64,000 bases of DNA from an uncultured Selenomonadales bacterium (GTDB lineage: Bacteria; Bacillota; Negativicutes; Selenomonadales; Selenomonadaceae): assembly GCA_946408355.1 (NCBI GenBank), contig CAMJRX010000002.1:1-64000 (forward strand). The letters run 5' to 3'. The notes beneath the pieces are model-generated. The model saw only the letters and a list, made by a program, of their open reading frames with translations, had not been told where the DNA came from and did not search any database. The position numbers and the translations under genes are program-made. Of this stretch, positions 1 through 64,000 are shown piece by piece (position 1 is the stretch's first letter; every line of letters starts with the position of its first letter).

Positions 1-49
1 TCATAATACACTTACTATATCACTTTTTACCCTTTATGAACACCTGTTC

Positions 50-244
50 TTAGAAACGATAGCTTATTCCGCTCTGTTTCATGATTTCGTTAGCAGTAAA
101 TCTTGATTTAATCTTTCCGTCAACAGTAATATTGCGGTCGGTTATGGGGCTGTACCAAATATCATGGTCGCCTTTGCCGTGTCGAACAAATTTGCAACCA
201 TTTTCGGTTAAAATAGCCCTAACTTTCTTTTCATACTCCGCCAT
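50..244 (-). CDS. hicA: HicA-like mRNA interferase toxin
   Basis: This 64-residue protein has the look of the HicA/YcfA toxin family, small double-stranded-RNA-binding-fold ribonucleases that cut mRNA when free of antitoxin. The visible signature is the glycine-rich turn with an invariant histidine, HGKGDHDIWYSP (about residues 22-33), matching the family's G-S/D-H active-site histidine. The length (60-80) is typical. Its ATG overlaps the last base of the stop codon of the upstream HicB-like gene, so the two are translationally coupled, in the antitoxin-first order. Family membership is inferred from motif and context. Confidence 0.8.
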   Translation of the reverse strand: MAEYEKKVRAILTENGCKFVRHGKGDHDIWYSPITDRNITVDGKIKSRFTANEIMKQSGISYRF

Positions 245-696
245 TATGCCAACGCTGCTCTTTCTACGCCGTTCAATTCGATAATTTCGGGCGCGGCAAG
301 CATAACTCTCTGAATTAATTTTGTTGCGGACTCGTCTTCAAGAATTAATCCTGGAATATCTTCACTCGTTGCCGTCCAAACTTTAGATTCATTGTCTCCA
401 AAAAATTGAATTTTATAATCTCTCATAACAATTACTTCAAAATCTTTGTCGTTTATGAATTTCTCCCATTCTTTGTCCGCGAATTCGATGCAATGACATT
501 CCTCAAGCTCTTTAAATCTTCTGTCAAGCATTGCAAAATAGCGAGTGTTGCGAAGGGCTTTGAAAATATCTACGCCTTTTCCTTCAGCGAATTGCTTATC
601 AAGCTCTTCTTTGAAAATTTTCAGTTCAGCAGGCGCAAAATTTATCAATTTGCTGTTATCGAGGTTCATTTGCTCCAAAGTTTGAGGTTCAATCAT
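244..696 (-). CDS. HicB-like (DUF1902) antitoxin with N-terminal extension
   Basis: The C-terminal 60 residues read as a DUF1902/HicB-type antitoxin domain: KVWTATSEDIPGLILEDES followed by an amphipathic helix. This is the partial RNase H-like fold that binds and neutralises HicA. It sits directly upstream of hicA. The first 90 or so residues are charged, helical and unlike ordinary HicB, so this is a longer antitoxin (150 aa) than usual. A GTG at 705 is in frame, but the ATG at 696 has GAGGAG eight bases upstream and is preferred. The HAD gene's stop lies just upstream, so the three genes form one leftward operon. The extension could be a DNA-binding or multimerisation part; nothing in it was recognised. 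Confidence 0.7.
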   Translation of the reverse strand: MIEPQTLEQMNLDNSKLINFAPAELKIFKEELDKQFAEGKGVDIFKALRNTRYFAMLDRRFKELEECHCIEFADKEWEKFINDKDFEVIVMRDYKIQFFGDNESKVWTATSEDIPGLILEDESATKLIQRVMLAAPEIIELNGVERAALA

Positions 697-701
697 TTTA
701 A

Positions 702-1520
702 TCACTCCTCAAAAAATTTTTCAATGGCAACAGCAACGCCGTCATTATCGCTATCAAGTGTCACGAAGTCGGCAAGATTTTTAATTTCGTCGGCGGCATT
801 GCCCATAGCAACAGAAAGCCCTGCTGTTTGCAAAATTTCTTTATCGTTATCGGAGTCGCCCATTGCAACCGTCTCTGCAACGTCGATATTTAAGAAGTCG
901 CACAGCTCGACAAGCCCCGACGCCTTAGTTACATTTGCCGGTGACATTTCCAAGTTAAAAGCCTCCGCGTAGGAAATCGACAAGTTCAAAGGTTTAATGC
1001 GTTCAAAATTTTTATCGCGAGATTTTTTATCGCGGTGATAGAGATTGACTTTGATGACTTCGCTAGGGTGTGCGCGGACATATTCCTTGCAGTCGTCGCA
1101 ACGTTCGCAAATTCTATCGAACATACCTTGATAAATGCCCATGCCGAACGCCGCCATATTTTGAATATCAACCTCACGAGCAATAGATTTATGTACCGTG
1201 TGCAAGTGAATCATCGCCCGTGTCTCAAGTCCAAAGTCTATCAGCTTTAAAATCGTCGGCTCGTCGACGGCGTGAACTTTAACGGGCTTATCGTTGAAAA
1301 AATCGTAAATCATGCCGCCGCTTATGACTATTCCGTAATTCATAGCCTTAAAATCGTCGCGATAATCTGTCAGTTCAGCGAGGTTGCGTCCAGTGCTAAC
1401 TACGACATAAACTCCGCGCCTCATCAGCTCATCGAGGGCGGATTTTGTTCGCGGCGAAATTTTTTTTTGCGAATTTAAAACTGTGCCGTCCATATCGACT
1501 GCCAAAAGTTTGTACTTCAT
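702..1520 (-). CDS. Cof-type HAD-IIB sugar-phosphate phosphatase
   Basis: A 272-residue haloacid dehalogenase-superfamily hydrolase of the Cof/YidA type. Motif I is VDMDGTVLNS near the N-terminus (the aspartate nucleophile and the acid-base aspartate), motif II is STGR, and motif IV is AMGDSDNDKEIL near residue 220. The large cap between motifs II and III marks subclass IIB. Such enzymes dephosphorylate small phosphometabolites in the cytoplasm; the substrate cannot be read here. An upstream in-frame ATG at 1535 exists, but the ATG at 1520 has GAGGA at proper spacing and begins directly at the conserved beta strand. It heads the operon with the HicB/HicA-like pair. Confidence 0.88.
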   Translation of the reverse strand: MKYKLLAVDMDGTVLNSQKKISPRTKSALDELMRRGVYVVVSTGRNLAELTDYRDDFKAMNYGIVISGGMIYDFFNDKPVKVHAVDEPTILKLIDFGLETRAMIHLHTVHKSIAREVDIQNMAAFGMGIYQGMFDRICERCDDCKEYVRAHPSEVIKVNLYHRDKKSRDKNFERIKPLNLSISYAEAFNLEMSPANVTKASGLVELCDFLNIDVAETVAMGDSDNDKEILQTAGLSVAMGNAADEIKNLADFVTLDSDNDGVAVAIEKFFEE

Positions 1521-1622
1521 TTCAAAATTCCTCATTCCTAATTCCTAATTAAAAAAATCCTCCCGCGCAGATTTTACCATAAGCTTGACGATTGTGCTAA
1601 GATTTTTTCGGGAGGATTGAGC

Positions 1623-2939
1623 ATGACAGAAATAATTTTACTCGGAATATTTTCCGCCGCGTTGTTAGTGTGTATTTTATCGGACGTGTCGATTTTAGTT
1701 GCGCTGATTTTCGGGCTGGGAATTTTTTCGTTTTACGCCGCAGAACTCGGACATCCGCCGCGAAAAATTTTCGACATGTGGATTGCGGGTGTCAAGCCGA
1801 TTAAGTCGATTTTGATAACGCTTGTGCTAATTGGAATAGTTACGGCGTATTGGCGGGCGGCGGGCGTTATACCGGCGATAATTTTTTATGTGTCGGATTT
1901 TTTTTCGCCCGCGATAATTTTGCTGATGACGTTTTGGCTTTGCGGATTAATTTCGGTATTGACCGGGACGGCATTTGGCACAGCGGCGACGATGGGAATT
2001 ATTTGCGGGTCGATAGCAGATAATTTAGGCGTCCCGATTTGGTTGACGGGCGGCGCGATATTGTCGGGTTGTTATTTAGGTGATAGATGTTCGCCAATGT
2101 CGACAAGCGCATTATTGGTTGCGACGTTGACACGCACGGACATTTTTAAAAATATCGTTGGCATGATAAGAACGTCGATAATACCGCTGATTTTGGCGAG
2201 CGTACTTTATTTAGTCGCGGGAATATTTTTTACGGGCGGAGGCGCGGTAACTGTCGACGCTAAAGAAATTTTTTCGCGGGTGTTTGAAATAAATTTAATC
2301 GTTTTAATTCCGGCAATATTAATCGTGGTGTTGTCGCTGTTCAAATTAAAAGTTCAGCTGATGATGACTGCAAGCATTTTAGCCTGCGCGGCGATTGCGA
2401 TATTAATTCAAGGCATGGGAGCCATTGAGCTGATAAAAATTGCCGTGCTGGGCTATTATCCGTCAGATAAAGTGCTTGATGAAATTATGAGCGGCGGCGG
2501 AATAATTTCAATGGCAAATGTCGTAGCGATAGTTTGTTTGTCGAGTTGTTACGCGGGCATTTTTCAAGTGACGGGTTTTTTAAATCGTCTGCAAAGTTTG
2601 ATGATTAGCATTGGGAAAAAATTTTCGCCGTTCGTGAGCGTTTTAGTTGCGTCGATTATAACGAGCATGATAGCTTGCAATCAAACGTTGGCGATAATGT
2701 TGACGCACCAACTTTGCAAAAAAGTCGAACGCCGCGCAGAAATTTTCGCAATACAAATCGAAAATTCCGCCGTGATAATTTCTCCGATGATTCCTTGGTC
2801 GATTGCCAGCGTTATAGTTTTAATGCCCATTGACGCGCCGAAAATTTCAATCCTCGCGGCGTGGTATCTTTGGCTGATTCCGATTTGCAATTTAATAATT
2901 CGACAAAAAAATCCCTCCGAAAAAAATCAGAGAGATTAA
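1623..2939 (+). CDS. nhaC: NhaC-family Na+/H+ antiporter
   Basis: A 438-residue polytopic membrane protein with about eleven hydrophobic segments. Conserved NhaC-type patches are present: TGTAFGTAATMG around residue 125 and a segment with LSGCYLGDRCSPMS about 40 residues later, matching the family's G-D-(K/R)-C-S-P loop. It would exchange cytoplasmic sodium (or a small organic cation) for protons. The TTG at 1617 is in frame, but the ATG at 1623 is preferred because GGAGG lies seven bases upstream. It is transcribed divergently from the HAD-hicBA operon and converges on the small exported protein gene. Substrate specificity is not determined by sequence alone. Confidence 0.88.
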   Translation: MTEIILLGIFSAALLVCILSDVSILVALIFGLGIFSFYAAELGHPPRKIFDMWIAGVKPIKSILITLVLIGIVTAYWRAAGVIPAIIFYVSDFFSPAIILLMTFWLCGLISVLTGTAFGTAATMGIICGSIADNLGVPIWLTGGAILSGCYLGDRCSPMSTSALLVATLTRTDIFKNIVGMIRTSIIPLILASVLYLVAGIFFTGGGAVTVDAKEIFSRVFEINLIVLIPAILIVVLSLFKLKVQLMMTASILACAAIAILIQGMGAIELIKIAVLGYYPSDKVLDEIMSGGGIISMANVVAIVCLSSCYAGIFQVTGFLNRLQSLMISIGKKFSPFVSVLVASIITSMIACNQTLAIMLTHQLCKKVERRAEIFAIQIENSAVIISPMIPWSIASVIVLMPIDAPKISILAAWYLWLIPICNLIIRQKNPSEKNQRD

Positions 2940-2977
2940 CGATAAAAATATTTAAATCACGTCACCGGTCTCTAATA

Positions 2978-3295
2978 TCATGCGTCCACTAATCCTTCAA
3001 GCTTCCAAATGTGAATGAGGATACCCGACTCTGGGCAAGGACCGGCATAACCGACATTGGCCGGGTGTACTTTTTTGGTCAACAGAACTACTTTGCCGCA
3101 TTCGGTGCATCTCCACTTTGCCATTATCGTTACGTAGTTAAATTTACTGCGAGAGTCAAGCGAAAATTTTTCCGCCGCAAACGTGAACGAAGGGTTCGTC
3201 GAGCCTGCAATATCACAAGCCTCCGACATTGCCGCTTGTCCGAAGATAATAGCTCCCGCTATCAAGAGCACCGTCAAGAATTTTTTTACTTCCAT
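2978..3295 (-). CDS. Small exported protein with a CxxC motif, unknown function
   Basis: A 105-residue protein whose first 26 residues form a clear Sec signal peptide (charged MEVKK, hydrophobic core, AMSEA cleavage-like end). The mature part contains WRCTECGK followed by an unpaired-looking cysteine in GPCPES, which could form a zinc knuckle or a disulfide in the envelope. The open frame continues upstream to 3451, but the ATG at 3295 has GGAGG seven to eight bases before it and starts at the signal peptide. It converges on the NhaC gene. I do not recognise a family; function unknown. Confidence 0.7.
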   Translation of the reverse strand: MEVKKFLTVLLIAGAIIFGQAAMSEACDIAGSTNPSFTFAAEKFSLDSRSKFNYVTIMAKWRCTECGKVVLLTKKVHPANVGYAGPCPESGILIHIWKLEGLVDA

Positions 3296-3440
3296 AAGTG
3301 ATTCCTCCCGGTAAATTAAATTTTCAGAGACCATTTGATTATTGTTTGCTTCAGAATTCGTGAGAATCATAGCACGAAAAATTTTTCCGTTGGTGTCCTG
3401 CGAGGACAATTTCAAAAAAATTTCTGCCCGCTGAATTTGA

Positions 3441-3469
3441 TTGTCACTCAAAGCGGCTTGTGATAAAAT
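3441..3469 (+). promoter_or_regulatory. Sigma-70-type promoter for aroE
   Basis: TTGTCA (3441-3446), a 17-base spacer and TAAAAT (3464-3469) lie about 30 bases upstream of the aroE start codon. It also overlaps the upstream part of the frame of the divergent small exported protein gene. Confidence 0.65.
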
Positions 3470-3497
3470 TATTTCGTCAATGAAAGGAGATTCGGAA

Positions 3498-4355
3498 ATG
3501 AATTCTATGGAGATAAAAAATTTTGGGATTATGGGTTACCCGGTCGGTCATTCGCTGTCGCCGCAAATGTACAAGGCGACATTCAAGGCGGCGGGTTTTG
3601 TAAATTATAATTACATTTTATTGCCGGTACACGCGGGCAAATTGTTTATGGCAGTCGAGGCGATAAAGGGCTTAGATTTTCGCGGCGTGAACGTGACAAT
3701 CCCGCACAAGTCAACGATAATGCAATATCTTGACGCCGTTGACGCGGATGCATTAGTTATCGGCGCGGTGAATACGGTTGTAAACGATGGCGGCATGTTG
3801 ACGGGCTATAATACGGACGTGGTTGGATTTTTGGCGGCTTTGGCTGAGTCAAATTTTATGCCGGAAGATTGTCATGCGGTAGTTTTGGGCGCGGGCGGGG
3901 CGGCTCGTGCAATTTTATGGGGCTTGTGCAAGAGGCGGGCGGAATGTATAACAATCGGTGCACGCAATCCGCAAAAGGCAAATGCTTTAGCTAACGACTT
4001 TTTAACACACGGACAAGTTGAGGGCTTTGATTGGCACTCGGACGAATTTAAGGAAATGCTACAGACTGCGGACATTTTAATCAACACGACGCCGCTAGGA
4101 ATGTTTCCAGAAGTAAACGACATGCCGCCGGTTGACTTGAAACTTTTGCCGGAGGGCGCACTCGTCTATGATATAGTTTATAATCCCGTTGAAACAAAAC
4201 TTTTAAAGACTGCAAAGAAACTCGGTTATCCGACGCTCAACGGGCTGTCGATGTTACTTTTGCAAGGACAGGAAGCATTTCGGCTTTACACGGGCGAAAT
4301 CCCCGATATGATAGTCATGCGTAAAACTCTCGAAAATTTTTTGAACACGAAATAA
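3498..4355 (+). CDS. aroE: Shikimate dehydrogenase
   Basis: A 285-residue NADPH-dependent shikimate 5-dehydrogenase, catalysing 3-dehydroshikimate to shikimate in chorismate synthesis. Substrate-binding signature PVGHSLSP is near residue 17. The catalytic lysine lies in NVTIPHK, the catalytic aspartate in GYNTD, and the dinucleotide motif is LGAGGAARA, followed by GARNPQKA for the NADP phosphate. The C-terminal NGLSMLLLQGQEAF helix is typical. The ATG at 3498 is chosen because AAAGGAG precedes it; an earlier in-frame start at 3441 lies inside the promoter. The DUF4230 gene follows 30 bases downstream and is probably co-transcribed. Confidence 0.95.
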   Translation: MNSMEIKNFGIMGYPVGHSLSPQMYKATFKAAGFVNYNYILLPVHAGKLFMAVEAIKGLDFRGVNVTIPHKSTIMQYLDAVDADALVIGAVNTVVNDGGMLTGYNTDVVGFLAALAESNFMPEDCHAVVLGAGGAARAILWGLCKRRAECITIGARNPQKANALANDFLTHGQVEGFDWHSDEFKEMLQTADILINTTPLGMFPEVNDMPPVDLKLLPEGALVYDIVYNPVETKLLKTAKKLGYPTLNGLSMLLLQGQEAFRLYTGEIPDMIVMRKTLENFLNTK

Positions 4356-4385
4356 AAATCTGCGACGCGGGCGGAGGAATTTTAA

Positions 4386-5087
4386 ATGAGTACATTTTTT
4401 GCCGTTATGGCGGTGCTTTTGTTCGTGACGATACTCGGCGGCGTAACGGGCATATTGACTGTGGACAAAATAAAAAGCCTCTTCGCTAAGCCGACTAATC
4501 AGAGACTCCCGCTCACTTCGCAACGAATTAGCCCACAAGAATTGCAAGTTATTATCCTCCACAAGATTGAAAATATCGCGGAGTTCGGCGTCCTCAAGCA
4601 AACTTTTAATTCGTCCTTTATCTACCACGACGACAGAAAAATTTTCGGCTTGAGTATGCCGCTGACTAACAACGAAATTAAAATTAATTACGCCGGCGAA
4701 GTTGTTTGCGGTTGCGATATGAGCCGCGCAGTTTACGCGCAAGATTCCTATAGCAACAAAATCAAAATTATCATTCCGAGCGGAAAAATTTTGCGGATTC
4801 ACGAATTGCCCGAAACCGTTAAGCCCGAAAAGGTTAGAACGGAAATTTTTTCTCGCGCTGTCGACATTGAGAAATACAATCGCGAACTGAAAAATAGTCT
4901 TGACGATATGAGGCGGCATTTAATTTCCGATGGGATTTTACAACGGGCTAATGAGCGCGTGCGTACTTCTCTTACGAAATTAATTGCGAGCATTAATCAC
5001 GAAATCCAGACGGAAATTATTTTTATGAGCGACACTTCAAACCAGCGATTAAATTCTGCGGACGATTTGCCAAGACTTAACGGATAA
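4386..5087 (+). CDS. DUF4230-family membrane-anchored protein
   Basis: A 233-residue protein with one N-terminal hydrophobic helix (residues 5-24, uncleaved anchor type). A soluble part follows with the pattern of DUF4230: LQVIILHKIENIAEFGVL, then a beta-rich section ending in KIKIIIPSGKILRIHEL and a C-terminal helical region. DUF4230 proteins have no assigned biochemical role. A GGAGG site precedes the ATG. It sits between aroE and the GspE-like ATPase with short gaps, suggesting a common transcript; whether it works with the ATPase is unknown. Confidence 0.7.
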   Translation: MSTFFAVMAVLLFVTILGGVTGILTVDKIKSLFAKPTNQRLPLTSQRISPQELQVIILHKIENIAEFGVLKQTFNSSFIYHDDRKIFGLSMPLTNNEIKINYAGEVVCGCDMSRAVYAQDSYSNKIKIIIPSGKILRIHELPETVKPEKVRTEIFSRAVDIEKYNRELKNSLDDMRRHLISDGILQRANERVRTSLTKLIASINHEIQTEIIFMSDTSNQRLNSADDLPRLNG

Positions 5088-5114
5088 AATTTTTGATTCA
5101 CAAGGAGCGGCATA

Positions 5115-6344
5115 ATGAACGACTTCGACGAACAATTACGGCGATTGATTCACAGGGAGCGGCACAATTTCGCGGGTAATTCGTCGCGAGCGATTGTCGA
5201 GCTTGTGGACTTACTTTTCAACTTTGCAATAAAAATGCGGGCGTCTGATTTGCACATTGAGCCGTTTGAAAAATCTTTGCGCGTGCGCTATCGAATTGAC
5301 GGGCAACTCCAGGAACTTCATCAGCCGTTGCCATTTCATTTAGCTGACGCGCTGACTGCCCGAATAAAAATTTTGGCACGCATGGACACGACCGCCGCAT
5401 TTTTACCTTTGGACGGCGCAATACAATTCGGCAAAGTAGAAATGCGCGTGGCAAGTATGCCGTCATTCGGCGCGGAAAGTTTGACGATAAGATTGCTTGA
5501 TTCGACGCTTGAACTGCACAACTTAAAAGATTTGGGCTTCACGGCGGCTAACGAGAAAATTTTTCGACAGATGATTGATTCAGCGGCTGGCATGATAATT
5601 TTAACGGGACCGATGAATTCAGGGAAATCGACGACGCTTTACGCCGCGTTACGCGAACTCAATCAACCGACGCGCTCAATAATGACGTTGGAGGATCCGA
5701 TTGAACAGCACGTCGAAGGAATCAGTCAAGTTCAAGTTAACGAGAAAACAGGCTTGACGTTTGCGGCGGGCTTACGGGCGATGTTGCGTATGGATTGCAA
5801 CGTTTTAATGGTTGGGGAGGCTCGCGACGCTGACACTTCCAAAATTGCAATACGCGCCGCGCTCACGGGTCATTTAATCTTTACGACGCTCCACGCTAAC
5901 GACTCGTGCAGTGCGGTTTTTCGTATGTTGGAAATGGGCGTTGAACCGTATCTTTTGGCGGCGACGCTTAATGGCGTAGTTGCTCAACGACTTGTCAGGA
6001 GGCTTTGTCCGCATTGCAAGAAGATTTTATCGGACGGAACTTTTGAGGCGGTTGGTTGTGAAAATTGTCGTGGCACAGGCTACAGCGGGCGAATTGCCCT
6101 GCATGAAATTTTGAGCGTCGATAAAAATTTGCGTTCGTTGATTCTGAACAGCCGCGACCTCGACGAGATAAGAGCCGTTGCGCTTGAGGCTGGTTTGAAA
6201 ACTTTAGCCGACGACGCCTTAGAAAAAATCCGCGCAGGTTTGACTACGTTAAATGAAGTGCGACGCGTCTTAGGATTGGTAGGAGATGATTACTTTGAAC
6301 ACAGCGCAAGACGAATTGAAAATAGTTTTAGCGGCAATAAATAA
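5115..6344 (+). CDS. Solitary GspE/PilB/PulE-type secretion ATPase, N-terminally short
   Basis: A 409-residue hexameric traffic ATPase of the type II secretion / type IV pilus family. Visible parts are ASDLHIEP near residue 45, Walker A GPMNSGKSTT near 162, the Asp box LEDPIEQ, Walker B-like NVLMVGEARDADT, the His box LTGHLIFTTLHAND, and a tetracysteine CPHC...CENC element near 300. The usual Walker A is GPTGSGKST; here positions three and four are Met-Asn. Common PilB/GspE proteins are 500-570 residues and carry an N-terminal GspE-N/MshEN domain; that domain is absent here. No pilin, GspF/PilC or prepilin peptidase gene is in the window. It may serve competence, pili or secretion encoded elsewhere. 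Confidence 0.85.
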   Translation: MNDFDEQLRRLIHRERHNFAGNSSRAIVELVDLLFNFAIKMRASDLHIEPFEKSLRVRYRIDGQLQELHQPLPFHLADALTARIKILARMDTTAAFLPLDGAIQFGKVEMRVASMPSFGAESLTIRLLDSTLELHNLKDLGFTAANEKIFRQMIDSAAGMIILTGPMNSGKSTTLYAALRELNQPTRSIMTLEDPIEQHVEGISQVQVNEKTGLTFAAGLRAMLRMDCNVLMVGEARDADTSKIAIRAALTGHLIFTTLHANDSCSAVFRMLEMGVEPYLLAATLNGVVAQRLVRRLCPHCKKILSDGTFEAVGCENCRGTGYSGRIALHEILSVDKNLRSLILNSRDLDEIRAVALEAGLKTLADDALEKIRAGLTTLNEVRRVLGLVGDDYFEHSARRIENSFSGNK

Positions 6345-6894
6345 TCGCGACGAAAAATTTTTTGAGCGAGTCGATTTGCAAAATTTAATGAACGTTGCCT
6401 ATGACGAAACGACTGACGTCCTCGCCAAAAATTGTTCTAAGTTCCACGAGCTTTATCCTAAAGATTTATTTTTTAAATTTGGCTCAAGAATTTTGCGTAT
6501 CTACAACGAAAAATTTCGCGGCGTGCATTTGGGCTTGATTAATAAAGTTATCGCCGCTTACTTTGACGGGAGCTTTAAAGAAGCCAAAAATTTTTCAGCG
6601 ACTCCGATTAAATTTCTCGCCGCTGAACTCAATAATTTGCTTAAAGCCGTTCGCGCAGATTTCGGCGAAGAAAAAATTTTGGGCGATAAAGCTACGCTTT
6701 TAGTTAAAATGATTGGCGACGGCTCAAGTTACGGACGAATGATTGACACGTTGAATTTTGTTTTAGAATTTGACAGGCGCGAAGATGAGTGGCGATTAAA
6801 CAAAATAAAAAATGTCGAAGAATTAGTTCCGCCAATTCTCGACATTGCAGAAAGATATTGGCCCGCCTCGTGGGATTTAGGCATTAAACTTTAA
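6286..6894 (+). CDS. Hypothetical protein (DUF2939-like at best)
   Basis: A 202-residue soluble, lysine-rich protein whose frame overlaps the 3' end of the GspE-like gene by 59 bases. The opening stretch, [20 protein letters not shown], resembles the beginning of DUF2939-type proteins, in which a helix precedes a 'one residue at a time' cluster of charged residues, but this is a weak similarity. Two starts are possible: ATG at 6286 or TTG at 6295; the AGGAG at 6281-6285 fits the TTG better. Its stop lies five bases from the convergent secA stop. Function unknown. Confidence 0.6.
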
Positions 6895-6898
6895 CAAA

Positions 6899-9535
6899 TC
6901 ATTTATTGCGTCCACAGCAGTTTTTATACTTTTTACCGGAGCCGCACGGACAAGGGTCATTGCGCCCTATTTTTTTGCCGTCGGCAGTCTTAGCGCGTTT
7001 TTGACTTTCAGCGGGAGAAACTTCGTCACCGTGAGACGCTCGCGCTGTTTGCAATCTGTCTTCAACTTTAGCTTGCTCGCGTCGCACAACTGATTCTGCC
7101 TCGCGTAAATTTTTGGCGGTAGGTTCGGGTGGCGTTTCTTCTTCGTCCTCTTCTGAAGTCGGCGCGGCTTGTTGCTGAACTATTGCCACGTGATACATTG
7201 TCGTCGCGATTTGGTCTTGAATTGCGCCTTCCATTTCCTCGAACATTGCCAACGCCTCAATTTTGTATTCGACAAGCGGCGCACGTTGTCCATATGCCCG
7301 CAAATTTATTCCCTCGCGCAACATGTCCATATGGTCGAGGTGCTCCATCCATTTGTTATCGACAATTCTAAGCATGACGACTTTTTCCAGTTCGCGCATA
7401 ACAGTTTCCGTGAATGCCGCCTCGCGCTGTTTGTAAGTGTCTTCTGCTAATTTCTCCAAATATTCCTTGAGTTCATCGCGGCTCAATTTCTCCAGCTCCG
7501 AAACTTTTAACACTCCGACCGGCGCAAAAATTTTTTCCGCGTCTTTAATTAATTCGTCAAGTTGCCATTCTTCCGGATAAAGTTTCTCGTTCGCATACTG
7601 ATTCATTTCCTGTTTGATTATGTGATTGACCATGCCGCGAATATTATCCCGCAAATTTTCCCCGCGCAGAATTTTCCGCCGCTCGCCGTACATTATCTCG
7701 CGTTGTTGATTCATTACGTCATCATATTCCAAAACGTGTTTGCGTATATCAAAGTTCCGCGCCTCAACTTTTTTCTGAGCGTGTTCAATCGAGCGTGTTA
7801 TCAGCGTGTGTTCAATCGGCTCGTCCTCTTCCATGCCGAGCTTATCCATAACTTTTGCAATATTTTCCGACGCGAACAGCCGCATTAAATCATCTTCCAA
7901 CGAAATATAAAATCTCGATTCGCCGGGGTCGCCTTGACGCCCTGAACGCCCGCGCAACTGATTATCTATTCGCCGTGATTCGTGCCGCTCCGTTCCGATT
8001 ATGAATAGCCCACCCAATTCCGGAACGCCCTCGCCCAATTTAATATCGGTGCCGCGCCCAGCCATATTTGTCGCGATTGTCACAACTCCTTTTTGTCCAG
8101 CGTCTGCAACGATTTGCGCTTCCTTTTCGTGGAACTTTGCATTTAAAACGCTGTGAGGTATACCGCGCTTTTTAAGATAGCCGCTCAATTCTTCCGATTG
8201 CTCAATCGACGTGGTGCCGATTAGAACGGGTTGCCCTTTCGTGTGGACGCGCTCAACTTCATTAGTGACGGCGCGATATTTGGCGCGTTTGTTTTTATAA
8301 ACAACATCGGGATGGTCGACGCGACGAACAGGCATATTCGTAGGAATGACGACGACTGGCAATTTATAAATCTTTAAAAATTCGTCCTCTTCCGTTTTGG
8401 CGGTACCGGTCATGCCGGCAAGTTTATCGTACATGCGGAAATAATTTTGGAAAGTTATCGTCGCTAACGTCTGTGATTCGCGCTGAATCTTGACGTTCTC
8501 TTTAGCCTCGATAGCTTGATGAAGTCCGTCGGAATATCTGCGCCCCGTCATAAGCCGCCCCGTGAATTCGTCGACGATAACAATTTCTCCGTCACGTACA
8601 ACGTAATCGCGGTCGCGTTTCATGAGAGCTTTAGCCCTAAGTGCCGCCGTAAAGCAATGGCTTAACTCAATATTTTCCGGCGCGTAAAGATTTTGAATCC
8701 CCAAAAACTTTTCAATCTTCGGAACGACTTCATCACTCGGCGCAACGGTTTTTTGTTTCTCGTCTACTTTATAATCTTCGCCCTCTTTTAAGTTGGCAAC
8801 GGCTCGCGCCATGACTGCATACATTTCCGTTGACTTCGCGCCCGGACCGGAGATAATCAGCGGCGTGCGTGCCTCGTCAATTAAAATCGAGTCAACCTCG
8901 TCGACAATAGCATAATGCAACGGTCGCTGAACCATTTGCTCCTCTTGAATAACCATGTTATCGCGCAGATAATCAAAGCCGAATTCGTTATTGGTGCCAA
9001 ACGTCACGTCGCAACCGTAAGCGTGCTTGCGTTCGGGAAAATCCATGTCGTGCAGAATCAATCCGACACTCAAGCCCAAAAAGTTGTAAAGTTGTCCCAT
9101 CCACTCGCTATCACGGCGGGCGAGGTAGTCGTTAACCGTGACCATGTGGACGCCTTTACCTTCTAGCGCGTTCAAATAAACCGGCAACGTCGCCACCAAA
9201 GTTTTGCCCTCGCCGGTCTTCATTTCCGCGATTTTGCCTTCGTGCAAGCACATGCCGCCCATTAATTGAACGTCGAAATGCCTCATGCCCAAAACGCGAC
9301 GCGATGCCTCTCTACAAACTGCAAAGGCTTCAGGCAAAATATCTTCCAAAGTTTCACCTGCTTGAAGTCGTTCGCGAAATCTATCCGTAGACGTAGCAAG
9401 TTTATCGTCGGTGTAGTTTTGAAATCCCGACTCCAGCGCGTTGATTTTATCGACTGTCTGCTGTAGACGTTTAATTTCTTTCTCGTTATTGTCGCCCAAA
9501 AATCTTTTAGTAATCCCTTTCAAGAATCCAAACAA
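6899..9535 (-). CDS. secA: Protein translocase ATPase SecA
   Basis: An 878-residue SecA, the motor that drives unfolded preproteins through SecYEG. Walker A is [14 protein letters not shown] near residue 105, DEAD-like box [12 protein letters not shown] near 210, and motif GTDIKLG near 490. The helical scaffold and wing follow, and the C-terminus ends in the zinc-binding SEC-C tail [13 protein letters not shown], which binds SecB or phospholipid. The preferred start is TTG at 9535, with GGGAG upstream; the upstream TTG at 9553 would place the ribosome binding site inside the gene. It is preceded by intergenic repeat copy A. Confidence 0.97.
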
Positions 9536-9577
9536 ATTTATCACTCCCTGCAAAAATTTTTCCTATGATAGCAAAAA

Positions 9578-9642
9578 GCAACGTGACGTTGCATCCAATG
9601 TTCGCGATTGACGTCACAGAAATTTTAACGTTATCGCCGCGT
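9578..9642 (+). repeat. Intergenic repeat, copy A
   Basis: This is a 65-bp member of a four-copy family (others at 14552, 59733 and 62840). It starts with a hairpin, GCAAC-GTGAC-GTTGC, then a core beginning TCGCGATTGACGTCAC, an AAATTTT run, and ends in CGCCGCGT. It is bounded by an imperfect 27-bp direct repeat (9551-9577 and 9643-9669, 23 of 27 identical, all four differences transitions). It lies in the secA 5' region, antisense to secA. Confidence 0.75.
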
Positions 9643-9664
9643 CAAAAATTTTTCTTATAGTAAC

Positions 9665-9706
9665 AAAAAAAATCCGCCACTGCAAATTTATCTGCGCGGC
9701 GTGAAA
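9665..9706 (-). terminator. Probable intrinsic terminator of the nucleotide-sugar dehydrogenase gene
   Basis: On the minus strand a stem with CGCC/GGCG and an inner GCA/TGC part is followed by an eight-base T run. It lies just after the dehydrogenase stop and contains one copy of the CCGCGCAG octamer. Confidence 0.55.
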
Positions 9707-9712
9707 TTTTTT

Positions 9713-10951
9713 TTAATCTCTTTTAAACAAGTCTCGCGTATAAACTTTATCCTTAACGTCATCAAGTGCGCTTTCGTAGCGATTGGCGATAATGCAACGG
9801 CTTAGGCGTTTGAACTCGGCAACATCATTGACGACGCGGCTACCAAAGAAAGTTGAGCCGTCGGGGAGCGAAGGTTCATAAACGATAACAGTAATGCTTT
9901 TAGCTTTGATTCGTTTCATGATACCTTGAATAGACGATTGGCGGAAATTATCGCTACCGGTTTTCATAGCAAGCCGCCACACGCCAACGATAATTTCATT
10001 TTCGCGTTCGATAGAAAAGTCTACGCCGTCAGCATATGTACCGGAAATTTCCAAGACACGCGAGGCAATAAAATCTTTGCGGGTGCGGTTGCTGTTGACG
10101 ATTGCCTCAATTAAATTTTCGGGCACGTCCTGATAGTTTGCTAAAAGTTGCTTAGTATCTTTAGGCAAACAATAGCCGCCGTAGCCGAACGAAGGATTAT
10201 TATATTGGTCGCCGATTCGCGGGTCGAGGCAAACGCCCTTGATAATATCTTGCGAGTTGAGGTTTTTAACTTCGGCGTAGGTGTCCAGCTCGTTAAAATA
10301 AGCAACGCGCAAGGCAAGATACGTATTGGCAAAAAGTTTAACCGCTTCCGCCTCAGTCGTGCCCATAATCAGCGTAGGAATATCTTTTTTCTCCGCGCCT
10401 TCCTGCAACAGCTTAGCAAATTCATTAGCGGCTTTAACTTGCGCGGCGTCGTCGAGATTAGCTCCAACGATAATTCGCGACGGATAAAGATTATCATATA
10501 GGGCTTTGGATTCGCGCAAAAATTCAGGGCTGAATAAAATTTTATCCGTAGAATATTTTTCGCGCATAGATTTAACAAAGCCAACGGGAATTGTACTTTT
10601 TATAACCATGTAAGCTTGCGAGCCGCTGTTTAAAACTTCCTCGATAACCGAGCGGACAAAAGTTGTATCAAAAAAATTTTTCTTAGGGTCGTAATTGGTT
10701 GGCACCGCGATTATAACGAAGTCAGCCGCCGCATAAGCCGCCTTAGAATTGGTTGTGGATTTAAGGTCAAGTTCGCGTTCGGCAAAAAATTTCTCAATGT
10801 ATTCGTCACGAATAGGCGATTTACGATTATTTACCATGTCGACTTTTTCTTTAGACACGTCGACGGCTAGCACGTGGTTTTTCTGCGCGAGCAATGTCGC
10901 CATAGAAAGTCCGACGTAACCTAAACCGGCGACTGCGATTGTTTTGTTCAA
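9713..10951 (-). CDS. ugd: UDP-glucose/nucleotide-sugar 6-dehydrogenase
   Basis: A 412-residue NAD-dependent nucleotide-sugar dehydrogenase that oxidises a UDP-hexose to the uronic acid, for envelope polysaccharide. The N-terminus is the NAD fold [13 protein letters not shown]. The substrate half contains [19 protein letters not shown]. The catalytic cysteine is in [15 protein letters not shown]. The TTG at 10951 is preferred because AAGGAGG precedes it and translation starts directly at the Rossmann strand; the longer frame from 11005 runs through the promoter. The exact sugar (glucose or N-acetylmannosamine) cannot be fixed, but the sequence most resembles the UDP-glucose enzymes. Confidence 0.9.
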
Positions 10952-10976
10952 ATATATCAGCCTCCTTATTTGGGCG

Positions 10977-11005
10977 ATAATAGCAAAAAGCTTTTCGCCT
11001 GTCAA
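10977..11005 (-). promoter_or_regulatory. Strong sigma-70-type promoter for ugd
   Basis: On the minus strand: TTGACA (11000-11005), 17-base spacer, TATTAT (10977-10982). It faces away from the promoter of the GH13 gene seven bases to the right, forming a divergent pair. Confidence 0.75.
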
Positions 11006-11011
11006 AAATGA

Positions 11012-11040
11012 TTGTCAAGAAAAATCAAATGCAGTAAAAT
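11012..11040 (+). promoter_or_regulatory. Sigma-70-type promoter for the GH13 gene
   Basis: TTGTCA (11012-11017), 17-base spacer, TAAAAT (11035-11040), 23 bases before the GH13 ATG and back to back with the ugd promoter. Confidence 0.7.
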
Positions 11041-11063
11041 CCTCGTGTAAGGGAGGAATTCTT

Positions 11064-12791
11064 ATGAATCGAAGGACGTTTATCAAAGGGGCGATTGCAT
11101 TGACGGCGGCGGCTTATATTTCTCCAAGCTTTGGAAATAAAATCGTATTCGGCGCGGAAAATTTTAAATGGTGGCAGAAAAAACCGGTCTATCAAATTTA
11201 CCCGAAAAGTTTTCTTGACACGACAGGTAAAGGCACGGGCGATTTGCGCGGCATTACTCAAAAGCTTGACTACATAAAAAGTTTAGGCGTGAGCGCGATT
11301 TGGCTGACGCCGATTTACGTTTCCTCGATGGTTGATAACGGCTATGACATTGCTGACTACACGGCGATTGACCCGCGCTTTGGAACTATGGAAGACTTCG
11401 ACGAGCTAATTGCTGAGGCTAAGGCATGCGATATTAAAATCGTTATGGATTTGGTGTTCAATCACACGTCGGATAAACACTCGTGGTTTTTGGAATCAAA
11501 ATCAAGCCGCAATAATCCCAAAGCCGATTGGTATATTTGGCGTGATGAAAAAACTAATTGGCGCGGAATATTTGGCGGTAGTGCGTGGCAATGGTGCGAA
11601 GAGCGGCAACAATATTATCTGCACACATTCGCGACGCAACAGCCCGATTTGAATTGGGAAAATCCCGACGTTCGACGGGCACTTTACGCCGCCGCAAATT
11701 TCTGGTTGGATAAAGGCGTTGGCGGTTTTCGTATCGACGCGATTGTTTACATTAAAAAGCCGAAAACTTTTGTTGACGGTACACCAGACGCGCCCGACGG
11801 AACTTGCGCCGTTCACAACATGATAGCGAACACCGACGGCATTTTAGATTTTCTGCACGAACTCAAGCGCGAAGTTTTTGACGGACACGATATTTTTACG
11901 GTCGGCGAGGCGAATAGCGTTAAGCCCAAAGAATTAAAATATTGGGTTGGCAAGGACGGCGTTTTTAATATGCTGTTCGAATTCAGTCACGTCAATGTTA
12001 TGTTCAACAACGGCGATGAGGTTTGGCACCGCTCCAAGCCGATTAAGCTTAGCGAATTAAAAAAGGCATTGAGCAACAGTCAAGCGGCGACAAAAGACAG
12101 TTGGTATCCGATTTACTTTGAGAATCACGACAAGCCGCGCTCGGTTAATAATTTCTTCCCGCACGGTTCCGATAAAATTTTGGCGGCTAAGGCTTTGGCG
12201 ATAATTTTGTTTACTCTGCGCGGGACGCCGTTTATTTATCAAGGCGAGGAACTCGGTTTTACGAACACGCAATTTGATTCGATTGACGACTACGACGATA
12301 TTTCCTCGCACGGCGCGTATGATTTAGCGCGTTCGGACGGCTTAAGCGATAAAGAGGCAATGCGCTTTGTGCAGAAATTTAGTCGGGACAATGCACGGAC
12401 GCCTATGCAGTGGAATTCGTCGGCTAATGCGGGCTTTACGACGGGCAAGGCGTGGTTGCCGGTTCACAAAGATTTTGTCACCTGCAATGTGGAAGTCGAG
12501 GAGCGCGACGCTAATTCTGTGCTGAATTTTTATCGCAAGTTGAGCGCGTTGAGAAATTCGAGCGACGTTTTGATTGGCGGCGATTATGCCGAGCTTTATC
12601 CGAAAAATGAAGAGCTGTATATTTTTACGCGGAATTTAGGCGATAAAAAATTTATGACGGTGGTAAATTTCACAACACACAAAGTAAATCTGCCCGATAA
12701 AATTTTCGACGGAGCTAAAAAGGTTTTGGGCAACTACGCTGACGAGAAAAATTATTTGCGGGCAACGGAGGCGGCAATTTATGAGTTTTAA
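11064..12791 (+). CDS. Exported GH13 alpha-glucosidase with twin-arginine signal
   Basis: A 575-residue family GH13 (subfamily 31-like) enzyme: oligo-1,6-glucosidase / alpha-glucosidase / trehalose-6-phosphate hydrolase group. The (beta/alpha)8 core begins with KPVYQIYPKSF. Catalytic residues are the Asp in GGFRIDAIVYI, the Glu in FTVGEANS and the third Asp in ENHDKPR. The N-terminus, MNRRTFIKGAIALTAAAYIS, has the twin-arginine pattern (RRxFIK) before a mild hydrophobic stretch, so export by Tat is inferred; tatA and tatC are in this window. Cytoplasmic relatives lack a signal. The start is the ATG with GGGAGGA. Its 3' end overlaps the HAD gene by 11 bases. Confidence 0.9.
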   Translation: MNRRTFIKGAIALTAAAYISPSFGNKIVFGAENFKWWQKKPVYQIYPKSFLDTTGKGTGDLRGITQKLDYIKSLGVSAIWLTPIYVSSMVDNGYDIADYTAIDPRFGTMEDFDELIAEAKACDIKIVMDLVFNHTSDKHSWFLESKSSRNNPKADWYIWRDEKTNWRGIFGGSAWQWCEERQQYYLHTFATQQPDLNWENPDVRRALYAAANFWLDKGVGGFRIDAIVYIKKPKTFVDGTPDAPDGTCAVHNMIANTDGILDFLHELKREVFDGHDIFTVGEANSVKPKELKYWVGKDGVFNMLFEFSHVNVMFNNGDEVWHRSKPIKLSELKKALSNSQAATKDSWYPIYFENHDKPRSVNNFFPHGSDKILAAKALAIILFTLRGTPFIYQGEELGFTNTQFDSIDDYDDISSHGAYDLARSDGLSDKEAMRFVQKFSRDNARTPMQWNSSANAGFTTGKAWLPVHKDFVTCNVEVEERDANSVLNFYRKLSALRNSSDVLIGGDYAELYPKNEELYIFTRNLGDKKFMTVVNFTTHKVNLPDKIFDGAKKVLGNYADEKNYLRATEAAIYEF

Positions 12792-13560
12792 AGTAGCGGC
12801 AAGCGATTTTGACGGAACTTTATTTAGGGGGCAAAAATTTTCTGCGGAAGATTTAGCGGCGATAAAAAATTGGCGGGCGGCGGGAAATAAATTCGGACTT
12901 GTAACGGGGCGTTGCTATCCAATGCTCATACCGCATTTGCAAGACGCAAATTTAGAAATCGACTTCGCCATTTGTGACAACGGAGCGATAATCTTCGATG
13001 GCGCGGGACAAATCATATTTGAAACGGAAATTCCTAAAAAAATTTTGCTTAAACTATTTAACGAGCCGTTCTTGAAAAAAAGTTTGCATTTTCTATTCGA
13101 GGCGGCGGACGAAGTTTATTGCGTTAACATAAAAGAAAATTCGTGGGTAGTTAAGGAGCGACCGCGTTGGGAATTCTTTTTGACGACAACAGATGCCGCG
13201 CAGGTGCCGACATTGCAAAAAAAAATAAATCAGTTCGCCTTAGGTTTTGAAAGTTCCGCAGAAGCTCAAGAGGCGGCAGATTTTTTGAACAAAAATTTTG
13301 GCGACGTGATTTTTGCGCAAAAAAATACTCGCAGTCTGGACGTAGTGACGGCGGGCATAAATAAGGCAAGCGGCGTGGAAAAACTTTTGCAGGTTCGTAA
13401 TTGGGACGGGAAAATTTTCGTTATCGGCGACGAGTCGAATGATTTGCTGATGATAAAACATTTTGGCGGCTACACGGTCGCGACGGCTAAAGATTTCGTT
13501 AAGCGTGAGGCTACGGAAATTTTCGATTCGGTCGGCGAAATGCTGAATAACTTCGTATGA
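12781..13560 (+). CDS. Cof-type HAD-IIB phosphatase
   Basis: A 259-residue HAD hydrolase: motif I ASDFDGTLFRG, motif II VTGR at residue 40, motif IV FVIGDESNDLLMI near 220. The cap between motifs II and III is the IIB type. It begins inside the end of the GH13 gene and overlaps the permease gene by four bases, so it is part of a tightly packed operon. Substrate not determined; a sugar phosphate is plausible given the neighbour. Confidence 0.88.
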   Translation: MSFKVAASDFDGTLFRGQKFSAEDLAAIKNWRAAGNKFGLVTGRCYPMLIPHLQDANLEIDFAICDNGAIIFDGAGQIIFETEIPKKILLKLFNEPFLKKSLHFLFEAADEVYCVNIKENSWVVKERPRWEFFLTTTDAAQVPTLQKKINQFALGFESSAEAQEAADFLNKNFGDVIFAQKNTRSLDVVTAGINKASGVEKLLQVRNWDGKIFVIGDESNDLLMIKHFGGYTVATAKDFVKREATEIFDSVGEMLNNFV

Positions 13561-14510
13561 TAAAAATTTTTTTGATAGGCTTAGCGGCGGTCGCGGGATT
13601 TTTCTTGAGCTTAATGAACGGTTCAGTCGAAATAACTTCCGCGCAGATAATCGGACAAGTGCCACTCGACGAAACTAAGCGGCAAATTTTAGAAAATATT
13701 CGTCTACCTCGTACAATCGTCGCAATGTTAGTCGGCGTGAATTTGTCGCTGTCGGGAGCAATCTTGCAAGCCGTAATGAAAAATCCGTTAGCTGACCCGC
13801 ACATAATCGGAATATCTTCGGGCGCGGGATTGTTCGGAATTTTCGTTATGATGATTTTCGGCGACGCGGGCGCATTGGTGACACCGGCGGCATTTATCGG
13901 AGCAATGTTGGCGGCGTCGTTGATATATCTTTTGGCGTGGAAAGACGGCATTCGCCCGATTCGCGTAATTTTGGCGGGCGTGGCAGTGAGTGCGTTTTTG
14001 GGCGCGGGCATTTCGGCGTTGCTAATTTTTTACAGTGATAAAGTTCACGGCGCGTTATTGTGGATGGTGGGCGGCTTATCGGCGCGAAGTTGGCAACACG
14101 TCGAAATTTTATTGCCGTATTCAATCGCAGGGACGCTGGCAACTTTTTTATCTGCGCGGCACATGAACGTTTTGCAACTGGGCGACGAGGTAGCAACGGG
14201 GCTAGGCTTGCGCGTCAATCTTGTACGGACGATTTTAACGGCAATCGCGGCATTATTAGCGGCGTCGGCGGTTTGTGTCGTTGGATTGTTAGGTTTCGTC
14301 GGATTGATTGTTCCGCATACGGCAAGATTAATTCTCGGCTCGGATTATAAAATTTTATTGCCTGGAGCGGCGATGTTGGGGGCGGCAGTCGTCACGATAA
14401 GCGACACATTTGCCCGAACGATTTTTTCCCCGGCTGAATTGCCCGTCGGAATTTTAATGGCGATGCTCGGCGCACCGTTCTTTTTGTATTTGTTGAGGTG
14501 CGAATTATGA
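13557..14510 (+). CDS. FecCD/BtuC-type ABC transporter permease
   Basis: A 317-residue polytopic permease for iron-siderophore, heme or cobalamin uptake. The family landmarks are RLPRTIVAMLVG near residue 50, the GAILQAVMKNPLADP loop near residue 65, GGLSARSW in the middle and the ATPase-contact region ATGLGLRVNLVR. The C-terminus PVGILMAMLGAPFFLYLLR is typical. ATGA overlap with the HAD gene indicates coupling. No substrate-binding protein gene is visible nearby, so the ligand is unknown. Its stop overlaps an ATG that would encode MNLTA, the same opening as the ATPase gene 137 bases downstream (see repeat copy C). Confidence 0.92.
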   Translation: MIKIFLIGLAAVAGFFLSLMNGSVEITSAQIIGQVPLDETKRQILENIRLPRTIVAMLVGVNLSLSGAILQAVMKNPLADPHIIGISSGAGLFGIFVMMIFGDAGALVTPAAFIGAMLAASLIYLLAWKDGIRPIRVILAGVAVSAFLGAGISALLIFYSDKVHGALLWMVGGLSARSWQHVEILLPYSIAGTLATFLSARHMNVLQLGDEVATGLGLRVNLVRTILTAIAALLAASAVCVVGLLGFVGLIVPHTARLILGSDYKILLPGAAMLGAAVVTISDTFARTIFSPAELPVGILMAMLGAPFFLYLLRCEL

Positions 14511-14551
14511 ATTTGACGGCTGAAAAAAACTTTTAAAAAGTTGACAAACAG

Positions 14552-14619
14552 CCCGCTTTAAAAGCGGGAGAACAGCGGTCGTGATTTACGTTATAAAAAA
14601 TTTTAGTTCGTCGCCGCGT
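14552..14619 (+). repeat. Intergenic repeat, copy C
   Basis: A 68-bp member of the four-copy family. It opens with a 17-bp palindrome, CCCGCTTTAAAAGCGGG, followed by GAACAGCGGTCGTGATTTAC, an AAAATTTT run and GTCGCCGCGT. It is very close to copy D (minus strand, 59733). It sits between the permease and ATPase genes, in the direction of transcription. The sequences around 14495-14526 and 14632-14663 look like duplicates of each other. Confidence 0.75.
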
Positions 14620-14643
14620 TTAGATTTTTAAGAGGTTTAGACT

Positions 14644-15432
14644 TTGAATTTAACAGCAAAAAATATTTCCGTAAAACTCGGAGGCAAAGAAATTCTGCAC
14701 GACGTGAATTATAGCTTTAAATCGGGAAAACGAACGGCGATTATTGGTCCGAATGGCGCAGGCAAATCTACGCTATTAAAAGTTCTTTGTTTGCTTAACG
14801 AAAAATTTTCTGGAAATGTTTCGCTCGACGGGAAAAATATTCGTAACATTGGCAGAAAAAATTTGGCGCGAGTAATGGCAATTCTTCCGCAAGAACGCGA
14901 CGCCCCACAAGATACGACCGTTCGGCAACTGGTTTCGTTCGGACGCTTTCCGCACAGAAAATTTTTCAGCGGCGAATCGGCAGAAGATTCAGCGGCAATA
15001 AAAAACGCCCTTGAACTTACAAAGCTCACGGACTTTGAAAATAGGCAAGTAATATCTTTGTCGGGTGGTGAACGTCAACGCGCTTGGTTGGCTATGACTT
15101 TAGCTCAACGCCCGAAAATTTTATTGCTTGACGAGCCAACAACTTACCTTGACATTTCTCATCAACTTGAAGTCATGGACATTATCGCCGACGTTAACAA
15201 AAAATTTTCTACGACGATTATAATGGTTTTACACGATATAAATCACGCTCGCCTTTATGGCGACGATGTTTTGATTATCAAGAACAAAAAAATTTTTGCG
15301 GCGGGCGATCCGAAAACTATTTTGTCCGCGCAGATTTTAAGCGAAGTTTTTTCCGTAAACGCAGACACTTTTACTAATGTGGCGGGCGATGAAATTATTT
15401 TTCCCATAAAAATAATCAAAAAACAATGTTAA
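14644..15432 (+). CDS. FepC/BtuD-type ABC transporter ATPase
   Basis: A 262-residue ABC ATPase powering the adjacent FecCD permease. Walker A is GPNGAGKSTLL near residue 36, Q-loop ILPQER, signature LSGGERQRAWLAM near 140, Walker B KILLLDEPTTYLD, and the H-loop VLHDINHA. The start is TTG at 14644 with AGAGG upstream. The gene is separated from the permease by a 68-bp repeat. The sequence just upstream of the repeat encodes the same first five residues and then stops, suggesting the original start was there. Confidence 0.92.
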   Translation: MNLTAKNISVKLGGKEILHDVNYSFKSGKRTAIIGPNGAGKSTLLKVLCLLNEKFSGNVSLDGKNIRNIGRKNLARVMAILPQERDAPQDTTVRQLVSFGRFPHRKFFSGESAEDSAAIKNALELTKLTDFENRQVISLSGGERQRAWLAMTLAQRPKILLLDEPTTYLDISHQLEVMDIIADVNKKFSTTIIMVLHDINHARLYGDDVLIIKNKKIFAAGDPKTILSAQILSEVFSVNADTFTNVAGDEIIFPIKIIKKQC

Positions 15433-15650
15433 AAAACTTTCAATTTACCTTTTTCCCTGATTCCCTGTCTATAGTTTCAACGCTAGCCGATTTGTACGAC
15501 GAACTGACAATGCCGGCAGATTTGCGAGCCGCGCACAAAAAAAACGACCGCGCTGTTGCTCAAGCTTACGGCTTTGAAAATATTTTGGACGATGAGTCGG
15601 CAATCGTGGCTTCACTGTTTAAAATGTACGAGCGTTTGACAAAAAATTAA
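15426..15650 (+). CDS. Orphan C-terminal fragment of an MmeI-like type IIG restriction-modification enzyme
   Basis: A 74-residue reading frame overlapping the ATPase stop. Residues 20-70 (TLADLYDELTMPADLRAAH, then KKNDRAVAQAYGF and SLFKMYERL) closely match, from memory, the conserved C-terminal end of MmeI-family (type IIL) methyltransferase-nucleases, where LADLYDPLTMP and DLRKAH are hallmark motifs. The rest of such an enzyme (about 900 residues of nuclease, methylase and target-recognition domain) is absent upstream; the preceding DNA is the ABC ATPase. It may be a remnant of a decayed system or a small stand-alone protein. It is not clear that it is translated. Confidence 0.6.
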   Translation: MLKNFQFTFFPDSLSIVSTLADLYDELTMPADLRAAHKKNDRAVAQAYGFENILDDESAIVASLFKMYERLTKN

Positions 15651-16127
15651 GCTTGTAGTAAATTTTGTAATGAGAACTATATAAAATACATGATAGCGCA
15701 TGTCGTTTTAACACCAAACGAATATTCAATCATTAGCGAACACTTTCTCTCCTAGAAGTTCTGCTGTGGTATTCGAGGAGTTGGTAACCGTAGACTAAAA
15801 CGTTGACAAAAATATAAATAAGTCCTAAACTGTACTTGCCAGTTAAAACCAAGCTGGACAAAAAAATTCTAATACCGGTGGCTCTCCGGGAATTTACGAC
15901 TGTGGAGTAAAATGTTGGTAGCTTTGGCGAAAACGGACACGGGTAAGCAGTAAGACAGAATCGCGAGATCTGTCCAATTCATCTTAACGTGGACACAAAT
16001 GACGAAAATCCACAAATGACCATTTTTTAAGGAGCAGTTGTAGCATCGGTAAAAATATATCACACGCCGAAATTTTTAGCAATTAGCGGTTCAGCCGATG
16101 AGATTTCGGTTTAATTTTTATGTAAGC
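15651..16127. other. Non-coding stretch upstream of rpoB with several inverted repeats
   Basis: No convincing gene is seen in these roughly 480 bases. Inverted repeats include GACAGA/TCTGTC around a TCGCGA core near 15953-15976, CCAG/CTGG near 15840, GTGGA/TCCAC near 15990-16013, and two mutually exclusive stems: CATCGG (16044) with CCGATG (16095), and CCGAAAT (16067) with ATTTCGG (16103), the latter followed by a T-rich run like a terminator. It could hold an RNA or an attenuated leader. It is not a recognised rnpB, ssrA or 6S RNA. rplJ and rplL, the usual neighbours of rpoB, are not here. Confidence 0.4.
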
Positions 16128-16156
16128 TTGACAGAAAATTTAATCACGTATAAAAT
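16128..16156 (+). promoter_or_regulatory. Strong sigma-70-type promoter of the rpoB-rpoC operon
   Basis: TTGACA (16128-16133), a 17-base spacer and TAAAAT (16151-16156). The rpoB start codon is about 100 bases downstream, giving a leader of roughly 95 nucleotides. An independent rpoBC promoter is consistent with rplJL not lying directly upstream. Confidence 0.75.
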
Positions 16157-16257
16157 TGGTAGTCACTTGAAATAAAATAGGTAAATTATGCGCGTCGTGT
16201 CCATTGACATTTTCCAGGTTACGCCGCGCATATTACTTTCAGCGAGGAGGACAGCCG

Positions 16258-19200
16258 ATGTTTAACCCGATGTCTGTCGGAAAACGCACACGCTACAGCT
16301 ACGCACGTATTAAAGAAGTTATGGAAATGCCGCACCTCTTGGATATTCAGAGGCACTCGTATGATTGGTTTAAGAAGGAAGGATTGCAGGAAATTTTTAA
16401 GGATATTTCACCGATTGCGGACTTTTCAGGGAACCTCGAACTGTTTTTCGGGGAACCAACCTTCGGTGAGTGTAAATACTCCTTAGAAGAATGCAAAAAA
16501 CGTGACGGCACTTATGCCGCTCCTATTCGCGTTAAAGTTAGACTCCATAACAAAAATAAGGGCGACGTTAAAGTTCAAGAAGTCTTTTTCGGCGATTTCC
16601 CCATTATGACTTCTACCGGCACTTTCGTCATTAACGGCGCAGAACGTGTCATCGTCTCCCAATTAGTTCGCTCCCCTGGCTCTTACTACGAAAAATCTAT
16701 CGACCAGGCTGGTAAAAATGTCTACAACGCTACCGTTATTCCTAATCGCGGCGCGTGGATTGAACTCGAAACTGATTCCAATTCCTCTATCTCCGTTCGT
16801 ATCGATCGTACCCGTAAAATGCCCTTTACTTACTTCCTGCGCGCTCTCGATTACGAAACTAATGACCAAATCTTAGACCTTTTCGACGTTAATTTCTTCG
16901 TTATGTCTAAACTTCACGACGATACTACTGCTACCCAATTAATCGACTTCTTAACCGCTGACGCCGAAAATGGCTCCGACGCCCGCAATAACCTAACTGT
17001 CGGCTACCTGCGCCGTAAAGGTCAACGTAACGAGGAAACTTTCGATAATCTTCTCGACGCCTTCCACCAACTCGACGAGAAAAATGACCGCCTCTCTAAC
17101 TACAAATACTTACTCGATAAATTCGCTGAACTCGATTCTAAAAATAACCTCACCGCCGGCTTTAAGGCTCTCGTCGATATGCTCGATACCGATAAACGCA
17201 ACGGCGAAGATAATAAAGAAAAAGCCCTTATCGGCATTTATAACCGTCTGCGTCCCGGCGAACCACCCTCCGCCGATAATGCCGCCTCTCTTCTACAATC
17301 TCAATTCTTCGACCCCCGTCGCTACGATCTAGCCGCCGTCGGTCGCTATAAAATTACTAAAAAACTCGGCTGGAAACGCCGCTTGCTCGGTCACGTTCTC
17401 GCCGAAGATTTATATTCCTTAGAAACCGGCGAATTATTATTAGCAGCCGACGGTAAACCCGTTACTCAAGCTCAACTCGATAAAATACCCGACGACCGCG
17501 AAGTTCAAAACTTTATCGGCTGGCATAATCTCTTCTTGGGCGAATCCGTTACCGAAGACGTTCGCGACCCTGAAACCGCCGAATTAATCTTCCCCGCTAA
17601 CGAAATTATCACTCAAGATATGCTCTATAAAGTCCCTGACGAATTCGCCGACCAAATCTTTAAAGCCGCCTCCCTTAAACTCCGTCGCGGCTTTGTCTCC
17701 CCCATTAAAATTAAAATTAAAACCGACGCCGGCGCATTTACTATGCTTTGCGCTCCTACGCTCTCCATTCGCGACAACCGCACTATTTGCGTCGCCGATA
17801 TTATGTCCTCTATCGACTACATTTTTAATCTTATGTCCGATACCGGCGTCCCTGATGATATTGACCACTTAGGTAATCGCCGCGTCCGTGCCGTCGGTGA
17901 ACTCCTCCAAAATCAATTCCGTATCGGTATGGCTCGTATGGAACGTGTCGTTCGCGAACGTATGACTACTCAAGATTCCGAAATCGTCACCCCACAAAAT
18001 CTTATCAATATCCGCCCTGTCGTCGCCGCTATTAAAGAATTTTTCGGCTCTTCCCAATTATCCCAATTCATGGATCAACATAATCCTTTATCCGAACTTA
18101 CCCATAAACGCAGACTTTCCGCGCTCGGTCCTGGCGGCTTGTCTAGGGAACGCGCTGGCTTTGAAGTTCGCGACGTTCATAACTCCCACTACGGCAGAAT
18201 GTGCCCTATCGAAACTCCTGAAGGTCCCAATATCGGATTAATCGGCTCCCTGTCCAACTATGCCCGCGTTAATCAATTCGGCTTCATGGAAACTCCTTAC
18301 CGTAAAGTTGACAAAATTAATCACAAAGTTACTAACGACGTGCGTTATATGACCGCCGACGAGGAAGAAATTCTCGTCATCGCTCAAGCTAACGAACCTC
18401 TCGACGATAACGATTGGTTCCTTAACGAACGGGTTACCGCTCGCGTTAAAGAGGAAACTACCAAAGTTCGTCGCGACCGCGTTGACTACATGGACGTTAG
18501 CCCTAAACAAGTCGTCTCTATCGCTACCGCTTTAATTCCATTCCTCGAAAATGACGACGCTAATCGCGCTTTAATGGGCGCTAATATGCAACGCCAAGCC
18601 GTTCCCCTCCTTAAAACTCAAGCTCCGCTCGTTGGTACCGGTATGGAATTTAAAGCCGCTTGCGATTCCGGCGTTATGATTCTCGCTAAACGCCCGGGCA
18701 AAGTCGTCGCCGTTGACGCCGATTCTATTAAAGTTCGCGTCGACGACCGCTTTGTTAATTCCAATAAGGATAAATTCGATGTCTACCACCTTCAAAAATT
18801 TGTCCGCTCCAATCAGGGCACTTGCATTAACCAAATTCCCATTGTCGACGAGGGCGAACAAATTTATGCTCGTCAACCCATTGCCGACGGGCCAGCTACT
18901 TCCAACGGCGAACTCGCTCTGGGCTACAATATCATCGTCGCTTACATGCCCTGGGAAGGTTACAACTACGAAGACGCTATTCTTCTTTCCGAAAATTTAA
19001 TCAAACGCGATATTTTCACTTCCATTCATATTGAGGAATATCAATGCGACGCTCGCGACACTAAACTTGGGCCCGAAGAAGTCACTCGCGATATTCCTAA
19101 CGTCGCGGAAGATTCTTTAAATCATCTTGATTCCGAAGGAATTATCGCCATTGGTGCTGACGTTCAAACCGGTGATATTTTAGTTGGTAAAGTTACTCCT

Positions 19201-20523
19201 AAGGGCGAAACTGAACTCACCGCTGAAGAACGTTTACTTCGCGCTATTTTCGGCGAAAAGGCTCGTGAAGTTCGTGATACTTCTTTAAGAGTTCCGCACG
19301 GCGAATCCGGTAAAGTTGTTGCTGTCAATGTCTTTACTCGCGAAAATAATGACGAAATGGCTCCAGGCGTCAATAAACAAGTTCGTGTTTACATTGCGCA
19401 GAAACGTAAAATTTCCGTTGGCGATAAAATGAGCGGTCGTCACGGCAACAAAGGCGTCGTTTCTGAAATTCGCCGTCAAGAGGATATGCCATTCCTACCT
19501 GACGGAACGCCTGTTGATATTGTTTTAAATCCGCTCGGTGTTCCTTCCCGCATGAATATTGGACAGGTTCTCGAAACGCATTTAGGAATGGCGGTTAGGA
19601 AAATCGGTATGCGAATTAATACCAACGACCCCAATATTGAACGCGACCTCCGCGAATTTGGTTTCGACGTTGATAAATATGGCTTGCCAAAACCTAGCGA
19701 GGCGGGCGTTAACATTGCCACGCCCGTTTTCGACGGAGCACGCGATGAAGACATTGCCAAAACGATTAAACTTGCAGGGCTTGATGACGACGGCAAAACG
19801 ATTCTCTACGACGGGCGCACCGGTGAACCCTTTGAAAATCGCGTTACTGTCGGTTGCGTGTATATGTTGAAACTTCACCATTTGGTTGACGATAAAATTC
19901 ACGCCCGCTCAACTGGTCCTTACTCCTTAGTCACTCAACAACCGCTCGGCGGCAAAGCGCAATTCGGCGGTCAACGTTTCGGCGAAATGGAAGTTTGGGC
20001 TTTGGAGGCTTACGGCGCGTCTTATACCTTGCAAGAAATTTTGACGGTTAAATCTGATGACGTTGTAGGACGGGTTAAAGCTTACGAGGCGATTGTTAAG
20101 GGGCAGAATATTCCTGAACCGGGCGTTCCCGAATCTTTTAAAGTTTTGATTAAGGAATTGCAATCAATCGGATTAGATATTCGCGTTCTTAGTGGCGACT
20201 CCAAAGAAATTATAATTCACGACGACGAGGACGAAGATGACCGTGTAGTTCGTAAAAAGGCAGAGGCTATGGGCGTTGATGTCGGAACTTACGGAGAACA
20301 CGAAGTAAAAGCCCCCGAACCTGAAGAGCCGCCCACTGAAGATATTGTCGCCGAAATTACTAAAGACGAAAAAACTACAACCGACGAAAAACTTGCCGCT
20401 GATAAAGGATTAACCGATGAGGAAATCGACCCATATAAAGATTTGACAGATGAAGAACTTGATGCACAACTTAGGGCTTTAAGCGAATTGTCTAAAGCGA
20501 AACAGGGCAAGGAGGAAGAATAA
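16258..20523 (+). CDS. rpoB: RNA polymerase beta subunit, enlarged
   Basis: The 1421-residue beta subunit of RNA polymerase. Recognisable parts: the rifampicin pocket [10 protein letters not shown]...[27 protein letters not shown], and the active-site loop [13 protein letters not shown]. Length exceeds the roughly 1150-1250 of Bacillus/Clostridium. Extra helical residues lie between about 205 and 318 before [13 protein letters not shown], a second enlarged segment carries two 'EDxxxxETxEL' cassettes near 380-470, and the C-terminus has an acidic tail. Start: ATG with AGGAGG at 16245-16250, not the 16204 frame start. The rpoC ATG overlaps its stop by one base. Synonymous codon choice is strongly C/T-ending across 16.6-19.2 kb. 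Confidence 0.97.
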
Positions 20524-23500
20524 TGCTTGACGTAAATATTTTTGACTCAATGCGAATCGGGCTGGCGTCGCCGGAAAAAATTCGCGAATGGTCTTACGGC
20601 GAAGTTAAAAAGCCCGAAACAATTAATTACCGTACACTCAAGCCCGAACGCGACGGCTTATTTTGCGAGCGCATTTTCGGTCCCACGCGGGATTGGGAAT
20701 GCCATTGCGGAAAATATAAGAGGGTGCGCTACAAGGGAACTATTTGCGACCGTTGCGGCGTTGAAGTCACCCGCGCTAAAGTTCGTCGTGAACGTATGGG
20801 GCATATCGAACTTGCCGCGCCAGTCAGTCATATCTGGTATTTTAAAGGTATTCCTAGCCGCATGGGTTTGCTTTTGGATATGTCGCCTCGTGCTTTAGAA
20901 AGAGTTTTGTATTTCGCTTCGTATATCGTTTTGGATCCAGGCGAAACTGAACTTAAACAAAAAGATTTATTGACGGAAGGACAATATCGCGTTCACCGTG
21001 ATACATATGGACGCAATGCATTTAAAGTTGGTATGGGCGCAGAGGCAATTCAAGAACTTCTGCGCGGCATTGACTTAGATGCTTTACGTGATGAATTACG
21101 CGAGGAACTTAATAGCTCCAATGGACAAAAACGAATTCGCGCCATAAGAAGATTAGAAGTTGTCGAGGCATTCAGAAAATCCGGTAACAAGCCGGAATGG
21201 ATGATAATGACGGTTATTCCGGTAATCCCGCCCGAATTGCGCCCTATGGTTCAGCTTGACGGCGGACGCTTTGCAACTTCTGATTTAAATGATTTATATC
21301 GACGTGTAATCAATCGCAATAATCGGTTAAATCGTCTGCTTAAACTCAAGGCTCCAGATATTATCGTTCGCAACGAAAAACGCATGTTGCAAGAAGCTGT
21401 AGACAGTCTTATTGATAATGGTCGGCGCGGACGTCCTGTGGCTGGTCCCGGCAATCGTCCGCTCAAAAGTTTATCGGATATGTTAAAGGGCAAGCAGGGA
21501 CGTTTTCGCCAAAATCTTTTAGGTAAGCGCGTCGATTATTCGGGACGCTCGGTTATCGTCGTAGGTCCTGAATTAAAATTACATCAATGCGGCTTGCCTA
21601 AAGAAATGGCGTTGGAATTGTTTAAACCGTTCGTAATGAAAAAATTAAGTGCTGATGCGGGCATGACAATTAAGGCGGCTAAGAAAAAAGTTGAACGCGC
21701 AACGCCTGAAGTTTGGGCAGTTTTGGAAGAAGTTATTAAAGAACACCCCGTGCTGTTGAATCGCGCCCCGACGTTGCATAGGTTAGGAATCCAAGCGTTT
21801 GAACCGGTGTTGACGGAAGGTCGAGCGTTGAAATTGCACCCGTTAGCGTGCACAGCGTATAATGCGGACTTCGACGGAGACCAAATGGCGATACATTTAC
21901 CGCTGAGTGCAGAGGCGCAAGCCGAAGCGCGAGTATTAATGTTAGCGGCGAATCACATCTTGGCGCCCAAAGACGGCAAGCCGATAATCGTACCGACGCA
22001 AGATATGGTATTGGGCACATATTATTTAACAAAGTTGCGCAAGGATAAGCCGGAGCGAGCGGTAAAAGGCGAGGGGAAATATTATACGGGAATAGAAGAG
22101 GCACTATTGGCATATGACGGGAAAGATTTGGACTTGCAAGCGGAAATAAATGTGCGAATCAGCATAGAGCGGTTGCCGGACTTTGTAATAGAGCAGTTGG
22201 AGCCGGACGCGGAAAGCATAATGGTAAAAACGAGTGTAGGGCGCATGATATTCAACGAGAAATTGCCGCAAGAGCTAAGGTATTATAAGAAGGACGAGCA
22301 GGGGCAGTGGGAACTGGGCGAAGTAATGGACAAAAAAGCGTTAGGAAAGTTAGTAGCGGCATGTTTCAATGAATTTGGAGCGACGAAGACGGCGGAAGTA
22401 ATAGACGAGGTCAAGCGTCTGGGCTATCATTATGCGTGTATAGCGGGGATGACGGTAGCGATAAGTGATGTAATAGTGCCGCCGAAGAAGAAGGAAATAT
22501 TAGCGGCGACGTCGGAAAAGGTTAAGAAGGTAGAGGCGTATTATAATAGGGGAATATTAACGGAGAAGGAACGCTACGACAAAGTATGTGCGTTGTGGAA
22601 TGAGGCGACGGACAAAGTAGCAGAGGCGATGATGGACAACATGGACGAATTCAATCCGATATACATGATGAGCAAGAGCGGTGCGCGAGGAAATCCAAAG
22701 CAAATGCGGCAATTAGCGGGCATGCGCGGATTAATGGCGGACCCGTCAGGCAAGATAATCGACTTACCGATAACGGCGAATTTCCGCGAGGGCTTAAGCG
22801 TTTCAGATTATTTTATAAGCAGTCATGGAGCGCGTAAGGGCTTAGCGGATACGGCGTTGCGCACGGCTGATAGTGGATATTTAACGCGGCGACTTGTTGA
22901 TGTAGCGCAAGATGTAATTGTTCGCGAGGAAGATTGCGACGTCGAGACGGTAAATTTAAAATTAGAGCGTGCGTTATTAGTAGAAGACCCGTTAGACGCA
23001 TTGGAAATATTGAATGAATCGTTAATGGGACGAGTGCTTGGCGAAGACATAGTAAATCCGGAGACAGGGGAAATAGCGTTAAGTCAAGACACGATACTTG
23101 ATGATGAGACTATGGTTAAGTTAGGCGAGACGTTGGCGACGTTAGGAGACCTGATAAAGCCGGAGATAACGATACGGGGAACGAATTTAACGGAACCGAC
23201 AGCGGCGAATCACAGTCGAGTAACGGAGACGATAAGATTAGGAACGCCGGACGAAGAGACGCGGGAGGCGTTGCGGCACGGCTTTATTCACGAGTATATA
23301 GGCAAGGAATTAGCAAAGCCGGTGCACATAGACGGTTTGACATTAGAGGCGGGCGAGCATTTAACGCACGACATGTTGGAAGTAATCTTGGAGTCGGAAG
23401 AAGTCGGGGAAATCTTTATTCGGAACAATAATATCAAGGGGATAGAGGTAGAGGCGATAACGGAAGGCACGCGGGGAGTAATAGAATCGTTGCACGACAG

Positions 23501-24563
23501 GATAGTAGGACGAGTATTAGCGGAAAATATTTATGATAACGAGGGCAATTTAATAGCGAGTATAAACGAGACGATAGATGACAAGTTAGCAGACAAAATC
23601 TGTGCGGTGCGTGAAAAGGTAGTAATCCGGAGTGTGTTAACGTGCAAGAGTGCGCAAGGTGTCTGCATAAAATGTTATGGGCAAGATTTAGCTAATCGGA
23701 CGGAAGTAGAAGTAGGCGAGGCGGTCGGGATAATCGCGGCGCAAAGCATAGGGGAGCCTGGCACGCAGTTAACGATGCGGACGTTCCACACGGGCGGGGT
23801 CGCAGGCGGCGACATAACGCAAGGTTTACCGAGAGTAGAGGAGTTATTTGAGGCGCGTAAGCCGAAAAACAATGCGATAATCGCGGAAATCGACGGGGTA
23901 GTCAGTTGGGGCGAGCCTGACAAGAACAATTTAAAGACGATAGTAATCACGCCGGAAGACTTAGAAAATCAGCAACCTCGCGAATATTCGATACCGTTTG
24001 GGATAATTCCTCGCGTAAAAGAGGGCGACACGATAAAAGCAGGGGAAAACATCACCGATGGCGCGAAAAATCCGCACGACATACTTCGCATTTGCGGCTT
24101 AAAAGAAACCCACCGCTACCTCGTCAAAGAGGTCCAAAAAGTTTACAAGTCGCAGGGCGTCGAAATTAACGATAAGCATATCGAAGTTATGGTTCGTCAA
24201 ATGCTCCACAAGGTCAAAATTGAAGACAGCGGCTCAACAGAATTTTTGCCGGGCGAATTCGTCGATATGAATGTTTTCGAGGCGGCAAATACCAAAGCTA
24301 TCGAAGAGGATAGAGCACCCGCCGTTGCTAAACCTATTCTCTTAGGTATAACAAAAGCGTCGTTGGCAACAGATTCTTTCTTGAGCGCGGCGAGTTTCCA
24401 AGAGACAACCAGAGTTTTGACTGACGCGGCGATTAAAGGCAAAATTGACCCGCTTATCGGCTTGAAAGAAAACGTAATTATCGGCAAGCTGATTCCTGCC
24501 GGCACGGGAATGGCGCGTTATCGTGAACTTACCGTCGTCGACAACGTAGCAGAAGCCAAATAA
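20523..24563 (+). CDS. rpoC: RNA polymerase beta-prime subunit
   Basis: The 1346-residue beta-prime subunit. The zinc ribbon [20 protein letters not shown] is near residue 60, the active-site loop [10 protein letters not shown] near 450, and the bridge helix/trigger-loop region [20 protein letters not shown] near 765. A second cysteine cluster ([16 protein letters not shown]) is near 1040. It is directly coupled to rpoB, sharing the A of TAATG. From about 21.75 to 24.0 kb the synonymous third positions are strongly G/A-ending, the reverse of rpoB; the 5' end and the last 500 bases are mixed. A terminator follows. Confidence 0.97.
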
Positions 24564-24578
24564 TTTATCAGTTAATAA

Positions 24579-24616
24579 AAAAATCTCTCGAAGTAGTTGG
24601 TCGGGAGATTTTTTGT
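24579..24616 (+). terminator. Intrinsic terminator of rpoBC
   Basis: AAATCTC ... GAGATTT stem (AAATCTCTCGAAG / TCGGGAGATT) followed by a T-run of six, directly after the rpoC stop. Confidence 0.8.
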
Positions 24617-24754
24617 TGCATAAATTTTTTTCTCGTTAGTAAATTTTAATGAAGTCGGCAAATGTACATAGTTAAGCTGACGAAAGCAATTCAGGTAAGT
24701 AGGTCTGTTTTTTTTTCTGCAAATCGTGTAAAATATTTTTTAGGAGGCGATGAT

Positions 24755-26014
24755 ATGGATTTCCAAAAAATTTACGAGGAATTTAAAGAGGCAGAAGCAA
24801 AACACGATTTGGAAAAAATGTCTGAAATAATTTCGCAAGTTAATGAACATTGTAGCGAATTGGCGCGAATAGGCAAAGCAAATGAAATTTCCAACGAAGC
24901 TTATATAATTAAGTCCTATATTAATATCTTTGTCTTTGAAATAATGCAACTTTTAAGCGCGGGCAAGGGCGATAAGGCAACAATTTATCTGCTTTCGATA
25001 AATAAATTTTCTAATCAAAGTTTCAACCTATTTTTTTACCTGCGTTATCTTTTTGGCAAAGCACTTTATCAAACCGGCGATTATCAGACTGCTGAAAAAA
25101 TTTTTTGTCGCTATGAAGAGGCTCGCGCTGAAGAATTTGGCGATTTCGACGAGTTGAGCATATTTTATCGGGCGAATTGTTGCGCTTTACTTGGATATTT
25201 CGATTTGGCGGCTGCGCTTTACGAATTTATTCTTAAATTTAAAGCTAACTTCCCCGAAGTCAAAAAGAATCTCGATATTGTGCGGCAAGGAACTAATAAA
25301 AATCTTGTCCGCGAAGTTAAAAGCTTATGGAAATTTCCTGGTTGGCGTGACGTGCCGATTTTTATTAATGCTCGCGACCGTCTCGGCGTGTTGAAGAAAT
25401 TAATTGATTGGCTCCTCGACGCTGGTTATCGTAATTTAATTATCCTCGATAATAATTCGACTTATCCGCCACTTCTCGAATATTATTTCGCACTTCAAAA
25501 AGATTCGCGGATAAAAATTGTTCAGCTTGGAAAAAATCTTGGTTATAAAGCTTTGTGGCTGTCGGGTATTCTTGAGAAAATGAAAATTTCTACGCCGTAT
25601 GTTTATACAGACCCCGATGTTTTGCCGATTGAGCGTTGCCCAAAAAATTTCGTCAAAAAATTAATGGAAATCCTCAACTCAAATCACGAAATACGCAAAG
25701 TCGGACTTGGTCTCGTCTGGGAGGACATAACTTTTTTCGATAAGGAAGAAACGCAACGTCGTGAATCAAATTTTTATGCAGGCTCACAAATCGGCGATAA
25801 TCTTTTTTATGCACAGGTCGATACAACTTTTGCGCTTTACTCGAACGTTCGCCATTACAGTTTAAGATTTTCACTGCGCACGACCGGTAATTTAATGGCT
25901 TATCATTTGCCATGGTATTTCGATTATGATAATTTGCCCGATGACGAAAAATATTACATGCAACACGCCGATAAAAATTCTGTGACCAGTATAGGCGGGT
26001 TTTTTAATCGGTAA
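24755..26014 (+). CDS. TPR-like / glycosyltransferase family-A (GT2-like) fusion
   Basis: A 419-residue protein. The first 210 residues are helical and repeat-like (KALYQTGDYQTAEKIFCRYE resembles a TPR unit). Residues 215-419 resemble a GT-A glycosyltransferase: DVPIFINARDRLG, then LIILDNNSTYPPLLEYY, and the metal-binding YTDPDVLP that fits a DxD motif. It would transfer a sugar, perhaps to a surface glycan; donor and acceptor unknown. The ATG at 24755 has TAGGAGG upstream; the longer frame from 24662 has no site. It stands alone between the rpoC terminator and uvrA. Confidence 0.65.
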   Translation: MDFQKIYEEFKEAEAKHDLEKMSEIISQVNEHCSELARIGKANEISNEAYIIKSYINIFVFEIMQLLSAGKGDKATIYLLSINKFSNQSFNLFFYLRYLFGKALYQTGDYQTAEKIFCRYEEARAEEFGDFDELSIFYRANCCALLGYFDLAAALYEFILKFKANFPEVKKNLDIVRQGTNKNLVREVKSLWKFPGWRDVPIFINARDRLGVLKKLIDWLLDAGYRNLIILDNNSTYPPLLEYYFALQKDSRIKIVQLGKNLGYKALWLSGILEKMKISTPYVYTDPDVLPIERCPKNFVKKLMEILNSNHEIRKVGLGLVWEDITFFDKEETQRRESNFYAGSQIGDNLFYAQVDTTFALYSNVRHYSLRFSLRTTGNLMAYHLPWYFDYDNLPDDEKYYMQHADKNSVTSIGGFFNR

Positions 26015-26197
26015 TCTAAAATTCTATATATGTTGAAAATCCATTTTTAGCCTCAAAATACCCACAAAAAATAGGGGGTTTTTTTGTACCCCTTAAAAAC
26101 CCGCATAATCACGCCATTTTCTCAACCATAAAATTGCATTTAAATTCATTTTTCGTTTTGAAGCTAAAAATCGCCCCTCAAGCCACGTTTTGAACTT

Positions 26198-26237
26198 CAA
26201 AATCACTTTCAAGCCTCCAAAATTACTTTCAAACCAC
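26198..26237. repeat. 20-bp tandem duplication upstream of uvrA
   Basis: Two adjacent 20-bp units (26198-26217 and 26218-26237), reading CAAAATCACTTTCAAGCCTC and CAAAATTACTTTCAAACCAC, identical at 17 of 20 positions. They lie just before the uvrA promoter in a 280-bp stretch that otherwise holds no gene; the surrounding DNA is T- and C-rich on the plus strand with short G-runs. Confidence 0.5.
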
Positions 26238-26253
26238 TCAACCTTGCATCGTG

Positions 26254-26262
26254 TGGTATAAT
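26254..26262 (+). promoter_or_regulatory. Extended -10 promoter for uvrA
   Basis: TGGTATAAT: a perfect TATAAT (26257-26262) with a TG one base upstream, the extended -10 arrangement. No good -35 box lies 17 bases before it. The uvrA TTG is about 35 bases downstream. Confidence 0.6.
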
Positions 26263-26296
26263 TAGCTAAAAATTTGCTCTCGGAGGTATTTTCATC

Positions 26297-28792
26297 TTGA
26301 ATTTCATTAAAATTCGCGGCGCAAAGGTTCATAACCTTAAAAATATCAGTTTAGACATTCCTAAAAATAAATTTGTCGTTATAACTGGCGTTTCTGGCTC
26401 CGGCAAAAGTTCTCTCGCCTTCGATACCATTTATGCTGAAGGTCAACGCCGTTATTTGGAATCTTTATCCAGTTACGCCCGTCAATTTCTCGGTTTGCCA
26501 GATAAACCCGACGTTGAATTAATCGAAGGGCTTAGCCCAGCCATTGCAATCAATCAAAAAACTACAAATAATAATCCGCGCTCGACTGTCGGCACTGTAA
26601 CCGAAATTTATGACTACTTAAGGCTCCTATTCGCCAGAATCGGCAAGCCTCACTGCCCAAAATGCGGAAAACCCGTTAAAAGTCAGAGTGTCGACCAAAT
26701 TTTAGCCCAAATTTTATCTTTGCCGCCCGAAACTAAATTTTATCTGCTTGCGCCCGTCGTTAATCATCAAAAAGGCACGCACAAAGATATTTTAGAAAAA
26801 TTGAGCGCGGCGGGCTTTGTCAGAGCTAAAATCGACGGCAAAATTCACGAACTCGACAAAGAACTTTCGCTCGCCAAAACTAAAAAACATTCGATTGAAC
26901 TCGTCGTTGACAGGTTGATTAATCGCGACGGCATTCGCTCAAGATTGGCTGATTCGCTCGAAACTGCGCTGAAATTCGGCAACGGAATTGTTTTCGTTGA
27001 GACTGATAAAGAGATTTTGACGTTCAGCGAAAAAAATGCTTGCGTCGATTGCGGAATTAGTTTGCCCGACATTACGCCACAACTTTTTTCTTTTAACAGC
27101 CCAAAAGGTGCTTGCCCAAAATGTAACGGGCTTGGTAAAGTTTTTAATTTGCGCGAATGGTCGACGATGTACGAGTGGATGATTGCAATTCACGATTTTA
27201 AAATGTCAGATTTGCCCGAAGACGCTTGCCCCGCCTGTCACGGTAAAAGATTGAAACCCGAAGCTTTAAGCGTAAAAATTAACGACAAAAATATTGCTGA
27301 AGTCTGCGATTTGTCGGTTAACGCTTGTAAAAAATTTTTCTCCGCGCTTGAGCTTGACGAAACTGATAAAAAAATCGCCGCGCAGGTTCTTAAAGAAATA
27401 AATTCGCGATTAAATTTCCTTTGCGACGTCGGATTAGATTATTTGAGCTTGTCGAGGAAATCAGCGACGTTAAGCGGCGGCGAATCTCAACGAATCAGAC
27501 TTGCGACACAAATTGGCTCGGCGTTAACGGGCGTTTTATATGTTTTAGACGAGCCGTCAATCGGACTTCATCAACACGACAATCAAAAACTTTTAGAGAC
27601 GCTAAAAAATTTGCGCGACTTGGGAAATACTTTGATAGTTGTCGAACACGACGAGGAAACAATTCGCGAGGCTGATGAAATTGTCGACATTGGGCGCGGC
27701 GCAGGCAAAAATGGCGGCGAAGTCATTGCTCAAGGCACGGAGGATAAAATTTCTGCTGAAAAAAATTCTTTGACGGGCGATTATCTTAGCGGCAGAAAAA
27801 TTATTCCATTTCCGACGACGAGGCGCGATATTTCGCAAGTTTTGGAGTTCAAAAACGCTTGCAAGAATAATTTAAAAAATATTTCCGTAAAAATTCCGCT
27901 GAAAGCGTTGACGTTGATAACGGGCGTGAGTGGCAGTGGAAAATCTACGCTGGTTGAGGAAATTATTTATCCTCGTCTTAAGGAAATGGCACTTGAGCCG
28001 CTCGGAATCAGCAAAGTTACGATGATAGACCAAGACCCGATTGGCAGGACGCCGCGTTCAAATATTGCGACTTATACGGGCGTTGCTGACCATATCCGAA
28101 AACTTTTTGCCGAAACGAACGGCGCAAAACTTCGCGGATATAAAGCTGGACGATTTAGTTTCAATGTAAAAGGCGGGCGTTGTGAAAGTTGCAATGGAAA
28201 TGGCGTTTTAAAGATTCCGATGAATTTTTTGCCAGATGTTTATGTAACTTGCGACGTTTGCAAGGGCAAAAGATTTAACGCCGAAACTTTGGAGGTAAAT
28301 TACAAAGGAAAAAATATTTCGGACGTTTTGAACATGCCCGTTGATGAGGCTTTAGAATTTTTCGAGAACGTTCCGACGATTAAACGTATGTTGCAAGTTT
28401 TGCACGATGTCGGCTTGGGATATATCGAATTAGGGCAATCAGCGAACACTTTTAGTGGCGGCGAAGCTCAAAGGGTTAAATTGGCGTATGAATTGGCGCG
28501 ACCACTCGGCAAGGCGGCGAATATTTATATTATGGACGAGCCAACGACGGGTTTGCACTTCGACGACGTAAAAAAATTGATAGAAGTGATTCAACGGCTG
28601 GTAAATCGCGGCGACACGGTGATAATTATCGAGCACAATTTAGACGTAATAAAAAATGCAGATTATATCATTGATTTGGGTCCTGACGGAGGCGACAAGG
28701 GCGGCGAAGTCGTCGCGAGCGGCACTCCGGAAGAAATTTCGCAAGTAGAAAATTCTTACACTGGTCAAGCCTTGAAAAATATTTTGAAATAA
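26297..28792 (+). CDS. uvrA: Excinuclease ABC subunit A, short form
   Basis: The DNA-damage-recognition ATPase of nucleotide excision repair. Both ABC halves are present: Walker [10 protein letters not shown] near residue 31 and GVSGSGKST near 540; signatures [12 protein letters not shown] near 395 and [12 protein letters not shown] near 720; Walker [12 protein letters not shown] and [11 protein letters not shown]. The length is 831 residues, against about 940 in most bacteria. The missing part appears to lie between the zinc module ([10 protein letters not shown]) and [14 protein letters not shown], about 45 residues here versus some 150 normally. Start is TTG with GGAGG. uvrC is also in this window but not in the same operon. 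Confidence 0.95.
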
Positions 28793-28796
28793 AAAA

Positions 28797-28824
28797 ATCC
28801 CCTGCGTAAACCTGCGCGGGGGAT
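28797..28824. terminator. Bidirectional terminator between uvrA and the amino-acid permease
   Basis: Stem ATCCCC/GGGGAT with an inner CGC/GCG pair, followed on the minus strand by seven T and on the plus strand by AAAATTTTT. It sits between convergent genes and contains the CCGCGCAG octamer on the minus strand. Confidence 0.7.
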
Positions 28825-28846
28825 AAAATTTTTATGGAATGAAAAA

Positions 28847-30292
28847 TTATTCGCCTTTACCACGAGCATTATAGAAATAATAGCCGATAATCGTCCAAAC
28901 AAGCAAAAACAGATAAGATTCTCTGCCCAAAGAAATATTAAAGTACGGAATGGGAATCAACAGCAAGATTGCAAACAAAATCGAGAACGCAAAGCCCAAA
29001 AGTCCCGTAATTTGAATCGCAGTGTCGCCATTATTTTTTGCATACTTATAAGCAACGAGCGAAGTGTAGCCATAACCGACTGCGGCACCCAAAGACGCCA
29101 TATCAACAATCCAACCTAAAACAGTACGCCCCATAAACGGCGCGATAACCGATACAGCTAAAATAAACAGGATTGCATTGCGCGGAGTTTTATATTTGCT
29201 GTGCAGTTTGCTAAAAGTTTGAGGAATGACTTTATCTCTTGCCATAGCGAACAATAACCGGCTGGTTGCCATGTAAAATCCGAGCAGACCAGAAAGAATC
29301 GCACCAATAACCGCCGCACTGAGAACAAACAAGCTGGCTTCGCCCAAAAGCAAATACGTTGAATAGAAAGTTGGCAACGTCATCAAGCCGGAAACGGTTT
29401 TAGAGGCGGCTATGTAGTCGACCCAACTATTAAATCCGGGCGGCAAAATCGATATGGTTATCATGTTCAAAGCGACGTAAGCAAATGCGCCGAAAACTAT
29501 CGCTACAACCATTATGAAGAGACTTTTGGCCGGTGAAAAATTAAATTCCTCTGCGGCTTGTGGTATCGTGTCGAAGCCAACGAACGCCCACGGCGATATT
29601 GCTAAAATGGAAAGTATCGCGACGACATGATTATCTACATTGGGCGGGAATCCCGGCGAAAAGTTTGACCAAGAAAATTGCGGATTCATTAACGCCGCAA
29701 CAGAAACAACACCAATACCTCCGACGAGCAACATTACTAAAAGCGTTTGGAATTTGCCGGTAATGCTTACGCCTCTAATGCTAAGCCACGCGAATAAAAA
29801 CAGTGCCGCTAAAGCCAGCATCATTTCGCCCATATAAACATCATAACCGGCTATCGTGTAGTGGAAACCGAATTGGAAACTAAAAATGTCGTGTAGAACG
29901 GTTCGGAAAATCAAAGCGAGAGCCGTTGCATTGAGCGGAACGATTGACAGATAGCACAGAGCCAAAAACCACGAGCAGATAAAAGCATTTTTCCTGCCGA
30001 AAATGGCGTTAACGTAAATAAATTCGCCACCAGCGACTGGATAACGCTTTATCATGTAGTAATAGTTGGTTGCGATTATAATTAAGATGATAGTAGCGGC
30101 GAGCATAGCGAGAGCCATACCGAGCGGACCGGCTTTGACCAAAAAAATTTCGCCTGGCATGATAAAAGCACCCCAGCCGATTATGCAACCAAAAGCTAAT
30201 GCCCAAACGTTTAACGGAGTCAATTTTTTTTGCAAAGTTTCTTCTGGTAAAGCAGTTGAGACCACTGAAAAATTATTTTGAACTACAGACAA
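28847..30292 (-). CDS. APC-superfamily amino-acid permease
   Basis: A 481-residue transporter with about twelve hydrophobic segments. The first helix holds the APC unwound segment FGCIIGWGAFIMPGE, and the sixth helix region is SPWAFVGFDTIPQAAEEF, typical of the APA/LAT-type amino-acid antiporter branch. Substrate not readable. The start is TTG at 30292 with AAGGAGG eight bases upstream; the longer frame from 30319 begins inside the ribosome binding site. It has its own promoter. Confidence 0.85.
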   Translation of the reverse strand: MSVVQNNFSVVSTALPEETLQKKLTPLNVWALAFGCIIGWGAFIMPGEIFLVKAGPLGMALAMLAATIILIIIATNYYYMIKRYPVAGGEFIYVNAIFGRKNAFICSWFLALCYLSIVPLNATALALIFRTVLHDIFSFQFGFHYTIAGYDVYMGEMMLALAALFLFAWLSIRGVSITGKFQTLLVMLLVGGIGVVSVAALMNPQFSWSNFSPGFPPNVDNHVVAILSILAISPWAFVGFDTIPQAAEEFNFSPAKSLFIMVVAIVFGAFAYVALNMITISILPPGFNSWVDYIAASKTVSGLMTLPTFYSTYLLLGEASLFVLSAAVIGAILSGLLGFYMATSRLLFAMARDKVIPQTFSKLHSKYKTPRNAILFILAVSVIAPFMGRTVLGWIVDMASLGAAVGYGYTSLVAYKYAKNNGDTAIQITGLLGFAFSILFAILLLIPIPYFNISLGRESYLFLLVWTIIGYYFYNARGKGE

Positions 30293-30350
30293 AATGAATA
30301 CCTCCTTAAAATTCTGCAAATATATCTGGACTGTGGTAAAAACGAGGCTT

Positions 30351-30379
30351 ATTATATTGGAAAAAATTATCTATTGCAA
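30351..30379 (-). promoter_or_regulatory. Sigma-70-type promoter for the amino-acid permease
   Basis: Minus strand: TTGCAA (30374-30379), 17-base spacer, perfect TATAAT (30351-30356), about 60 bases upstream of the permease start and just after the uvrC stop. Confidence 0.75.
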
Positions 30380-30404
30380 ATGTTTAAGAAAAATTAATAA
30401 AAAC

Positions 30405-32180
30405 TCATTGGTCTTGCGCGTCGAAGAATTCTTTTAGGGCTATAGCGGCGGATTTTGTCATGCTCGGAACATTTGCTAGTTCCTCGACCGTAGCAGATTT
30501 TATTTTGGCTAGCGTTTTGAATTTTTTAAATAGTTCAGTGCGTCGTTTAGCTCCAATACCTGCTACGTTGTCGAGTTCAGATTTTAAATTGCGTTTTCGG
30601 CGTAATTTTCTGTGATAAGTTATGGCGAAACGGTGAGCCTCGTCTCGAATTCGTTGCATTAGCTTAAGAGCCTGGCTATCACGCGGCAATTCTACGGGGA
30701 TTGAAGAGCCTTCGACAAAAATCAATTCAAATTGTTTAGCTAAGCCTACGACGGGAATTTTATGACCTGCGCCGCGAATAATTTCAAGCGCGGAACTAAG
30801 TTGTCCCAAGCCGCCGTCAATAACGATTAAATCGGGCAAATTATCGGTTGCGCCATATCGACGGCTCGTAACTTCGCGCATTGATAAAAAATCATCGGGC
30901 TTGCCCTCTGTTGAGCGGATTTTAAAGCGGCGATAACTTTTTTTATCGGGTACGCCGTCCTCGAAAACGACCATTGACGCAACAGTTTCCGCGCCCTGTA
31001 TGTGTGATATATCGAAACATTCCATACGACGCGGCAGTTGTTGAAGGTTTAAAAATTTTTTCAGTTCTTCGACTGCGCCTAAAGTTTGAGCGTTTTTAAG
31101 TTGTTGCCGCGCAGATTCTTCCGCCAAAAATTTTTCTGCGTTTTGATTAGCCATTTCAACCAGCGAACGTTTAACGCCGCGTTTAGGTTCGATTAATTTA
31201 ACGGCGAGCCATTCGCTTAAAATTTTCAAGTCATCTTCGGCTAAAGTTGTTGGCAATAAAATTTCTGTGGCTACGATTTGCGCCCGCGAATAATATTGCT
31301 TGATAAATTCCGTGACAGCTTGCGTGTCCGATTCGTCAGCCGCTCCACTCAATAAAAAATTTTCACGCCCCGTAACTTTACCTTCTCTAATGAAAAAAAT
31401 CTGCACGCAAGTTTCATTTTCAAGCCGCGCCAAACCAATCGCGTCAACGTCGCCGGTATCAGTTACGATTTTTTGTTTTTCCGTGACTTTTTTTATCGCC
31501 GACAAAATATCTCTAAAGCGCGCCGCCTGCTCAAAGTTTAAAGCCTCTGCCGCCTGGTTCATCTGCGCGGAAAGTTCGCGTTCAATCTGTGTAGTGCGTC
31601 CCTCTAAAAATTTTTCGGCGGCGTGAACAAATTGCATATAATCTTCGCATGAAATTTTATTTGCACATGGTGCGAGGCACCGTTTGATATGAAACTCCAG
31701 ACACGGACGTTTAGCAAAAGTTTTGCACGTCCTTAGCGGAAAAATTTTTCTAAGCAAGGCGAGAGTTTCCTTGACGGCAAGCCCGCTCGTATAAGGTCCA
31801 AAGTAACGCGAGCCATCGTGAATAATTCGCCGCGTCAAAATAATTCGCGGAAAATCTTCAGCAGTTACACGCAAGTAAGGATAACTTTTGTCGTCTTTAA
31901 GGCTGATATTGTAGCGAGGGCGGTGTTTCTTAATCAAATTACATTCTAAAATCAAAGCTTCTACTTCTGTTGCAGTGATAATTGTTTCAAAGTCGGCGAT
32001 TTTGGCGACCATAGCTTTAACTTTCGCGCTGTGATTTTTGCCGCCTTGAAAATATTGGCGGACGCGATTTTTTAGCACGCGAGCCTTGCCGATGTAAATA
32101 ATTTTGCCGCGAGCGTCTTTCATGACGTAAACGCCTGGCTTATCGGGCAATCTTTTAAGTTTTTCTTGAAGAATATCCAT
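30405..32180 (-). CDS. uvrC: Excinuclease ABC subunit C
   Basis: A 591-residue dual-incision nuclease of nucleotide excision repair. The GIY-YIG N-terminal nuclease begins PGVYVMKDARGKIIYIGKAR near residue 14. A cysteine cluster (CKTF...C) and a UVR helix pair near 200-235 follow. The RNase H-like C-terminal nuclease carries ECFDISHIQG and VIDGGLGQL. Tandem helix-hairpin-helix (VAGIGAKRRTELF, LANVPSMTKSAA) ends the protein. ATG with AAAGGA upstream. It is preceded by a short RNA with its own terminator. Confidence 0.96.
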   Translation of the reverse strand: MDILQEKLKRLPDKPGVYVMKDARGKIIYIGKARVLKNRVRQYFQGGKNHSAKVKAMVAKIADFETIITATEVEALILECNLIKKHRPRYNISLKDDKSYPYLRVTAEDFPRIILTRRIIHDGSRYFGPYTSGLAVKETLALLRKIFPLRTCKTFAKRPCLEFHIKRCLAPCANKISCEDYMQFVHAAEKFLEGRTTQIERELSAQMNQAAEALNFEQAARFRDILSAIKKVTEKQKIVTDTGDVDAIGLARLENETCVQIFFIREGKVTGRENFLLSGAADESDTQAVTEFIKQYYSRAQIVATEILLPTTLAEDDLKILSEWLAVKLIEPKRGVKRSLVEMANQNAEKFLAEESARQQLKNAQTLGAVEELKKFLNLQQLPRRMECFDISHIQGAETVASMVVFEDGVPDKKSYRRFKIRSTEGKPDDFLSMREVTSRRYGATDNLPDLIVIDGGLGQLSSALEIIRGAGHKIPVVGLAKQFELIFVEGSSIPVELPRDSQALKLMQRIRDEAHRFAITYHRKLRRKRNLKSELDNVAGIGAKRRTELFKKFKTLAKIKSATVEELANVPSMTKSAAIALKEFFDAQDQ

Positions 32181-32239
32181 TGTTAATCCTTTCTAAAGTT
32201 TGCTTGAAAAATTTATGAGTGTATGATATTTTATGCACG

Positions 32240-32344
32240 AAAAAAGCCGCATCAGCAGACGCGACCTTCTTCAAATAGCATCATTATCAAAAGAGAAGGC
32301 GTCGACGGTCCCACACCGACTACCTTTAAAATTATCTTCTTGAC
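32240..32344 (-). ncRNA. Putative uvrC leader RNA or small RNA with competing hairpins
   Basis: A promoter (32351-32379, minus) would start transcription near 32344. The transcript ends about 105 nucleotides later at a terminator hairpin (GTCGCGTC-TGCT-GATGCGGC, 32246-32265) followed by six U. Upstream, GACGCCTTCT can pair with AGAAGGTCGCGTC, taking the 5' arm of the terminator, so the two folds exclude each other as in attenuators. A small CGGT-GTGGG-ACCG hairpin lies at the 5' end. The uvrC start is 60 bases beyond. It may regulate uvrC or act as an independent small RNA; no known family recognised. Confidence 0.5.
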
Positions 32345-32369
32345 GGAAAAAATCTATCACATTTAAAAT
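32340..32369 (+). promoter_or_regulatory. Promoter for rnhA
   Basis: TTGACG (32340-32345), 18-base spacer, TAAAAT (32364-32369). It overlaps the oppositely directed promoter of the uvrC leader, so polymerase should be able to bind only one at a time. Confidence 0.55.
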
Positions 32370-32379
32370 AAATTGTCAA
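32351..32379 (-). promoter_or_regulatory. Promoter of the uvrC leader RNA
   Basis: Minus strand: TTGACA (32374-32379), 17-base spacer, TAGATT (32351-32356). It occupies the same DNA as the rnhA promoter. Confidence 0.65.
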
Positions 32380-32404
32380 TATTGCCTTAATCGGAGGTGT
32401 ATCA

Positions 32405-32911
32405 GTGATTAAAATTTATACAGACGGTTCATGTTTAGGAAATCCCGGCGCAGGCGGCTGGGCGGCGGTCATTGTCGACGAACAAAATCATCGCGAGGAA
32501 ATTTTTGGTGGCGAAGAGCATACGACGAATAATCGCATGGAACTTACAGCGGCAATTCAAGCGTTGAGTAAAATTTCTGCGGGCGCAGGGGCTGAACTTT
32601 TTACAGACAGCAATTATTTAAAAAACGCTTTCACAAACGGCTGGCTCGTCAAGTGGAAACGTAACGGCTGGCGAACTGCGACGGGTAGTCACGTGCTCAA
32701 TAAAGATTTATGGCAAAAGCTTGACGAATTAATTTCAACACGCGCCGTTAAATTTAATTGGGTAAAAGGTCATGCGGGAAATTTTTTTAACGAACGTTGC
32801 GATACCCTTGCGCGGACAACTGCAGAAAAATTTAAACGCGGCGAGTTTAAAAAACCGCTTAAACAGGAAAAAAATATTGCTCCAATTCAGTTGAGTTTAT
32901 TTGACAAATAA
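32405..32911 (+). CDS. rnhA: Ribonuclease HI
   Basis: A 168-residue RNase HI that degrades RNA in RNA-DNA hybrids. Catalytic residues are visible: Asp in IYTDGSCLGNPG, Glu in NNRMELTAAI, Asp in FTDSNYLKN and the final Asp in ERCDTLART, with VKGHAGN before it. The C-terminal QLSLF is like a clamp-binding peptide. GTG start with GGAGG eight bases upstream. The rpmB gene follows with its own promoter. Confidence 0.95.
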   Translation: MIKIYTDGSCLGNPGAGGWAAVIVDEQNHREEIFGGEEHTTNNRMELTAAIQALSKISAGAGAELFTDSNYLKNAFTNGWLVKWKRNGWRTATGSHVLNKDLWQKLDELISTRAVKFNWVKGHAGNFFNERCDTLARTTAEKFKRGEFKKPLKQEKNIAPIQLSLFDK

Positions 32912-32938
32912 TTGACGCGGATTTTTTCTATATATAAC

Positions 32939-32967
32939 TTGCGCGGCAAAATTTTCTGTGATAAAAT
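32939..32967 (+). promoter_or_regulatory. Promoter for rpmB
   Basis: TTGCGC (32939-32944), 17-base spacer, TAAAAT (32962-32967), 35 bases before the rpmB ATG. Confidence 0.55.
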
Positions 32968-33001
32968 GCGCGTGTCTTTTTTCAGAGAAGAGGTGATTCA
33001 C

Positions 33002-33193
33002 ATGTCTGCTTACTGCGAAATTTGTCAAAAAGGTGCAATGTCTGGAATGAACGTGAGCCACTCGCACTTAAAGACCAAACGCAAATGGAAACCGAATATT
33101 CAGCGCGTACGTGCTGTCGTCAACGGCGAAATTAAGCGCGTCAATGTTTGTACTCGTTGCCTTCGTTCTGGCAAAATTCAACGCGCAATCTAA
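33002..33193 (+). CDS. rpmB: 50S ribosomal protein L28, four-cysteine form
   Basis: A 63-residue L28. The N-terminus carries CEICQKG and the later VCTRCLRSGK supplies a second CxxC, so this is the zinc-binding version rather than the cysteine-free one that zinc-starved bacteria substitute. SHSHLKTKRKWKPNIQ is the standard L28 core. Start at the ATG with GAAGAGGTG upstream; the open frame extends earlier to 32912 but is not conserved-like. Ended by a strong terminator. Confidence 0.95.
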   Translation: MSAYCEICQKGAMSGMNVSHSHLKTKRKWKPNIQRVRAVVNGEIKRVNVCTRCLRSGKIQRAI

Positions 33194-33208
33194 CTTGAAT
33201 TAAAAGCT

Positions 33209-33239
33209 AAAAGCCCCCTCCGCATGAAGGGGGCTTTTA
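33209..33239. terminator. Bidirectional terminator between rpmB and the RNase H-like nuclease gene
   Basis: AAAAGCCCCCT-CCGCATGA-AGGGGGCTTTT: a perfect GC-rich stem with A and T runs on both sides, between convergent genes. Confidence 0.9.
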
Positions 33240-33257
33240 TTGTTGTTGAGTAGCGAA

Positions 33258-33641
33258 TCAAGCATTTAAGAATCTTTTGACTAAAATCTCTGCAACAATG
33301 GCGTCGACAGGTTCGGGCGGAACTTGCATTGATGTCGGCAAAAATTTTCGCCAACCCTGCGGGGGATTTTTTTTCCAATATTCGCGCCGCGCCTCTTCTG
33401 TCGTGTGTTTTTCGTCGACAAGTTTAAATGTTAAGCCCGCCGCTGAAACTTTTTGAGCCGCCGCCTTATGTGTGGTGCCGTCGCCCAAAATCACCGACTC
33501 TATCTGAAACTCTGCCGCCAAATTTTTTATTACACTGTCAAGTTCCTCTGTTGCTACAACGCGCTGAAATTTTATCTCGCCCTTCGACGTTAAGACTGCT
33601 ACGCCGCATTTGTCGCGTCCGGGGTCTATTCCCATAAACAT
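33258..33641 (-). CDS. YqgF/RuvX-like RNase H-fold nuclease
   Basis: A 127-residue RNase H-fold protein. The first strand is GIDPGRDKCGVAVL with the catalytic aspartate; the middle strand VILGDGTTHKAAA and the end VDAIVAEIL fit the Holliday-junction-resolvase-like (YqgF/RuvX) superfamily, whose members mature 16S rRNA or resolve junctions. The start overlaps the DUF3084 gene's stop by one base; in this lineage the two are commonly adjacent (my recollection). It is distinct from a canonical YqgF and the true substrate is unknown. Confidence 0.72.
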   Translation of the reverse strand: MFMGIDPGRDKCGVAVLTSKGEIKFQRVVATEELDSVIKNLAAEFQIESVILGDGTTHKAAAQKVSAAGLTFKLVDEKHTTEEARREYWKKNPPQGWRKFLPTSMQVPPEPVDAIVAEILVKRFLNA

Positions 33642-34879
33642 TATTTTTGCTCCAATTTTATATTTAACCTCACTGGTCCGTTTGAATCGGTTTCTTCGCG
33701 GGCTGTCGCCGTTAATATAACTTCGCCCTTTGCGTCCAGTAACAAATTAAGAATTTCATAAAGTTGCGTGCCCTCCATGCGTCCAACACTGCCCGTTAAC
33801 GGGTCGCTTAAAATTCCTTTCTCGACCGCGATTTGATTTATCTCTGTAAAGAAATCTTGCAGAATCATTTCAGGCTCTACACCTTCGCTCAGTTCGTATG
33901 CTTTGGTAAGAATGATTTCGTTTTTCTTAAAAACTAATTTGTTCGGATAAAGTTCAAGCTTAGCGCGAACCGGCTCGCCGCGAACTAAATTGCCCGCCGC
34001 AGAAATTCTTAAAACCATATCGCCGCCGCTCTTTTCAATTTCCGAAATGACGCGCTGCAGTTCCGGCTGATATATCCAAACAGAATTGTCCTCATCGCCG
34101 CCAAAACGTTCAGTTAAAATTTGCGTCGCACGGGCGGCAAGCGCATTTATCGCGTTAGAAATTTCTTCGGCAGTTTGTCCGCCCTTTATAATTCCACTCG
34201 CTAAAATCTCACCAGCACGCAATGTTATATCGCCCTCGCGAATTGCAATGATTCCCTCACGCAAACGATTATTGCGCTCTTCAAGCTCGCTGTTATCGGC
34301 GGAAAGTTTATTGTTGTCGGAAGAAAGTTTTTCATTGTCGGCACTAAGTGTAACGTTAAATTCGCCTAACTTTTTATTATCAGCTTCCAATGTGGCGTTC
34401 GTGTCAGAAAGATTTTCATTCTGCGCGGCAAGCTCGGAATTTGTAGCCTCAAGTTGTTCGTTGCCCTCTTTTAAACGGTCACTTTCAGCGCGAAGGTCTT
34501 CTTGCTCCGATTTAAGCGACAAAATTTCTTCCCGCGATATGCGCAAGTTTTCGTTAGCCCGCTCGAATTCCGTTTGCGCCTTGAAAAGATTTTCCGTCGC
34601 CTCGTCCAACTCGGAAAGTGTTGCGTCCATAGTTTGCCGCAATTCGTCCATACCAAATAGTGCCGTGCGAACGTTTTGCGAAATTAAAACCATAAATCCG
34701 ATTGACAAGCCCGTTATCAGACAACCCGTTACGACTGTCACGATCATTGACGTATGACGCGGGCGCAGTCCAAAGATTGAAAGTCTTTTCTTGCCGATTT
34801 TAGTTCCAAGTTTGTCGCCGATAAATGCTATCGCGCCGCCCGTTACTATCATCACCAAAATTAAATAAATTCCTTCCAA
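33641..34879 (-). CDS. DUF3084-family membrane protein with long coiled coil
   Basis: A 412-residue protein. Residues 1-75 hold two hydrophobic segments (GIYLILVMIVTGGAIAFIGD and a second around residue 47-66) separated by LGTKIGKKRLSIFGLRPRHT, the DUF3084 N-terminal signature. Residues 75-225 are coiled coil with a repeated ELxxxNxxL pattern, in which 'ADN' and 'ELEERN' recur. The rest is a soluble domain. DUF3084 proteins have no established function. TTG start overlaps the rel stop region, so rel, this gene and the nuclease form an operon. Confidence 0.78.
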   Translation of the reverse strand: MEGIYLILVMIVTGGAIAFIGDKLGTKIGKKRLSIFGLRPRHTSMIVTVVTGCLITGLSIGFMVLISQNVRTALFGMDELRQTMDATLSELDEATENLFKAQTEFERANENLRISREEILSLKSEQEDLRAESDRLKEGNEQLEATNSELAAQNENLSDTNATLEADNKKLGEFNVTLSADNEKLSSDNNKLSADNSELEERNNRLREGIIAIREGDITLRAGEILASGIIKGGQTAEEISNAINALAARATQILTERFGGDEDNSVWIYQPELQRVISEIEKSGGDMVLRISAAGNLVRGEPVRAKLELYPNKLVFKKNEIILTKAYELSEGVEPEMILQDFFTEINQIAVEKGILSDPLTGSVGRMEGTQLYEILNLLLDAKGEVILTATAREETDSNGPVRLNIKLEQK

Positions 34880-37105
34880 TCAATCACCCCCCGCAAGTTT
34901 CATCGGGCGCACGACGCTGTAAACATTTTCGACACGCCGCAATTTATTCATGAACGTTTCGACCTGCGCGGTGTTGTTAACTTCGACGCCAAGTTTAACT
35001 GTGGAAGTTTTATCGTATCTGTTCGGCGCGGCGTGTATAGAATGCAAGTTAAGTTTCATTTCAGCGGGCACGGCTATTAAATCAGCAAGCACGCCCGTTT
35101 TGTCCTCGCAAATAATTTCAACTTCAACCGTATAAAATTTGTCGTTCCCTTCTTCCCAACTAACCTCAATCATGCGCTCAACGTCGCTCGCCCCGTTTAA
35201 AATATTCGGGCAATCCGCTCTATGAACTGAAACTCCGCGTCCACGAGTTATATAGCCGGCAATTTTATCGCCCGGAATCGGATTGCAACATTTAGCCAAA
35301 CGAACAAAAAAGCCACTCTCGCCCTCGACTAAAACTCCGTGCTCCGTTTTTCTCTGATTGCCCCGCGCAGGTTTCTTTTTAACTTCGGCAAGCAACGCAG
35401 AAACATCAAGCGGCATGTGTTCGGAAATATCTTTTTTATGAATTTCGACAAGTTTTTTTATAACCGAATGCACCGACGCGCCGCCGTAACCAATGCCCGC
35501 CAATAAATCGTCTTCGTTGGCAATGTTCATACTTTTAGCGACTTCAGTCAGCTGATTTTCTTTAAGTAAATCTTTGGGATTATAACCAAGTTTTTTAAGT
35601 TCCGCCTCAATCAGCTCGCGCCCATGTGTAATATTTTCCTCGCGATTTTCCCGTTTAAACCATGAACGAATTTTACTGCGCGTATCACTCGACGCCACAA
35701 TATTTAACCAATCGCGGCTCGGTCCGTTGTTAGATTTATTCGTCACGACCTCCACGAAGTCGCCGTTCTGAAGTTTGTATTCAAGCGGAACAATTCGCCC
35801 ATTAACCTTCGCGCCAACGCAATGATGACCAACCTCCGTGTGAATTCGATATGCAAAGTCAATCGGATTAGAACCCTTCGGCAAAACAACCAAATCTTTA
35901 CCCGGCGTGAAGACAAAAACCTCGTCGCTGAAAAAATCTAACTTCAACGTCTCAAGATATTCCTTCGGGTCTTTAATTTCCTTTTGCAACTTAGCCATTT
36001 GACGGAGCCACGAAATTTTTTGGTCGCGGTCGGTATTGGCAGGCTTAGAGGAGCCGCTTTCTTTATACTTCCAATGAGCAGCCACGCCATATTCCGAAAT
36101 TTTATGCATGGCGAACGTCCGAATTTGAATTTCTAGCGGATAGCCCAACGCCATAACCGTTGTATGCAACGAACGATAACCGTTGCTTTTGGGCATGGCA
36201 ATATAATCTTTAAATCTGCCTGGAATCGGTCGCCATTTCGAGTGAATCACGCCCAAAACACTGTAGCAATCCTTAACGTCGTCAACCAAAATTCTAACCG
36301 CTGATAAGTCATAAATCTCGCCAATATCTTTATGGTCGCGCATCATTTTTTTGTAAATGCTGTAGAAATGTTTTGCTCGTCCGCTTATCGACGCATGAAT
36401 ATCCAGCTCGTCAAATTCTTCCTCGATAAGTCTAACCGCCTCGCTGATATAAATTTGCCGCTCGCGCCGTTTCTGCTTAACGTGCTCCACTAAATCGTAA
36501 TAAACATCCGGCTCTAGATAGCGCAGACATAAATCTTCTAGCTCCCACTTGATATTTGAAATGCCTAGCCGATTTGCCAACGGCGCGTAAAGTTCCATTG
36601 TCTCTTTGGCGATTCGTTTGCGTTTTTCCTCTGGCACAAATTTCAACGTGCGCATGTTGTGCAATCGGTCGGCAAGCTTTATCAAAATTACTCGTAAATC
36701 TTTTGCCGTCGCGATAATTAATTTTCTGTAAGCCTCGATTTGTTGTTGCTCCTTAGTCTTGAAATAAATTTGTCCGATTTTTGTCACGCCGTCAATTAAT
36801 AATGCGATTTCCTCACCGAACATGTCTTTAATTTCGGCTAGCGTGAAAAGTGTATCCTCAACAACGTCGTGCAAAATTGCGGCGGCTATCGTCGTATCGT
36901 CCAGTTGCAATTCCGCCAATATCGCTGCGACGTTAAGCGGGTGATTTATGTAAGGCTCGCCCGATGCCCGCGTTTGTCCCGCGTGTCCTTCCTTAGCAAC
37001 GAGGTACGCTCGCTCAATTAAATCTAAGTCCGCGTCGGGTTGATAGCTTTTAACCGTGTCCATTAAAAATTTTATCGTCACGGGTGGTTTGCCCTTGTCG
37101 TTCAT
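34880..37105 (-). CDS. rel: Bifunctional (p)ppGpp synthetase/hydrolase
   Basis: A 741-residue RelA/SpoT homologue controlling the stringent response. The HD hydrolase domain is visible as ILHDVVEDTLF near residue 80 with HD in LADRLHNMRTL, so hydrolase activity is expected. The synthetase domain includes KPKSNGYRSLH-type IAMPKSNGYRSLHTTVM near 300. A TGS domain (FVFTPGKDLVVLPKGSNPIDFAY) is near 395 and an ACT domain ends the protein (VEVEIICEDKTGVLADLIAV). Its ATG overlaps the recJ stop by four bases, so it is downstream of recJ in the same transcript. Confidence 0.95.
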   Translation of the reverse strand: MNDKGKPPVTIKFLMDTVKSYQPDADLDLIERAYLVAKEGHAGQTRASGEPYINHPLNVAAILAELQLDDTTIAAAILHDVVEDTLFTLAEIKDMFGEEIALLIDGVTKIGQIYFKTKEQQQIEAYRKLIIATAKDLRVILIKLADRLHNMRTLKFVPEEKRKRIAKETMELYAPLANRLGISNIKWELEDLCLRYLEPDVYYDLVEHVKQKRRERQIYISEAVRLIEEEFDELDIHASISGRAKHFYSIYKKMMRDHKDIGEIYDLSAVRILVDDVKDCYSVLGVIHSKWRPIPGRFKDYIAMPKSNGYRSLHTTVMALGYPLEIQIRTFAMHKISEYGVAAHWKYKESGSSKPANTDRDQKISWLRQMAKLQKEIKDPKEYLETLKLDFFSDEVFVFTPGKDLVVLPKGSNPIDFAYRIHTEVGHHCVGAKVNGRIVPLEYKLQNGDFVEVVTNKSNNGPSRDWLNIVASSDTRSKIRSWFKRENREENITHGRELIEAELKKLGYNPKDLLKENQLTEVAKSMNIANEDDLLAGIGYGGASVHSVIKKLVEIHKKDISEHMPLDVSALLAEVKKKPARGNQRKTEHGVLVEGESGFFVRLAKCCNPIPGDKIAGYITRGRGVSVHRADCPNILNGASDVERMIEVSWEEGNDKFYTVEVEIICEDKTGVLADLIAVPAEMKLNLHSIHAAPNRYDKTSTVKLGVEVNNTAQVETFMNKLRRVENVYSVVRPMKLAGGD

Positions 37106-39171
37106 AGTTGTAGGGAACGCCGTTTAGAAACTTCCTCCAACGAAATAATTTTCCCTGAGGTCGGTTTCGTAATTTCGGCTTCCCTCTCCCTCCTTCCTAA
37201 CCTGAATATCCTCGAATTCGTCAATTCCAATTTATTTTTCGGTCGCGGCAATTCAAATGTTTGCTTGTCGCTGTTAATTATTATCAAGCCCAGCTCCTCA
37301 AAAATTTTAATCGCGCTGTCGAATTTATACGTAGAAAAATTTTTGCCCGATTCATTAAAAACTTTAACAAAAGAGCACAAGTCAAATCGCTCCGTAAAGG
37401 CGCGGGCACGACGCAAAAATTTATAAATGTCAACAAGTTGCTCGCGGTCGGGAAATTCGCCTTTTACCTCTACAGGCTCCAAACTCGACACGCTACATTG
37501 CAGGTGAATTTCGCCCTGCCATTCGTCCAGCGACGGTTCATAAGCTATATCAATCGGCTCATTTTCCACAAGCGGCACGAGATTTCCACTGTTCCACGCA
37601 ATCGCACGAATTTTTTGTTCGCCGTCAATCGCAAAACTCAAATGCGCTCCGCCTGAACCGATTGTCCGCGCCCAAGTTCCACGAATATTTTTGCAGGCAA
37701 GCACGGGGTGCGGATTTCCTAAGCCATAAGGCTCAAACTTTTCAAACTCGTGCGCCATATCCAAAGTTATCTGCGCGGGGTCAATAATTGCGTCGATGTA
37801 TAAAATCGGCTGAAAATCTTCGTCACTCAAATTTTGCCTAACATAATTATCAAAACGCCGCACTAATTCCGGAACATTTTCAGCTACGATTTCAAGACCT
37901 GCCGCTTGAGAATGCCCGCCATATTGCTTAAAAATTTCGGACATGCTGTCGAGGGCGTTTTTCATGTGGAGCGCGGGAATACTTCTGCACGAGCCACGAT
38001 AAGCAATTCCGTCATGCGTCGTCAAAATAATCGTCGGCAAATTGTAACGTTCGACAAGTTTAGAGGCAGTCAATCCGATAACGCCTTCCTGCCAACCTTC
38101 GCCCGCGATAACCAGCGTACTTAAATCGCCGCCACATTCCTCGCGCAGGGCACGAACTTTTCCCTCCGCCGCCTCTAAAATTTCCGTCTCAATATCTTTG
38201 CGCTTTTGATTCATCTTGTTAAGCCGTCTAGCTAAAGTTTTAGCTTCGTCTGCATCTTCCATAAGCAAAAGTTTAAGCCCTTCGGTTGCCGTCTTCAATC
38301 GCCCAATGGAATTTAAACGCGGCGCAATTTGGAAGGCGACATGCCCAGCGGCAATTCTTTTCTCGCCTAGACCAGACGCATAAACCAAAGCTTTAAGCCC
38401 GATACATTCCGTTTGACACATTTCCTTTAAGCCCATACGGACAATTTTGCGATTTTCCCCGACAAGCTGAACTAAATCTGCGACGGTCGCCATTGCGGCA
38501 ATTTCAATGTCTGTCGTGTACGTTTGGAAGTCGACGCCGTTAAGTTCTTGCTCCAATGCTTGACAGAGTTTGAACGCGACGCCCGCCCCGCAAAGATTTT
38601 TTTCGGGATAAGGACAGCCTTTTTGATTAGGATCAACGACTGCGACGGCAGATTTAATTTCCTCCAGCGCGGGCAAGTGGTGGTCAGTTACAATCACGTC
38701 GAGCGAATCTTTGACGGCGGCAATTTCTTTCTCGTTAGTTATGCCGCAGTCCACACTGATTAAAAGCGTCGCGCCCTCCGAAGAAATTTTTTTAAGCGCG
38801 GTTTCATTCAAGCCGTAACCTTCAGAACGGTCGGGAATGTAACTTTCAACCTCCGCGCCGAATTTGCGGAACTTCCTAATTAAAATTGCCGACGCGCTCA
38901 TTCCGTCAACGTCATAATCTCCGTAGACGCAAATTTTTTCGTGCGCGTCGAGAGCCTTTTTAATTCTATCGACAGCGGTGCGCATTCCCTTCATTGCGAA
39001 CGGGTCGTTAAAAGGCGCGGCTTCCGGCTCCAAAAAATTTTTCGCCGATTGAGCGTCCCTTATCCCGCGATTATACAAAACTTTCGCAGTCAATTCACTT
39101 ACGCCCAATGCCTCCGCTATAGTCTGAACTTTTGCGGCGTCCGTCTTTTTAATAACCCATTTTTTTCGCAT
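37102..39171 (-). CDS. recJ: Single-stranded-DNA-specific exonuclease RecJ
   Basis: A 689-residue 5'-3' exonuclease of the DHH family. Motif VYGDYDVDGMSASAIL near residue 82 holds the metal-binding aspartates, ISVDCGITNEKE follows, and DVIVTDHHLP near 155 supplies the DHH. GHSQAAGLE near 420 is the C-terminal DHHA1 site. It acts in mismatch and recombination repair. It is followed directly by rel with ATGA overlap. Start at ATG with AGGA.. upstream. Confidence 0.93.
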   Translation of the reverse strand: MRKKWVIKKTDAAKVQTIAEALGVSELTAKVLYNRGIRDAQSAKNFLEPEAAPFNDPFAMKGMRTAVDRIKKALDAHEKICVYGDYDVDGMSASAILIRKFRKFGAEVESYIPDRSEGYGLNETALKKISSEGATLLISVDCGITNEKEIAAVKDSLDVIVTDHHLPALEEIKSAVAVVDPNQKGCPYPEKNLCGAGVAFKLCQALEQELNGVDFQTYTTDIEIAAMATVADLVQLVGENRKIVRMGLKEMCQTECIGLKALVYASGLGEKRIAAGHVAFQIAPRLNSIGRLKTATEGLKLLLMEDADEAKTLARRLNKMNQKRKDIETEILEAAEGKVRALREECGGDLSTLVIAGEGWQEGVIGLTASKLVERYNLPTIILTTHDGIAYRGSCRSIPALHMKNALDSMSEIFKQYGGHSQAAGLEIVAENVPELVRRFDNYVRQNLSDEDFQPILYIDAIIDPAQITLDMAHEFEKFEPYGLGNPHPVLACKNIRGTWARTIGSGGAHLSFAIDGEQKIRAIAWNSGNLVPLVENEPIDIAYEPSLDEWQGEIHLQCSVSSLEPVEVKGEFPDREQLVDIYKFLRRARAFTERFDLCSFVKVFNESGKNFSTYKFDSAIKIFEELGLIIINSDKQTFELPRPKNKLELTNSRIFRLGRREREAEITKPTSGKIISLEEVSKRRSLQL

Positions 39172-39240
39172 AGCAATCCTCCGTCCTTATTTATCTTTTG
39201 CCGCTTGATTGTACAATTCTTTTTTAAAACTGTCTACAAC

Positions 39241-39271
39241 AAAAAAATTCGCCGCTCAAACGAGTAGCGAA
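39241..39271 (-). terminator. Terminator of the N-acetyltransferase gene
   Basis: Minus strand: TTCGCTACTC-GTTT-GAGCGGCGAA stem followed by seven T, between the acetyltransferase stop and the recJ promoter region. Confidence 0.7.
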
Positions 39272-39282
39272 CTTTTTAATTT

Positions 39283-39741
39283 TTATTCGAGTGTCATAGC
39301 AATTTCGTCGCAGTTGGGAAATTTTGGACAGTCTATACATTCTTTCCAAATTTTATGCGGCAATGATTCTTTAGTCGTCGTCGTGAATCCCAGCGATTTA
39401 AAAAATTCCGGACGATAAGTCAGCGTGAAAAAATTTTTTACTCCGAGAGTTTGCCCTTCCTCTAAAAGTTTTTTGACGATTGAAGAGCCGATACCGCGCC
39501 GCGAATAATTTTCGTGAACCGCCATTGACCGGACTTCTGCTAATTCGTTCCAAGTCAAATGCAACGCTCCGACGCCGACGATTTTTTTTGATTCAACGTC
39601 CACTGCCACGACAAATTCTCGCAACGCCTCGTAAAGTGTGCTGTGCGGTTTTGGAAGCATGACGCCTTGCGCCGCGTAGCCCGCGATTAAGTCGTGAATT
39701 TCGTCAACGTCAGCGAACGTCGCCTTACGATAATAAATCAT
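39283..39741 (-). CDS. ArgA-type N-acetylglutamate synthase (GNAT family, short form)
   Basis: A 152-residue GNAT acetyltransferase. The acetyl-CoA binding motif A is MAVHENYSRRGIGSSIVKKLL near residue 80. The features KATFADVDEIHDLI at the start, GALHLTWNELAEVRS in the middle, and PHKIWKECIDCPKFPNCDE at the end are those of the short ArgA-type synthase (acetylation of glutamate for arginine synthesis). The ATG at 39741 is preferred to the TTG at 39744. The end CxxCxxxPxC pattern is shared by the family. Role in arginine synthesis is inferred. Confidence 0.75.
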   Translation of the reverse strand: MIYYRKATFADVDEIHDLIAGYAAQGVMLPKPHSTLYEALREFVVAVDVESKKIVGVGALHLTWNELAEVRSMAVHENYSRRGIGSSIVKKLLEEGQTLGVKNFFTLTYRPEFFKSLGFTTTTKESLPHKIWKECIDCPKFPNCDEIAMTLE

Positions 39742-39751
39742 CAATTCACCT

Positions 39752-40807
39752 TCAATTAACGATTGACTTTAAAATTTCTATAGTTTTCCTTACACCCGAC
39801 CGCGTATCGTCTTTAGGCGACCAGCCAAGCGCACGAAGTTTATCGTTGCTCATGACTGCGTTTACGGCTTTGGAAAAACCTTTAACTTGCGTTTCGCTAG
39901 GCAACGTGAAAACAACTTTGCGACCGGCAAGAGAACTAATATATTCGGCGATTTGGTGCAAGGAAAGAATTTCGCTAGAGTCTGCAACGTTATAAGCCTC
40001 GCCGCATTTGCCATTCAATAAGCAGTAAAGAATTCCGCTCGCCGCGTCCGTCGCGTAGCAGTAAGAAAATCTCGGAACGCCTTGACTTTTTAAAACAATA
40101 TCCTCGCCGCGTACGCCGTTCATAATAAATTCGCTCATTGCCTTAGAATCGTTAAGACGCATTGTCGCGCCGTAAATCCTGCTCAATCGCGGAATCACAA
40201 TGTCAAGTCCGTACTGGCTGATATAAGCTTGACAAAGAGCCTCGCCCGCCCGCTTAGCTTCGGGATAACCCGCGCGGAGTGCATTGCAATTTATGTAGCC
40301 GCAATAACTTTCGTCGAAAATATCTTCATCGCGCAGAGCCTTGCCGTAAATTTCAACACTCGACACGAAGATAAAGCGCGAAATTTTTTTCCGCAATCCG
40401 AACTCCAAAAGATTATACGTTCCGATAATATTTGTTGTCATAGTGCCGACGGGTTCAGTTGAGTAAAGGAGCGGGTGAGTATTGCTCGCCGCGTGAATTA
40501 TAAAGTCGACAGCAAAATTATTTTTAATCGGCTCGTTAACGTCAAGTTTAACGAACTCAAAATTTTTATCGTCGAGGTAATCAGCGAATCTTTCCTTAGC
40601 AATTTTCTCGTTACGTCCAGCCGCGCAGATTTTCACGTTGAGATTGTCGTCACGATTTTTTTTCATAAGCGCATCGACAAGCACAGTACCGACAAGCCCG
40701 CTCGCGCCGGTTAAGAGCAAACTTTTTCCCGACAATTTTTCCCACGACAAATTTTCGTTGGCAATGCCGGCAATATCCGCCGTGTAAATTTTATGCTTAA
40801 TATACAC
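39752..40807 (-). CDS. NAD-dependent epimerase/dehydratase (extended SDR)
   Basis: A 351-residue extended short-chain dehydrogenase. The nucleotide motif is LLTGASGLVGTVLV near residue 31, the catalytic Tyr-Lys pair is in GYPEAKRAGEALC near 195, and FVSSVEIYG precedes it. It would modify a nucleotide sugar or polyol. It lies 10 bases from the cytidylyltransferase gene and in the same direction, followed by LicD, so the three likely feed one glycan step. Substrate unknown. GTG start with GAGGTG upstream. Confidence 0.8.
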   Translation of the reverse strand: MYIKHKIYTADIAGIANENLSWEKLSGKSLLLTGASGLVGTVLVDALMKKNRDDNLNVKICAAGRNEKIAKERFADYLDDKNFEFVKLDVNEPIKNNFAVDFIIHAASNTHPLLYSTEPVGTMTTNIIGTYNLLEFGLRKKISRFIFVSSVEIYGKALRDEDIFDESYCGYINCNALRAGYPEAKRAGEALCQAYISQYGLDIVIPRLSRIYGATMRLNDSKAMSEFIMNGVRGEDIVLKSQGVPRFSYCYATDAASGILYCLLNGKCGEAYNVADSSEILSLHQIAEYISSLAGRKVVFTLPSETQVKGFSKAVNAVMSNDKLRALGWSPKDDTRSGVRKTIEILKSIVN

Positions 40808-40816
40808 GTCAACACC

Positions 40817-41536
40817 TCATTTCAGCCAATCGGTTTTCTTGGCGGCAAGCAATGCTTTAAACAGCTCAATATCCTCGACAGTTGTAATTTTAATATTTCT
40901 GTCGGAGCCGCTCGCGAAGTACAAAGTTTCGCCCAAATCAACCATCATGGTATTAACGTAAGACGAACCGTAAATACCAATTTTCTCTTTGAAAGCTTTT
41001 TCGTAAGCCCAAAGAAGTTTACCGAATTTGTAAGCTTGTGGAGTTTGGACGCGGCGCAAAGTGTCACGGACAATATATTCTCGCGTGCTGTATTCGTCGG
41101 CTTTCTTAAAAATCTGTTCATTGTAAGGCATACTCGTTACGCCGTTTCCGTGCCGTCTACAAGTCGCGATAACGTCGGAGAGAACTTCCGAATCAACCAA
41201 CGGGCGAATACCGTCATGGATAATAACAATATCGTCGTCAGCGCAAAATTCTTTCATGGCGAATATACCGTTGCGCGTGGACTCTTGGACGGACGCGCCG
41301 CCGTTAACTATGCTGTTTAACTTCGTGATATTGTATTGACGCGAATAGGCACGCAAAATATCTTGCCAGCCGTCAAGGCAGACAACAAATATAGAATCAA
41401 TTTCAGGGTGTTGCTGAAAGTTTTCAAGCGTGTAGATAATAATCGGCTTGTCGTAGACGTTTATAAATTGCTTAGGAATATCTTGACGTGTGCGCTGTCC
41501 TTTGCCGGATGCAAGCAATAATGCAACTGTACTCAT
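40817..41536 (-). CDS. IspD/TarI-family cytidylyltransferase
   Basis: A 239-residue cytidylyltransferase. The motif LLASGKGQRTRQDIPKQF near residue 8 is the nucleotide-binding loop, and IHDGIRPLVD near 105 and RVQTPQAYKF near 160 are characteristic of IspD and its relatives TarI / Bcs1. An IspD of the isoprenoid pathway would normally be near ispF or elsewhere; here the neighbours are an SDR and LicD, so use of the product as a CDP-polyol (for example CDP-ribitol) for a surface glycan is inferred. A dual role cannot be excluded. Confidence 0.8.
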   Translation of the reverse strand: MSTVALLLASGKGQRTRQDIPKQFINVYDKPIIIYTLENFQQHPEIDSIFVVCLDGWQDILRAYSRQYNITKLNSIVNGGASVQESTRNGIFAMKEFCADDDIVIIHDGIRPLVDSEVLSDVIATCRRHGNGVTSMPYNEQIFKKADEYSTREYIVRDTLRRVQTPQAYKFGKLLWAYEKAFKEKIGIYGSSYVNTMMVDLGETLYFASGSDRNIKITTVEDIELFKALLAAKKTDWLK

Positions 41537-41583
41537 AAAAATTCGCGGAAAAAAATTCGCCGCAATTCACCTCCGCAAAAAAT

Positions 41584-42699
41584 TTATTTCTTTGATTTTA
41601 ATTGTGCAAAATATTCTTTGTAGGGAATGTCCACGCTGTAGGTATTCAAATGCCCGTCTGTTCTAATCATTTTATGCCAGTCGCCGAAATCATCAGTCAA
41701 AGTTGCGTCATAATCAGCAGGCGCAGGAATTTCTATCGTTTCAAACGGCAGATACACAACGTCTTTAAAACTTTTCGCCTTGTAAGCACGCCTTCTTTGT
41801 CTTATCGTCTGATAGGCTAATTCGGATACGTAAGGACTTTCAAAATAATTTTTAGCTAAAAATCGGTCGAGTTGTTGCGCACGCATTTTATACGGAAGGT
41901 TTAGAAACGACAAAATTGTATCATACGGAGTTAAAAAGTTTTCTTTATTCTGGACGGCTTGTCGCACTTTATCAGGCTCAATAGTCGCATAAAATAATTC
42001 TTTAGCTATGTCAAAATTTTTCTGAGCATTATCATCTTCAAAGGGCGGACACGGATCAAAGCAGAAAATATCAATCCATATGGCGTAAAAAATATCTTTA
42101 CGCGCCTCGCTTATAAAACAAGTGGTACGCTCGTCAATCAATCTTAACATCGGGAAAAAAGGCAATAACCCAGAATATCTTTCGGCATATTTTCTGGAAA
42201 TTAACGGCAAATCTGTATTGACATGTTGAGCCGCTTCGCTGTCGCTTTCGAGCCGATGATTATACCAATACCACATGCTGTAGTTAGGATTATATTTTAA
42301 TTCCTCTTCGACGACGCTTTTAAATTTTTCGTATTCAGGTCTGAACATAATAACATCAACGTCGTCGTCCCAAGGAATAAAGCCTTTGTGACGCGCCGCG
42401 CCTAAAAGTGTACCTCCGATTGCAAACCAACGAATATTATGTTTTTTGCAGATACGAGCGAATTCTTGCAACAAGCCGATTTCCACATTCCACAACTTTT
42501 TTCTGTGGCTGGTTACGAGAAATCCCTCGCGCATTTCGTCGTGGTCAATGTTTTCGATAAAAATTTCGCGGTCATATTTCTGATTAATCGAAGCCGCTTG
42601 CCTTAAAAGTTTATTTCGTTCGCGCAATAGTTCGTTTTGTTCCTGTAGAAGTTTATTTTGTTGAGCTATCATATCGACGCTAATTTTTTCTTCTTCCAT
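41584..42699 (-). CDS. LicD-family phosphotransferase
   Basis: A 371-residue LicD-type nucleotidyltransferase-fold enzyme. The first 40 residues form a coiled coil (QNKLLQEQNELLRERNKLL). The catalytic region GGTLLGAARHKGFIPWDDDV near 110, with the paired aspartates, defines the family, which transfers phosphocholine or phospho-polyol from CDP donors to glycans. It precedes the cytidylyltransferase and SDR genes, so it would use their CDP-linked product. Start ATG preceded by GGGAG. Acceptor unknown. Confidence 0.85.
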   Translation of the reverse strand: MEEEKISVDMIAQQNKLLQEQNELLRERNKLLRQAASINQKYDREIFIENIDHDEMREGFLVTSHRKKLWNVEIGLLQEFARICKKHNIRWFAIGGTLLGAARHKGFIPWDDDVDVIMFRPEYEKFKSVVEEELKYNPNYSMWYWYNHRLESDSEAAQHVNTDLPLISRKYAERYSGLLPFFPMLRLIDERTTCFISEARKDIFYAIWIDIFCFDPCPPFEDDNAQKNFDIAKELFYATIEPDKVRQAVQNKENFLTPYDTILSFLNLPYKMRAQQLDRFLAKNYFESPYVSELAYQTIRQRRRAYKAKSFKDVVYLPFETIEIPAPADYDATLTDDFGDWHKMIRTDGHLNTYSVDIPYKEYFAQLKSKK

Positions 42700-42730
42700 A
42701 GAATCACTCCCATTTAAATCAAATTAAAAA

Positions 42731-42768
42731 AAGTTTAGCATACCAAGAAAAAATTTTCAATCTAAACT
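42731..42768 (-). terminator. Probable terminator after cobO
   Basis: Minus strand: AAGTTTAG ... CTAAACTT stem with a 23-base loop, followed by six to seven T; located between the cobO stop and the licD start. Confidence 0.5.
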
Positions 42769-42771
42769 TGT

Positions 42772-43287
42772 TTAAAACTCAATCCCTGCCTGCGCGGCAA
42801 CTCCTTTTTGAAGCGGGTGCTTGATTAATTTCATTTCTGTAACGAGGTCGGCTTTATCAATTAATTCTGGCAGGGCATCGCGTCCTGTGAATACCAAATG
42901 CATTTGCGGCGGACGAATTCTTATCAGCTCCAAAATTTCTTCCGCGTCAAGCAAGCCGAATTTTACCGCATAATTTATTTCGTCAAGGATAATTAAATCC
43001 CACGCGCCCGACAAAATTTCTTTATGCGCCAATTCGAGAGCTGCCCGCGCAGATTTTTTTTGTTCGTCGAAATTTTCTTTGGTAATAAAACCTAGCCCCA
43101 ACTGTCGAACTTCGACGCCTAAAATTTCTAAAACTTTTAATTCGCCCGAATGTTTTCTGCCCTTGATAAATTGCAGAATTAAAACTTTCAAGCCCGCGCC
43201 GAACGCCCGCATTGCTAAACCGAGTGCCGCAGTTGTTTTACCCTTGCCGTCGCCCGTGTGTACGATTATCAGTCCGTGTCTTTCCAA
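42772..43287 (-). CDS. cobO: Cob(I)alamin adenosyltransferase
   Basis: A 171-residue CobO/CobA/BtuR-type corrinoid adenosyltransferase making adenosylcobalamin or the adenosyl-cobinamide form. The P-loop GDGKGKTTAALGLAMRA near residue 12 and the WDLIILDEINYA segment near 95 are diagnostic. TTG start at 43287 with AAGGAG nine bases upstream. It starts two bases after the stop of the polytopic membrane protein gene. A role in B12 salvage is implied; no other cobalamin genes are here. Confidence 0.93.
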   Translation of the reverse strand: MERHGLIIVHTGDGKGKTTAALGLAMRAFGAGLKVLILQFIKGRKHSGELKVLEILGVEVRQLGLGFITKENFDEQKKSARAALELAHKEILSGAWDLIILDEINYAVKFGLLDAEEILELIRIRPPQMHLVFTGRDALPELIDKADLVTEMKLIKHPLQKGVAAQAGIEF

Positions 43288-43289
43288 AT

Positions 43290-44684
43290 TTAATTCTCCT
43301 TATCCGACGTAATGATTTTTTTCAAACCGTTAATGTGCGCAAAAATTATATTGCGGTTATTTGATTCGTAATTCTTCAAGTCGCCGCCCAATAAAAGTGT
43401 CAGTTTATCCCACGTGCGCGAGCCTAAAAGCGTTTCAGACCAAGCGGGCAATTTAATAGGCGGGACAACAACCAAGTCGTCGTTTTTATGCGCGGCAACA
43501 ATTTTATATCTTTCTGCAATCTGATTGTGGAAACTGTATTCGACGTAAATACAGCCGAGCAAACTCAACGACCAGACGACAGCAAGAACGGCAACAATTT
43601 TTATTTGGCGGCAGAAAAAATTTTCTACGAGCGGCAAAATTTCTTTCAGCGCGTCGAGCGAGGCAACTAATAAAAATATCGTGGAGGGGAAGCCGGCGCG
43701 TTCGGGGAACATCGGAGCAAACATCATAACTGCTAAACTTAAAATCGACGCCGCCGCAAATGTCAAGATAAATTTCGTGACTTCCGGCGAAGTTTTTGCC
43801 TTAACGAAATAAAAAATTATCGGCACGAACAAAATAACCTCGCGCAATAAGACCGGCAAGAATCCGTTTAAAAAATTCGTGTAAAGCATTTGAATTTTGG
43901 AGGGCGGTAAATGATCGCCTATCAATTCCATTCGGTGCAAATTGCCCGGCGCGAGCATTAAAATTATAAAGCCGACGAGCAAAAATATAAATCCGACTTT
44001 CATACACGACGGAAGATTTTTTTCTCTGCGGAAGTGTATTAGGAATATAAACGTTACAAAAATCGTGACTGCCGCGCCAGGCTCACTAGACCAGCCTGTT
44101 AAAAATCCGAGCAAAGGGACGAGGATTAATGGATAAGGGACTAATTTTTTTCGGCGATAAGCTTCAGCGAACGGCAACAGGAATAAAATTTCGAGCGTGC
44201 ACATCCAAAGATAATTGCAAGTTCCGGTTAGCCAAATTGTCGTTATTATTTGCGCCGGTGCACAGAAATAAATTCCCGCTAAAATTAGTAGCAGATAACT
44301 TTTATTCATTTCACGCAAAGATAAGCCCGTCCCGATTTTGAACAGTAGCAAAACCAACGCCGCGAACACCAAGACATTTGCCACGTCGAAGAAAATTTTA
44401 TCTTGCCAAACGAAGAATTGCACAAAGATATGAGCAACCGTTCGCCCACCCCAAGCAAAATAATGTTGCCACTGCGAAATTAAAATGTCCGAAAAACTTT
44501 CCACAGGTTGCAAGCGACTTGGATCAATGCCGTTTATTAAATTTCCTTTGCCCGCGCCGTCCCAAATAAATTTGTAAGACAAATCGTCGGCGACATTCGG
44601 CATTAGCAAATTGCGTAAAAAAAATATCGCCAAATACGCGGCGAAAATCATTTGCCACGAGAGGCGTTCAAAAAAATTTTTCAT
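43290..44684 (-). CDS. Polytopic membrane protein, DUF6056/GtrII-like
   Basis: A 464-residue protein with about ten hydrophobic helices. The early MPNVADDLSYKFIWDGA and the WGGRTVAHIFVQFF segment resemble DUF6056 and related glycosyltransferase-like membrane proteins with an acidic loop after the first helix; no transferase motif can be proved. It lies between ubiD (upstream) and cobO (downstream). Function unknown; possibly a lipid-linked-sugar transferase. Confidence 0.55.
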   Translation of the reverse strand: MKNFFERLSWQMIFAAYLAIFFLRNLLMPNVADDLSYKFIWDGAGKGNLINGIDPSRLQPVESFSDILISQWQHYFAWGGRTVAHIFVQFFVWQDKIFFDVANVLVFAALVLLLFKIGTGLSLREMNKSYLLLILAGIYFCAPAQIITTIWLTGTCNYLWMCTLEILFLLPFAEAYRRKKLVPYPLILVPLLGFLTGWSSEPGAAVTIFVTFIFLIHFRREKNLPSCMKVGFIFLLVGFIILMLAPGNLHRMELIGDHLPPSKIQMLYTNFLNGFLPVLLREVILFVPIIFYFVKAKTSPEVTKFILTFAAASILSLAVMMFAPMFPERAGFPSTIFLLVASLDALKEILPLVENFFCRQIKIVAVLAVVWSLSLLGCIYVEYSFHNQIAERYKIVAAHKNDDLVVVPPIKLPAWSETLLGSRTWDKLTLLLGGDLKNYESNNRNIIFAHINGLKKIITSDKEN

Positions 44685-44685
44685 G

Positions 44686-46143
44686 TCAATTCAACCCCAA
44701 TGAATTCCAAATATTATCGACGCGAGCTTTAACTTCGGGCGACATTTCGATTTCGTCAGGCCATTCGCGGGCGTGCCCTTCCTCTGCCCAAGTTTTAGTT
44801 GCGTCAATGCCGAGTTTAGCTCCCCATTTTGCATAAGGCGACGAGTGATCCAGCACGTCAAGCGGTCCGTGAACAATTTCGAGGTCGTGTTCGGCGTCAA
44901 TGTTGTTAAAAACGCGCCAAGCAACCTCGCTCAAGTCTTGAACATTAACATGCGAATCAACGACGATAATCATCTTGACGTTCATCATCTGCCCCAAACC
45001 CCAAAGCGCATGCATAACTTTTCTTGCGTGCATTGGGAATTGTTTTTTTATGGAGACGATAACGCAATCATGAAAAACGCCTTCGAGCGGCATGTTAATA
45101 TCGATAATTTCGGGTAAAAGTTGTTGCAGGAGCGGCAAGAAAATTCTTTCCGTCGCCTTAGCCATATAGCAATCTTCCATAGGCGGCTTGCCTACGACGG
45201 TCGCGAAATAAATCGGATTTTTCCTGTGCGTTATGCAAGTGACGTGGAAAACAGGATAATCATCAGCTAATGAATAATAGCCAGTGTGGTCGCCAAAAGG
45301 ACCTTCGCGGCGCAATTCGTCAGTCGCAACGTAACCTTCCAAAATAATTTCGGCAGTCGCTGGGACTTCTAAGTCAACGGTTTTACATTTGGTAAGCTCA
45401 ACGGATTTTTTCCTCAAGAAACCCGCAAAAACCATTTCATCAACATCGCGAGGAAGTGGAGCCGTCGCGGCATAAGTTACAGTGGGGTCAGTGCCGATTG
45501 CAACAGCCGCCTCGATTTTATTTGAGCCGAGAGCTTGCGCGTCACGAAAATTTTCTGCGCCGTTCTTGTGAACATGCCAATGCATACCGGTCGTCCGTGC
45601 GTCATATTTCTGCAAACGATACATTCCGACATTTCGCTTGCCGGTTTTAGGATTTTTAGTAAAGACCAGCGGCAAAGTTATAAAAGCTCCGCCGTCTTTA
45701 GGCCAACACTTTAAGATAGGAATTTTATTAAGCGATGGATTAACCTCGACGACTTCTTGGCAGGGCGCGTTTTTAATATATTTTGGAAAGTTAATAGCCT
45801 TGTGCGCTGTCGAAACTATAGAAAAAATGTTAGAGCGATTTTTGAACGACAGATACGGCAACTTCATAATTTCGCGAATATCGTCAGCCGCGTCGTCCAA
45901 TTTTTCCACGCCGAGCGCAAGAGCCATTCGCTCATAACTGCCGAACGCATTCATCAAAACGGGCATATCATAGCCGCGAACATTTTCAAACAGCAGAGCG
46001 ACGTTGCGGCTATCCTTAAACTTAGAAACACGGTCAGTTATTTCAGTTATCTCAAGTTCCGCGTCGACGGGAATTTTTATTCGCTTGAGTAAATTTCTTT
46101 TCTCCAGTTCTGCAATGAATTCGCGTAAATCTTTATAAGCCAT
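44686..46143 (-). CDS. ubiD: UbiD-family prenylated-FMN decarboxylase
   Basis: A 485-residue UbiD-type reversible decarboxylase. The region DELRREGPFGDHTGYYS contains the catalytic Glu-Arg-Glu environment of the prFMN enzymes, and GMHWHVHKNGA is a metal-binding segment. In Bacillota such proteins most often serve menaquinone synthesis (decarboxylation of a naphthoate); the futalosine or other pathway cannot be told from this window. GGAGG precedes the ATG. Its start overlaps the end of the methyltransferase gene by 11 bases. No ubiX gene is present here. Confidence 0.85.
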   Translation of the reverse strand: MAYKDLREFIAELEKRNLLKRIKIPVDAELEITEITDRVSKFKDSRNVALLFENVRGYDMPVLMNAFGSYERMALALGVEKLDDAADDIREIMKLPYLSFKNRSNIFSIVSTAHKAINFPKYIKNAPCQEVVEVNPSLNKIPILKCWPKDGGAFITLPLVFTKNPKTGKRNVGMYRLQKYDARTTGMHWHVHKNGAENFRDAQALGSNKIEAAVAIGTDPTVTYAATAPLPRDVDEMVFAGFLRKKSVELTKCKTVDLEVPATAEIILEGYVATDELRREGPFGDHTGYYSLADDYPVFHVTCITHRKNPIYFATVVGKPPMEDCYMAKATERIFLPLLQQLLPEIIDINMPLEGVFHDCVIVSIKKQFPMHARKVMHALWGLGQMMNVKMIIVVDSHVNVQDLSEVAWRVFNNIDAEHDLEIVHGPLDVLDHSSPYAKWGAKLGIDATKTWAEEGHAREWPDEIEMSPEVKARVDNIWNSLGLN

Positions 46144-46999
46144 TATTTTCCTCCGATGGTTCGTAATTCATCAAAACAGCTTCGATTATGGAATTTCGAT
46201 TAATCTCTTTGGCACCTACATGATAAAAATGTTCCTGCGTTCTCTGTCGGCAAAATTGCCAAATATCATCAATACAAGAATTGATTCGGAATTTATTTTG
46301 GAGCCATGTTGAAACCATGAAAAATTTTTTTGAACTTTTAAGCACATTACACAAAGTATGCTCGTCTTCTATGCTCCAAGAATTGTAATAATCTACATGT
46401 CTTCCAATATAAGGCGGATCGCAATAAATGAACACTTGTTTTGAGTTGTCAATTTGTGCTATTGTTTTTCGAAAATCTTGGCAAAGAAATTTCCAATCTA
46501 AGTATAAAAGACATTCCTCAACATGTCGAACTTGATTAACTACTTTAGTCACATAAGCTTTTGAAAATCGTTGTGGCTTATGACCATAAGGAACATTAAA
46601 TTTTCCTTCGCGATTGAAACGAATCAAACCATTAAAGCACGAGCGATTTAAAAACAAAAAATCCAGCGGTTCATGAAACTTATTAAAACGGTCGCGCACT
46701 TCATAATAATAACTTTCGCCACGTTCAGAAAGTATTTTGCCTTGTTCTGTTAAAAATTCTCGAACGATACGAGAAGAAATTTTTTCAAAGCGGAGGGCAT
46801 TATAAAAGGCAATAAGATGAGGATTTTTGTCTGTAAACAAAGCTTGTCGCGGTCTTAAATTGAAGCCAACAACCCCTGAACCCATAAACGGCTCTACCCA
46901 AATTAATTCATCGAGGGGCAAAACATTTTTCTTTATAAGCGGTAAGAGTTTTGTCTTTATACCTTGAATTTTTATTGGCGGTACGAAAATTTTATTCAT
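46133..46999 (-). CDS. EcoRV-type (D12 class) DNA adenine-N6 methyltransferase
   Basis: A 288-residue Dam-like D12-class methylase. Compared from memory with M.EcoRV, it shares FVPPIK.QGIKTKL at the start, WVEPFMGSGVVGFN (SAM motif I), DFLFLNRSCFNGLIRFN, YCDPPYIGRHVDYYNSW (motif IV DPPY) and KEHFYHVGA-like QEHFYHVGAKE. It should methylate adenine within GATATC, protecting against the partner nuclease. GGAG lies before the ATG, and the ATG overlaps the end of the endonuclease frame by eight bases, so the two genes were coupled. It appears intact. Confidence 0.9.
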   Translation of the reverse strand: MNKIFVPPIKIQGIKTKLLPLIKKNVLPLDELIWVEPFMGSGVVGFNLRPRQALFTDKNPHLIAFYNALRFEKISSRIVREFLTEQGKILSERGESYYYEVRDRFNKFHEPLDFLFLNRSCFNGLIRFNREGKFNVPYGHKPQRFSKAYVTKVVNQVRHVEECLLYLDWKFLCQDFRKTIAQIDNSKQVFIYCDPPYIGRHVDYYNSWSIEDEHTLCNVLKSSKKFFMVSTWLQNKFRINSCIDDIWQFCRQRTQEHFYHVGAKEINRNSIIEAVLMNYEPSEENNGL

Positions 47000-47747
47000 T
47001 GGAACTACTCCGTTTTTTGGAATGTTTCGGATAATTCAAATTCAGCGGTAAACCTTTAAAAGTCAGAAACTCATCAAATGCCGACAAAGCTTTATAGCCG
47101 CCTTTTTTGTCGGGAACTTTTAATTTCCCAAAATTCACCCAATACTCATCGAAGAGTTCTTAGCCTGCCAGAGAGAAGACTCCCTTTCCGGCGATAATAT
47201 CTTCAATATATTTTATGCTACCGATATTTGCTGTATTGCCACTACCTTGATTATCTGCCGCAATTTTCCATTTCTCTTCGACAAAAATAATAAAATCTTT
47301 TGCCACAGCAGGAATTTTTGACAATTGCTCGACAGAAAAAATCTGGATATTATTTTTGTTAATTCGAGTTTCTCTGGTATAAATTATTCCTATACAATAA
47401 TGTGCGAGATATTCTCCGTAAGGATATTGAACGTTCTTTTTGCTTTTTCTGTCGATAAAGTATTCGCCATGAGAACCCAAAGTAAATCCGTTGCAGAAGT
47501 CGGAATTTTTTTCGTCACGATATGTTGTTTTCAAATCAACGGCAAATTTAATCATTGGGTTTTCCCGTGATACAAAAGTTAAATCAGGATACCAATTTTG
47601 ATGTTCTGCAAGCTCCAAATTAAAGTTAATCTCTTCGGCAAATTTCAAAAAATATGGAAATAACTGTAACTCTAAAATTTTTGAAACTACTTTGGTATCA
47701 TGTGGAAGAGGATAAATTTTCCGGGATATGTCTATACAGCCGCGCAT
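46992..47747 (-). pseudogene. EcoRV-like type II restriction endonuclease, broken by an in-frame stop
   Basis: A recognisable relative of R.EcoRV (recalled sequence): KIYPLPHDTKV, YPDLT, then VDLKTTY (the PD...DxK catalytic residues), AHYCIGIIYTR, and the recognition loop QGSGNTANIGS. The frame from 47747 reads 195 residues and ends at TAA (47160-47162), but translation of the same frame continues without interruption for 55 more residues (ELFDEYW... to SSSNE) with the character of the EcoRV C-terminus, and ends at TAA (46992-46994) overlapping the methylase ATG. So a single nonsense codon appears to have cut a 250-residue protein. Homology also extends upstream of 47747 (to about 47820), where no ATG, GTG or TTG is in frame. 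The frame is open back to the tatC stop. Confidence 0.82.
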
Positions 47748-47852
47748 TGTCCATTCGTCATCTATTGATATTTTTTCAGAAAGCCTTCCGACAAAAGATT
47801 TTAAGTCTTGTAGGAAATTCTGCTTGATTAAAATTTTCTTTGTTACGGTAAA

Positions 47853-48596
47853 TCACCTTCGCAGAACATATTTTACGACAAGATAGCCGACTTCGTAGAG
47901 CAAAATTACGGGGATTGCGACGGCAATTTGAGTTATGACATCGGGCGAAGTGACGAGTGCACCTATTACGAACGAAAAGAAAAATACATAGCGGCGATAT
48001 TTGCCTAACTTTTCGCTAGTTAAAATGCCCAGCTTGCCCAAAACAATTATCACGAGCGGCAACTCGAATACAACGCCAAAGGGCAACACGAACAGTATCA
48101 CGAACTCAAAATAGCTACCGAACGAAAACAGCGTCTCTAGATTTTCCGACTCTTTACCGAATCCCATAAAAAATTTTAGCGCGACCGGCAAGATTAGGAA
48201 AAATGAAAACGCTAGCCCTGCGAAAAATAACGCAACCGACGAAGGAACGAGGACCCCTAAAACGGCGCGTTCGCTCCTCGTTAGCGCGGGAAGGAAAAAT
48301 TTCCACACGTGATAAAAAATTATCGGCAATGCGATTAAAAAGCCCGCCGCAATGTCGATTTTGAGATACGTGAAAAATGCCTCGCCGGGTTTCATATAAT
48401 AGAGTTTGCCGACGGGGAGCGTGAGGTAATTTGTAATTTCGTCAAGAAAAAGATACGCAACGCAACTGCCAAAGACAATCGCAAGCAAAGATTTTATAAT
48501 GCGCGAGCGAAGTTCTTCAAGGTGCGCCGTCAAACTCATGGTGCCGTCGTCTTCAGCGGGAACTTCTTGCGCGGGATTTTTTTCAGGCTCAGTCAT
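47853..48596 (-). CDS. tatC: Sec-independent translocase subunit TatC
   Basis: A 247-residue six-helix TatC, the receptor for twin-arginine signals. SLTAHLEELRSRIIKSLLA near residue 20 is the cytoplasmic N-terminus with the conserved Glu, and FFLILPVALKFFMGFG, GVVFELPLVIIVLG with the conserved Phe/Glu, and a C-terminal helix complete it. ATG overlaps the tatA stop by four bases. The gene ends immediately before the broken EcoRV-like frame; the restriction system lies between tatC and ubiD. Confidence 0.95.
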   Translation of the reverse strand: MTEPEKNPAQEVPAEDDGTMSLTAHLEELRSRIIKSLLAIVFGSCVAYLFLDEITNYLTLPVGKLYYMKPGEAFFTYLKIDIAAGFLIALPIIFYHVWKFFLPALTRSERAVLGVLVPSSVALFFAGLAFSFFLILPVALKFFMGFGKESENLETLFSFGSYFEFVILFVLPFGVVFELPLVIIVLGKLGILTSEKLGKYRRYVFFFSFVIGALVTSPDVITQIAVAIPVILLYEVGYLVVKYVLRR

Positions 48597-48799
48597 TTTT
48601 TATCCGCGTCAACTTTTGCGGCGTCGAGTTTCTTTTGTTCAGTCACGTCAACGGTTTTGGCGTCGTCAGAATTCGCCTGCTTGAATTCCTTAATGCTCTG
48701 CCCTAAAGCTTTGCCGACGCCGGGCAATTTGCCGGGACCAAAGACAACCAAACCAATAATCAAAATCAAAATAAGTTCAGGTACGCCAATTCCAAACAT
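48593..48799 (-). CDS. tatA: Sec-independent translocase subunit TatA
   Basis: A 68-residue TatA/E: short N-terminus, one membrane helix PELILILIIGLVVFGPGKLP followed by an amphipathic helix (VGKALGQSIKEFKQA) and an acidic/lysine tail. The FGPGKLP hinge is the family signature. The ATG at 48799 has GGAGAG upstream; the longer frame from 48919 covers the promoter. With tatC it should export the Tat-signalled GH13 protein of this window. Confidence 0.92.
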   Translation of the reverse strand: MFGIGVPELILILIIGLVVFGPGKLPGVGKALGQSIKEFKQANSDDAKTVDVTEQKKLDAAKVDADKK

Positions 48800-48827
48800 A
48801 TTAATCACTCTCCAAAAATTTTTCGTG

Positions 48828-48856
48828 ATTATATCACAAGTTTTTTTGCGTGTCGA
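48828..48856 (-). promoter_or_regulatory. Promoter for tatA-tatC
   Basis: Minus strand: TCGACA (48851-48856), 17-base spacer, perfect TATAAT (48828-48833) with TGA before it. Its -35 box overlaps that of the divergent MBL-gene promoter. Confidence 0.7.
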
Positions 48857-48874
48857 AAGTTTTTTTGCTATCAT
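48846..48874 (+). promoter_or_regulatory. Promoter for the MBL / GrpE-like / Hsp70-like operon
   Basis: TTGCGT (48846-48851), 17-base spacer, TATCAT (48869-48874) with an extended TGC. It is divergent from and overlaps the tatA promoter. Confidence 0.6.
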
Positions 48875-48893
48875 TACGGCGGAGGTGTTTTTA

Positions 48894-50000
48894 GTGGCAA
48901 GCGGGAAAATAATTTTCATGCCATTGGGCGGAGCGCAGGAAGTCGGAGCAAGTTGTTACTTCCTAAAGCTCGGCGAAAATAATCTTTTGCTCGATTGTGG
49001 TTGCGGCTTGACACGCGGAATAAAATACGCGCCGAAATTTTCCGCGCTGTTGCAGTCGCCTTATCTGCAAGATTTTCATCAAATTTCACACGTATTTTTA
49101 TCTCATGCGCACCTTGACCATTCTGCCGCCTTGCCCGATTTTTTGGAGCTAAATGAACGCGCCGCAATTTATATGACAGATTTAACGCGAGAAATTTTAT
49201 CCGCGCAGTTAGAGGAACGTTTCAGCTCAATCGAAGAAAATATTTCGTCCGTCGCCTTCCTGCAGAAAATTCCTCTGCCGCGTTTGACGGTAAGTTTTCA
49301 TCAAGCGGGACATATTCCAGGCGCAATGATGACGTTGATAAATTTTCGCGGGAAAAATATTTTGTACACGGGCGATTATTCGACATTTCCGACGCAACTT
49401 GTAGGTTCTGCACTTTTGCCCAATGTCAAAATTGATATTTTAATTTTATGTGGCTTACACGCCCGCCACCCAAATTATCAACGCTATGGCGACAGTGATT
49501 CTGCCTTGAAAAAAATTCTGCACAAAATTTATCACGCGCTCCGTTGGCGCAAGTCAGTTTACTGTCAAGTTACGCAAATTAGCAAGGGCGTCGAACTCAT
49601 CACGCTGATTAATAAGTTCTTGCCACAAGCTGAAATTTTTATTGACGAACGAGTTATGAGAATCGTCCACCGCTTTGAAAATTTGCGTATCCCGATAATG
49701 CGCGAACAAAATCATTCGCTGAACATTTTACCGCGTGCTCCCTGCGTAATCTTGTCAACGTTGCCGCCGCCGACACATTCGGGATTGGAAATTGTAAATG
49801 CTGATTTTTCATTGCACGACGACTTTAACGCGACAGTTGAATTTGTTCGACGTATTAATCCAAAAATTTGCGTCGTAGTACACAGTCCGCCCGATAAAAT
49901 TTTCCGCACGAGCACCACGCTTGAACAAGTTTTAATCAACGACCCAGATTCAAGGACGAGTTTTATTTTCCCAAGAACAGGCGAACCTTTCGAGTTATGA
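48894..50000 (+). CDS. Metallo-beta-lactamase-fold protein, beta-CASP-like
   Basis: A 368-residue metallo-hydrolase. The zinc motif is SHAHLDHSAALP near residue 70, the second histidine is in HQAGHIPGAMM near 140, and the aspartate in YTGDYS near 160; a further histidine lies in VVHSPP near the end. The layout resembles the CPSF73/RNase J-like beta-CASP group, but the 368-residue length is short and the cap region is not clear. Start is GTG at 48894 with GGAGG; the long upstream frame (from 48522) overlaps tatA and tatC antisense and is not used. It begins the operon with the GrpE-like and Hsp70-like genes. Confidence 0.75.
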   Translation: MASGKIIFMPLGGAQEVGASCYFLKLGENNLLLDCGCGLTRGIKYAPKFSALLQSPYLQDFHQISHVFLSHAHLDHSAALPDFLELNERAAIYMTDLTREILSAQLEERFSSIEENISSVAFLQKIPLPRLTVSFHQAGHIPGAMMTLINFRGKNILYTGDYSTFPTQLVGSALLPNVKIDILILCGLHARHPNYQRYGDSDSALKKILHKIYHALRWRKSVYCQVTQISKGVELITLINKFLPQAEIFIDERVMRIVHRFENLRIPIMREQNHSLNILPRAPCVILSTLPPPTHSGLEIVNADFSLHDDFNATVEFVRRINPKICVVVHSPPDKIFRTSTTLEQVLINDPDSRTSFIFPRTGEPFEL

Positions 50001-50018
50001 CAAGGAGGGAATTCTCTC

Positions 50019-51089
50019 ATGATAAACATCAACGATCCTATGATGAAAAGACTTATCGAAAACCTGCACAAATCCGTAGAACGCAAAAGTAAAAACCTTT
50101 CCGCCTCCGCCGGTGAAGACTACGTTCTGGAAAATCGCGTCATTAAAATTTTCTGCGAACATAAAGGCTTTGGTCCGCGTCAATGCGCCGCCGAAATGAA
50201 CGACCTCTACGGCACCAACATGGATAATGAGGACGTTATCCGCATTCTTAAATCGCACCGCTTGAGCTTTCAACCTAAACGCTCCGAATTGCTTAATTGG
50301 GCGGAAAATACGATTGACACTTTTGCAAGGGCTTTGGAAACGCACAACCCAAAAGATTTTGAAGAGTTTATTAATCTGCGCAACAAAACGATTATGACTC
50401 GCGACAACGAACCCTACAAAATTCAAGAACGCATTGCCTGCCTTATGTTTTATGTTAAAATGCCCGAACTCGACAGCGGCAACGACATCAATACCCTCGA
50501 AAAATTCGGCAATGTCTATATGAAACATTTTCTCTTCGACGCCAGCGATTTCCTTAGAAATATTTGCATTCGTCCAAAAGGCAGGGATAAAGGCGATAAA
50601 AAAGATTCGCAAGCGGATAAAATTGACCTGTTGGAAAATATGTTGAACCGCTCCGATATGTTGCTTAAAGATTTGCAGGACGAATTCGACGCCCGTATTA
50701 AACAAAGTCATCAAGATGATTTGGTTGAATTTTTCTCGCGGCTCAACTCGGAAAAGTACGGTTGCATTCTCGACGAGGTTTTAAATGCTAGAACTGGTGT
50801 CCGTCAGCTCCGTAAAAAAAATATTCAGCTTCCGCCCGAAATTGGCGGCTTGTTCATTTTGATTGAACGCCTCGCGCAGTTTATTCGCGACAGTGAAATT
50901 AATCCGATTCTTAAACCCGGCGTGGTTAAAGACATGCGCCTTGACGAAGTTGAAAGTTGCGATTATGAAGGCTCGCCCTTCCTCAACACCACCGAAGTTA
51001 AGCGCGTTAAAGTCCTCTCGCCTGGCTGGGTTTATCAAAATAAAGATGTTCAAATTTCTAGACCGCGCCTTAAAGAGGTCGTGGAGTAA
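50019..51089 (+). CDS. GrpE-like cofactor with N-terminal helix-turn-helix-like domain
   Basis: A 356-residue protein not matching a family I can name with certainty. The C-terminal third (VKVLSPGWVYQNKDVQIS near the end, then RPRLKEV) has the pattern of a GrpE beta-domain, in which a VLxxGYxYxxxVIRPAxVxV strand pair closes the protein. The helical middle (DLQDEFDARIKQ...IGGLFILIERLAQFI) fits the GrpE coiled coil. The N-terminus (ENRVIKIFCEHKGFGPRQCA, then a second helix) looks like a helix-turn-helix. It lies 19 bases after the MBL gene and 12 bases before the Hsp70-like gene, in the same operon. A nucleotide-exchange role for that Hsp70 is inferred. Confidence 0.5.
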   Translation: MININDPMMKRLIENLHKSVERKSKNLSASAGEDYVLENRVIKIFCEHKGFGPRQCAAEMNDLYGTNMDNEDVIRILKSHRLSFQPKRSELLNWAENTIDTFARALETHNPKDFEEFINLRNKTIMTRDNEPYKIQERIACLMFYVKMPELDSGNDINTLEKFGNVYMKHFLFDASDFLRNICIRPKGRDKGDKKDSQADKIDLLENMLNRSDMLLKDLQDEFDARIKQSHQDDLVEFFSRLNSEKYGCILDEVLNARTGVRQLRKKNIQLPPEIGGLFILIERLAQFIRDSEINPILKPGVVKDMRLDEVESCDYEGSPFLNTTEVKRVKVLSPGWVYQNKDVQISRPRLKEVVE

Positions 51090-51101
51090 GGAGGAATTTT
51101 T

Positions 51102-54023
51102 ATGTTGATTAATGGAGAAAAGCACAACGATTTGTGCGTAGGAATTGATTTGGGCACTACAAATTCCGTTTTGGCTACGGTGAATATCCGCCCGAACGGA
51201 AATATCGTTAGTAAAGTTGTCGACTTGGATAGAGCAGTTGATATGTACAATGCGGGAGCAGGAGCAAAGTTTACGCTCAAGAAAAGTCCAATCTTGCCTA
51301 GCTGTGTTTACTACAACGACGAAAAAAATTATCAGCCGATTGTCGGCGACTTCGCGAAAGGAAGATACCCGCTTCGACCGTATCTAGTTGCTAAGTCAAT
51401 CAAAAGTCAGATGGGCAACGAATTTGCAGAAGGGTTATCCTCAAATATTCACGACAAAACACCCGCGCAGGTTTCCTCCAGAATTTTAGAGCACATGTTG
51501 AGAAATGCCGCTAAAATTTATCACGTGGAAAGGATAGACGACGCAATTATAACCGTGCCCGCGAATTTTGATTTTATAATGCGGCAAGCGACATTAAAGG
51601 CGGCAGAATTAGCAGGAATAAAAATTCGGAAGGCGGACGGCTCACCGAGACAAATTTTATTATCGGAGCCACGAGCGGTTATCTACGACTTTATAAATCA
51701 AGTGCGCAACGGAGAAATTGCCGACCAAATTTTAGACTTAAGCTCGAAAAAAAATGTAATGGTTTTCGACTTGGGCGGCGGCACGCTCGATATTACTTTG
51801 CATGAGATTTCACGACGCGACGACGCACCCGAAATTTTAAAAGTTCAAGACATAGCGACCAATCGTTATACACTTTTGGGCGGCGACGATTTTGATTTAT
51901 GTTTAGCAAAGGTCATGTTCCAACATTATCTGAATCAATACGCCGCGCACGCAAATATTGTTCAAAAAATCCGCAATGAGGAACGAGGCGTTATGAGCCA
52001 GCTCCTAAACTATGCGGAAAATTTAAAGTTGGAAGTCAGCGCGCAGAAAAGTGATGCATTCGGCGGAGATAATTCCGGTTGGTGGGACGAGGAGGAAGAT
52101 TTTCCCGTTGGCGGCAATATCGGCACTACGGGTTATGCTTACAGCGATAATTTCACCGCGAATCAACTTGAGGATATTTGGCGCGAATTCATGGGCGAGG
52201 AGCTTAAATTCGACGATTATAAAAATCTCAACGTTATCAACGAAAAATTTGGCAAGCAGAAAAATATTATCCTGCCGATTCTCGACGTGCTAAATAAAGC
52301 GTCAGCTAAACTTGCTACTGATAACGTTAAAGTCGACGCGGTTATAATGAACGGCGGAATGTCGCGCTTTTATATGGTTATCAATCGCTTGAAAAAATTT
52401 TTTGGATTTGACCCGATTGTCGCGCTCGACCCCGATCAAGCCGTTGCTCGCGGTGCCGCCGTTTATCATTACTTCTTGCATAAATACGATAAAGAACTTG
52501 CAGAGGATTTGCGTAATGAAGTGCCCGAAAAAACGCCCGTGAGACTTCCGCCGCTTCCGCTAATTTCTCAACAAAGACAAAACACGCGACCGGATTTCCT
52601 TACGTCGTCGCCGCGCAGAAATTTTTCAAGCAACAGAAATATCACAGCGGCAGACCGTTCAATCGGCGTAGTTTTTGGTAACAATGTCCTCAACGAAAGT
52701 TTTTATTTGGTTACATTCGGCGGCAATTACGAGGAAATTATTCCTGCCGGTAAAGAATTACCGTACACGTCCGAGAGATTTACGGGTTTTAGACTTCCGC
52801 CCGGAAAAAATGTTATCAGCGTACCGATTGCCCGCGCAGAAGCCGACGGAACTTATAAAATTATCGCGAAAGGCAATATCCAATTCCCCGAACGCTATTC
52901 GCGCATGAAGGAAGATATTTTTATCACGTTCAGCATTTTTATGGACGAGGATAAAATTATTCGCATGGACGCCGCCACTTGTCGCGACGAACGTGGGCTT
53001 GAATTAATGGATCACGGCACAACGGAAATTTCTATTGCTACGGGCGTTGAGAAAGGTCCCAAAACTAAACTCATTGCAAAATTCGGCGGGAAAGTTAATC
53101 CGCGTTCGCAACTCAATACAATTCGCTCGTTATGTCGTAATGTTGACGACGCCTTCAGGCGCAGGAGCAAAGACGATAACATTAAATTTTCAGCAACGCT
53201 TAAACTCAACGTGAACACGATTATTTCTGCAAGCAATCACAAAGAATTTGCCGAACCGCTACTGCAAATGCTTGACGACGCTAAAAATTCCCGCGAAGAA
53301 TCATTTAAGTTGCGTTGCATAATCATTGCTCGGAAAATCGGCGCGAATTGGACGGCGCAACAAAAAAGACGCCTTGCACGCCTTTGTTTATATCAACTTG
53401 ACGAGGAACTTTATAATCCCGGAGTAAGTCTTGGTAGAGGCTTAAAGATGAACACGAAAATTCAAGCGGTTTACGCGCTGTCAATGTGCGGGAGCGACGA
53501 AGATATTGCGATGCTCGTAAACCTGCATAATAACGAAAAATTCCGCATGGCGACTCTTTACACGCACGCCATAACTAAAACCGAAGTCGATTGGATTTAC
53601 TCCGAATTCAAGAAGGATTGCAATAGAGTTTTGGCGGGCATGCCGACTTCTGCCATACAAATTTCTGCTCATGCGCTCGGCGTTGCCTTTAAGATTGACG
53701 GACGCCCGACAAATTCCACAGTTCACCGCGAACAAGTTGTTTCTGATTTGTGCAAAGTAATTCGTTCGCAAAATTTAAATAACGTTGAGATCAGCGTTTG
53801 CCTTTTGGCTATCGGTATGATTTGCGACCGTCGCACCGGCAATAACTTAGCGCAAACTTCTTTTGACGACGCCGAAAAACTTTTTGTCGACTTGGATAAA
53901 ATTTACGACGATAATTTTGTTGAACTTTTTGCTAAAGCACAAGACGTAGCGCAAAAAATGATTCACGGCGGCTATCTCACGCCCGAAGAGGAAGAATCTT
54001 TACTAATGAAATGGGCAATGTAA
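51102..54023 (+). CDS. Large atypical Hsp70-family ATPase with helical C-terminal half
   Basis: A 973-residue Hsp70-like protein. Residues 13-25 (VGIDLGTTNSVLA) are phosphate-1, VFDLGGGTLDITLHEI near 222 is phosphate-2, and MNGGMSRFYMVIN near 414 and DPDQAVARGAA near 440 the adenosine region. The nucleotide domain carries an unusual insertion rich in Gly, Trp and Asp near 325 (DNSGWWDEEEDFPVGGN). A beta-rich part near 520-640 follows (GVVFGNN, FRLPPGKNVISVP). The final 300 residues are alpha-helical and HEAT-like, unlike the lid of DnaK. No DnaJ or canonical GrpE is in the operon; the upstream gene may be its partner. GGAGGA precedes the ATG. Confidence 0.85.
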   Translation: MLINGEKHNDLCVGIDLGTTNSVLATVNIRPNGNIVSKVVDLDRAVDMYNAGAGAKFTLKKSPILPSCVYYNDEKNYQPIVGDFAKGRYPLRPYLVAKSIKSQMGNEFAEGLSSNIHDKTPAQVSSRILEHMLRNAAKIYHVERIDDAIITVPANFDFIMRQATLKAAELAGIKIRKADGSPRQILLSEPRAVIYDFINQVRNGEIADQILDLSSKKNVMVFDLGGGTLDITLHEISRRDDAPEILKVQDIATNRYTLLGGDDFDLCLAKVMFQHYLNQYAAHANIVQKIRNEERGVMSQLLNYAENLKLEVSAQKSDAFGGDNSGWWDEEEDFPVGGNIGTTGYAYSDNFTANQLEDIWREFMGEELKFDDYKNLNVINEKFGKQKNIILPILDVLNKASAKLATDNVKVDAVIMNGGMSRFYMVINRLKKFFGFDPIVALDPDQAVARGAAVYHYFLHKYDKELAEDLRNEVPEKTPVRLPPLPLISQQRQNTRPDFLTSSPRRNFSSNRNITAADRSIGVVFGNNVLNESFYLVTFGGNYEEIIPAGKELPYTSERFTGFRLPPGKNVISVPIARAEADGTYKIIAKGNIQFPERYSRMKEDIFITFSIFMDEDKIIRMDAATCRDERGLELMDHGTTEISIATGVEKGPKTKLIAKFGGKVNPRSQLNTIRSLCRNVDDAFRRRSKDDNIKFSATLKLNVNTIISASNHKEFAEPLLQMLDDAKNSREESFKLRCIIIARKIGANWTAQQKRRLARLCLYQLDEELYNPGVSLGRGLKMNTKIQAVYALSMCGSDEDIAMLVNLHNNEKFRMATLYTHAITKTEVDWIYSEFKKDCNRVLAGMPTSAIQISAHALGVAFKIDGRPTNSTVHREQVVSDLCKVIRSQNLNNVEISVCLLAIGMICDRRTGNNLAQTSFDDAEKLFVDLDKIYDDNFVELFAKAQDVAQKMIHGGYLTPEEEESLLMKWAM

Positions 54024-54048
54024 AAACAACTAAAGCGAGGAATTAGGA

Positions 54049-54813
54049 ATGGAGACTTTAGACTTTACAGTTATGGCAGTAATGGCGGGCATGGGTTTTA
54101 TCGCGGCGTTTATCGATTCGGTTGTCGGTGGCGGCGGATTAATTTCAGTACCAACTTTAATGTGGGCGGGCTTGCCGATGTTAAACGTACTCGGCACGAA
54201 CAAAATCGCCTCTTGCATGGGAGCCTGTGCGGGGTTCTTAACTTATCTGCGTTCGGGCACGATTGACAAAAAAATTATGCGCGTGATGTTCCCGCTATCG
54301 TTTATCGGCTCTATTATTGGCGTGTTCGTCGTAAGAGAAATTCCGCCCGATTTCTTGCGCCCACTGGTCGTCGTCATGTTGATTGTAATTGCGATTTACA
54401 GCGTGGCGAAAAAAAATTGGGGCGCGGATAAAAAATCTGTCCACGTCTCCCATAAAAATTATTTGCTCGGTATCGTGTTAATTTTCGCGCTCGGTTTTTA
54501 TGACGGATTCTTTGGTCCGGGAACAGGCTCGTTTATGTTGTTTCTGTATCTGATGATGGGCTACGGATTTTTAGGAGCCGCCGCCAATGCCAGAGCCGCT
54601 AATTTTGCAAGCAACATTGCCGCCGCGATTGTCTTTGCGGCTTTAGGGCTTGTAAATTTTTCCTATGCAATTCCTATGGGTGTCGGCATGATTTTAGGTG
54701 CGGCTTGTGGCGCGAAAATGGCGATTTCAAAGGGTGCGGCTTATGTTCGCCCGTTGTTTATCGGAATGACGGTAATTTTAATCGGCAAACAAATTATTGA
54801 GCTGTTCAAATAA
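54049..54813 (+). CDS. TSUP (TauE/SafE) family transporter
   Basis: A 254-residue membrane protein of about eight helices. IDSVVGGGGLISVPTLMWAG near residue 22 and GTNKIASCMGACAGFLTYLR near 50 are the first-half TSUP signature, and GFYDGFFGPGTGSFMLFLYL the second. Family members export sulfite, sulfoacetate or other organosulfur anions. It follows the Hsp70-like gene by 26 bases and could be co-transcribed, but a functional link is not obvious. It converges on tmcAL. Confidence 0.88.
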   Translation: METLDFTVMAVMAGMGFIAAFIDSVVGGGGLISVPTLMWAGLPMLNVLGTNKIASCMGACAGFLTYLRSGTIDKKIMRVMFPLSFIGSIIGVFVVREIPPDFLRPLVVVMLIVIAIYSVAKKNWGADKKSVHVSHKNYLLGIVLIFALGFYDGFFGPGTGSFMLFLYLMMGYGFLGAAANARAANFASNIAAAIVFAALGLVNFSYAIPMGVGMILGAACGAKMAISKGAAYVRPLFIGMTVILIGKQIIELFK

Positions 54814-54824
54814 AGTTTAACCAT

Positions 54825-56018
54825 TCAAGTTATAAATATTGGCGACGTAGAAAAATCACTTTGCGGCGGGCGCGGCGTCTCGAATAAGATTGAGCGCAAA
54901 TCCGTTGCCAACACGTCGAATAACAAAATTTTTTGATACGGTTCTAAAAATCTCTTGCGTTCGTAAATATCACGGCGATTTAAATGTTTCGTGAGTTTCG
55001 TGATTATCAGCGCGGAGATTTTTTTTAATAGAATTCGTCCGCGCTCGTTGAATGCTAAAACTCTTGCACAAGTCGCCGCGTCAAGTTCTGCAACCTCTTC
55101 CGCCGTTAAGTTCAGCAAAAAATATAAAAGCAGTCGTCGAATTCGGCTTGCGGTGTAACGTCGTCCGACCAAAATTTTTATAAGCTCGGAAAAATTTTTA
55201 GCTATCGTCGCGTTGAGTAATCTGAATTCCAATCCCTCTGTCATGCCGTAAATTTTTTTCCGCTCGTCGACGCGGGCAGTTAAAAGTTTCGTCATGAGCG
55301 GGCGGAATAAAAAATTTTCGTCAACTAATTTTTCTGCGCGAAGAGCGTTTAAAGTTTCGTTTGAAACCTGCGCGGCGATTTTTTCCCACGACGGAGGATT
55401 TTCGTAAAGAGCCGCCCGAATTGCCGTCGCACTCGAAATTTTTTCTTGCAAAGTTAAATCGTCATAAGCCGCCCCGACCCGTTCAATTAAAAGCGGCGAA
55501 AATTTTTCGGGCAGTGCACGCAGATATTCAATCGCGAGGATTGTATTTGGTTGTCGCAAAAGTTTTTCGTCTAATTTAGTGACTTTGGATAAAATTTTCG
55601 TGACTGCCGCCGCGTAGGAAATTCCTTGCGACATTAGTCGCCGCAGTTCTGTAGCGAAAAATTTTTCATCGAACGTTGCCGCCGCCAATTTTAATTTTTC
55701 TAAGTCAGTGACCTCCGCGCCGAATGCCAGCGTATCGACGACGCCTAAACTTTTTAGCAAGTTGATTCCGCCGCGTGCAAAATCCTGCGCACTTCTTACA
55801 GCTTTAACGAACGGCAATTCCAAAACTAAATCTACGCCGCCCAAAACGGCAAGTCTTGCCCGCGTCCACTTGTCTAAGATTGCGGGCGAGCCGCGTTGCG
55901 TGAAACTTCCGCTCATCACTGCGACGATTTCCCAGCCGTAAACTTTTTTTATCTCGGAAATTTGATATGCGTGCCCCGCGTGAAACGGATTATATTCTGC
56001 AATTATTCCAACTGCCAA
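54825..56018 (-). CDS. tmcAL: tRNA(Met) cytidine acetate ligase, TmcAL
   Basis: A 397-residue enzyme of the YlbM/TmcAL family, which uses acetate and ATP to make N4-acetylcytidine at the wobble position of elongator tRNA-Met in Bacillota. The N-terminal nucleotidyltransferase motif is GIIAEYNPFHAGHAYQI, followed by VAVMSGSFTQRGSPA and VDLVLELPF. The TTG at 56018 is preferred: GGAGG eight bases upstream and the conserved strand follows at once. The helical C-terminus is normal. Confidence 0.9.
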   Translation of the reverse strand: MAVGIIAEYNPFHAGHAYQISEIKKVYGWEIVAVMSGSFTQRGSPAILDKWTRARLAVLGGVDLVLELPFVKAVRSAQDFARGGINLLKSLGVVDTLAFGAEVTDLEKLKLAAATFDEKFFATELRRLMSQGISYAAAVTKILSKVTKLDEKLLRQPNTILAIEYLRALPEKFSPLLIERVGAAYDDLTLQEKISSATAIRAALYENPPSWEKIAAQVSNETLNALRAEKLVDENFLFRPLMTKLLTARVDERKKIYGMTEGLEFRLLNATIAKNFSELIKILVGRRYTASRIRRLLLYFLLNLTAEEVAELDAATCARVLAFNERGRILLKKISALIITKLTKHLNRRDIYERKRFLEPYQKILLFDVLATDLRSILFETPRPPQSDFSTSPIFIT

Positions 56019-56125
56019 TTTTCTCGCCTCCAATTTCAGTTGATTTTCTTGCAATAAATTTTCAAATGGTGTATACTTCGCGGCAGTTAAGAGTTAATGA
56101 AAAAAATCTGTACGAGGTGAATAAA

Positions 56126-56884
56126 TTGGAATTTTCTCAAGCCAAAAAATTATTAGCGGCGGCGTTGCTCGGTGCATTTGCAATTTCATATCCCGTAACA
56201 GTTGACGCAAGAGTTCACGACCCAAAAGTTGAAACTAAATCTGTCCAACGGAAATTGCCGACTTTGCGCGAACGTGTCGCCGAAACAATGAGCAAATTTA
56301 AACCTGCTGAAGACGAAGAAATTTTTGACGCATTCGATAAACAACGAAATTTTTCAGTACCTACGACAGTCTCAACCTCTGACACGTCGATAATCGGGAC
56401 GCCTATCGCCACTCAACAACAGTGCGTTAAATATCTCCTACGCAACAATCCTAATCCGAACTTAAACGTTTCAGCGGAAGAAATTGTTGCCTATTATTAC
56501 GAGGAAGGCGCACGCGAGGGAATTCGTCCCGACGTTGCATTTGCGCAAGCTCTCAAGGAAACTGGATTTTTCCGTTACGGCGGCGATGTTATTCCCGAAC
56601 AAAATAATTATTGCGGACTCGGTACGACAGGCGGCGGCGTCAAGGGCGAATTTTTTGCTACGCCACAACTCGGAGTTCGCGCCCATATTCAGCACTTATT
56701 AGCTTATTCTTCGACGCGACGCCCCTCAATGCCTGTTGTTGACCCGCGCTATGGAATTGTTCGTCAAGCTTACGGTTCGCGGACTTTAGGCAAATGGCAA
56801 GATTTAAACGGTCGCTGGGCTGTTCCCGGCAGATATTACGGGCAAGAAATTTTGTCTATGTTCCGCGATATTTTAGTTCAGTAA
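56126..56884 (+). CDS. Exported GH73-type glucosaminidase
   Basis: A 252-residue exported peptidoglycan hydrolase. A signal peptide (AKKLLAAALLGAFAISYP) precedes a low-complexity linker and a C-terminal domain with VAYYYEEGAREGIRPDVAFA, then a QALKETGFFRYGGDV segment with the catalytic Glu, NNYCGLG and GVRAHIQHLLAYSS, the order of glycoside hydrolase family 73 (endo-beta-N-acetylglucosaminidase). Start: TTG at 56126 with GAGGTG; GTG at 56117 is the alternative. It remodels the cell wall. The permease gene follows 28 bases downstream. Confidence 0.85.
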   Translation: MEFSQAKKLLAAALLGAFAISYPVTVDARVHDPKVETKSVQRKLPTLRERVAETMSKFKPAEDEEIFDAFDKQRNFSVPTTVSTSDTSIIGTPIATQQQCVKYLLRNNPNPNLNVSAEEIVAYYYEEGAREGIRPDVAFAQALKETGFFRYGGDVIPEQNNYCGLGTTGGGVKGEFFATPQLGVRAHIQHLLAYSSTRRPSMPVVDPRYGIVRQAYGSRTLGKWQDLNGRWAVPGRYYGQEILSMFRDILVQ

Positions 56885-56912
56885 AAAATTTTTTAAAAGG
56901 CTCTGATTCCCT

Positions 56913-58250
56913 ATGTCTGAAAATAAAATGCAACGTGGTTTAAAGAATCGCCATTTGCAGATGATTGCGTTGGGCACGGCTGTTGGCACGGGCTTATTTT
57001 ACGGCTCGACAGCAACAATCGCCCTTGCAGGTCCCGCCGTCTCGTTGAGCTATTTAATCGGCGGGATAATTATTTTTCTTATCGTGCGCATGTTGGGCGA
57101 GATGTCCGTTGAAGAGCCGGTTAGCGGTTCATTCAGTTACTATGCCTCTAAATATTGGGGCGAATTCCCCGGCTTTTTGGCGGGCTGGAATTATTGGTTC
57201 CTTTATATTCTCGTTAGCATGGCGGAACTTTCTGCCGTCTCTATTTATCTGGGCTATTGGTTCCCCGACTTGCCCAAATGGGTTGGCGTGCTTGCCTGTT
57301 TGATAATTATTACGGTTATTAATCTCGTTACAGTCAGCGCGTATGGCGAAATTGAATTTTGGATGGCGTTTATTAAAATTGCCGCGATTATCGGAATGAT
57401 TTTGCTCGGCTCGTATTATATCGCAACCGACCCCGATCCTTTCCCCGAAAATTTTTCTTACTTGTGGGATCACGGCGGATTTTTCCCGAACGGTATCGAA
57501 GGTATGCTGATGTCGTTGGCTCCGGTGCTGTTTAGTTTTGGCGGCATTGAACTTTTGGGAATTACGGCGGGCGAGGCTGAAAATCCCGATAAAACAATTC
57601 CCCGCGCCATTAATCAAGTTATTTACCGCATTTTGATTTTTTACGTCGGCACAATGATTGTTCTTATGACTTTGTGGCCGTGGAATGAAGTTGGCAAAGA
57701 GGCAAGTCCTTTCGTGCAGATTTTCAGCAACGCGGGCTTCACGTCGACGGCGAACATTTTAAATTTCGTCGTGTTGACTGCGGCTGTCAGCGTTTATAAT
57801 TCGGCGATTTACTCGAATTCGCGAATGCTTTACGGCTTAGCGAAGAGTGGCAACGCTCCGAAATTTTTTGAGAAACTTTCAAGTCGCGGCGTCCCAGTCA
57901 ACGGAATTTTAGTTTCGTCAGGGATAACGCTTTTGGCGGCAGTGCTGAATTATATTTTGCCCGAAGAGGCTTTTATGTACATGATGGCAATCGTGACGGG
58001 CGCGGTCGTCATAAGTTGGGCAATGATTATCTTGACGCATTTAAAATTCCGTCAACACTGCGCGGCGGTGGGCATCGTTCCGAAATTTAAATCGCTGTTC
58101 TACCCGTTCGCCGATTATCTTTGCTTAGCGTTTCTAACAATGATTTTGGTAATTATGGCGTTAATGGACGACATGCGACCGGCAGTTATTGTCATGCCTA
58201 TTTGGATTGTGGCAATTCGCCTGTTCTATCAATCGAAGAAAAAATCATGA
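56913..58250 (+). CDS. Amino-acid permease of the AAT (AroP/LysP) branch
   Basis: A 445-residue, twelve-helix amino-acid:proton symporter. Signatures: LKNRHLQMIALGTAVGTGLFYG at the start (typical 'RHIxMIALGGxIGTGLF' consensus), GEMSVEEPVSGSFSYYASKY near 63, GIELLGITAGEAENPDKTIP near 213. Substrate in the family ranges over aromatic, basic, GABA or proline. It is a separate gene from the APC permease at 28847. ATG with only a weak AAAGG site upstream. The ferredoxin-like gene overlaps its stop by four bases. Confidence 0.9.
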   Translation: MSENKMQRGLKNRHLQMIALGTAVGTGLFYGSTATIALAGPAVSLSYLIGGIIIFLIVRMLGEMSVEEPVSGSFSYYASKYWGEFPGFLAGWNYWFLYILVSMAELSAVSIYLGYWFPDLPKWVGVLACLIIITVINLVTVSAYGEIEFWMAFIKIAAIIGMILLGSYYIATDPDPFPENFSYLWDHGGFFPNGIEGMLMSLAPVLFSFGGIELLGITAGEAENPDKTIPRAINQVIYRILIFYVGTMIVLMTLWPWNEVGKEASPFVQIFSNAGFTSTANILNFVVLTAAVSVYNSAIYSNSRMLYGLAKSGNAPKFFEKLSSRGVPVNGILVSSGITLLAAVLNYILPEEAFMYMMAIVTGAVVISWAMIILTHLKFRQHCAAVGIVPKFKSLFYPFADYLCLAFLTMILVIMALMDDMRPAVIVMPIWIVAIRLFYQSKKKS

Positions 58251-58453
58251 TAATTTACAACGAAAATATTTGCGTGAAATGTTTGGCTTGTGTTAGTGAA
58301 TCGGAACTCGGCGGCGTGATTTATGAGCGCGGTCGAATTTTTTTTTATGAAATTTGCGCGGAAGATTGGGAAAATATTATTTCAATTTGCCCAGTCGCCG
58401 CCATAAAAAAAGTCGCCGAAGCGACAAATAAAAATTTACAGTTTAGTGATTAA
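58247..58453 (+). CDS. Small 4Fe-4S ferredoxin-like protein
   Basis: A 68-residue protein coupled to the permease (ATGA overlap). NENICVKCLACVSE gives a CxxCxxC, and SICPVAAIKK gives the C-P of a single-cluster ferredoxin. The intervening stretch, GVIYERGRIFFYEICAED, replaces the second set of cysteines of a bacterial two-cluster ferredoxin. An electron-transfer role is inferred from the cysteines only. Its last 18 bases overlap the convergent CNNM gene. Confidence 0.65.
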   Translation: MIIYNENICVKCLACVSESELGGVIYERGRIFFYEICAEDWENIISICPVAAIKKVAEATNKNLQFSD

Positions 58454-59701
58454 AATTTTCCCAATGCGAACTCCGTCCATTTCCTTAACTTTAAAGCGGA
58501 AACCGTTCCATTCGCAGACCTCGCCGACTTTTGGAATATAGCCGAATTGCGAAGTTACAAAGCCGCCCATAGTTTGAAAATGGTCGTGCTCCTCGTCAGG
58601 CAAAGTTTCGATATTAAAACGCTCCTTAAAGTCGTCAATATCGCAAAGCCCGTCGACAGTCCACGAATTATCCTTGTTGCGCTTGAACTGCTTATCAGTA
58701 ATTTCGTCGCCGCTAATGTCAACAATCTCGCCTAAAATGTCGTCAAGCGTGATAAAGCCGATAATGCCGCCGTATTCGTCGTTGACCATAGCCTCTGTTA
58801 TGCCGCTTGAACGAAACTTTTCAACAATGCGGAACGCCTCCATAGTTCGCGGCACGTAGCTTGCCTTTTTAATCAGCGCAGTCAAGTCAATCTCGCGCCC
58901 GTCCTTTAAAATGGCGTCAAGTAAATCTTTAGCGTAAATCAGCCCGCGACAATCGTCTAAACTGCCATAACCGACCGGAAAAATCGTGTAGGGACTTTCT
59001 TGCACGATTTTTAAATTTTTTTCCAAGTCGTTGTCTAAATCAAGCCAAATAATTTTAACTCGTGGCGTCATCAAAGAATAAGCTGTCTCGTCGCCAACGT
59101 CGAAAATTCTATCAACCATTTCTTGTTCGGATTTCTCAATCGTGCCGTCTTCCGTTCCCTGCTCAATCAAATCTTTAACTTCATCTTCGGTTACGGCGTC
59201 GGGTTTGGTTGAGTTCATTCCGAATATAAATCCGATACCGCCCGCTACAGCCGACAACATAGCTACAAACGGATTCATAACTGCCACGATTAATCGGAAC
59301 GTTTTGTAGTGGTTGAGCAAAAACTTTTCTGGTTTACGTTTAGCCGCTTGCTTAGGTAAAAATTCTCCAAACAACAAGAAAATAAACGTCGTTACACAAA
59401 GCGCGATTACCGCCGCAGGGATTATCGATAAATTTATCAGCCCCGCGATTGTCGGACTTGTAAGTATTGCGCACACGCCCGCCAATATTCCCGTGCAAGT
59501 GATTCCGACTTGTGCGACGGTCAACGGGGCAGGCGATTCTATCATTGCCAAAACTGCCTGTGCATTTGCGTCGCCGTCTTCAGATAATTTTTCCAGCCGC
59601 CCGCGGTGACTTTCTATCAGCGCAGTTTCCGTTAGCGAAAAGTAACCGCTCACTGCCGCCAATAAAACTATCAACGCAGGCGGGATTAGTCCTGTCTCCA
59701 A
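58436..59701 (-). CDS. CNNM/HlyC-CorC family membrane protein
   Basis: A 421-residue protein: four hydrophobic segments in the first 175 residues (CNNM/DUF21 domain, beginning ALIVLLAAVSGYFSLTETAL, with TKPDAVTEDEVKDLI after it), two CBS domains (LMTPRVKIIWLDLDNDLEKN near 210; TEAMVNDEYGGIIGFITLDD near 315) and a CorC/HlyC C-terminal beta domain (DEEHDHFQTMGGFVTSQFGY). Such proteins are thought to transport magnesium or cobalt ions. TTG start with GAGGTG upstream. It is separated from the proline-rich protein gene by repeat copy D. Confidence 0.9.
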   Translation of the reverse strand: METGLIPPALIVLLAAVSGYFSLTETALIESHRGRLEKLSEDGDANAQAVLAMIESPAPLTVAQVGITCTGILAGVCAILTSPTIAGLINLSIIPAAVIALCVTTFIFLLFGEFLPKQAAKRKPEKFLLNHYKTFRLIVAVMNPFVAMLSAVAGGIGFIFGMNSTKPDAVTEDEVKDLIEQGTEDGTIEKSEQEMVDRIFDVGDETAYSLMTPRVKIIWLDLDNDLEKNLKIVQESPYTIFPVGYGSLDDCRGLIYAKDLLDAILKDGREIDLTALIKKASYVPRTMEAFRIVEKFRSSGITEAMVNDEYGGIIGFITLDDILGEIVDISGDEITDKQFKRNKDNSWTVDGLCDIDDFKERFNIETLPDEEHDHFQTMGGFVTSQFGYIPKVGEVCEWNGFRFKVKEMDGVRIGKILITKL

Positions 59702-59732
59702 ACTCTACACCTCATTAACACAAAAACTTAAA

Positions 59733-59802
59733 ACGCGGTGATGAACAAAAAATTTTTTTACGGTAAAGCGCGACCGCTGTTCTGTAGCTTTTAAAGCGGT
59801 CT
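59733..59802 (-). repeat. Intergenic repeat, copy D
   Basis: On the minus strand it reads ACCGCTTTAAAAGC at the 5' end, then GAACAGCGGTCGCGCTTTACC, a run of A and T (AAAATTTT) and CATCACCGCGT. It matches copy C over nearly its whole length. It lies between two co-directional genes (proline-rich protein and CNNM) in the direction of transcription. Its flanking duplication is unclear. Confidence 0.72.
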
Positions 59803-59807
59803 CCTTA

Positions 59808-60980
59808 TCAATTCAAAGCAATTCTTGCATACTCGTCAAGCATGTCGGCAAATGTCATGTGCCCGCGCTCGTTCGCCTTAGACTTGCCGATAATTTTAAT
59901 CGTCGCGTCGTAAATCGCGGACTCAACGCTACCGGGAACTAAATTTTCCCAGTTCTTATAATCGTAGGCTCGCTCGTTAATTGCATTTTGCGGACGCCCG
60001 AAAACTTCCAGCTCGCAGAGGAATTGGATTTGTTGAGTTTTTGGACGCAAATAATAATGCTCCAAAACGTAACTTTGCTGACGGAGAACTTTTATATCTT
60101 CAGGCGAATATTGATAGCCCTTTTCTCGTGCCAACGCGATTTGCGCTCTGAAATTATCTGCGCCGTAATAAGCCATGTCGTCATCAAGTTGTTTTGGCTC
60201 GCGCTCAATCATACGAACCCAAACATCCGCCATATACTCATTAGCCATATACGGCATTCTCTTCCATTGCACAGAAGTTTTATCCAAATAATAAATGTAC
60301 GTGTCGTCGACTGCCAACTTGATGAAACGCGGCTTTAGAATTTTTAAATCCGATTGCACCGGCGCACTACTGCTTGACGGGAAATATCGCCGCGCAGGTT
60401 TTTCCGCAAGTGTTGATTCGGGCGATGGTTGAACGATTACAGCCGGCTCGTTAATAGGTTCTTGTACATCGGAAATATTTGTCGGGTGCTCAAACGGTCG
60501 ATTAGTTTCTATTGGCGGCAAAGACTCAATAGTCGGCTCCTCAATCGGTGTGGTTGGCTTAGGTTCAACTTTTGGTTGTTGCGTAGGCGGATTTTGCGCA
60601 GGAATTTTGCTAACGTCGTTAAAAATCAATACGTCGCCAAAATTTTCGTCGTCGGCTTCGGGTTGTTCAATCGGTTTAGTTGGCGGCTCGTCTTTAGGCT
60701 TTACAACTTCGGGTTCGGCGGTCGGCTTTTCTACAGGCGGCTTTTCTACAGGCGGTTTTTCTACAGGCGGTTTTTCTGCAGGTAATTTTTCTGCAGGAGG
60801 TTTTGGCGCGGGCGTATCGACTTTTTTCGGTGCAGGCTTTTTAACTTTTTTTGACGCGGTTGACTCTGCCTCGTCCTCGAATTCGCCGCCGAAAATTACA
60901 ATATCATCGTCCGCTGAAACTTGCGGCGCATTCATCAGCAACGCGAGAACCGCCGCGCTTGTTATCAATTTTTTTCTCAC
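59808..60980 (-). CDS. Exported proline-rich protein with repeat array, unknown
   Basis: A 390-residue protein with a Sec signal peptide (KKLITSAAVLALLMNAPQVSA). From about residue 45 to 200 it is a proline-, lysine- and glutamate-rich linker, with a run of PPVEK/PPAEK units that might extend through the peptidoglycan. The final 180 residues (DLKILKPRFIKLAVDDTYIYYLDKT onward) form a compact domain that I do not recognise, with several tyrosine-rich strands. Upstream is rsmG, two bases before the GTG start. Envelope localisation is inferred. Confidence 0.75.
   Translation of the reverse strand: MRKKLITSAAVLALLMNAPQVSADDDIVIFGGEFEDEAESTASKKVKKPAPKKVDTPAPKPPAEKLPAEKPPVEKPPVEKPPVEKPTAEPEVVKPKDEPPTKPIEQPEADDENFGDVLIFNDVSKIPAQNPPTQQPKVEPKPTTPIEEPTIESLPPIETNRPFEHPTNISDVQEPINEPAVIVQPSPESTLAEKPARRYFPSSSSAPVQSDLKILKPRFIKLAVDDTYIYYLDKTSVQWKRMPYMANEYMADVWVRMIEREPKQLDDDMAYYGADNFRAQIALAREKGYQYSPEDIKVLRQQSYVLEHYYLRPKTQQIQFLCELEVFGRPQNAINERAYDYKNWENLVPGSVESAIYDATIKIIGKSKANERGHMTFADMLDEYARIALN
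60726..60790 (-). repeat. 15-bp tandem repeats encoding PPVEK
   Basis: On the minus strand, about four to five units of a 15-bp repeat (plus-strand TCTACAGGCGGTTTT) encode the five-residue unit PPVEK with slight variants (PPAEK, LPAEK). They are near-identical, so the array should vary in length between strains. Confidence 0.7.
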
Positions 60981-60981
60981 G

Positions 60982-61689
60982 TTAATTCCCCATTCCCAAA
61001 TTTTTAGTTCTAATTACATTTTCACGACGTGGAAATTTATTTGGTGTAGATTTTTTCTTGTCAATGTAAATTACGGCTCGTGAATCGTCAAGCGTCGGCA
61101 ATTTTATTTCACGAATGATAATTTCTCCGCTGCCCAAAATTTTGATTGCCGCTCGTGCCTCGTCCAGTTCCTCACGGAAATTTTTGCCTTTTAACGCGAC
61201 GAATTTTCCGCCGACTTTTACGAAGGGTAAACAATATTCCGCCAAAATATTCAATCGTGCGACGGCTCGCGAAGTCACAACGTCGAATTGTTCACGAAAA
61301 ATTTTTTGCCGTGCAAGCTCTTCTGCTCGTCCGTGAAAAATTTCTACGCCGTTAAGCTCCAATTCTGCGACGACTCGTTTTAAAAATTCCACGCGCTTAT
61401 TTAGCGAATCAATCAGACAGAATTTTATTTGCGGGCGGAAAATTTTCAACGGTATTGCAGGAAAACCCGCGCCCGTTCCAATGTCGGCAATACGTTCGAC
61501 GCCGTGAAAAAATTTTTCGTCCCACGCGCTCAACGAATCAATTATGTGTTTGATTGCGAACTCGTGCGGCTCGGTTATCGTCGTCAAGTTCATTACGCGA
61601 TTTTGTTCAATAATCAGCCGATAAAACTTTTCGCAAAGGTCAATCTGCGCGTCGTTCAATCCGAATCGTTTCAACTCGCCGCGAAACAT
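60982..61689 (-). CDS. rsmG: 16S rRNA guanosine-527 N7-methyltransferase RsmG
   Basis: A 235-residue SAM-dependent methyltransferase. Core motif I is IADIGTGAGFPAIPLKI near residue 67, followed by NKRVEFLKRVVAEL and FDVVTSRAVARL. RsmG methylates G527 of 16S rRNA; loss gives low-level streptomycin resistance. The ATG at 61689 has GGAG nine bases upstream; earlier in-frame ATGs lie before the ribosome binding site. It shares its -35 box with the divergent hisC promoter. Confidence 0.94.
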   Translation of the reverse strand: MFRGELKRFGLNDAQIDLCEKFYRLIIEQNRVMNLTTITEPHEFAIKHIIDSLSAWDEKFFHGVERIADIGTGAGFPAIPLKIFRPQIKFCLIDSLNKRVEFLKRVVAELELNGVEIFHGRAEELARQKIFREQFDVVTSRAVARLNILAEYCLPFVKVGGKFVALKGKNFREELDEARAAIKILGSGEIIIREIKLPTLDDSRAVIYIDKKKSTPNKFPRRENVIRTKNLGMGN

Positions 61690-61708
61690 TTTAATCATCT
61701 CCATAAAT

Positions 61709-61737
61709 ATTTTAGCCGCCTTGCAGAAACTTTGCAA
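61709..61737 (-). promoter_or_regulatory. Promoter for rsmG
   Basis: Minus strand: TTGCAA (61732-61737), 17-base spacer, TAAAAT (61709-61714). TTGCAA is its own reverse complement and also serves as -35 for hisC. Confidence 0.6.
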
Positions 61738-61761
61738 GCTAAAGTATATTTCTGTTATAAT
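61732..61761 (+). promoter_or_regulatory. Promoter for hisC
   Basis: TTGCAA (61732-61737), 18-base spacer, perfect TATAAT (61756-61761), with TGT before it (extended -10). Confidence 0.7.
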
Positions 61762-61789
61762 CTAAAAAAATTCTAAAGAGGTTTTGCAA

Positions 61790-62851
61790 ATGCTCAATTA
61801 CCGAAACGAACTGGAAAAAATGCCGTCATATGACGGAGTGGAAAAAAGTTATCGGATAAAAGTCAACGCGAACGAATCGACGATGAATTTGCCGCCGTTG
61901 GTTGAAGAGCGCGTGATTAATCGGCTGGCGTTGCTGGCGTTCAATCGCTACCCGAATGCGGAATATTATTCGCTGGTCGAACAAATTGCTAAAAATTTTT
62001 CCGTCGACATGTCGCAAGTTTTATTGGGCGGCGGCTCCAGCGAAATTATCGAAAAAGTTTTTCACGCATTTGGCGGCGCGTGGCACAAAGTCGTTTATCC
62101 GCAACCGAGCTTTTCCATGTACAAAATCTACGCAAAAGCGGCTGACGCGGAAGGAATTCCTTTTGACTTAGACGAGAAATTTAATCTTAACGTCGACGAG
62201 TTCATTAAAAAAATCCGTGAAGTCAATGCAAGCCTCGCTGTCGTCTGCAACCCGAATAATCCGACTGGTAATGTCTTGACGCCCGCGCAGGTCGAAAAAA
62301 TTGCCGCATCGATTGATTGCGCATTTTTGCTTGACGAGGCTTATGTTGAGTTCTACGGAAAATCGGCGGTTAATCTCGTTAAAAGATATTCAAACTTAAT
62401 TGTCGCACGAACTTTTTCTAAAGCTTACGGTATGGCGGGTGCTCGCGTCGGCTACATGATTGCCCAGCCTGAAGTTACACGCATGATTAACAAAACTTTT
62501 ATGCCTTATCACATGAACGTTTTGACATTGGCGGCGGCGGATATTGTTTATCAAATGCGCGACGAATTTGTTCCGCGTCTGCAAATGATAATCGCCGAAC
62601 GCAAACGCATGAGTGAACGTCTTAAAAAAATTCGCGGCGTCGAGATTTTTCCGTCGGAGGCAAATTTTATTTTGATTCGGCTTGCCCGCGCAGAAGAACT
62701 TAAAAATTATTTGGAGTCGCTAGACATTGGCATAAGATATTTTTCGCCGAGCGCGTTTGGACTAAAAAATTGCTTGCGAATATCAATCGGCACGCGAATT
62801 GAGAACGATGAAGTTTTCGGCGCAATAAAAAATTTCTTGGAGGCAAAGTGA
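61790..62851 (+). CDS. hisC: Histidinol-phosphate aminotransferase
   Basis: A 353-residue PLP-dependent class II aminotransferase of histidine synthesis. KVNANESTMNLPP (start), CNPNNPTGNVL (substrate contact), FLLDEAYVEF and the PLP-lysine in ARTFSKAYGMAGARVGY near 210 are the standard motifs. The ATG at 61790 has AGAGG eight bases upstream. Its stop codon lies inside the hairpin of repeat copy B. hisB follows. Confidence 0.95.
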   Translation: MLNYRNELEKMPSYDGVEKSYRIKVNANESTMNLPPLVEERVINRLALLAFNRYPNAEYYSLVEQIAKNFSVDMSQVLLGGGSSEIIEKVFHAFGGAWHKVVYPQPSFSMYKIYAKAADAEGIPFDLDEKFNLNVDEFIKKIREVNASLAVVCNPNNPTGNVLTPAQVEKIAASIDCAFLLDEAYVEFYGKSAVNLVKRYSNLIVARTFSKAYGMAGARVGYMIAQPEVTRMINKTFMPYHMNVLTLAAADIVYQMRDEFVPRLQMIIAERKRMSERLKKIRGVEIFPSEANFILIRLARAEELKNYLESLDIGIRYFSPSAFGLKNCLRISIGTRIENDEVFGAIKNFLEAK

Positions 62852-62907
62852 CGTTGCCTCCAGCGGGCGCGATTGACATTACGAAAATTTTCAGCAAATC
62901 ACCGCGT
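62840..62907 (+). repeat. Intergenic repeat, copy B
   Basis: A 68-bp member. The hairpin GAGGCAA-AGTGACG-TTGCCTC contains the hisC stop TGA in its loop; then CAGCGGGCGCGATTGACATT, AAAATTTT and ATCACCGCGT. It matches copy A in the ATTGAC part. It lies between hisC and hisB, in the direction of transcription. Confidence 0.72.
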
Positions 62908-62960
62908 CCATACACAACGCATGCGCATTGCTAGCATAAAATTTTGGAGGGAATATTAAA

Positions 62961-63545
62961 TTGAGAATCGGAAAAATAAATCGTGCGACAAATGAAACCC
63001 GCGTCGACGTTGAAATAAATCTTGACGGCGGCGGTAAAGCGGAAATTTCGTCGGGCGTTGGCTTTTTTAATCACATGCTGAACTTATTCGCGGCGCACGG
63101 ACAATTCGACTTAAAAGTTATCTGCGCGGGCGATTTGGAAGTTGACGGACACCACAGCATAGAGGACATTGGCATTTCGTTAGGCGCTGCGTTAAAGGCG
63201 GCTTTGGACGACAAGCGCGGCATTACTCGCTACGGAACTTTTTTCTTACCGATGGACGAAACTTTAGCGTTAGTAAGTTTGGACATCAGTGGGCGGCCGT
63301 TTTTAGTCTGCGAAATCGGCGAACTTGCACCTATGATTGGCGACTTTGACACGGAACTTGTTGAAGAATTTTTGCGTGCATTCGCTTTTAACGCGGGAAT
63401 AACTTTGCACGTCAAAATTCTTTACGGAAAAAATTCTCATCATAAAGTTGAAGCGATTTTTAAGGCATTGGGACACGCGCTGAAAACCGCTGTCACTATC
63501 GACGAAAAGATTAAGGGCGTCCCCTCAACGAAGGGCACTCTTTAA
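62961..63545 (+). CDS. hisB: Imidazoleglycerol-phosphate dehydratase
   Basis: A 194-residue stand-alone IGPD, which makes imidazole-acetol phosphate in histidine synthesis. Metal ligands are visible in FFNHMLNLFAAHG, GDLEVDGHHSIEDIGISLG and the C-terminal KNSHHKVEAIFKALGHAL, and the RGITRYGTFFLPMDE segment follows the second motif. TTG start with GGAGG ten bases upstream. It is a separate gene, not fused to a histidinol phosphatase. It is the last of the hisC-hisB unit, ended by a terminator. Confidence 0.95.
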   Translation: MRIGKINRATNETRVDVEINLDGGGKAEISSGVGFFNHMLNLFAAHGQFDLKVICAGDLEVDGHHSIEDIGISLGAALKAALDDKRGITRYGTFFLPMDETLALVSLDISGRPFLVCEIGELAPMIGDFDTELVEEFLRAFAFNAGITLHVKILYGKNSHHKVEAIFKALGHALKTAVTIDEKIKGVPSTKGTL

Positions 63546-63604
63546 AGTATAAAAAATTTGAAGACTATAGAAAAAATTCGCTACAGAAAATCGGTTGGAA
63601 TTAG

Positions 63605-63630
63605 AACGGAGCCTTAATGCTCTGTTTTTT
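63605..63630 (+). terminator. Terminator of hisC-hisB
   Basis: Stem CGGAGC-CTTAAT-GCTCTG followed by six T, about 60 bases after the hisB stop. Confidence 0.75.
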
Positions 63631-63631
63631 A

Positions 63632-63659
63632 TTGCACTTAAAAATTTCTTTGCTATAAT
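63632..63659 (+). promoter_or_regulatory. Promoter for rfbD
   Basis: TTGCAC (63632-63637), 16-base spacer, TATAAT (63654-63659) with a TGC extended element. Confidence 0.7.
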
Positions 63660-63707
63660 CGGCACAAGTTGATTAATTTTTATTTTAAAACATGGAGGAA
63701 TTTACAA

Positions 63708-64000
63708 ATGATTTTAGTCACAGGTATAACAGGACAACTCGGTTTTGACGTTTTAAAGGAACTCAAACAACGCGGCGAAGACGTTATCGGAACAACGCGC
63801 AAGGAAATTGACTTGACGACAGAAAAGGGCGCGAAAAATTTTATCCTCGCCAAAAAACCCGATACGGTGATTCACTGCGCGGCTTACACTGCAGTTGACA
63901 AGGCGGAAAGCGAATCGGAACTTGCGCTGACTGTCAATGGATTTGGCACTCGTTGGATAGCGGAGGCATGCCGCAAAGTCGGCACGAAGATGATTTATAT
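63708..64000 (+). CDS. rfbD: dTDP-4-dehydrorhamnose reductase, N-terminal part
   Basis: The first 97 residues or so of a 280-residue-type RmlD, cut by the window edge. ILVTGITGQLGFDVLKEL is the NADPH motif, AKKPDTVIHCAAYTAVDKAE is the standard second strand-helix region, and NGFGTRWIAEAC follows. The enzyme reduces dTDP-4-dehydrorhamnose to dTDP-rhamnose for surface polysaccharides. ATG with GGAGG nine bases before it. Its own promoter lies upstream. Confidence 0.9.
   Translation, partial: MILVTGITGQLGFDVLKELKQRGEDVIGTTRKEIDLTTEKGAKNFILAKKPDTVIHCAAYTAVDKAESESELALTVNGFGTRWIAEACRKVGTKMIY

Follow-up and report, generated by a model that had tools for sequence, protein, structure and literature searches.

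The genome of this rumen bacterium carries about 50 copies of an element of 65-100 bases that has inserted, often with target duplications of very variable length, from 8 to about 118 bp. This mode of insertion is established because the target stretch is single at many element-free sites. In general kind, the family is a many-copy, interspersed, small non-autonomous mobile repeat. The best explanation, held with a probability of about 0.6, is a mobile DNA element, non-autonomous and about 65 bp long, that generates a variable target duplication and is moved by a protein acting in trans, mainly through excision and reinsertion. Such a protein would recognize the element by its 5' hairpin and its conserved 3' end and would open the two target strands far apart; the element would be joined to the opened target, and the gaps would then be filled in.

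The copies share a layout consisting of a 5' hairpin, a core, and the end TCRCCGCG. Their length is about 65 bp, or about 97 bp when a second 3' end is present. The left junction is the first base of the hairpin; entry at this point is precise, and the 3' tails are loose (0-38 bases). The stem sequence is variable and its pairing is kept. RNAalifold on the alignment gave four invariant pairs and zero covariation because the hairpin types were misaligned, and the hairpin was therefore measured copy by copy. Across 66 rows, with two loci counted twice, a stem of at least 6 occurs in 60 and 16 distinct 5' arms are found; the mean stem is 6.6 in elements vs 2.8 in flank controls. The six rows with a perfect stem below 6 are L099, L100, L107, L111, L112, and L119. 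Long terminal inverted repeats, as in a MITE, are absent from the 89 copies searched. Complementarity between the ends barely exceeds that of flank DNA (mean score 5.8 vs 4.9; score of at least 9 in 4/89 copies vs 0/88) and is no better within a copy than between copies. A coding function was rejected, since copies differ in core length by single bases and no frame is kept; forward frames open through part of the copy number none in 27 of the 89 copies, one in 47, and two or three in 15. Type T3 can be read as NVTLHP.

Four copies (A, B, C, and D) lie in the window, that is, the whole stretch of 64,000 nt that was analyzed. They exist as the original prediction described them, but its count fell short of the family's extent, given 48 places in the genome. 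A covariance model built from 28 copies, these four included, recovers them in the window at E 2e-19 to 4e-15, with the next match there at E 0.05. The described orientations also hold: A is antisense, upstream of secA, while B, C, and D are sense, with B lying between genes for an aminotransferase and IGPD, C between those for a FecCD permease and an ABC ATPase, and D ahead of a CNNM/CorC gene.

Copy A (9578-9642, plus strand) comprises a T3 hairpin, the core, and the end TCGCCGCG plus one base. It lies between the two arms of the predicted 27-bp direct repeat (9551-9577 and 9643-9669, plus strand), which are indeed identical at 23/27 positions with all four differences being transitions. The repeat score of 34 was reached by 0/63 cross-locus controls. 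The element is present in the relative G014 and not in G017, G027, and G068, where the 27-bp stretch is single; the prediction that A had inserted with target duplication was thus borne out at orthologous loci. Copies in the opposite orientation were seen near site A in G031 and G033, by reading and score, where R1 is silent at E 0.01.

By reading, a duplication is also visible beside an empty site for B, C, and, less clearly, D. Copy C as a whole spans 14528-14643 (plus strand), with an additional upstream T1 hairpin that had gone undescribed (14528-14551), a T2 element (14552-14618), and a tail to 14643. Read against the empty sites of G014 and G017, its left duplication (14507-14527, plus strand) contains an ATG start codon and its right one (14644-14663, plus strand) the TTG start of the ABC ATPase gene; the automatic test detected only a 12-bp piece. 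Copy B is longer than had been described. Its T3 element (62844-62906, plus strand), with a stem lengthened by the target GGAGG, is followed by a second 3' end that has a separate hairpin and terminates in GCTAGC (62907-62935, plus strand). The left duplication (62825-62843, plus strand; read against G014 and G017) ends in GGAGG, and the right one (62936-62950, plus strand) contains the ribosome-binding site of the IGPD gene; the automatic test gave a tie or a worse fit for the single repeat. Copy D (59721-59800, minus strand) is a T2 element, with its core to 59734, plus a short tail. Its left duplication (59801-59811, minus strand), read against G017, is weak, being short and diverged (7/11) relative to the right one (59708-59718, minus strand), and was not detected by the automatic test.

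Searching the genome and its relatives, as had been proposed, yielded many more copies than four: 48 places in the own genome, a draft that is 84% complete, and matches in 53/66 genomes of the genus, with copy number concentrated in one clade. A search independent of the model, using the pattern AAATTTTN{4,10}TCRCCGCG, found 28 places in the genome, and 0 when the pattern was reversed; of the 27 matches listed (of 28), 17 show the hairpin layout by reading. Rfam gave no gathering match in the window, and over 14 loci three matches at E up to 1, none of them on the element. Copy A had no match to plasmids, and no description of the family was found in the titles and abstract openings of the open-licence PMC papers retrieved.

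Direct repeats above threshold (score of at least 26) surround 28/64 copies, against 0.73 expected, in a set where a few loci count twice because two genomes carry them as orthologues (e.g., L070/L039 and L048/L074); in the other 36, which by the automatic test include B, C, and D, no significant repeat is present. The longest repeats reach 108-118 bp, and perfect duplications occur, for example, in G005, G030, and G060. Long repeats accompany the short 3' end (39/75) and rarely the hairpin 3' end (3/31). The duplication often includes a ribosome-binding site or start codon. Elements lie near gene starts and show no strand preference: a sense start within 160 nt occurs for 12/30 own and 9/29 other copies vs 38/229 control sites, and an antisense start for 8/30 and 11/29 vs 34/229. 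Two further ideas were rejected. Target homology, in which the right repeat seemingly continues into the element start, concerned 5/27 copies; L093 and L097 are tandem arrays, and the continuation in L119, L071, and, partially, L069 is taken as chance. Core-target complementarity, suggested by L088, equals expectation over 89 copies.

Of the 17 own copies tested, 16 are missing from at least one relative that retains both flanks. These empty orthologous sites support the mobile-element half of the original interpretation, whose other half was a possible RNA-processing element. In 10 of the 17 copies, the empty site is matched better by one repeat than by two (L103, L119, L109, L100 in G017, L110, L125, L102, L105, L120, and copy A). 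The fit is gapless for L103 in G014 (48 bp), L119 in G017 (27 bp), L109 in G017 (16 bp), L100 in G017 (18 bp), L105 in G014 and G017 (14 bp), and L120 in G017 (8 bp). Two repeats fit better than one at L117 and L100 in G014, which are read as element losses, and further absences could also be losses because recombination between the repeats would restore a single one. The elements could all be ancestral, with precise loss in relatives by such recombination and no recent movement. The two partial repeats in G014 and the GCAAC remnant at L116 in G014 speak for this very unlikely account, whereas L103 would need independent precise loss in four relatives (G014, G017, G027, and G086), high copy numbers concentrate in a single clade, and the repeats would still require insertion as their origin.

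How the element spreads can be approached by comparing two divergences. The repeats of 16 own copies differ at 49/526 bases (9.3%; about 91% identity), while nearest-neighbor identity among the 48 own elements has a median of 0.79. Elements less alike than their own repeats suggest moving rather than copying, or diversification. Movement mainly by excision and reinsertion is the less certain part of the preferred reading; it is favored by the lack of close siblings among copies whose duplications are fairly young, and by footprints left at some element-free sites (L117 and L116 in G014). Identical copies do exist (L249, L250, and L251 in G064; L278 and L280 share 0.97 identity), and therefore elements are copied, at least those with a hairpin tail. 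Unseen donors are also possible because 16% of the genome is missing.

The same data bear on template switching during replication or repair, in which a strand jumps at the hairpin to an element elsewhere, copies it, and returns to the target 8-118 bases upstream. The duplication would then be a replication product and a transposase unnecessary. This proposal agrees with the exact entry at the hairpin, the loose 3' tails, and the freely varying distance of the return point, as well as with the finding that none of the transposase families tested tracks the element. It nevertheless appears unlikely, as it predicts a close sibling for each young insertion, whereas nearest neighbors are mostly far, and tails of donor flank, of which the closest pairs in a partial sample share none except orthologues; core-target complementarity is absent as well.

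Candidate enzymes were sought in three families (Y1 transposase, reverse transcriptase, and IS1634 transposase), and none tracks copy number. A miniature insertion-sequence derivative moved by an IS1634-kind DDE transposase would account for long, variable repeats, as the direct repeats made by IS1549 and IS1634 range from 8 to 514 bp (PMC2266710). This origin is improbable: the DDE search, which covered IS1634, put 0/66 genomes over the cut-off and five at a weak match, and the element ends are barely more complementary than flank DNA. A bacterial SINE-like retroelement, whose RNA, beginning at the hairpin, would be copied into a staggered break by reverse transcription, would match the variable duplication length, fixed 5' end, and variable 3' tail. 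Reverse transcriptase (PF00078) occurs in 21/66 genomes, with three matches in the own genome, but was not found in the incomplete drafts of the carriers G005, G024, G030, G061, G064, and G010, some with perfect repeats, and copy number is not higher where it is present (median 2, n=19, vs 8, n=42; p 0.32), leaving little probability for this route. A palindrome of the REP type, mobilized by a Y1 (HUH) transposase, would likewise be small, hairpin-bearing, largely intergenic, and present in many copies, yet it is hardly credible with GTAG ahead of the hairpin in just 2/89 copies, the transposase over the cut-off in 6/66 genomes and 0 times in the own genome, and target duplications this long.

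As a rule, a target duplication is short and has a fixed length that records enzyme geometry. A tiny element lacking long inverted repeats and making duplications of 8 to about 118 bp is a misfit with the enzyme families tested. It is conceivable, though we hold this only tentatively, that the process itself is undescribed: a changeable hairpin would form the left junction, the target would be opened over 8-118 bases, modular 3' ends would steer the outcome, and elements would either move without leaving a copy or be diversified by the process, the last point being argued because elements differ mutually by 21% vs 9% for their own duplications. If the ends are modular, a short end would lead to a long duplication and a hairpin end seldom to any. 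Duplication of the ribosome-binding site or start codon means that a gene can be hit and remain unbroken, and that arrays of element plus repeat can grow. Because a genome can carry tens of copies and closely related species have empty sites, the family offers a route to the enzyme and its reaction.

Among known systems, eukaryotic SINEs also have a fixed 5' end, a loose 3' tail, and variable target duplications; unlike them, the element is carried by several genomes without a reverse transcriptase match. REP elements are likewise small palindromic extragenic repeats in many copies, but they follow a GTAG-type tetranucleotide and accompany a Y1 transposase (PMC8266576), whereas the present element lacks the GTAG rule and its own genome that transposase. 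Correia/NEMIS, ERIC, and RUP are, like it, short non-autonomous mobile bacterial repeats; unlike it, they carry terminal inverted repeats and TA at their ends (PMC2229807). IS1549 and IS1634 share the long, variable target repeats (PMC2266710) but differ in being complete insertion sequences that have a transposase and are bounded by terminal inverted repeats. Nearest in kind are the YPAL/RU-2 elements of Yersinia and Erwinia, which are small and non-autonomous, carry their inverted repeats internally and not at the termini, and have target duplications that vary from 3 to 26 bp (PMC2229807). YPAL, at 168 bp and from enterobacteria, differs from an element of 65-97 bp with its hairpin at the extreme 5' end and duplications to 108-118 bp; variable target duplication without terminal inverted repeats is common to both, a likeness of kind only, drawn from descriptions set side by side.

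Reading the sequences of the four copies in the window (A at 9578, B at 62840, C at 14552 and D at 59733 on the minus strand) bore out their earlier description as hairpin elements with a shared core and 3' end. The genome itself (G000) is a draft of 2.45 Mb in 85 contigs, 84% complete. A strict pattern derived from the four copies occurs at 7 places in it and a looser one at 28, while the reversed form of each occurs at none. The covariance model R1, built from 28 aligned copies (23 from this genome and 5 from relatives), recovers A–D in the window with no other match below E 0.05. On the whole genome it gives 60 matches at E <= 1, 48 of them below 2e-4, two of which (L288 and L289) look degenerate. 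The original prediction had proposed such a search of the genome and its relatives, and many copies beyond four emerged: in addition to these 48 places, at least 53 of the 66 genomes of the genus hold a match at E <= 0.01. Among the relatives that carry the element, those with a name are metagenome-derived genomes assigned to Selenomonadaceae or Selenomonadales; two come from goat. Match numbers per genome are lower bounds; three genomes have at least 77 each. Copy number tracks kinship among 61 genomes placed by identity of one conserved stretch (five without a value were omitted), with a median of at least 22 matches in the 32 genomes at 80% identity or more and of at least 1 in the 29 below, one exception there reaching at least 65. 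No plasmid match was found for copy A, and no Rfam family was found to match the element.

The element begins with a hairpin of three main types, namely T1 (CAACTTT-TAA-AAAGTTG), T2 (GCCGCTT-TAA-AAGCGGC) and T3 (GCAACG-TGA-CGTTGC), each with variants altered on both arms. Among 66 rows, 16 distinct 5' arms occur, and the stem is at least 6 in 60. In the alignment of 28 copies, the hairpin is followed by a linker to CAGC or similar, GTCGCG, about 13 variable bases, AAATTTT and a nearly fixed TCRCCGCG end. Beyond this end, 36 of 64 copies have a short tail resembling YTTAARC, scored with a loose expression that also fits 16% of control sites; 9 have a second hairpin, such as GAAATGCATGCGCATTTCTAGC, and 19 have neither. 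The hairpin 3' end is found with all of T1, T2 and T3. It is also carried by copy B, and in copy C a T2 hairpin comes after one of type T1. On reading copy B (window 62839-62866), the target GGAGG extends the stem by pairing with CCTCC, a stretch that reads ATCC in other T3 copies; the extended stem could mask that copy's ribosome-binding site. No long terminal inverted repeat was found in the copies tested.

The element inserts and duplicates its target. Insertion with target duplication had been proposed for copy A, and G017, G027 and G068 indeed have one repeat and no element there; in a DNA search with the copy A region, the query halves overlap by 25-26 bp in these three genomes. At the same site, the element together with its two repeats is present in G014, and G010 has an element of type T2. 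In the same gap, G031 and G033 have a divergent copy that runs the other way; it was recognized by reading and by score, though R1 did not list it at E 0.01. For 16 further copies of this genome, flank pieces were located in five relatives (74 matches), the stretches around 40 of these matches were aligned, and all 17 copies, including A, were scored automatically. The suggested check for empty sites proved fruitful: for 16 of the 17, both flanks occur without the element in one or more relatives, and L126 had no usable site in relatives. One repeat fits better than two at L103, L119, L109, L100 (in G017), L110, L125, L102, L105, L120 and A, with a repeat of merely 7 bp at L102 and 8 bp at L120. 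Two repeats fit better at L117 and L100 in G014. For copy B, scoring gave a tie in G014 and a slightly worse result in G017; the automatic method gave a 12-bp piece for C and no sensible repeat for D, L116 and L107. By eye, duplication beside the empty site is visible at B and C, and less clearly at D. The two-repeat cases, together with a GCAAC remnant at L116 in G014, look like losses after insertion. After one gene, a T3 element in this genome (L116) is matched in position by a T2 element in G064 (L236) with a matching downstream tail, reflecting either element exchange or repeated hits of one site. Upstream of the L119 element lies a cobalamin riboswitch (88-267; Rfam E 1e-19).

The flanking repeats were assessed in 64 copies by the highest-scoring local match of the left flank to the right one, with cross-locus pairs as controls. 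Scores of at least 26 were reached by 28 copies against 0.73 expected, the 28 being not fully independent because a few loci are counted twice as orthologues, and scores of at least 34 by 22 against 0.22. The repeat differs in sequence at each locus, and its left member ends at the hairpin or within a few bases of it. Its length is 13-108 bp in 27 copies, and an array copy from G005 extends the range to 118 bp. Some repeats (L069, L110) contain a ribosome-binding site and start codon, and the downstream gene is thereby preserved. Arrays of element plus repeat have three units at L097 and L269 and two at L093 and L248; a two-unit array at one locus is common to G014 and G017.

Whether a long duplication is present correlates, though not strictly, with the type of 3' end. 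Among 106 distinct copies (each locus once, inner array units left out), a long repeat lies directly against the hairpin in 39 of the 75 that have a short or other tail, versus 3 of 31 hairpin-tailed ones (Fisher p 3e-5); the first 89 gave 34/65 versus 1/24. The three exceptions comprise L269, which is an array, together with L282 and L285, and copy B, the one hairpin-tailed copy for which empty sites were examined, may by eye be a fourth.

The two repeats of own copies (n=16) differ at 49 of 526 bases (9.3%), a divergence that dates the insertion. An element copied faithfully from one that still exists would be expected to show a likeness of about 0.9. Nearest-neighbour identity has a median of 0.79 for the 48 own elements and spans 0.71-0.92 for the 16 with repeats. 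This would mean that donors have mostly disappeared (through movement in place of copying, or through high turnover), that copying introduces mutations, or that the donors sit in sequence missing from the assembly. Some elements in G064 are nonetheless identical (L249, L250 and L251, all hairpin-tailed), and the own pair L278/L280 reaches 0.97. At the same tRNA-Arg gene, this genome carries two consecutive elements (L114 and L068; G000:C22:25992-26149) and G014 one (L041; G014:C255), a difference that would represent expansion or loss between close relatives.

Regarding target choice, G directly precedes the hairpin in 30 of 57 copies and A in 21. G is enriched there (p 6e-6), and so is C or G one base further upstream (p 3e-5); the bias is partly built in, because the start definition disfavours a base that extends pairing. 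No likeness was found between the core and its target. Several copies (L064, L041, L065, L186, L187) start a few bases from the 5' end of a gene for a tRNA (Arg, Gly or Phe) and are directed away from it. The 21-base T3 start, GCAACGTGACGTTGCATCCAG, occurs exactly in five IMG/VR contigs with otherwise unshared surroundings (L173 at 4182, L174 at 10287, L175 at 8020 and 10448, L176 at 2405, L177 at 624); a Microviridae record (L178, 601-625) matches over 25 bases with a single mismatch. T3 loop variants match the same five contigs and no others, T1 and T2 starts gave no match, and none of the 397 other genomes in the phylum sample contains the 20-base start.

As for candidate enzymes, 6 of the 66 genomes have a Y1 transposase above the cut-off, 21 a reverse transcriptase (three matches in this genome) and none an IS1634 transposase. 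Copy number is unrelated to Y1 transposase or to reverse transcriptase. G005, G030 and G064 have perfect or near-perfect repeats yet show none of the three; for three families in drafts that are not complete, a missing match does not prove absence.

The mode of insertion and duplication has to be inferred, and known systems offer a comparison. In published accounts, YPAL/RU-2 elements are without terminal inverted repeats and have duplications of 3-26 bp (PMC2229807), and IS1549 and IS1634 produce duplications of 8-514 bp, for which no mechanistic model is said to have been proposed yet (PMC2266710). YPAL/RU-2, as portrayed there, and the present family both lack long terminal inverted repeats, whereas the present duplications reach 118 bp rather than 3-26 bp. 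Among the published elements of similar size compared here, these duplications are the longest, and the family belongs among the small bacterial mobile repeats as a new variant.
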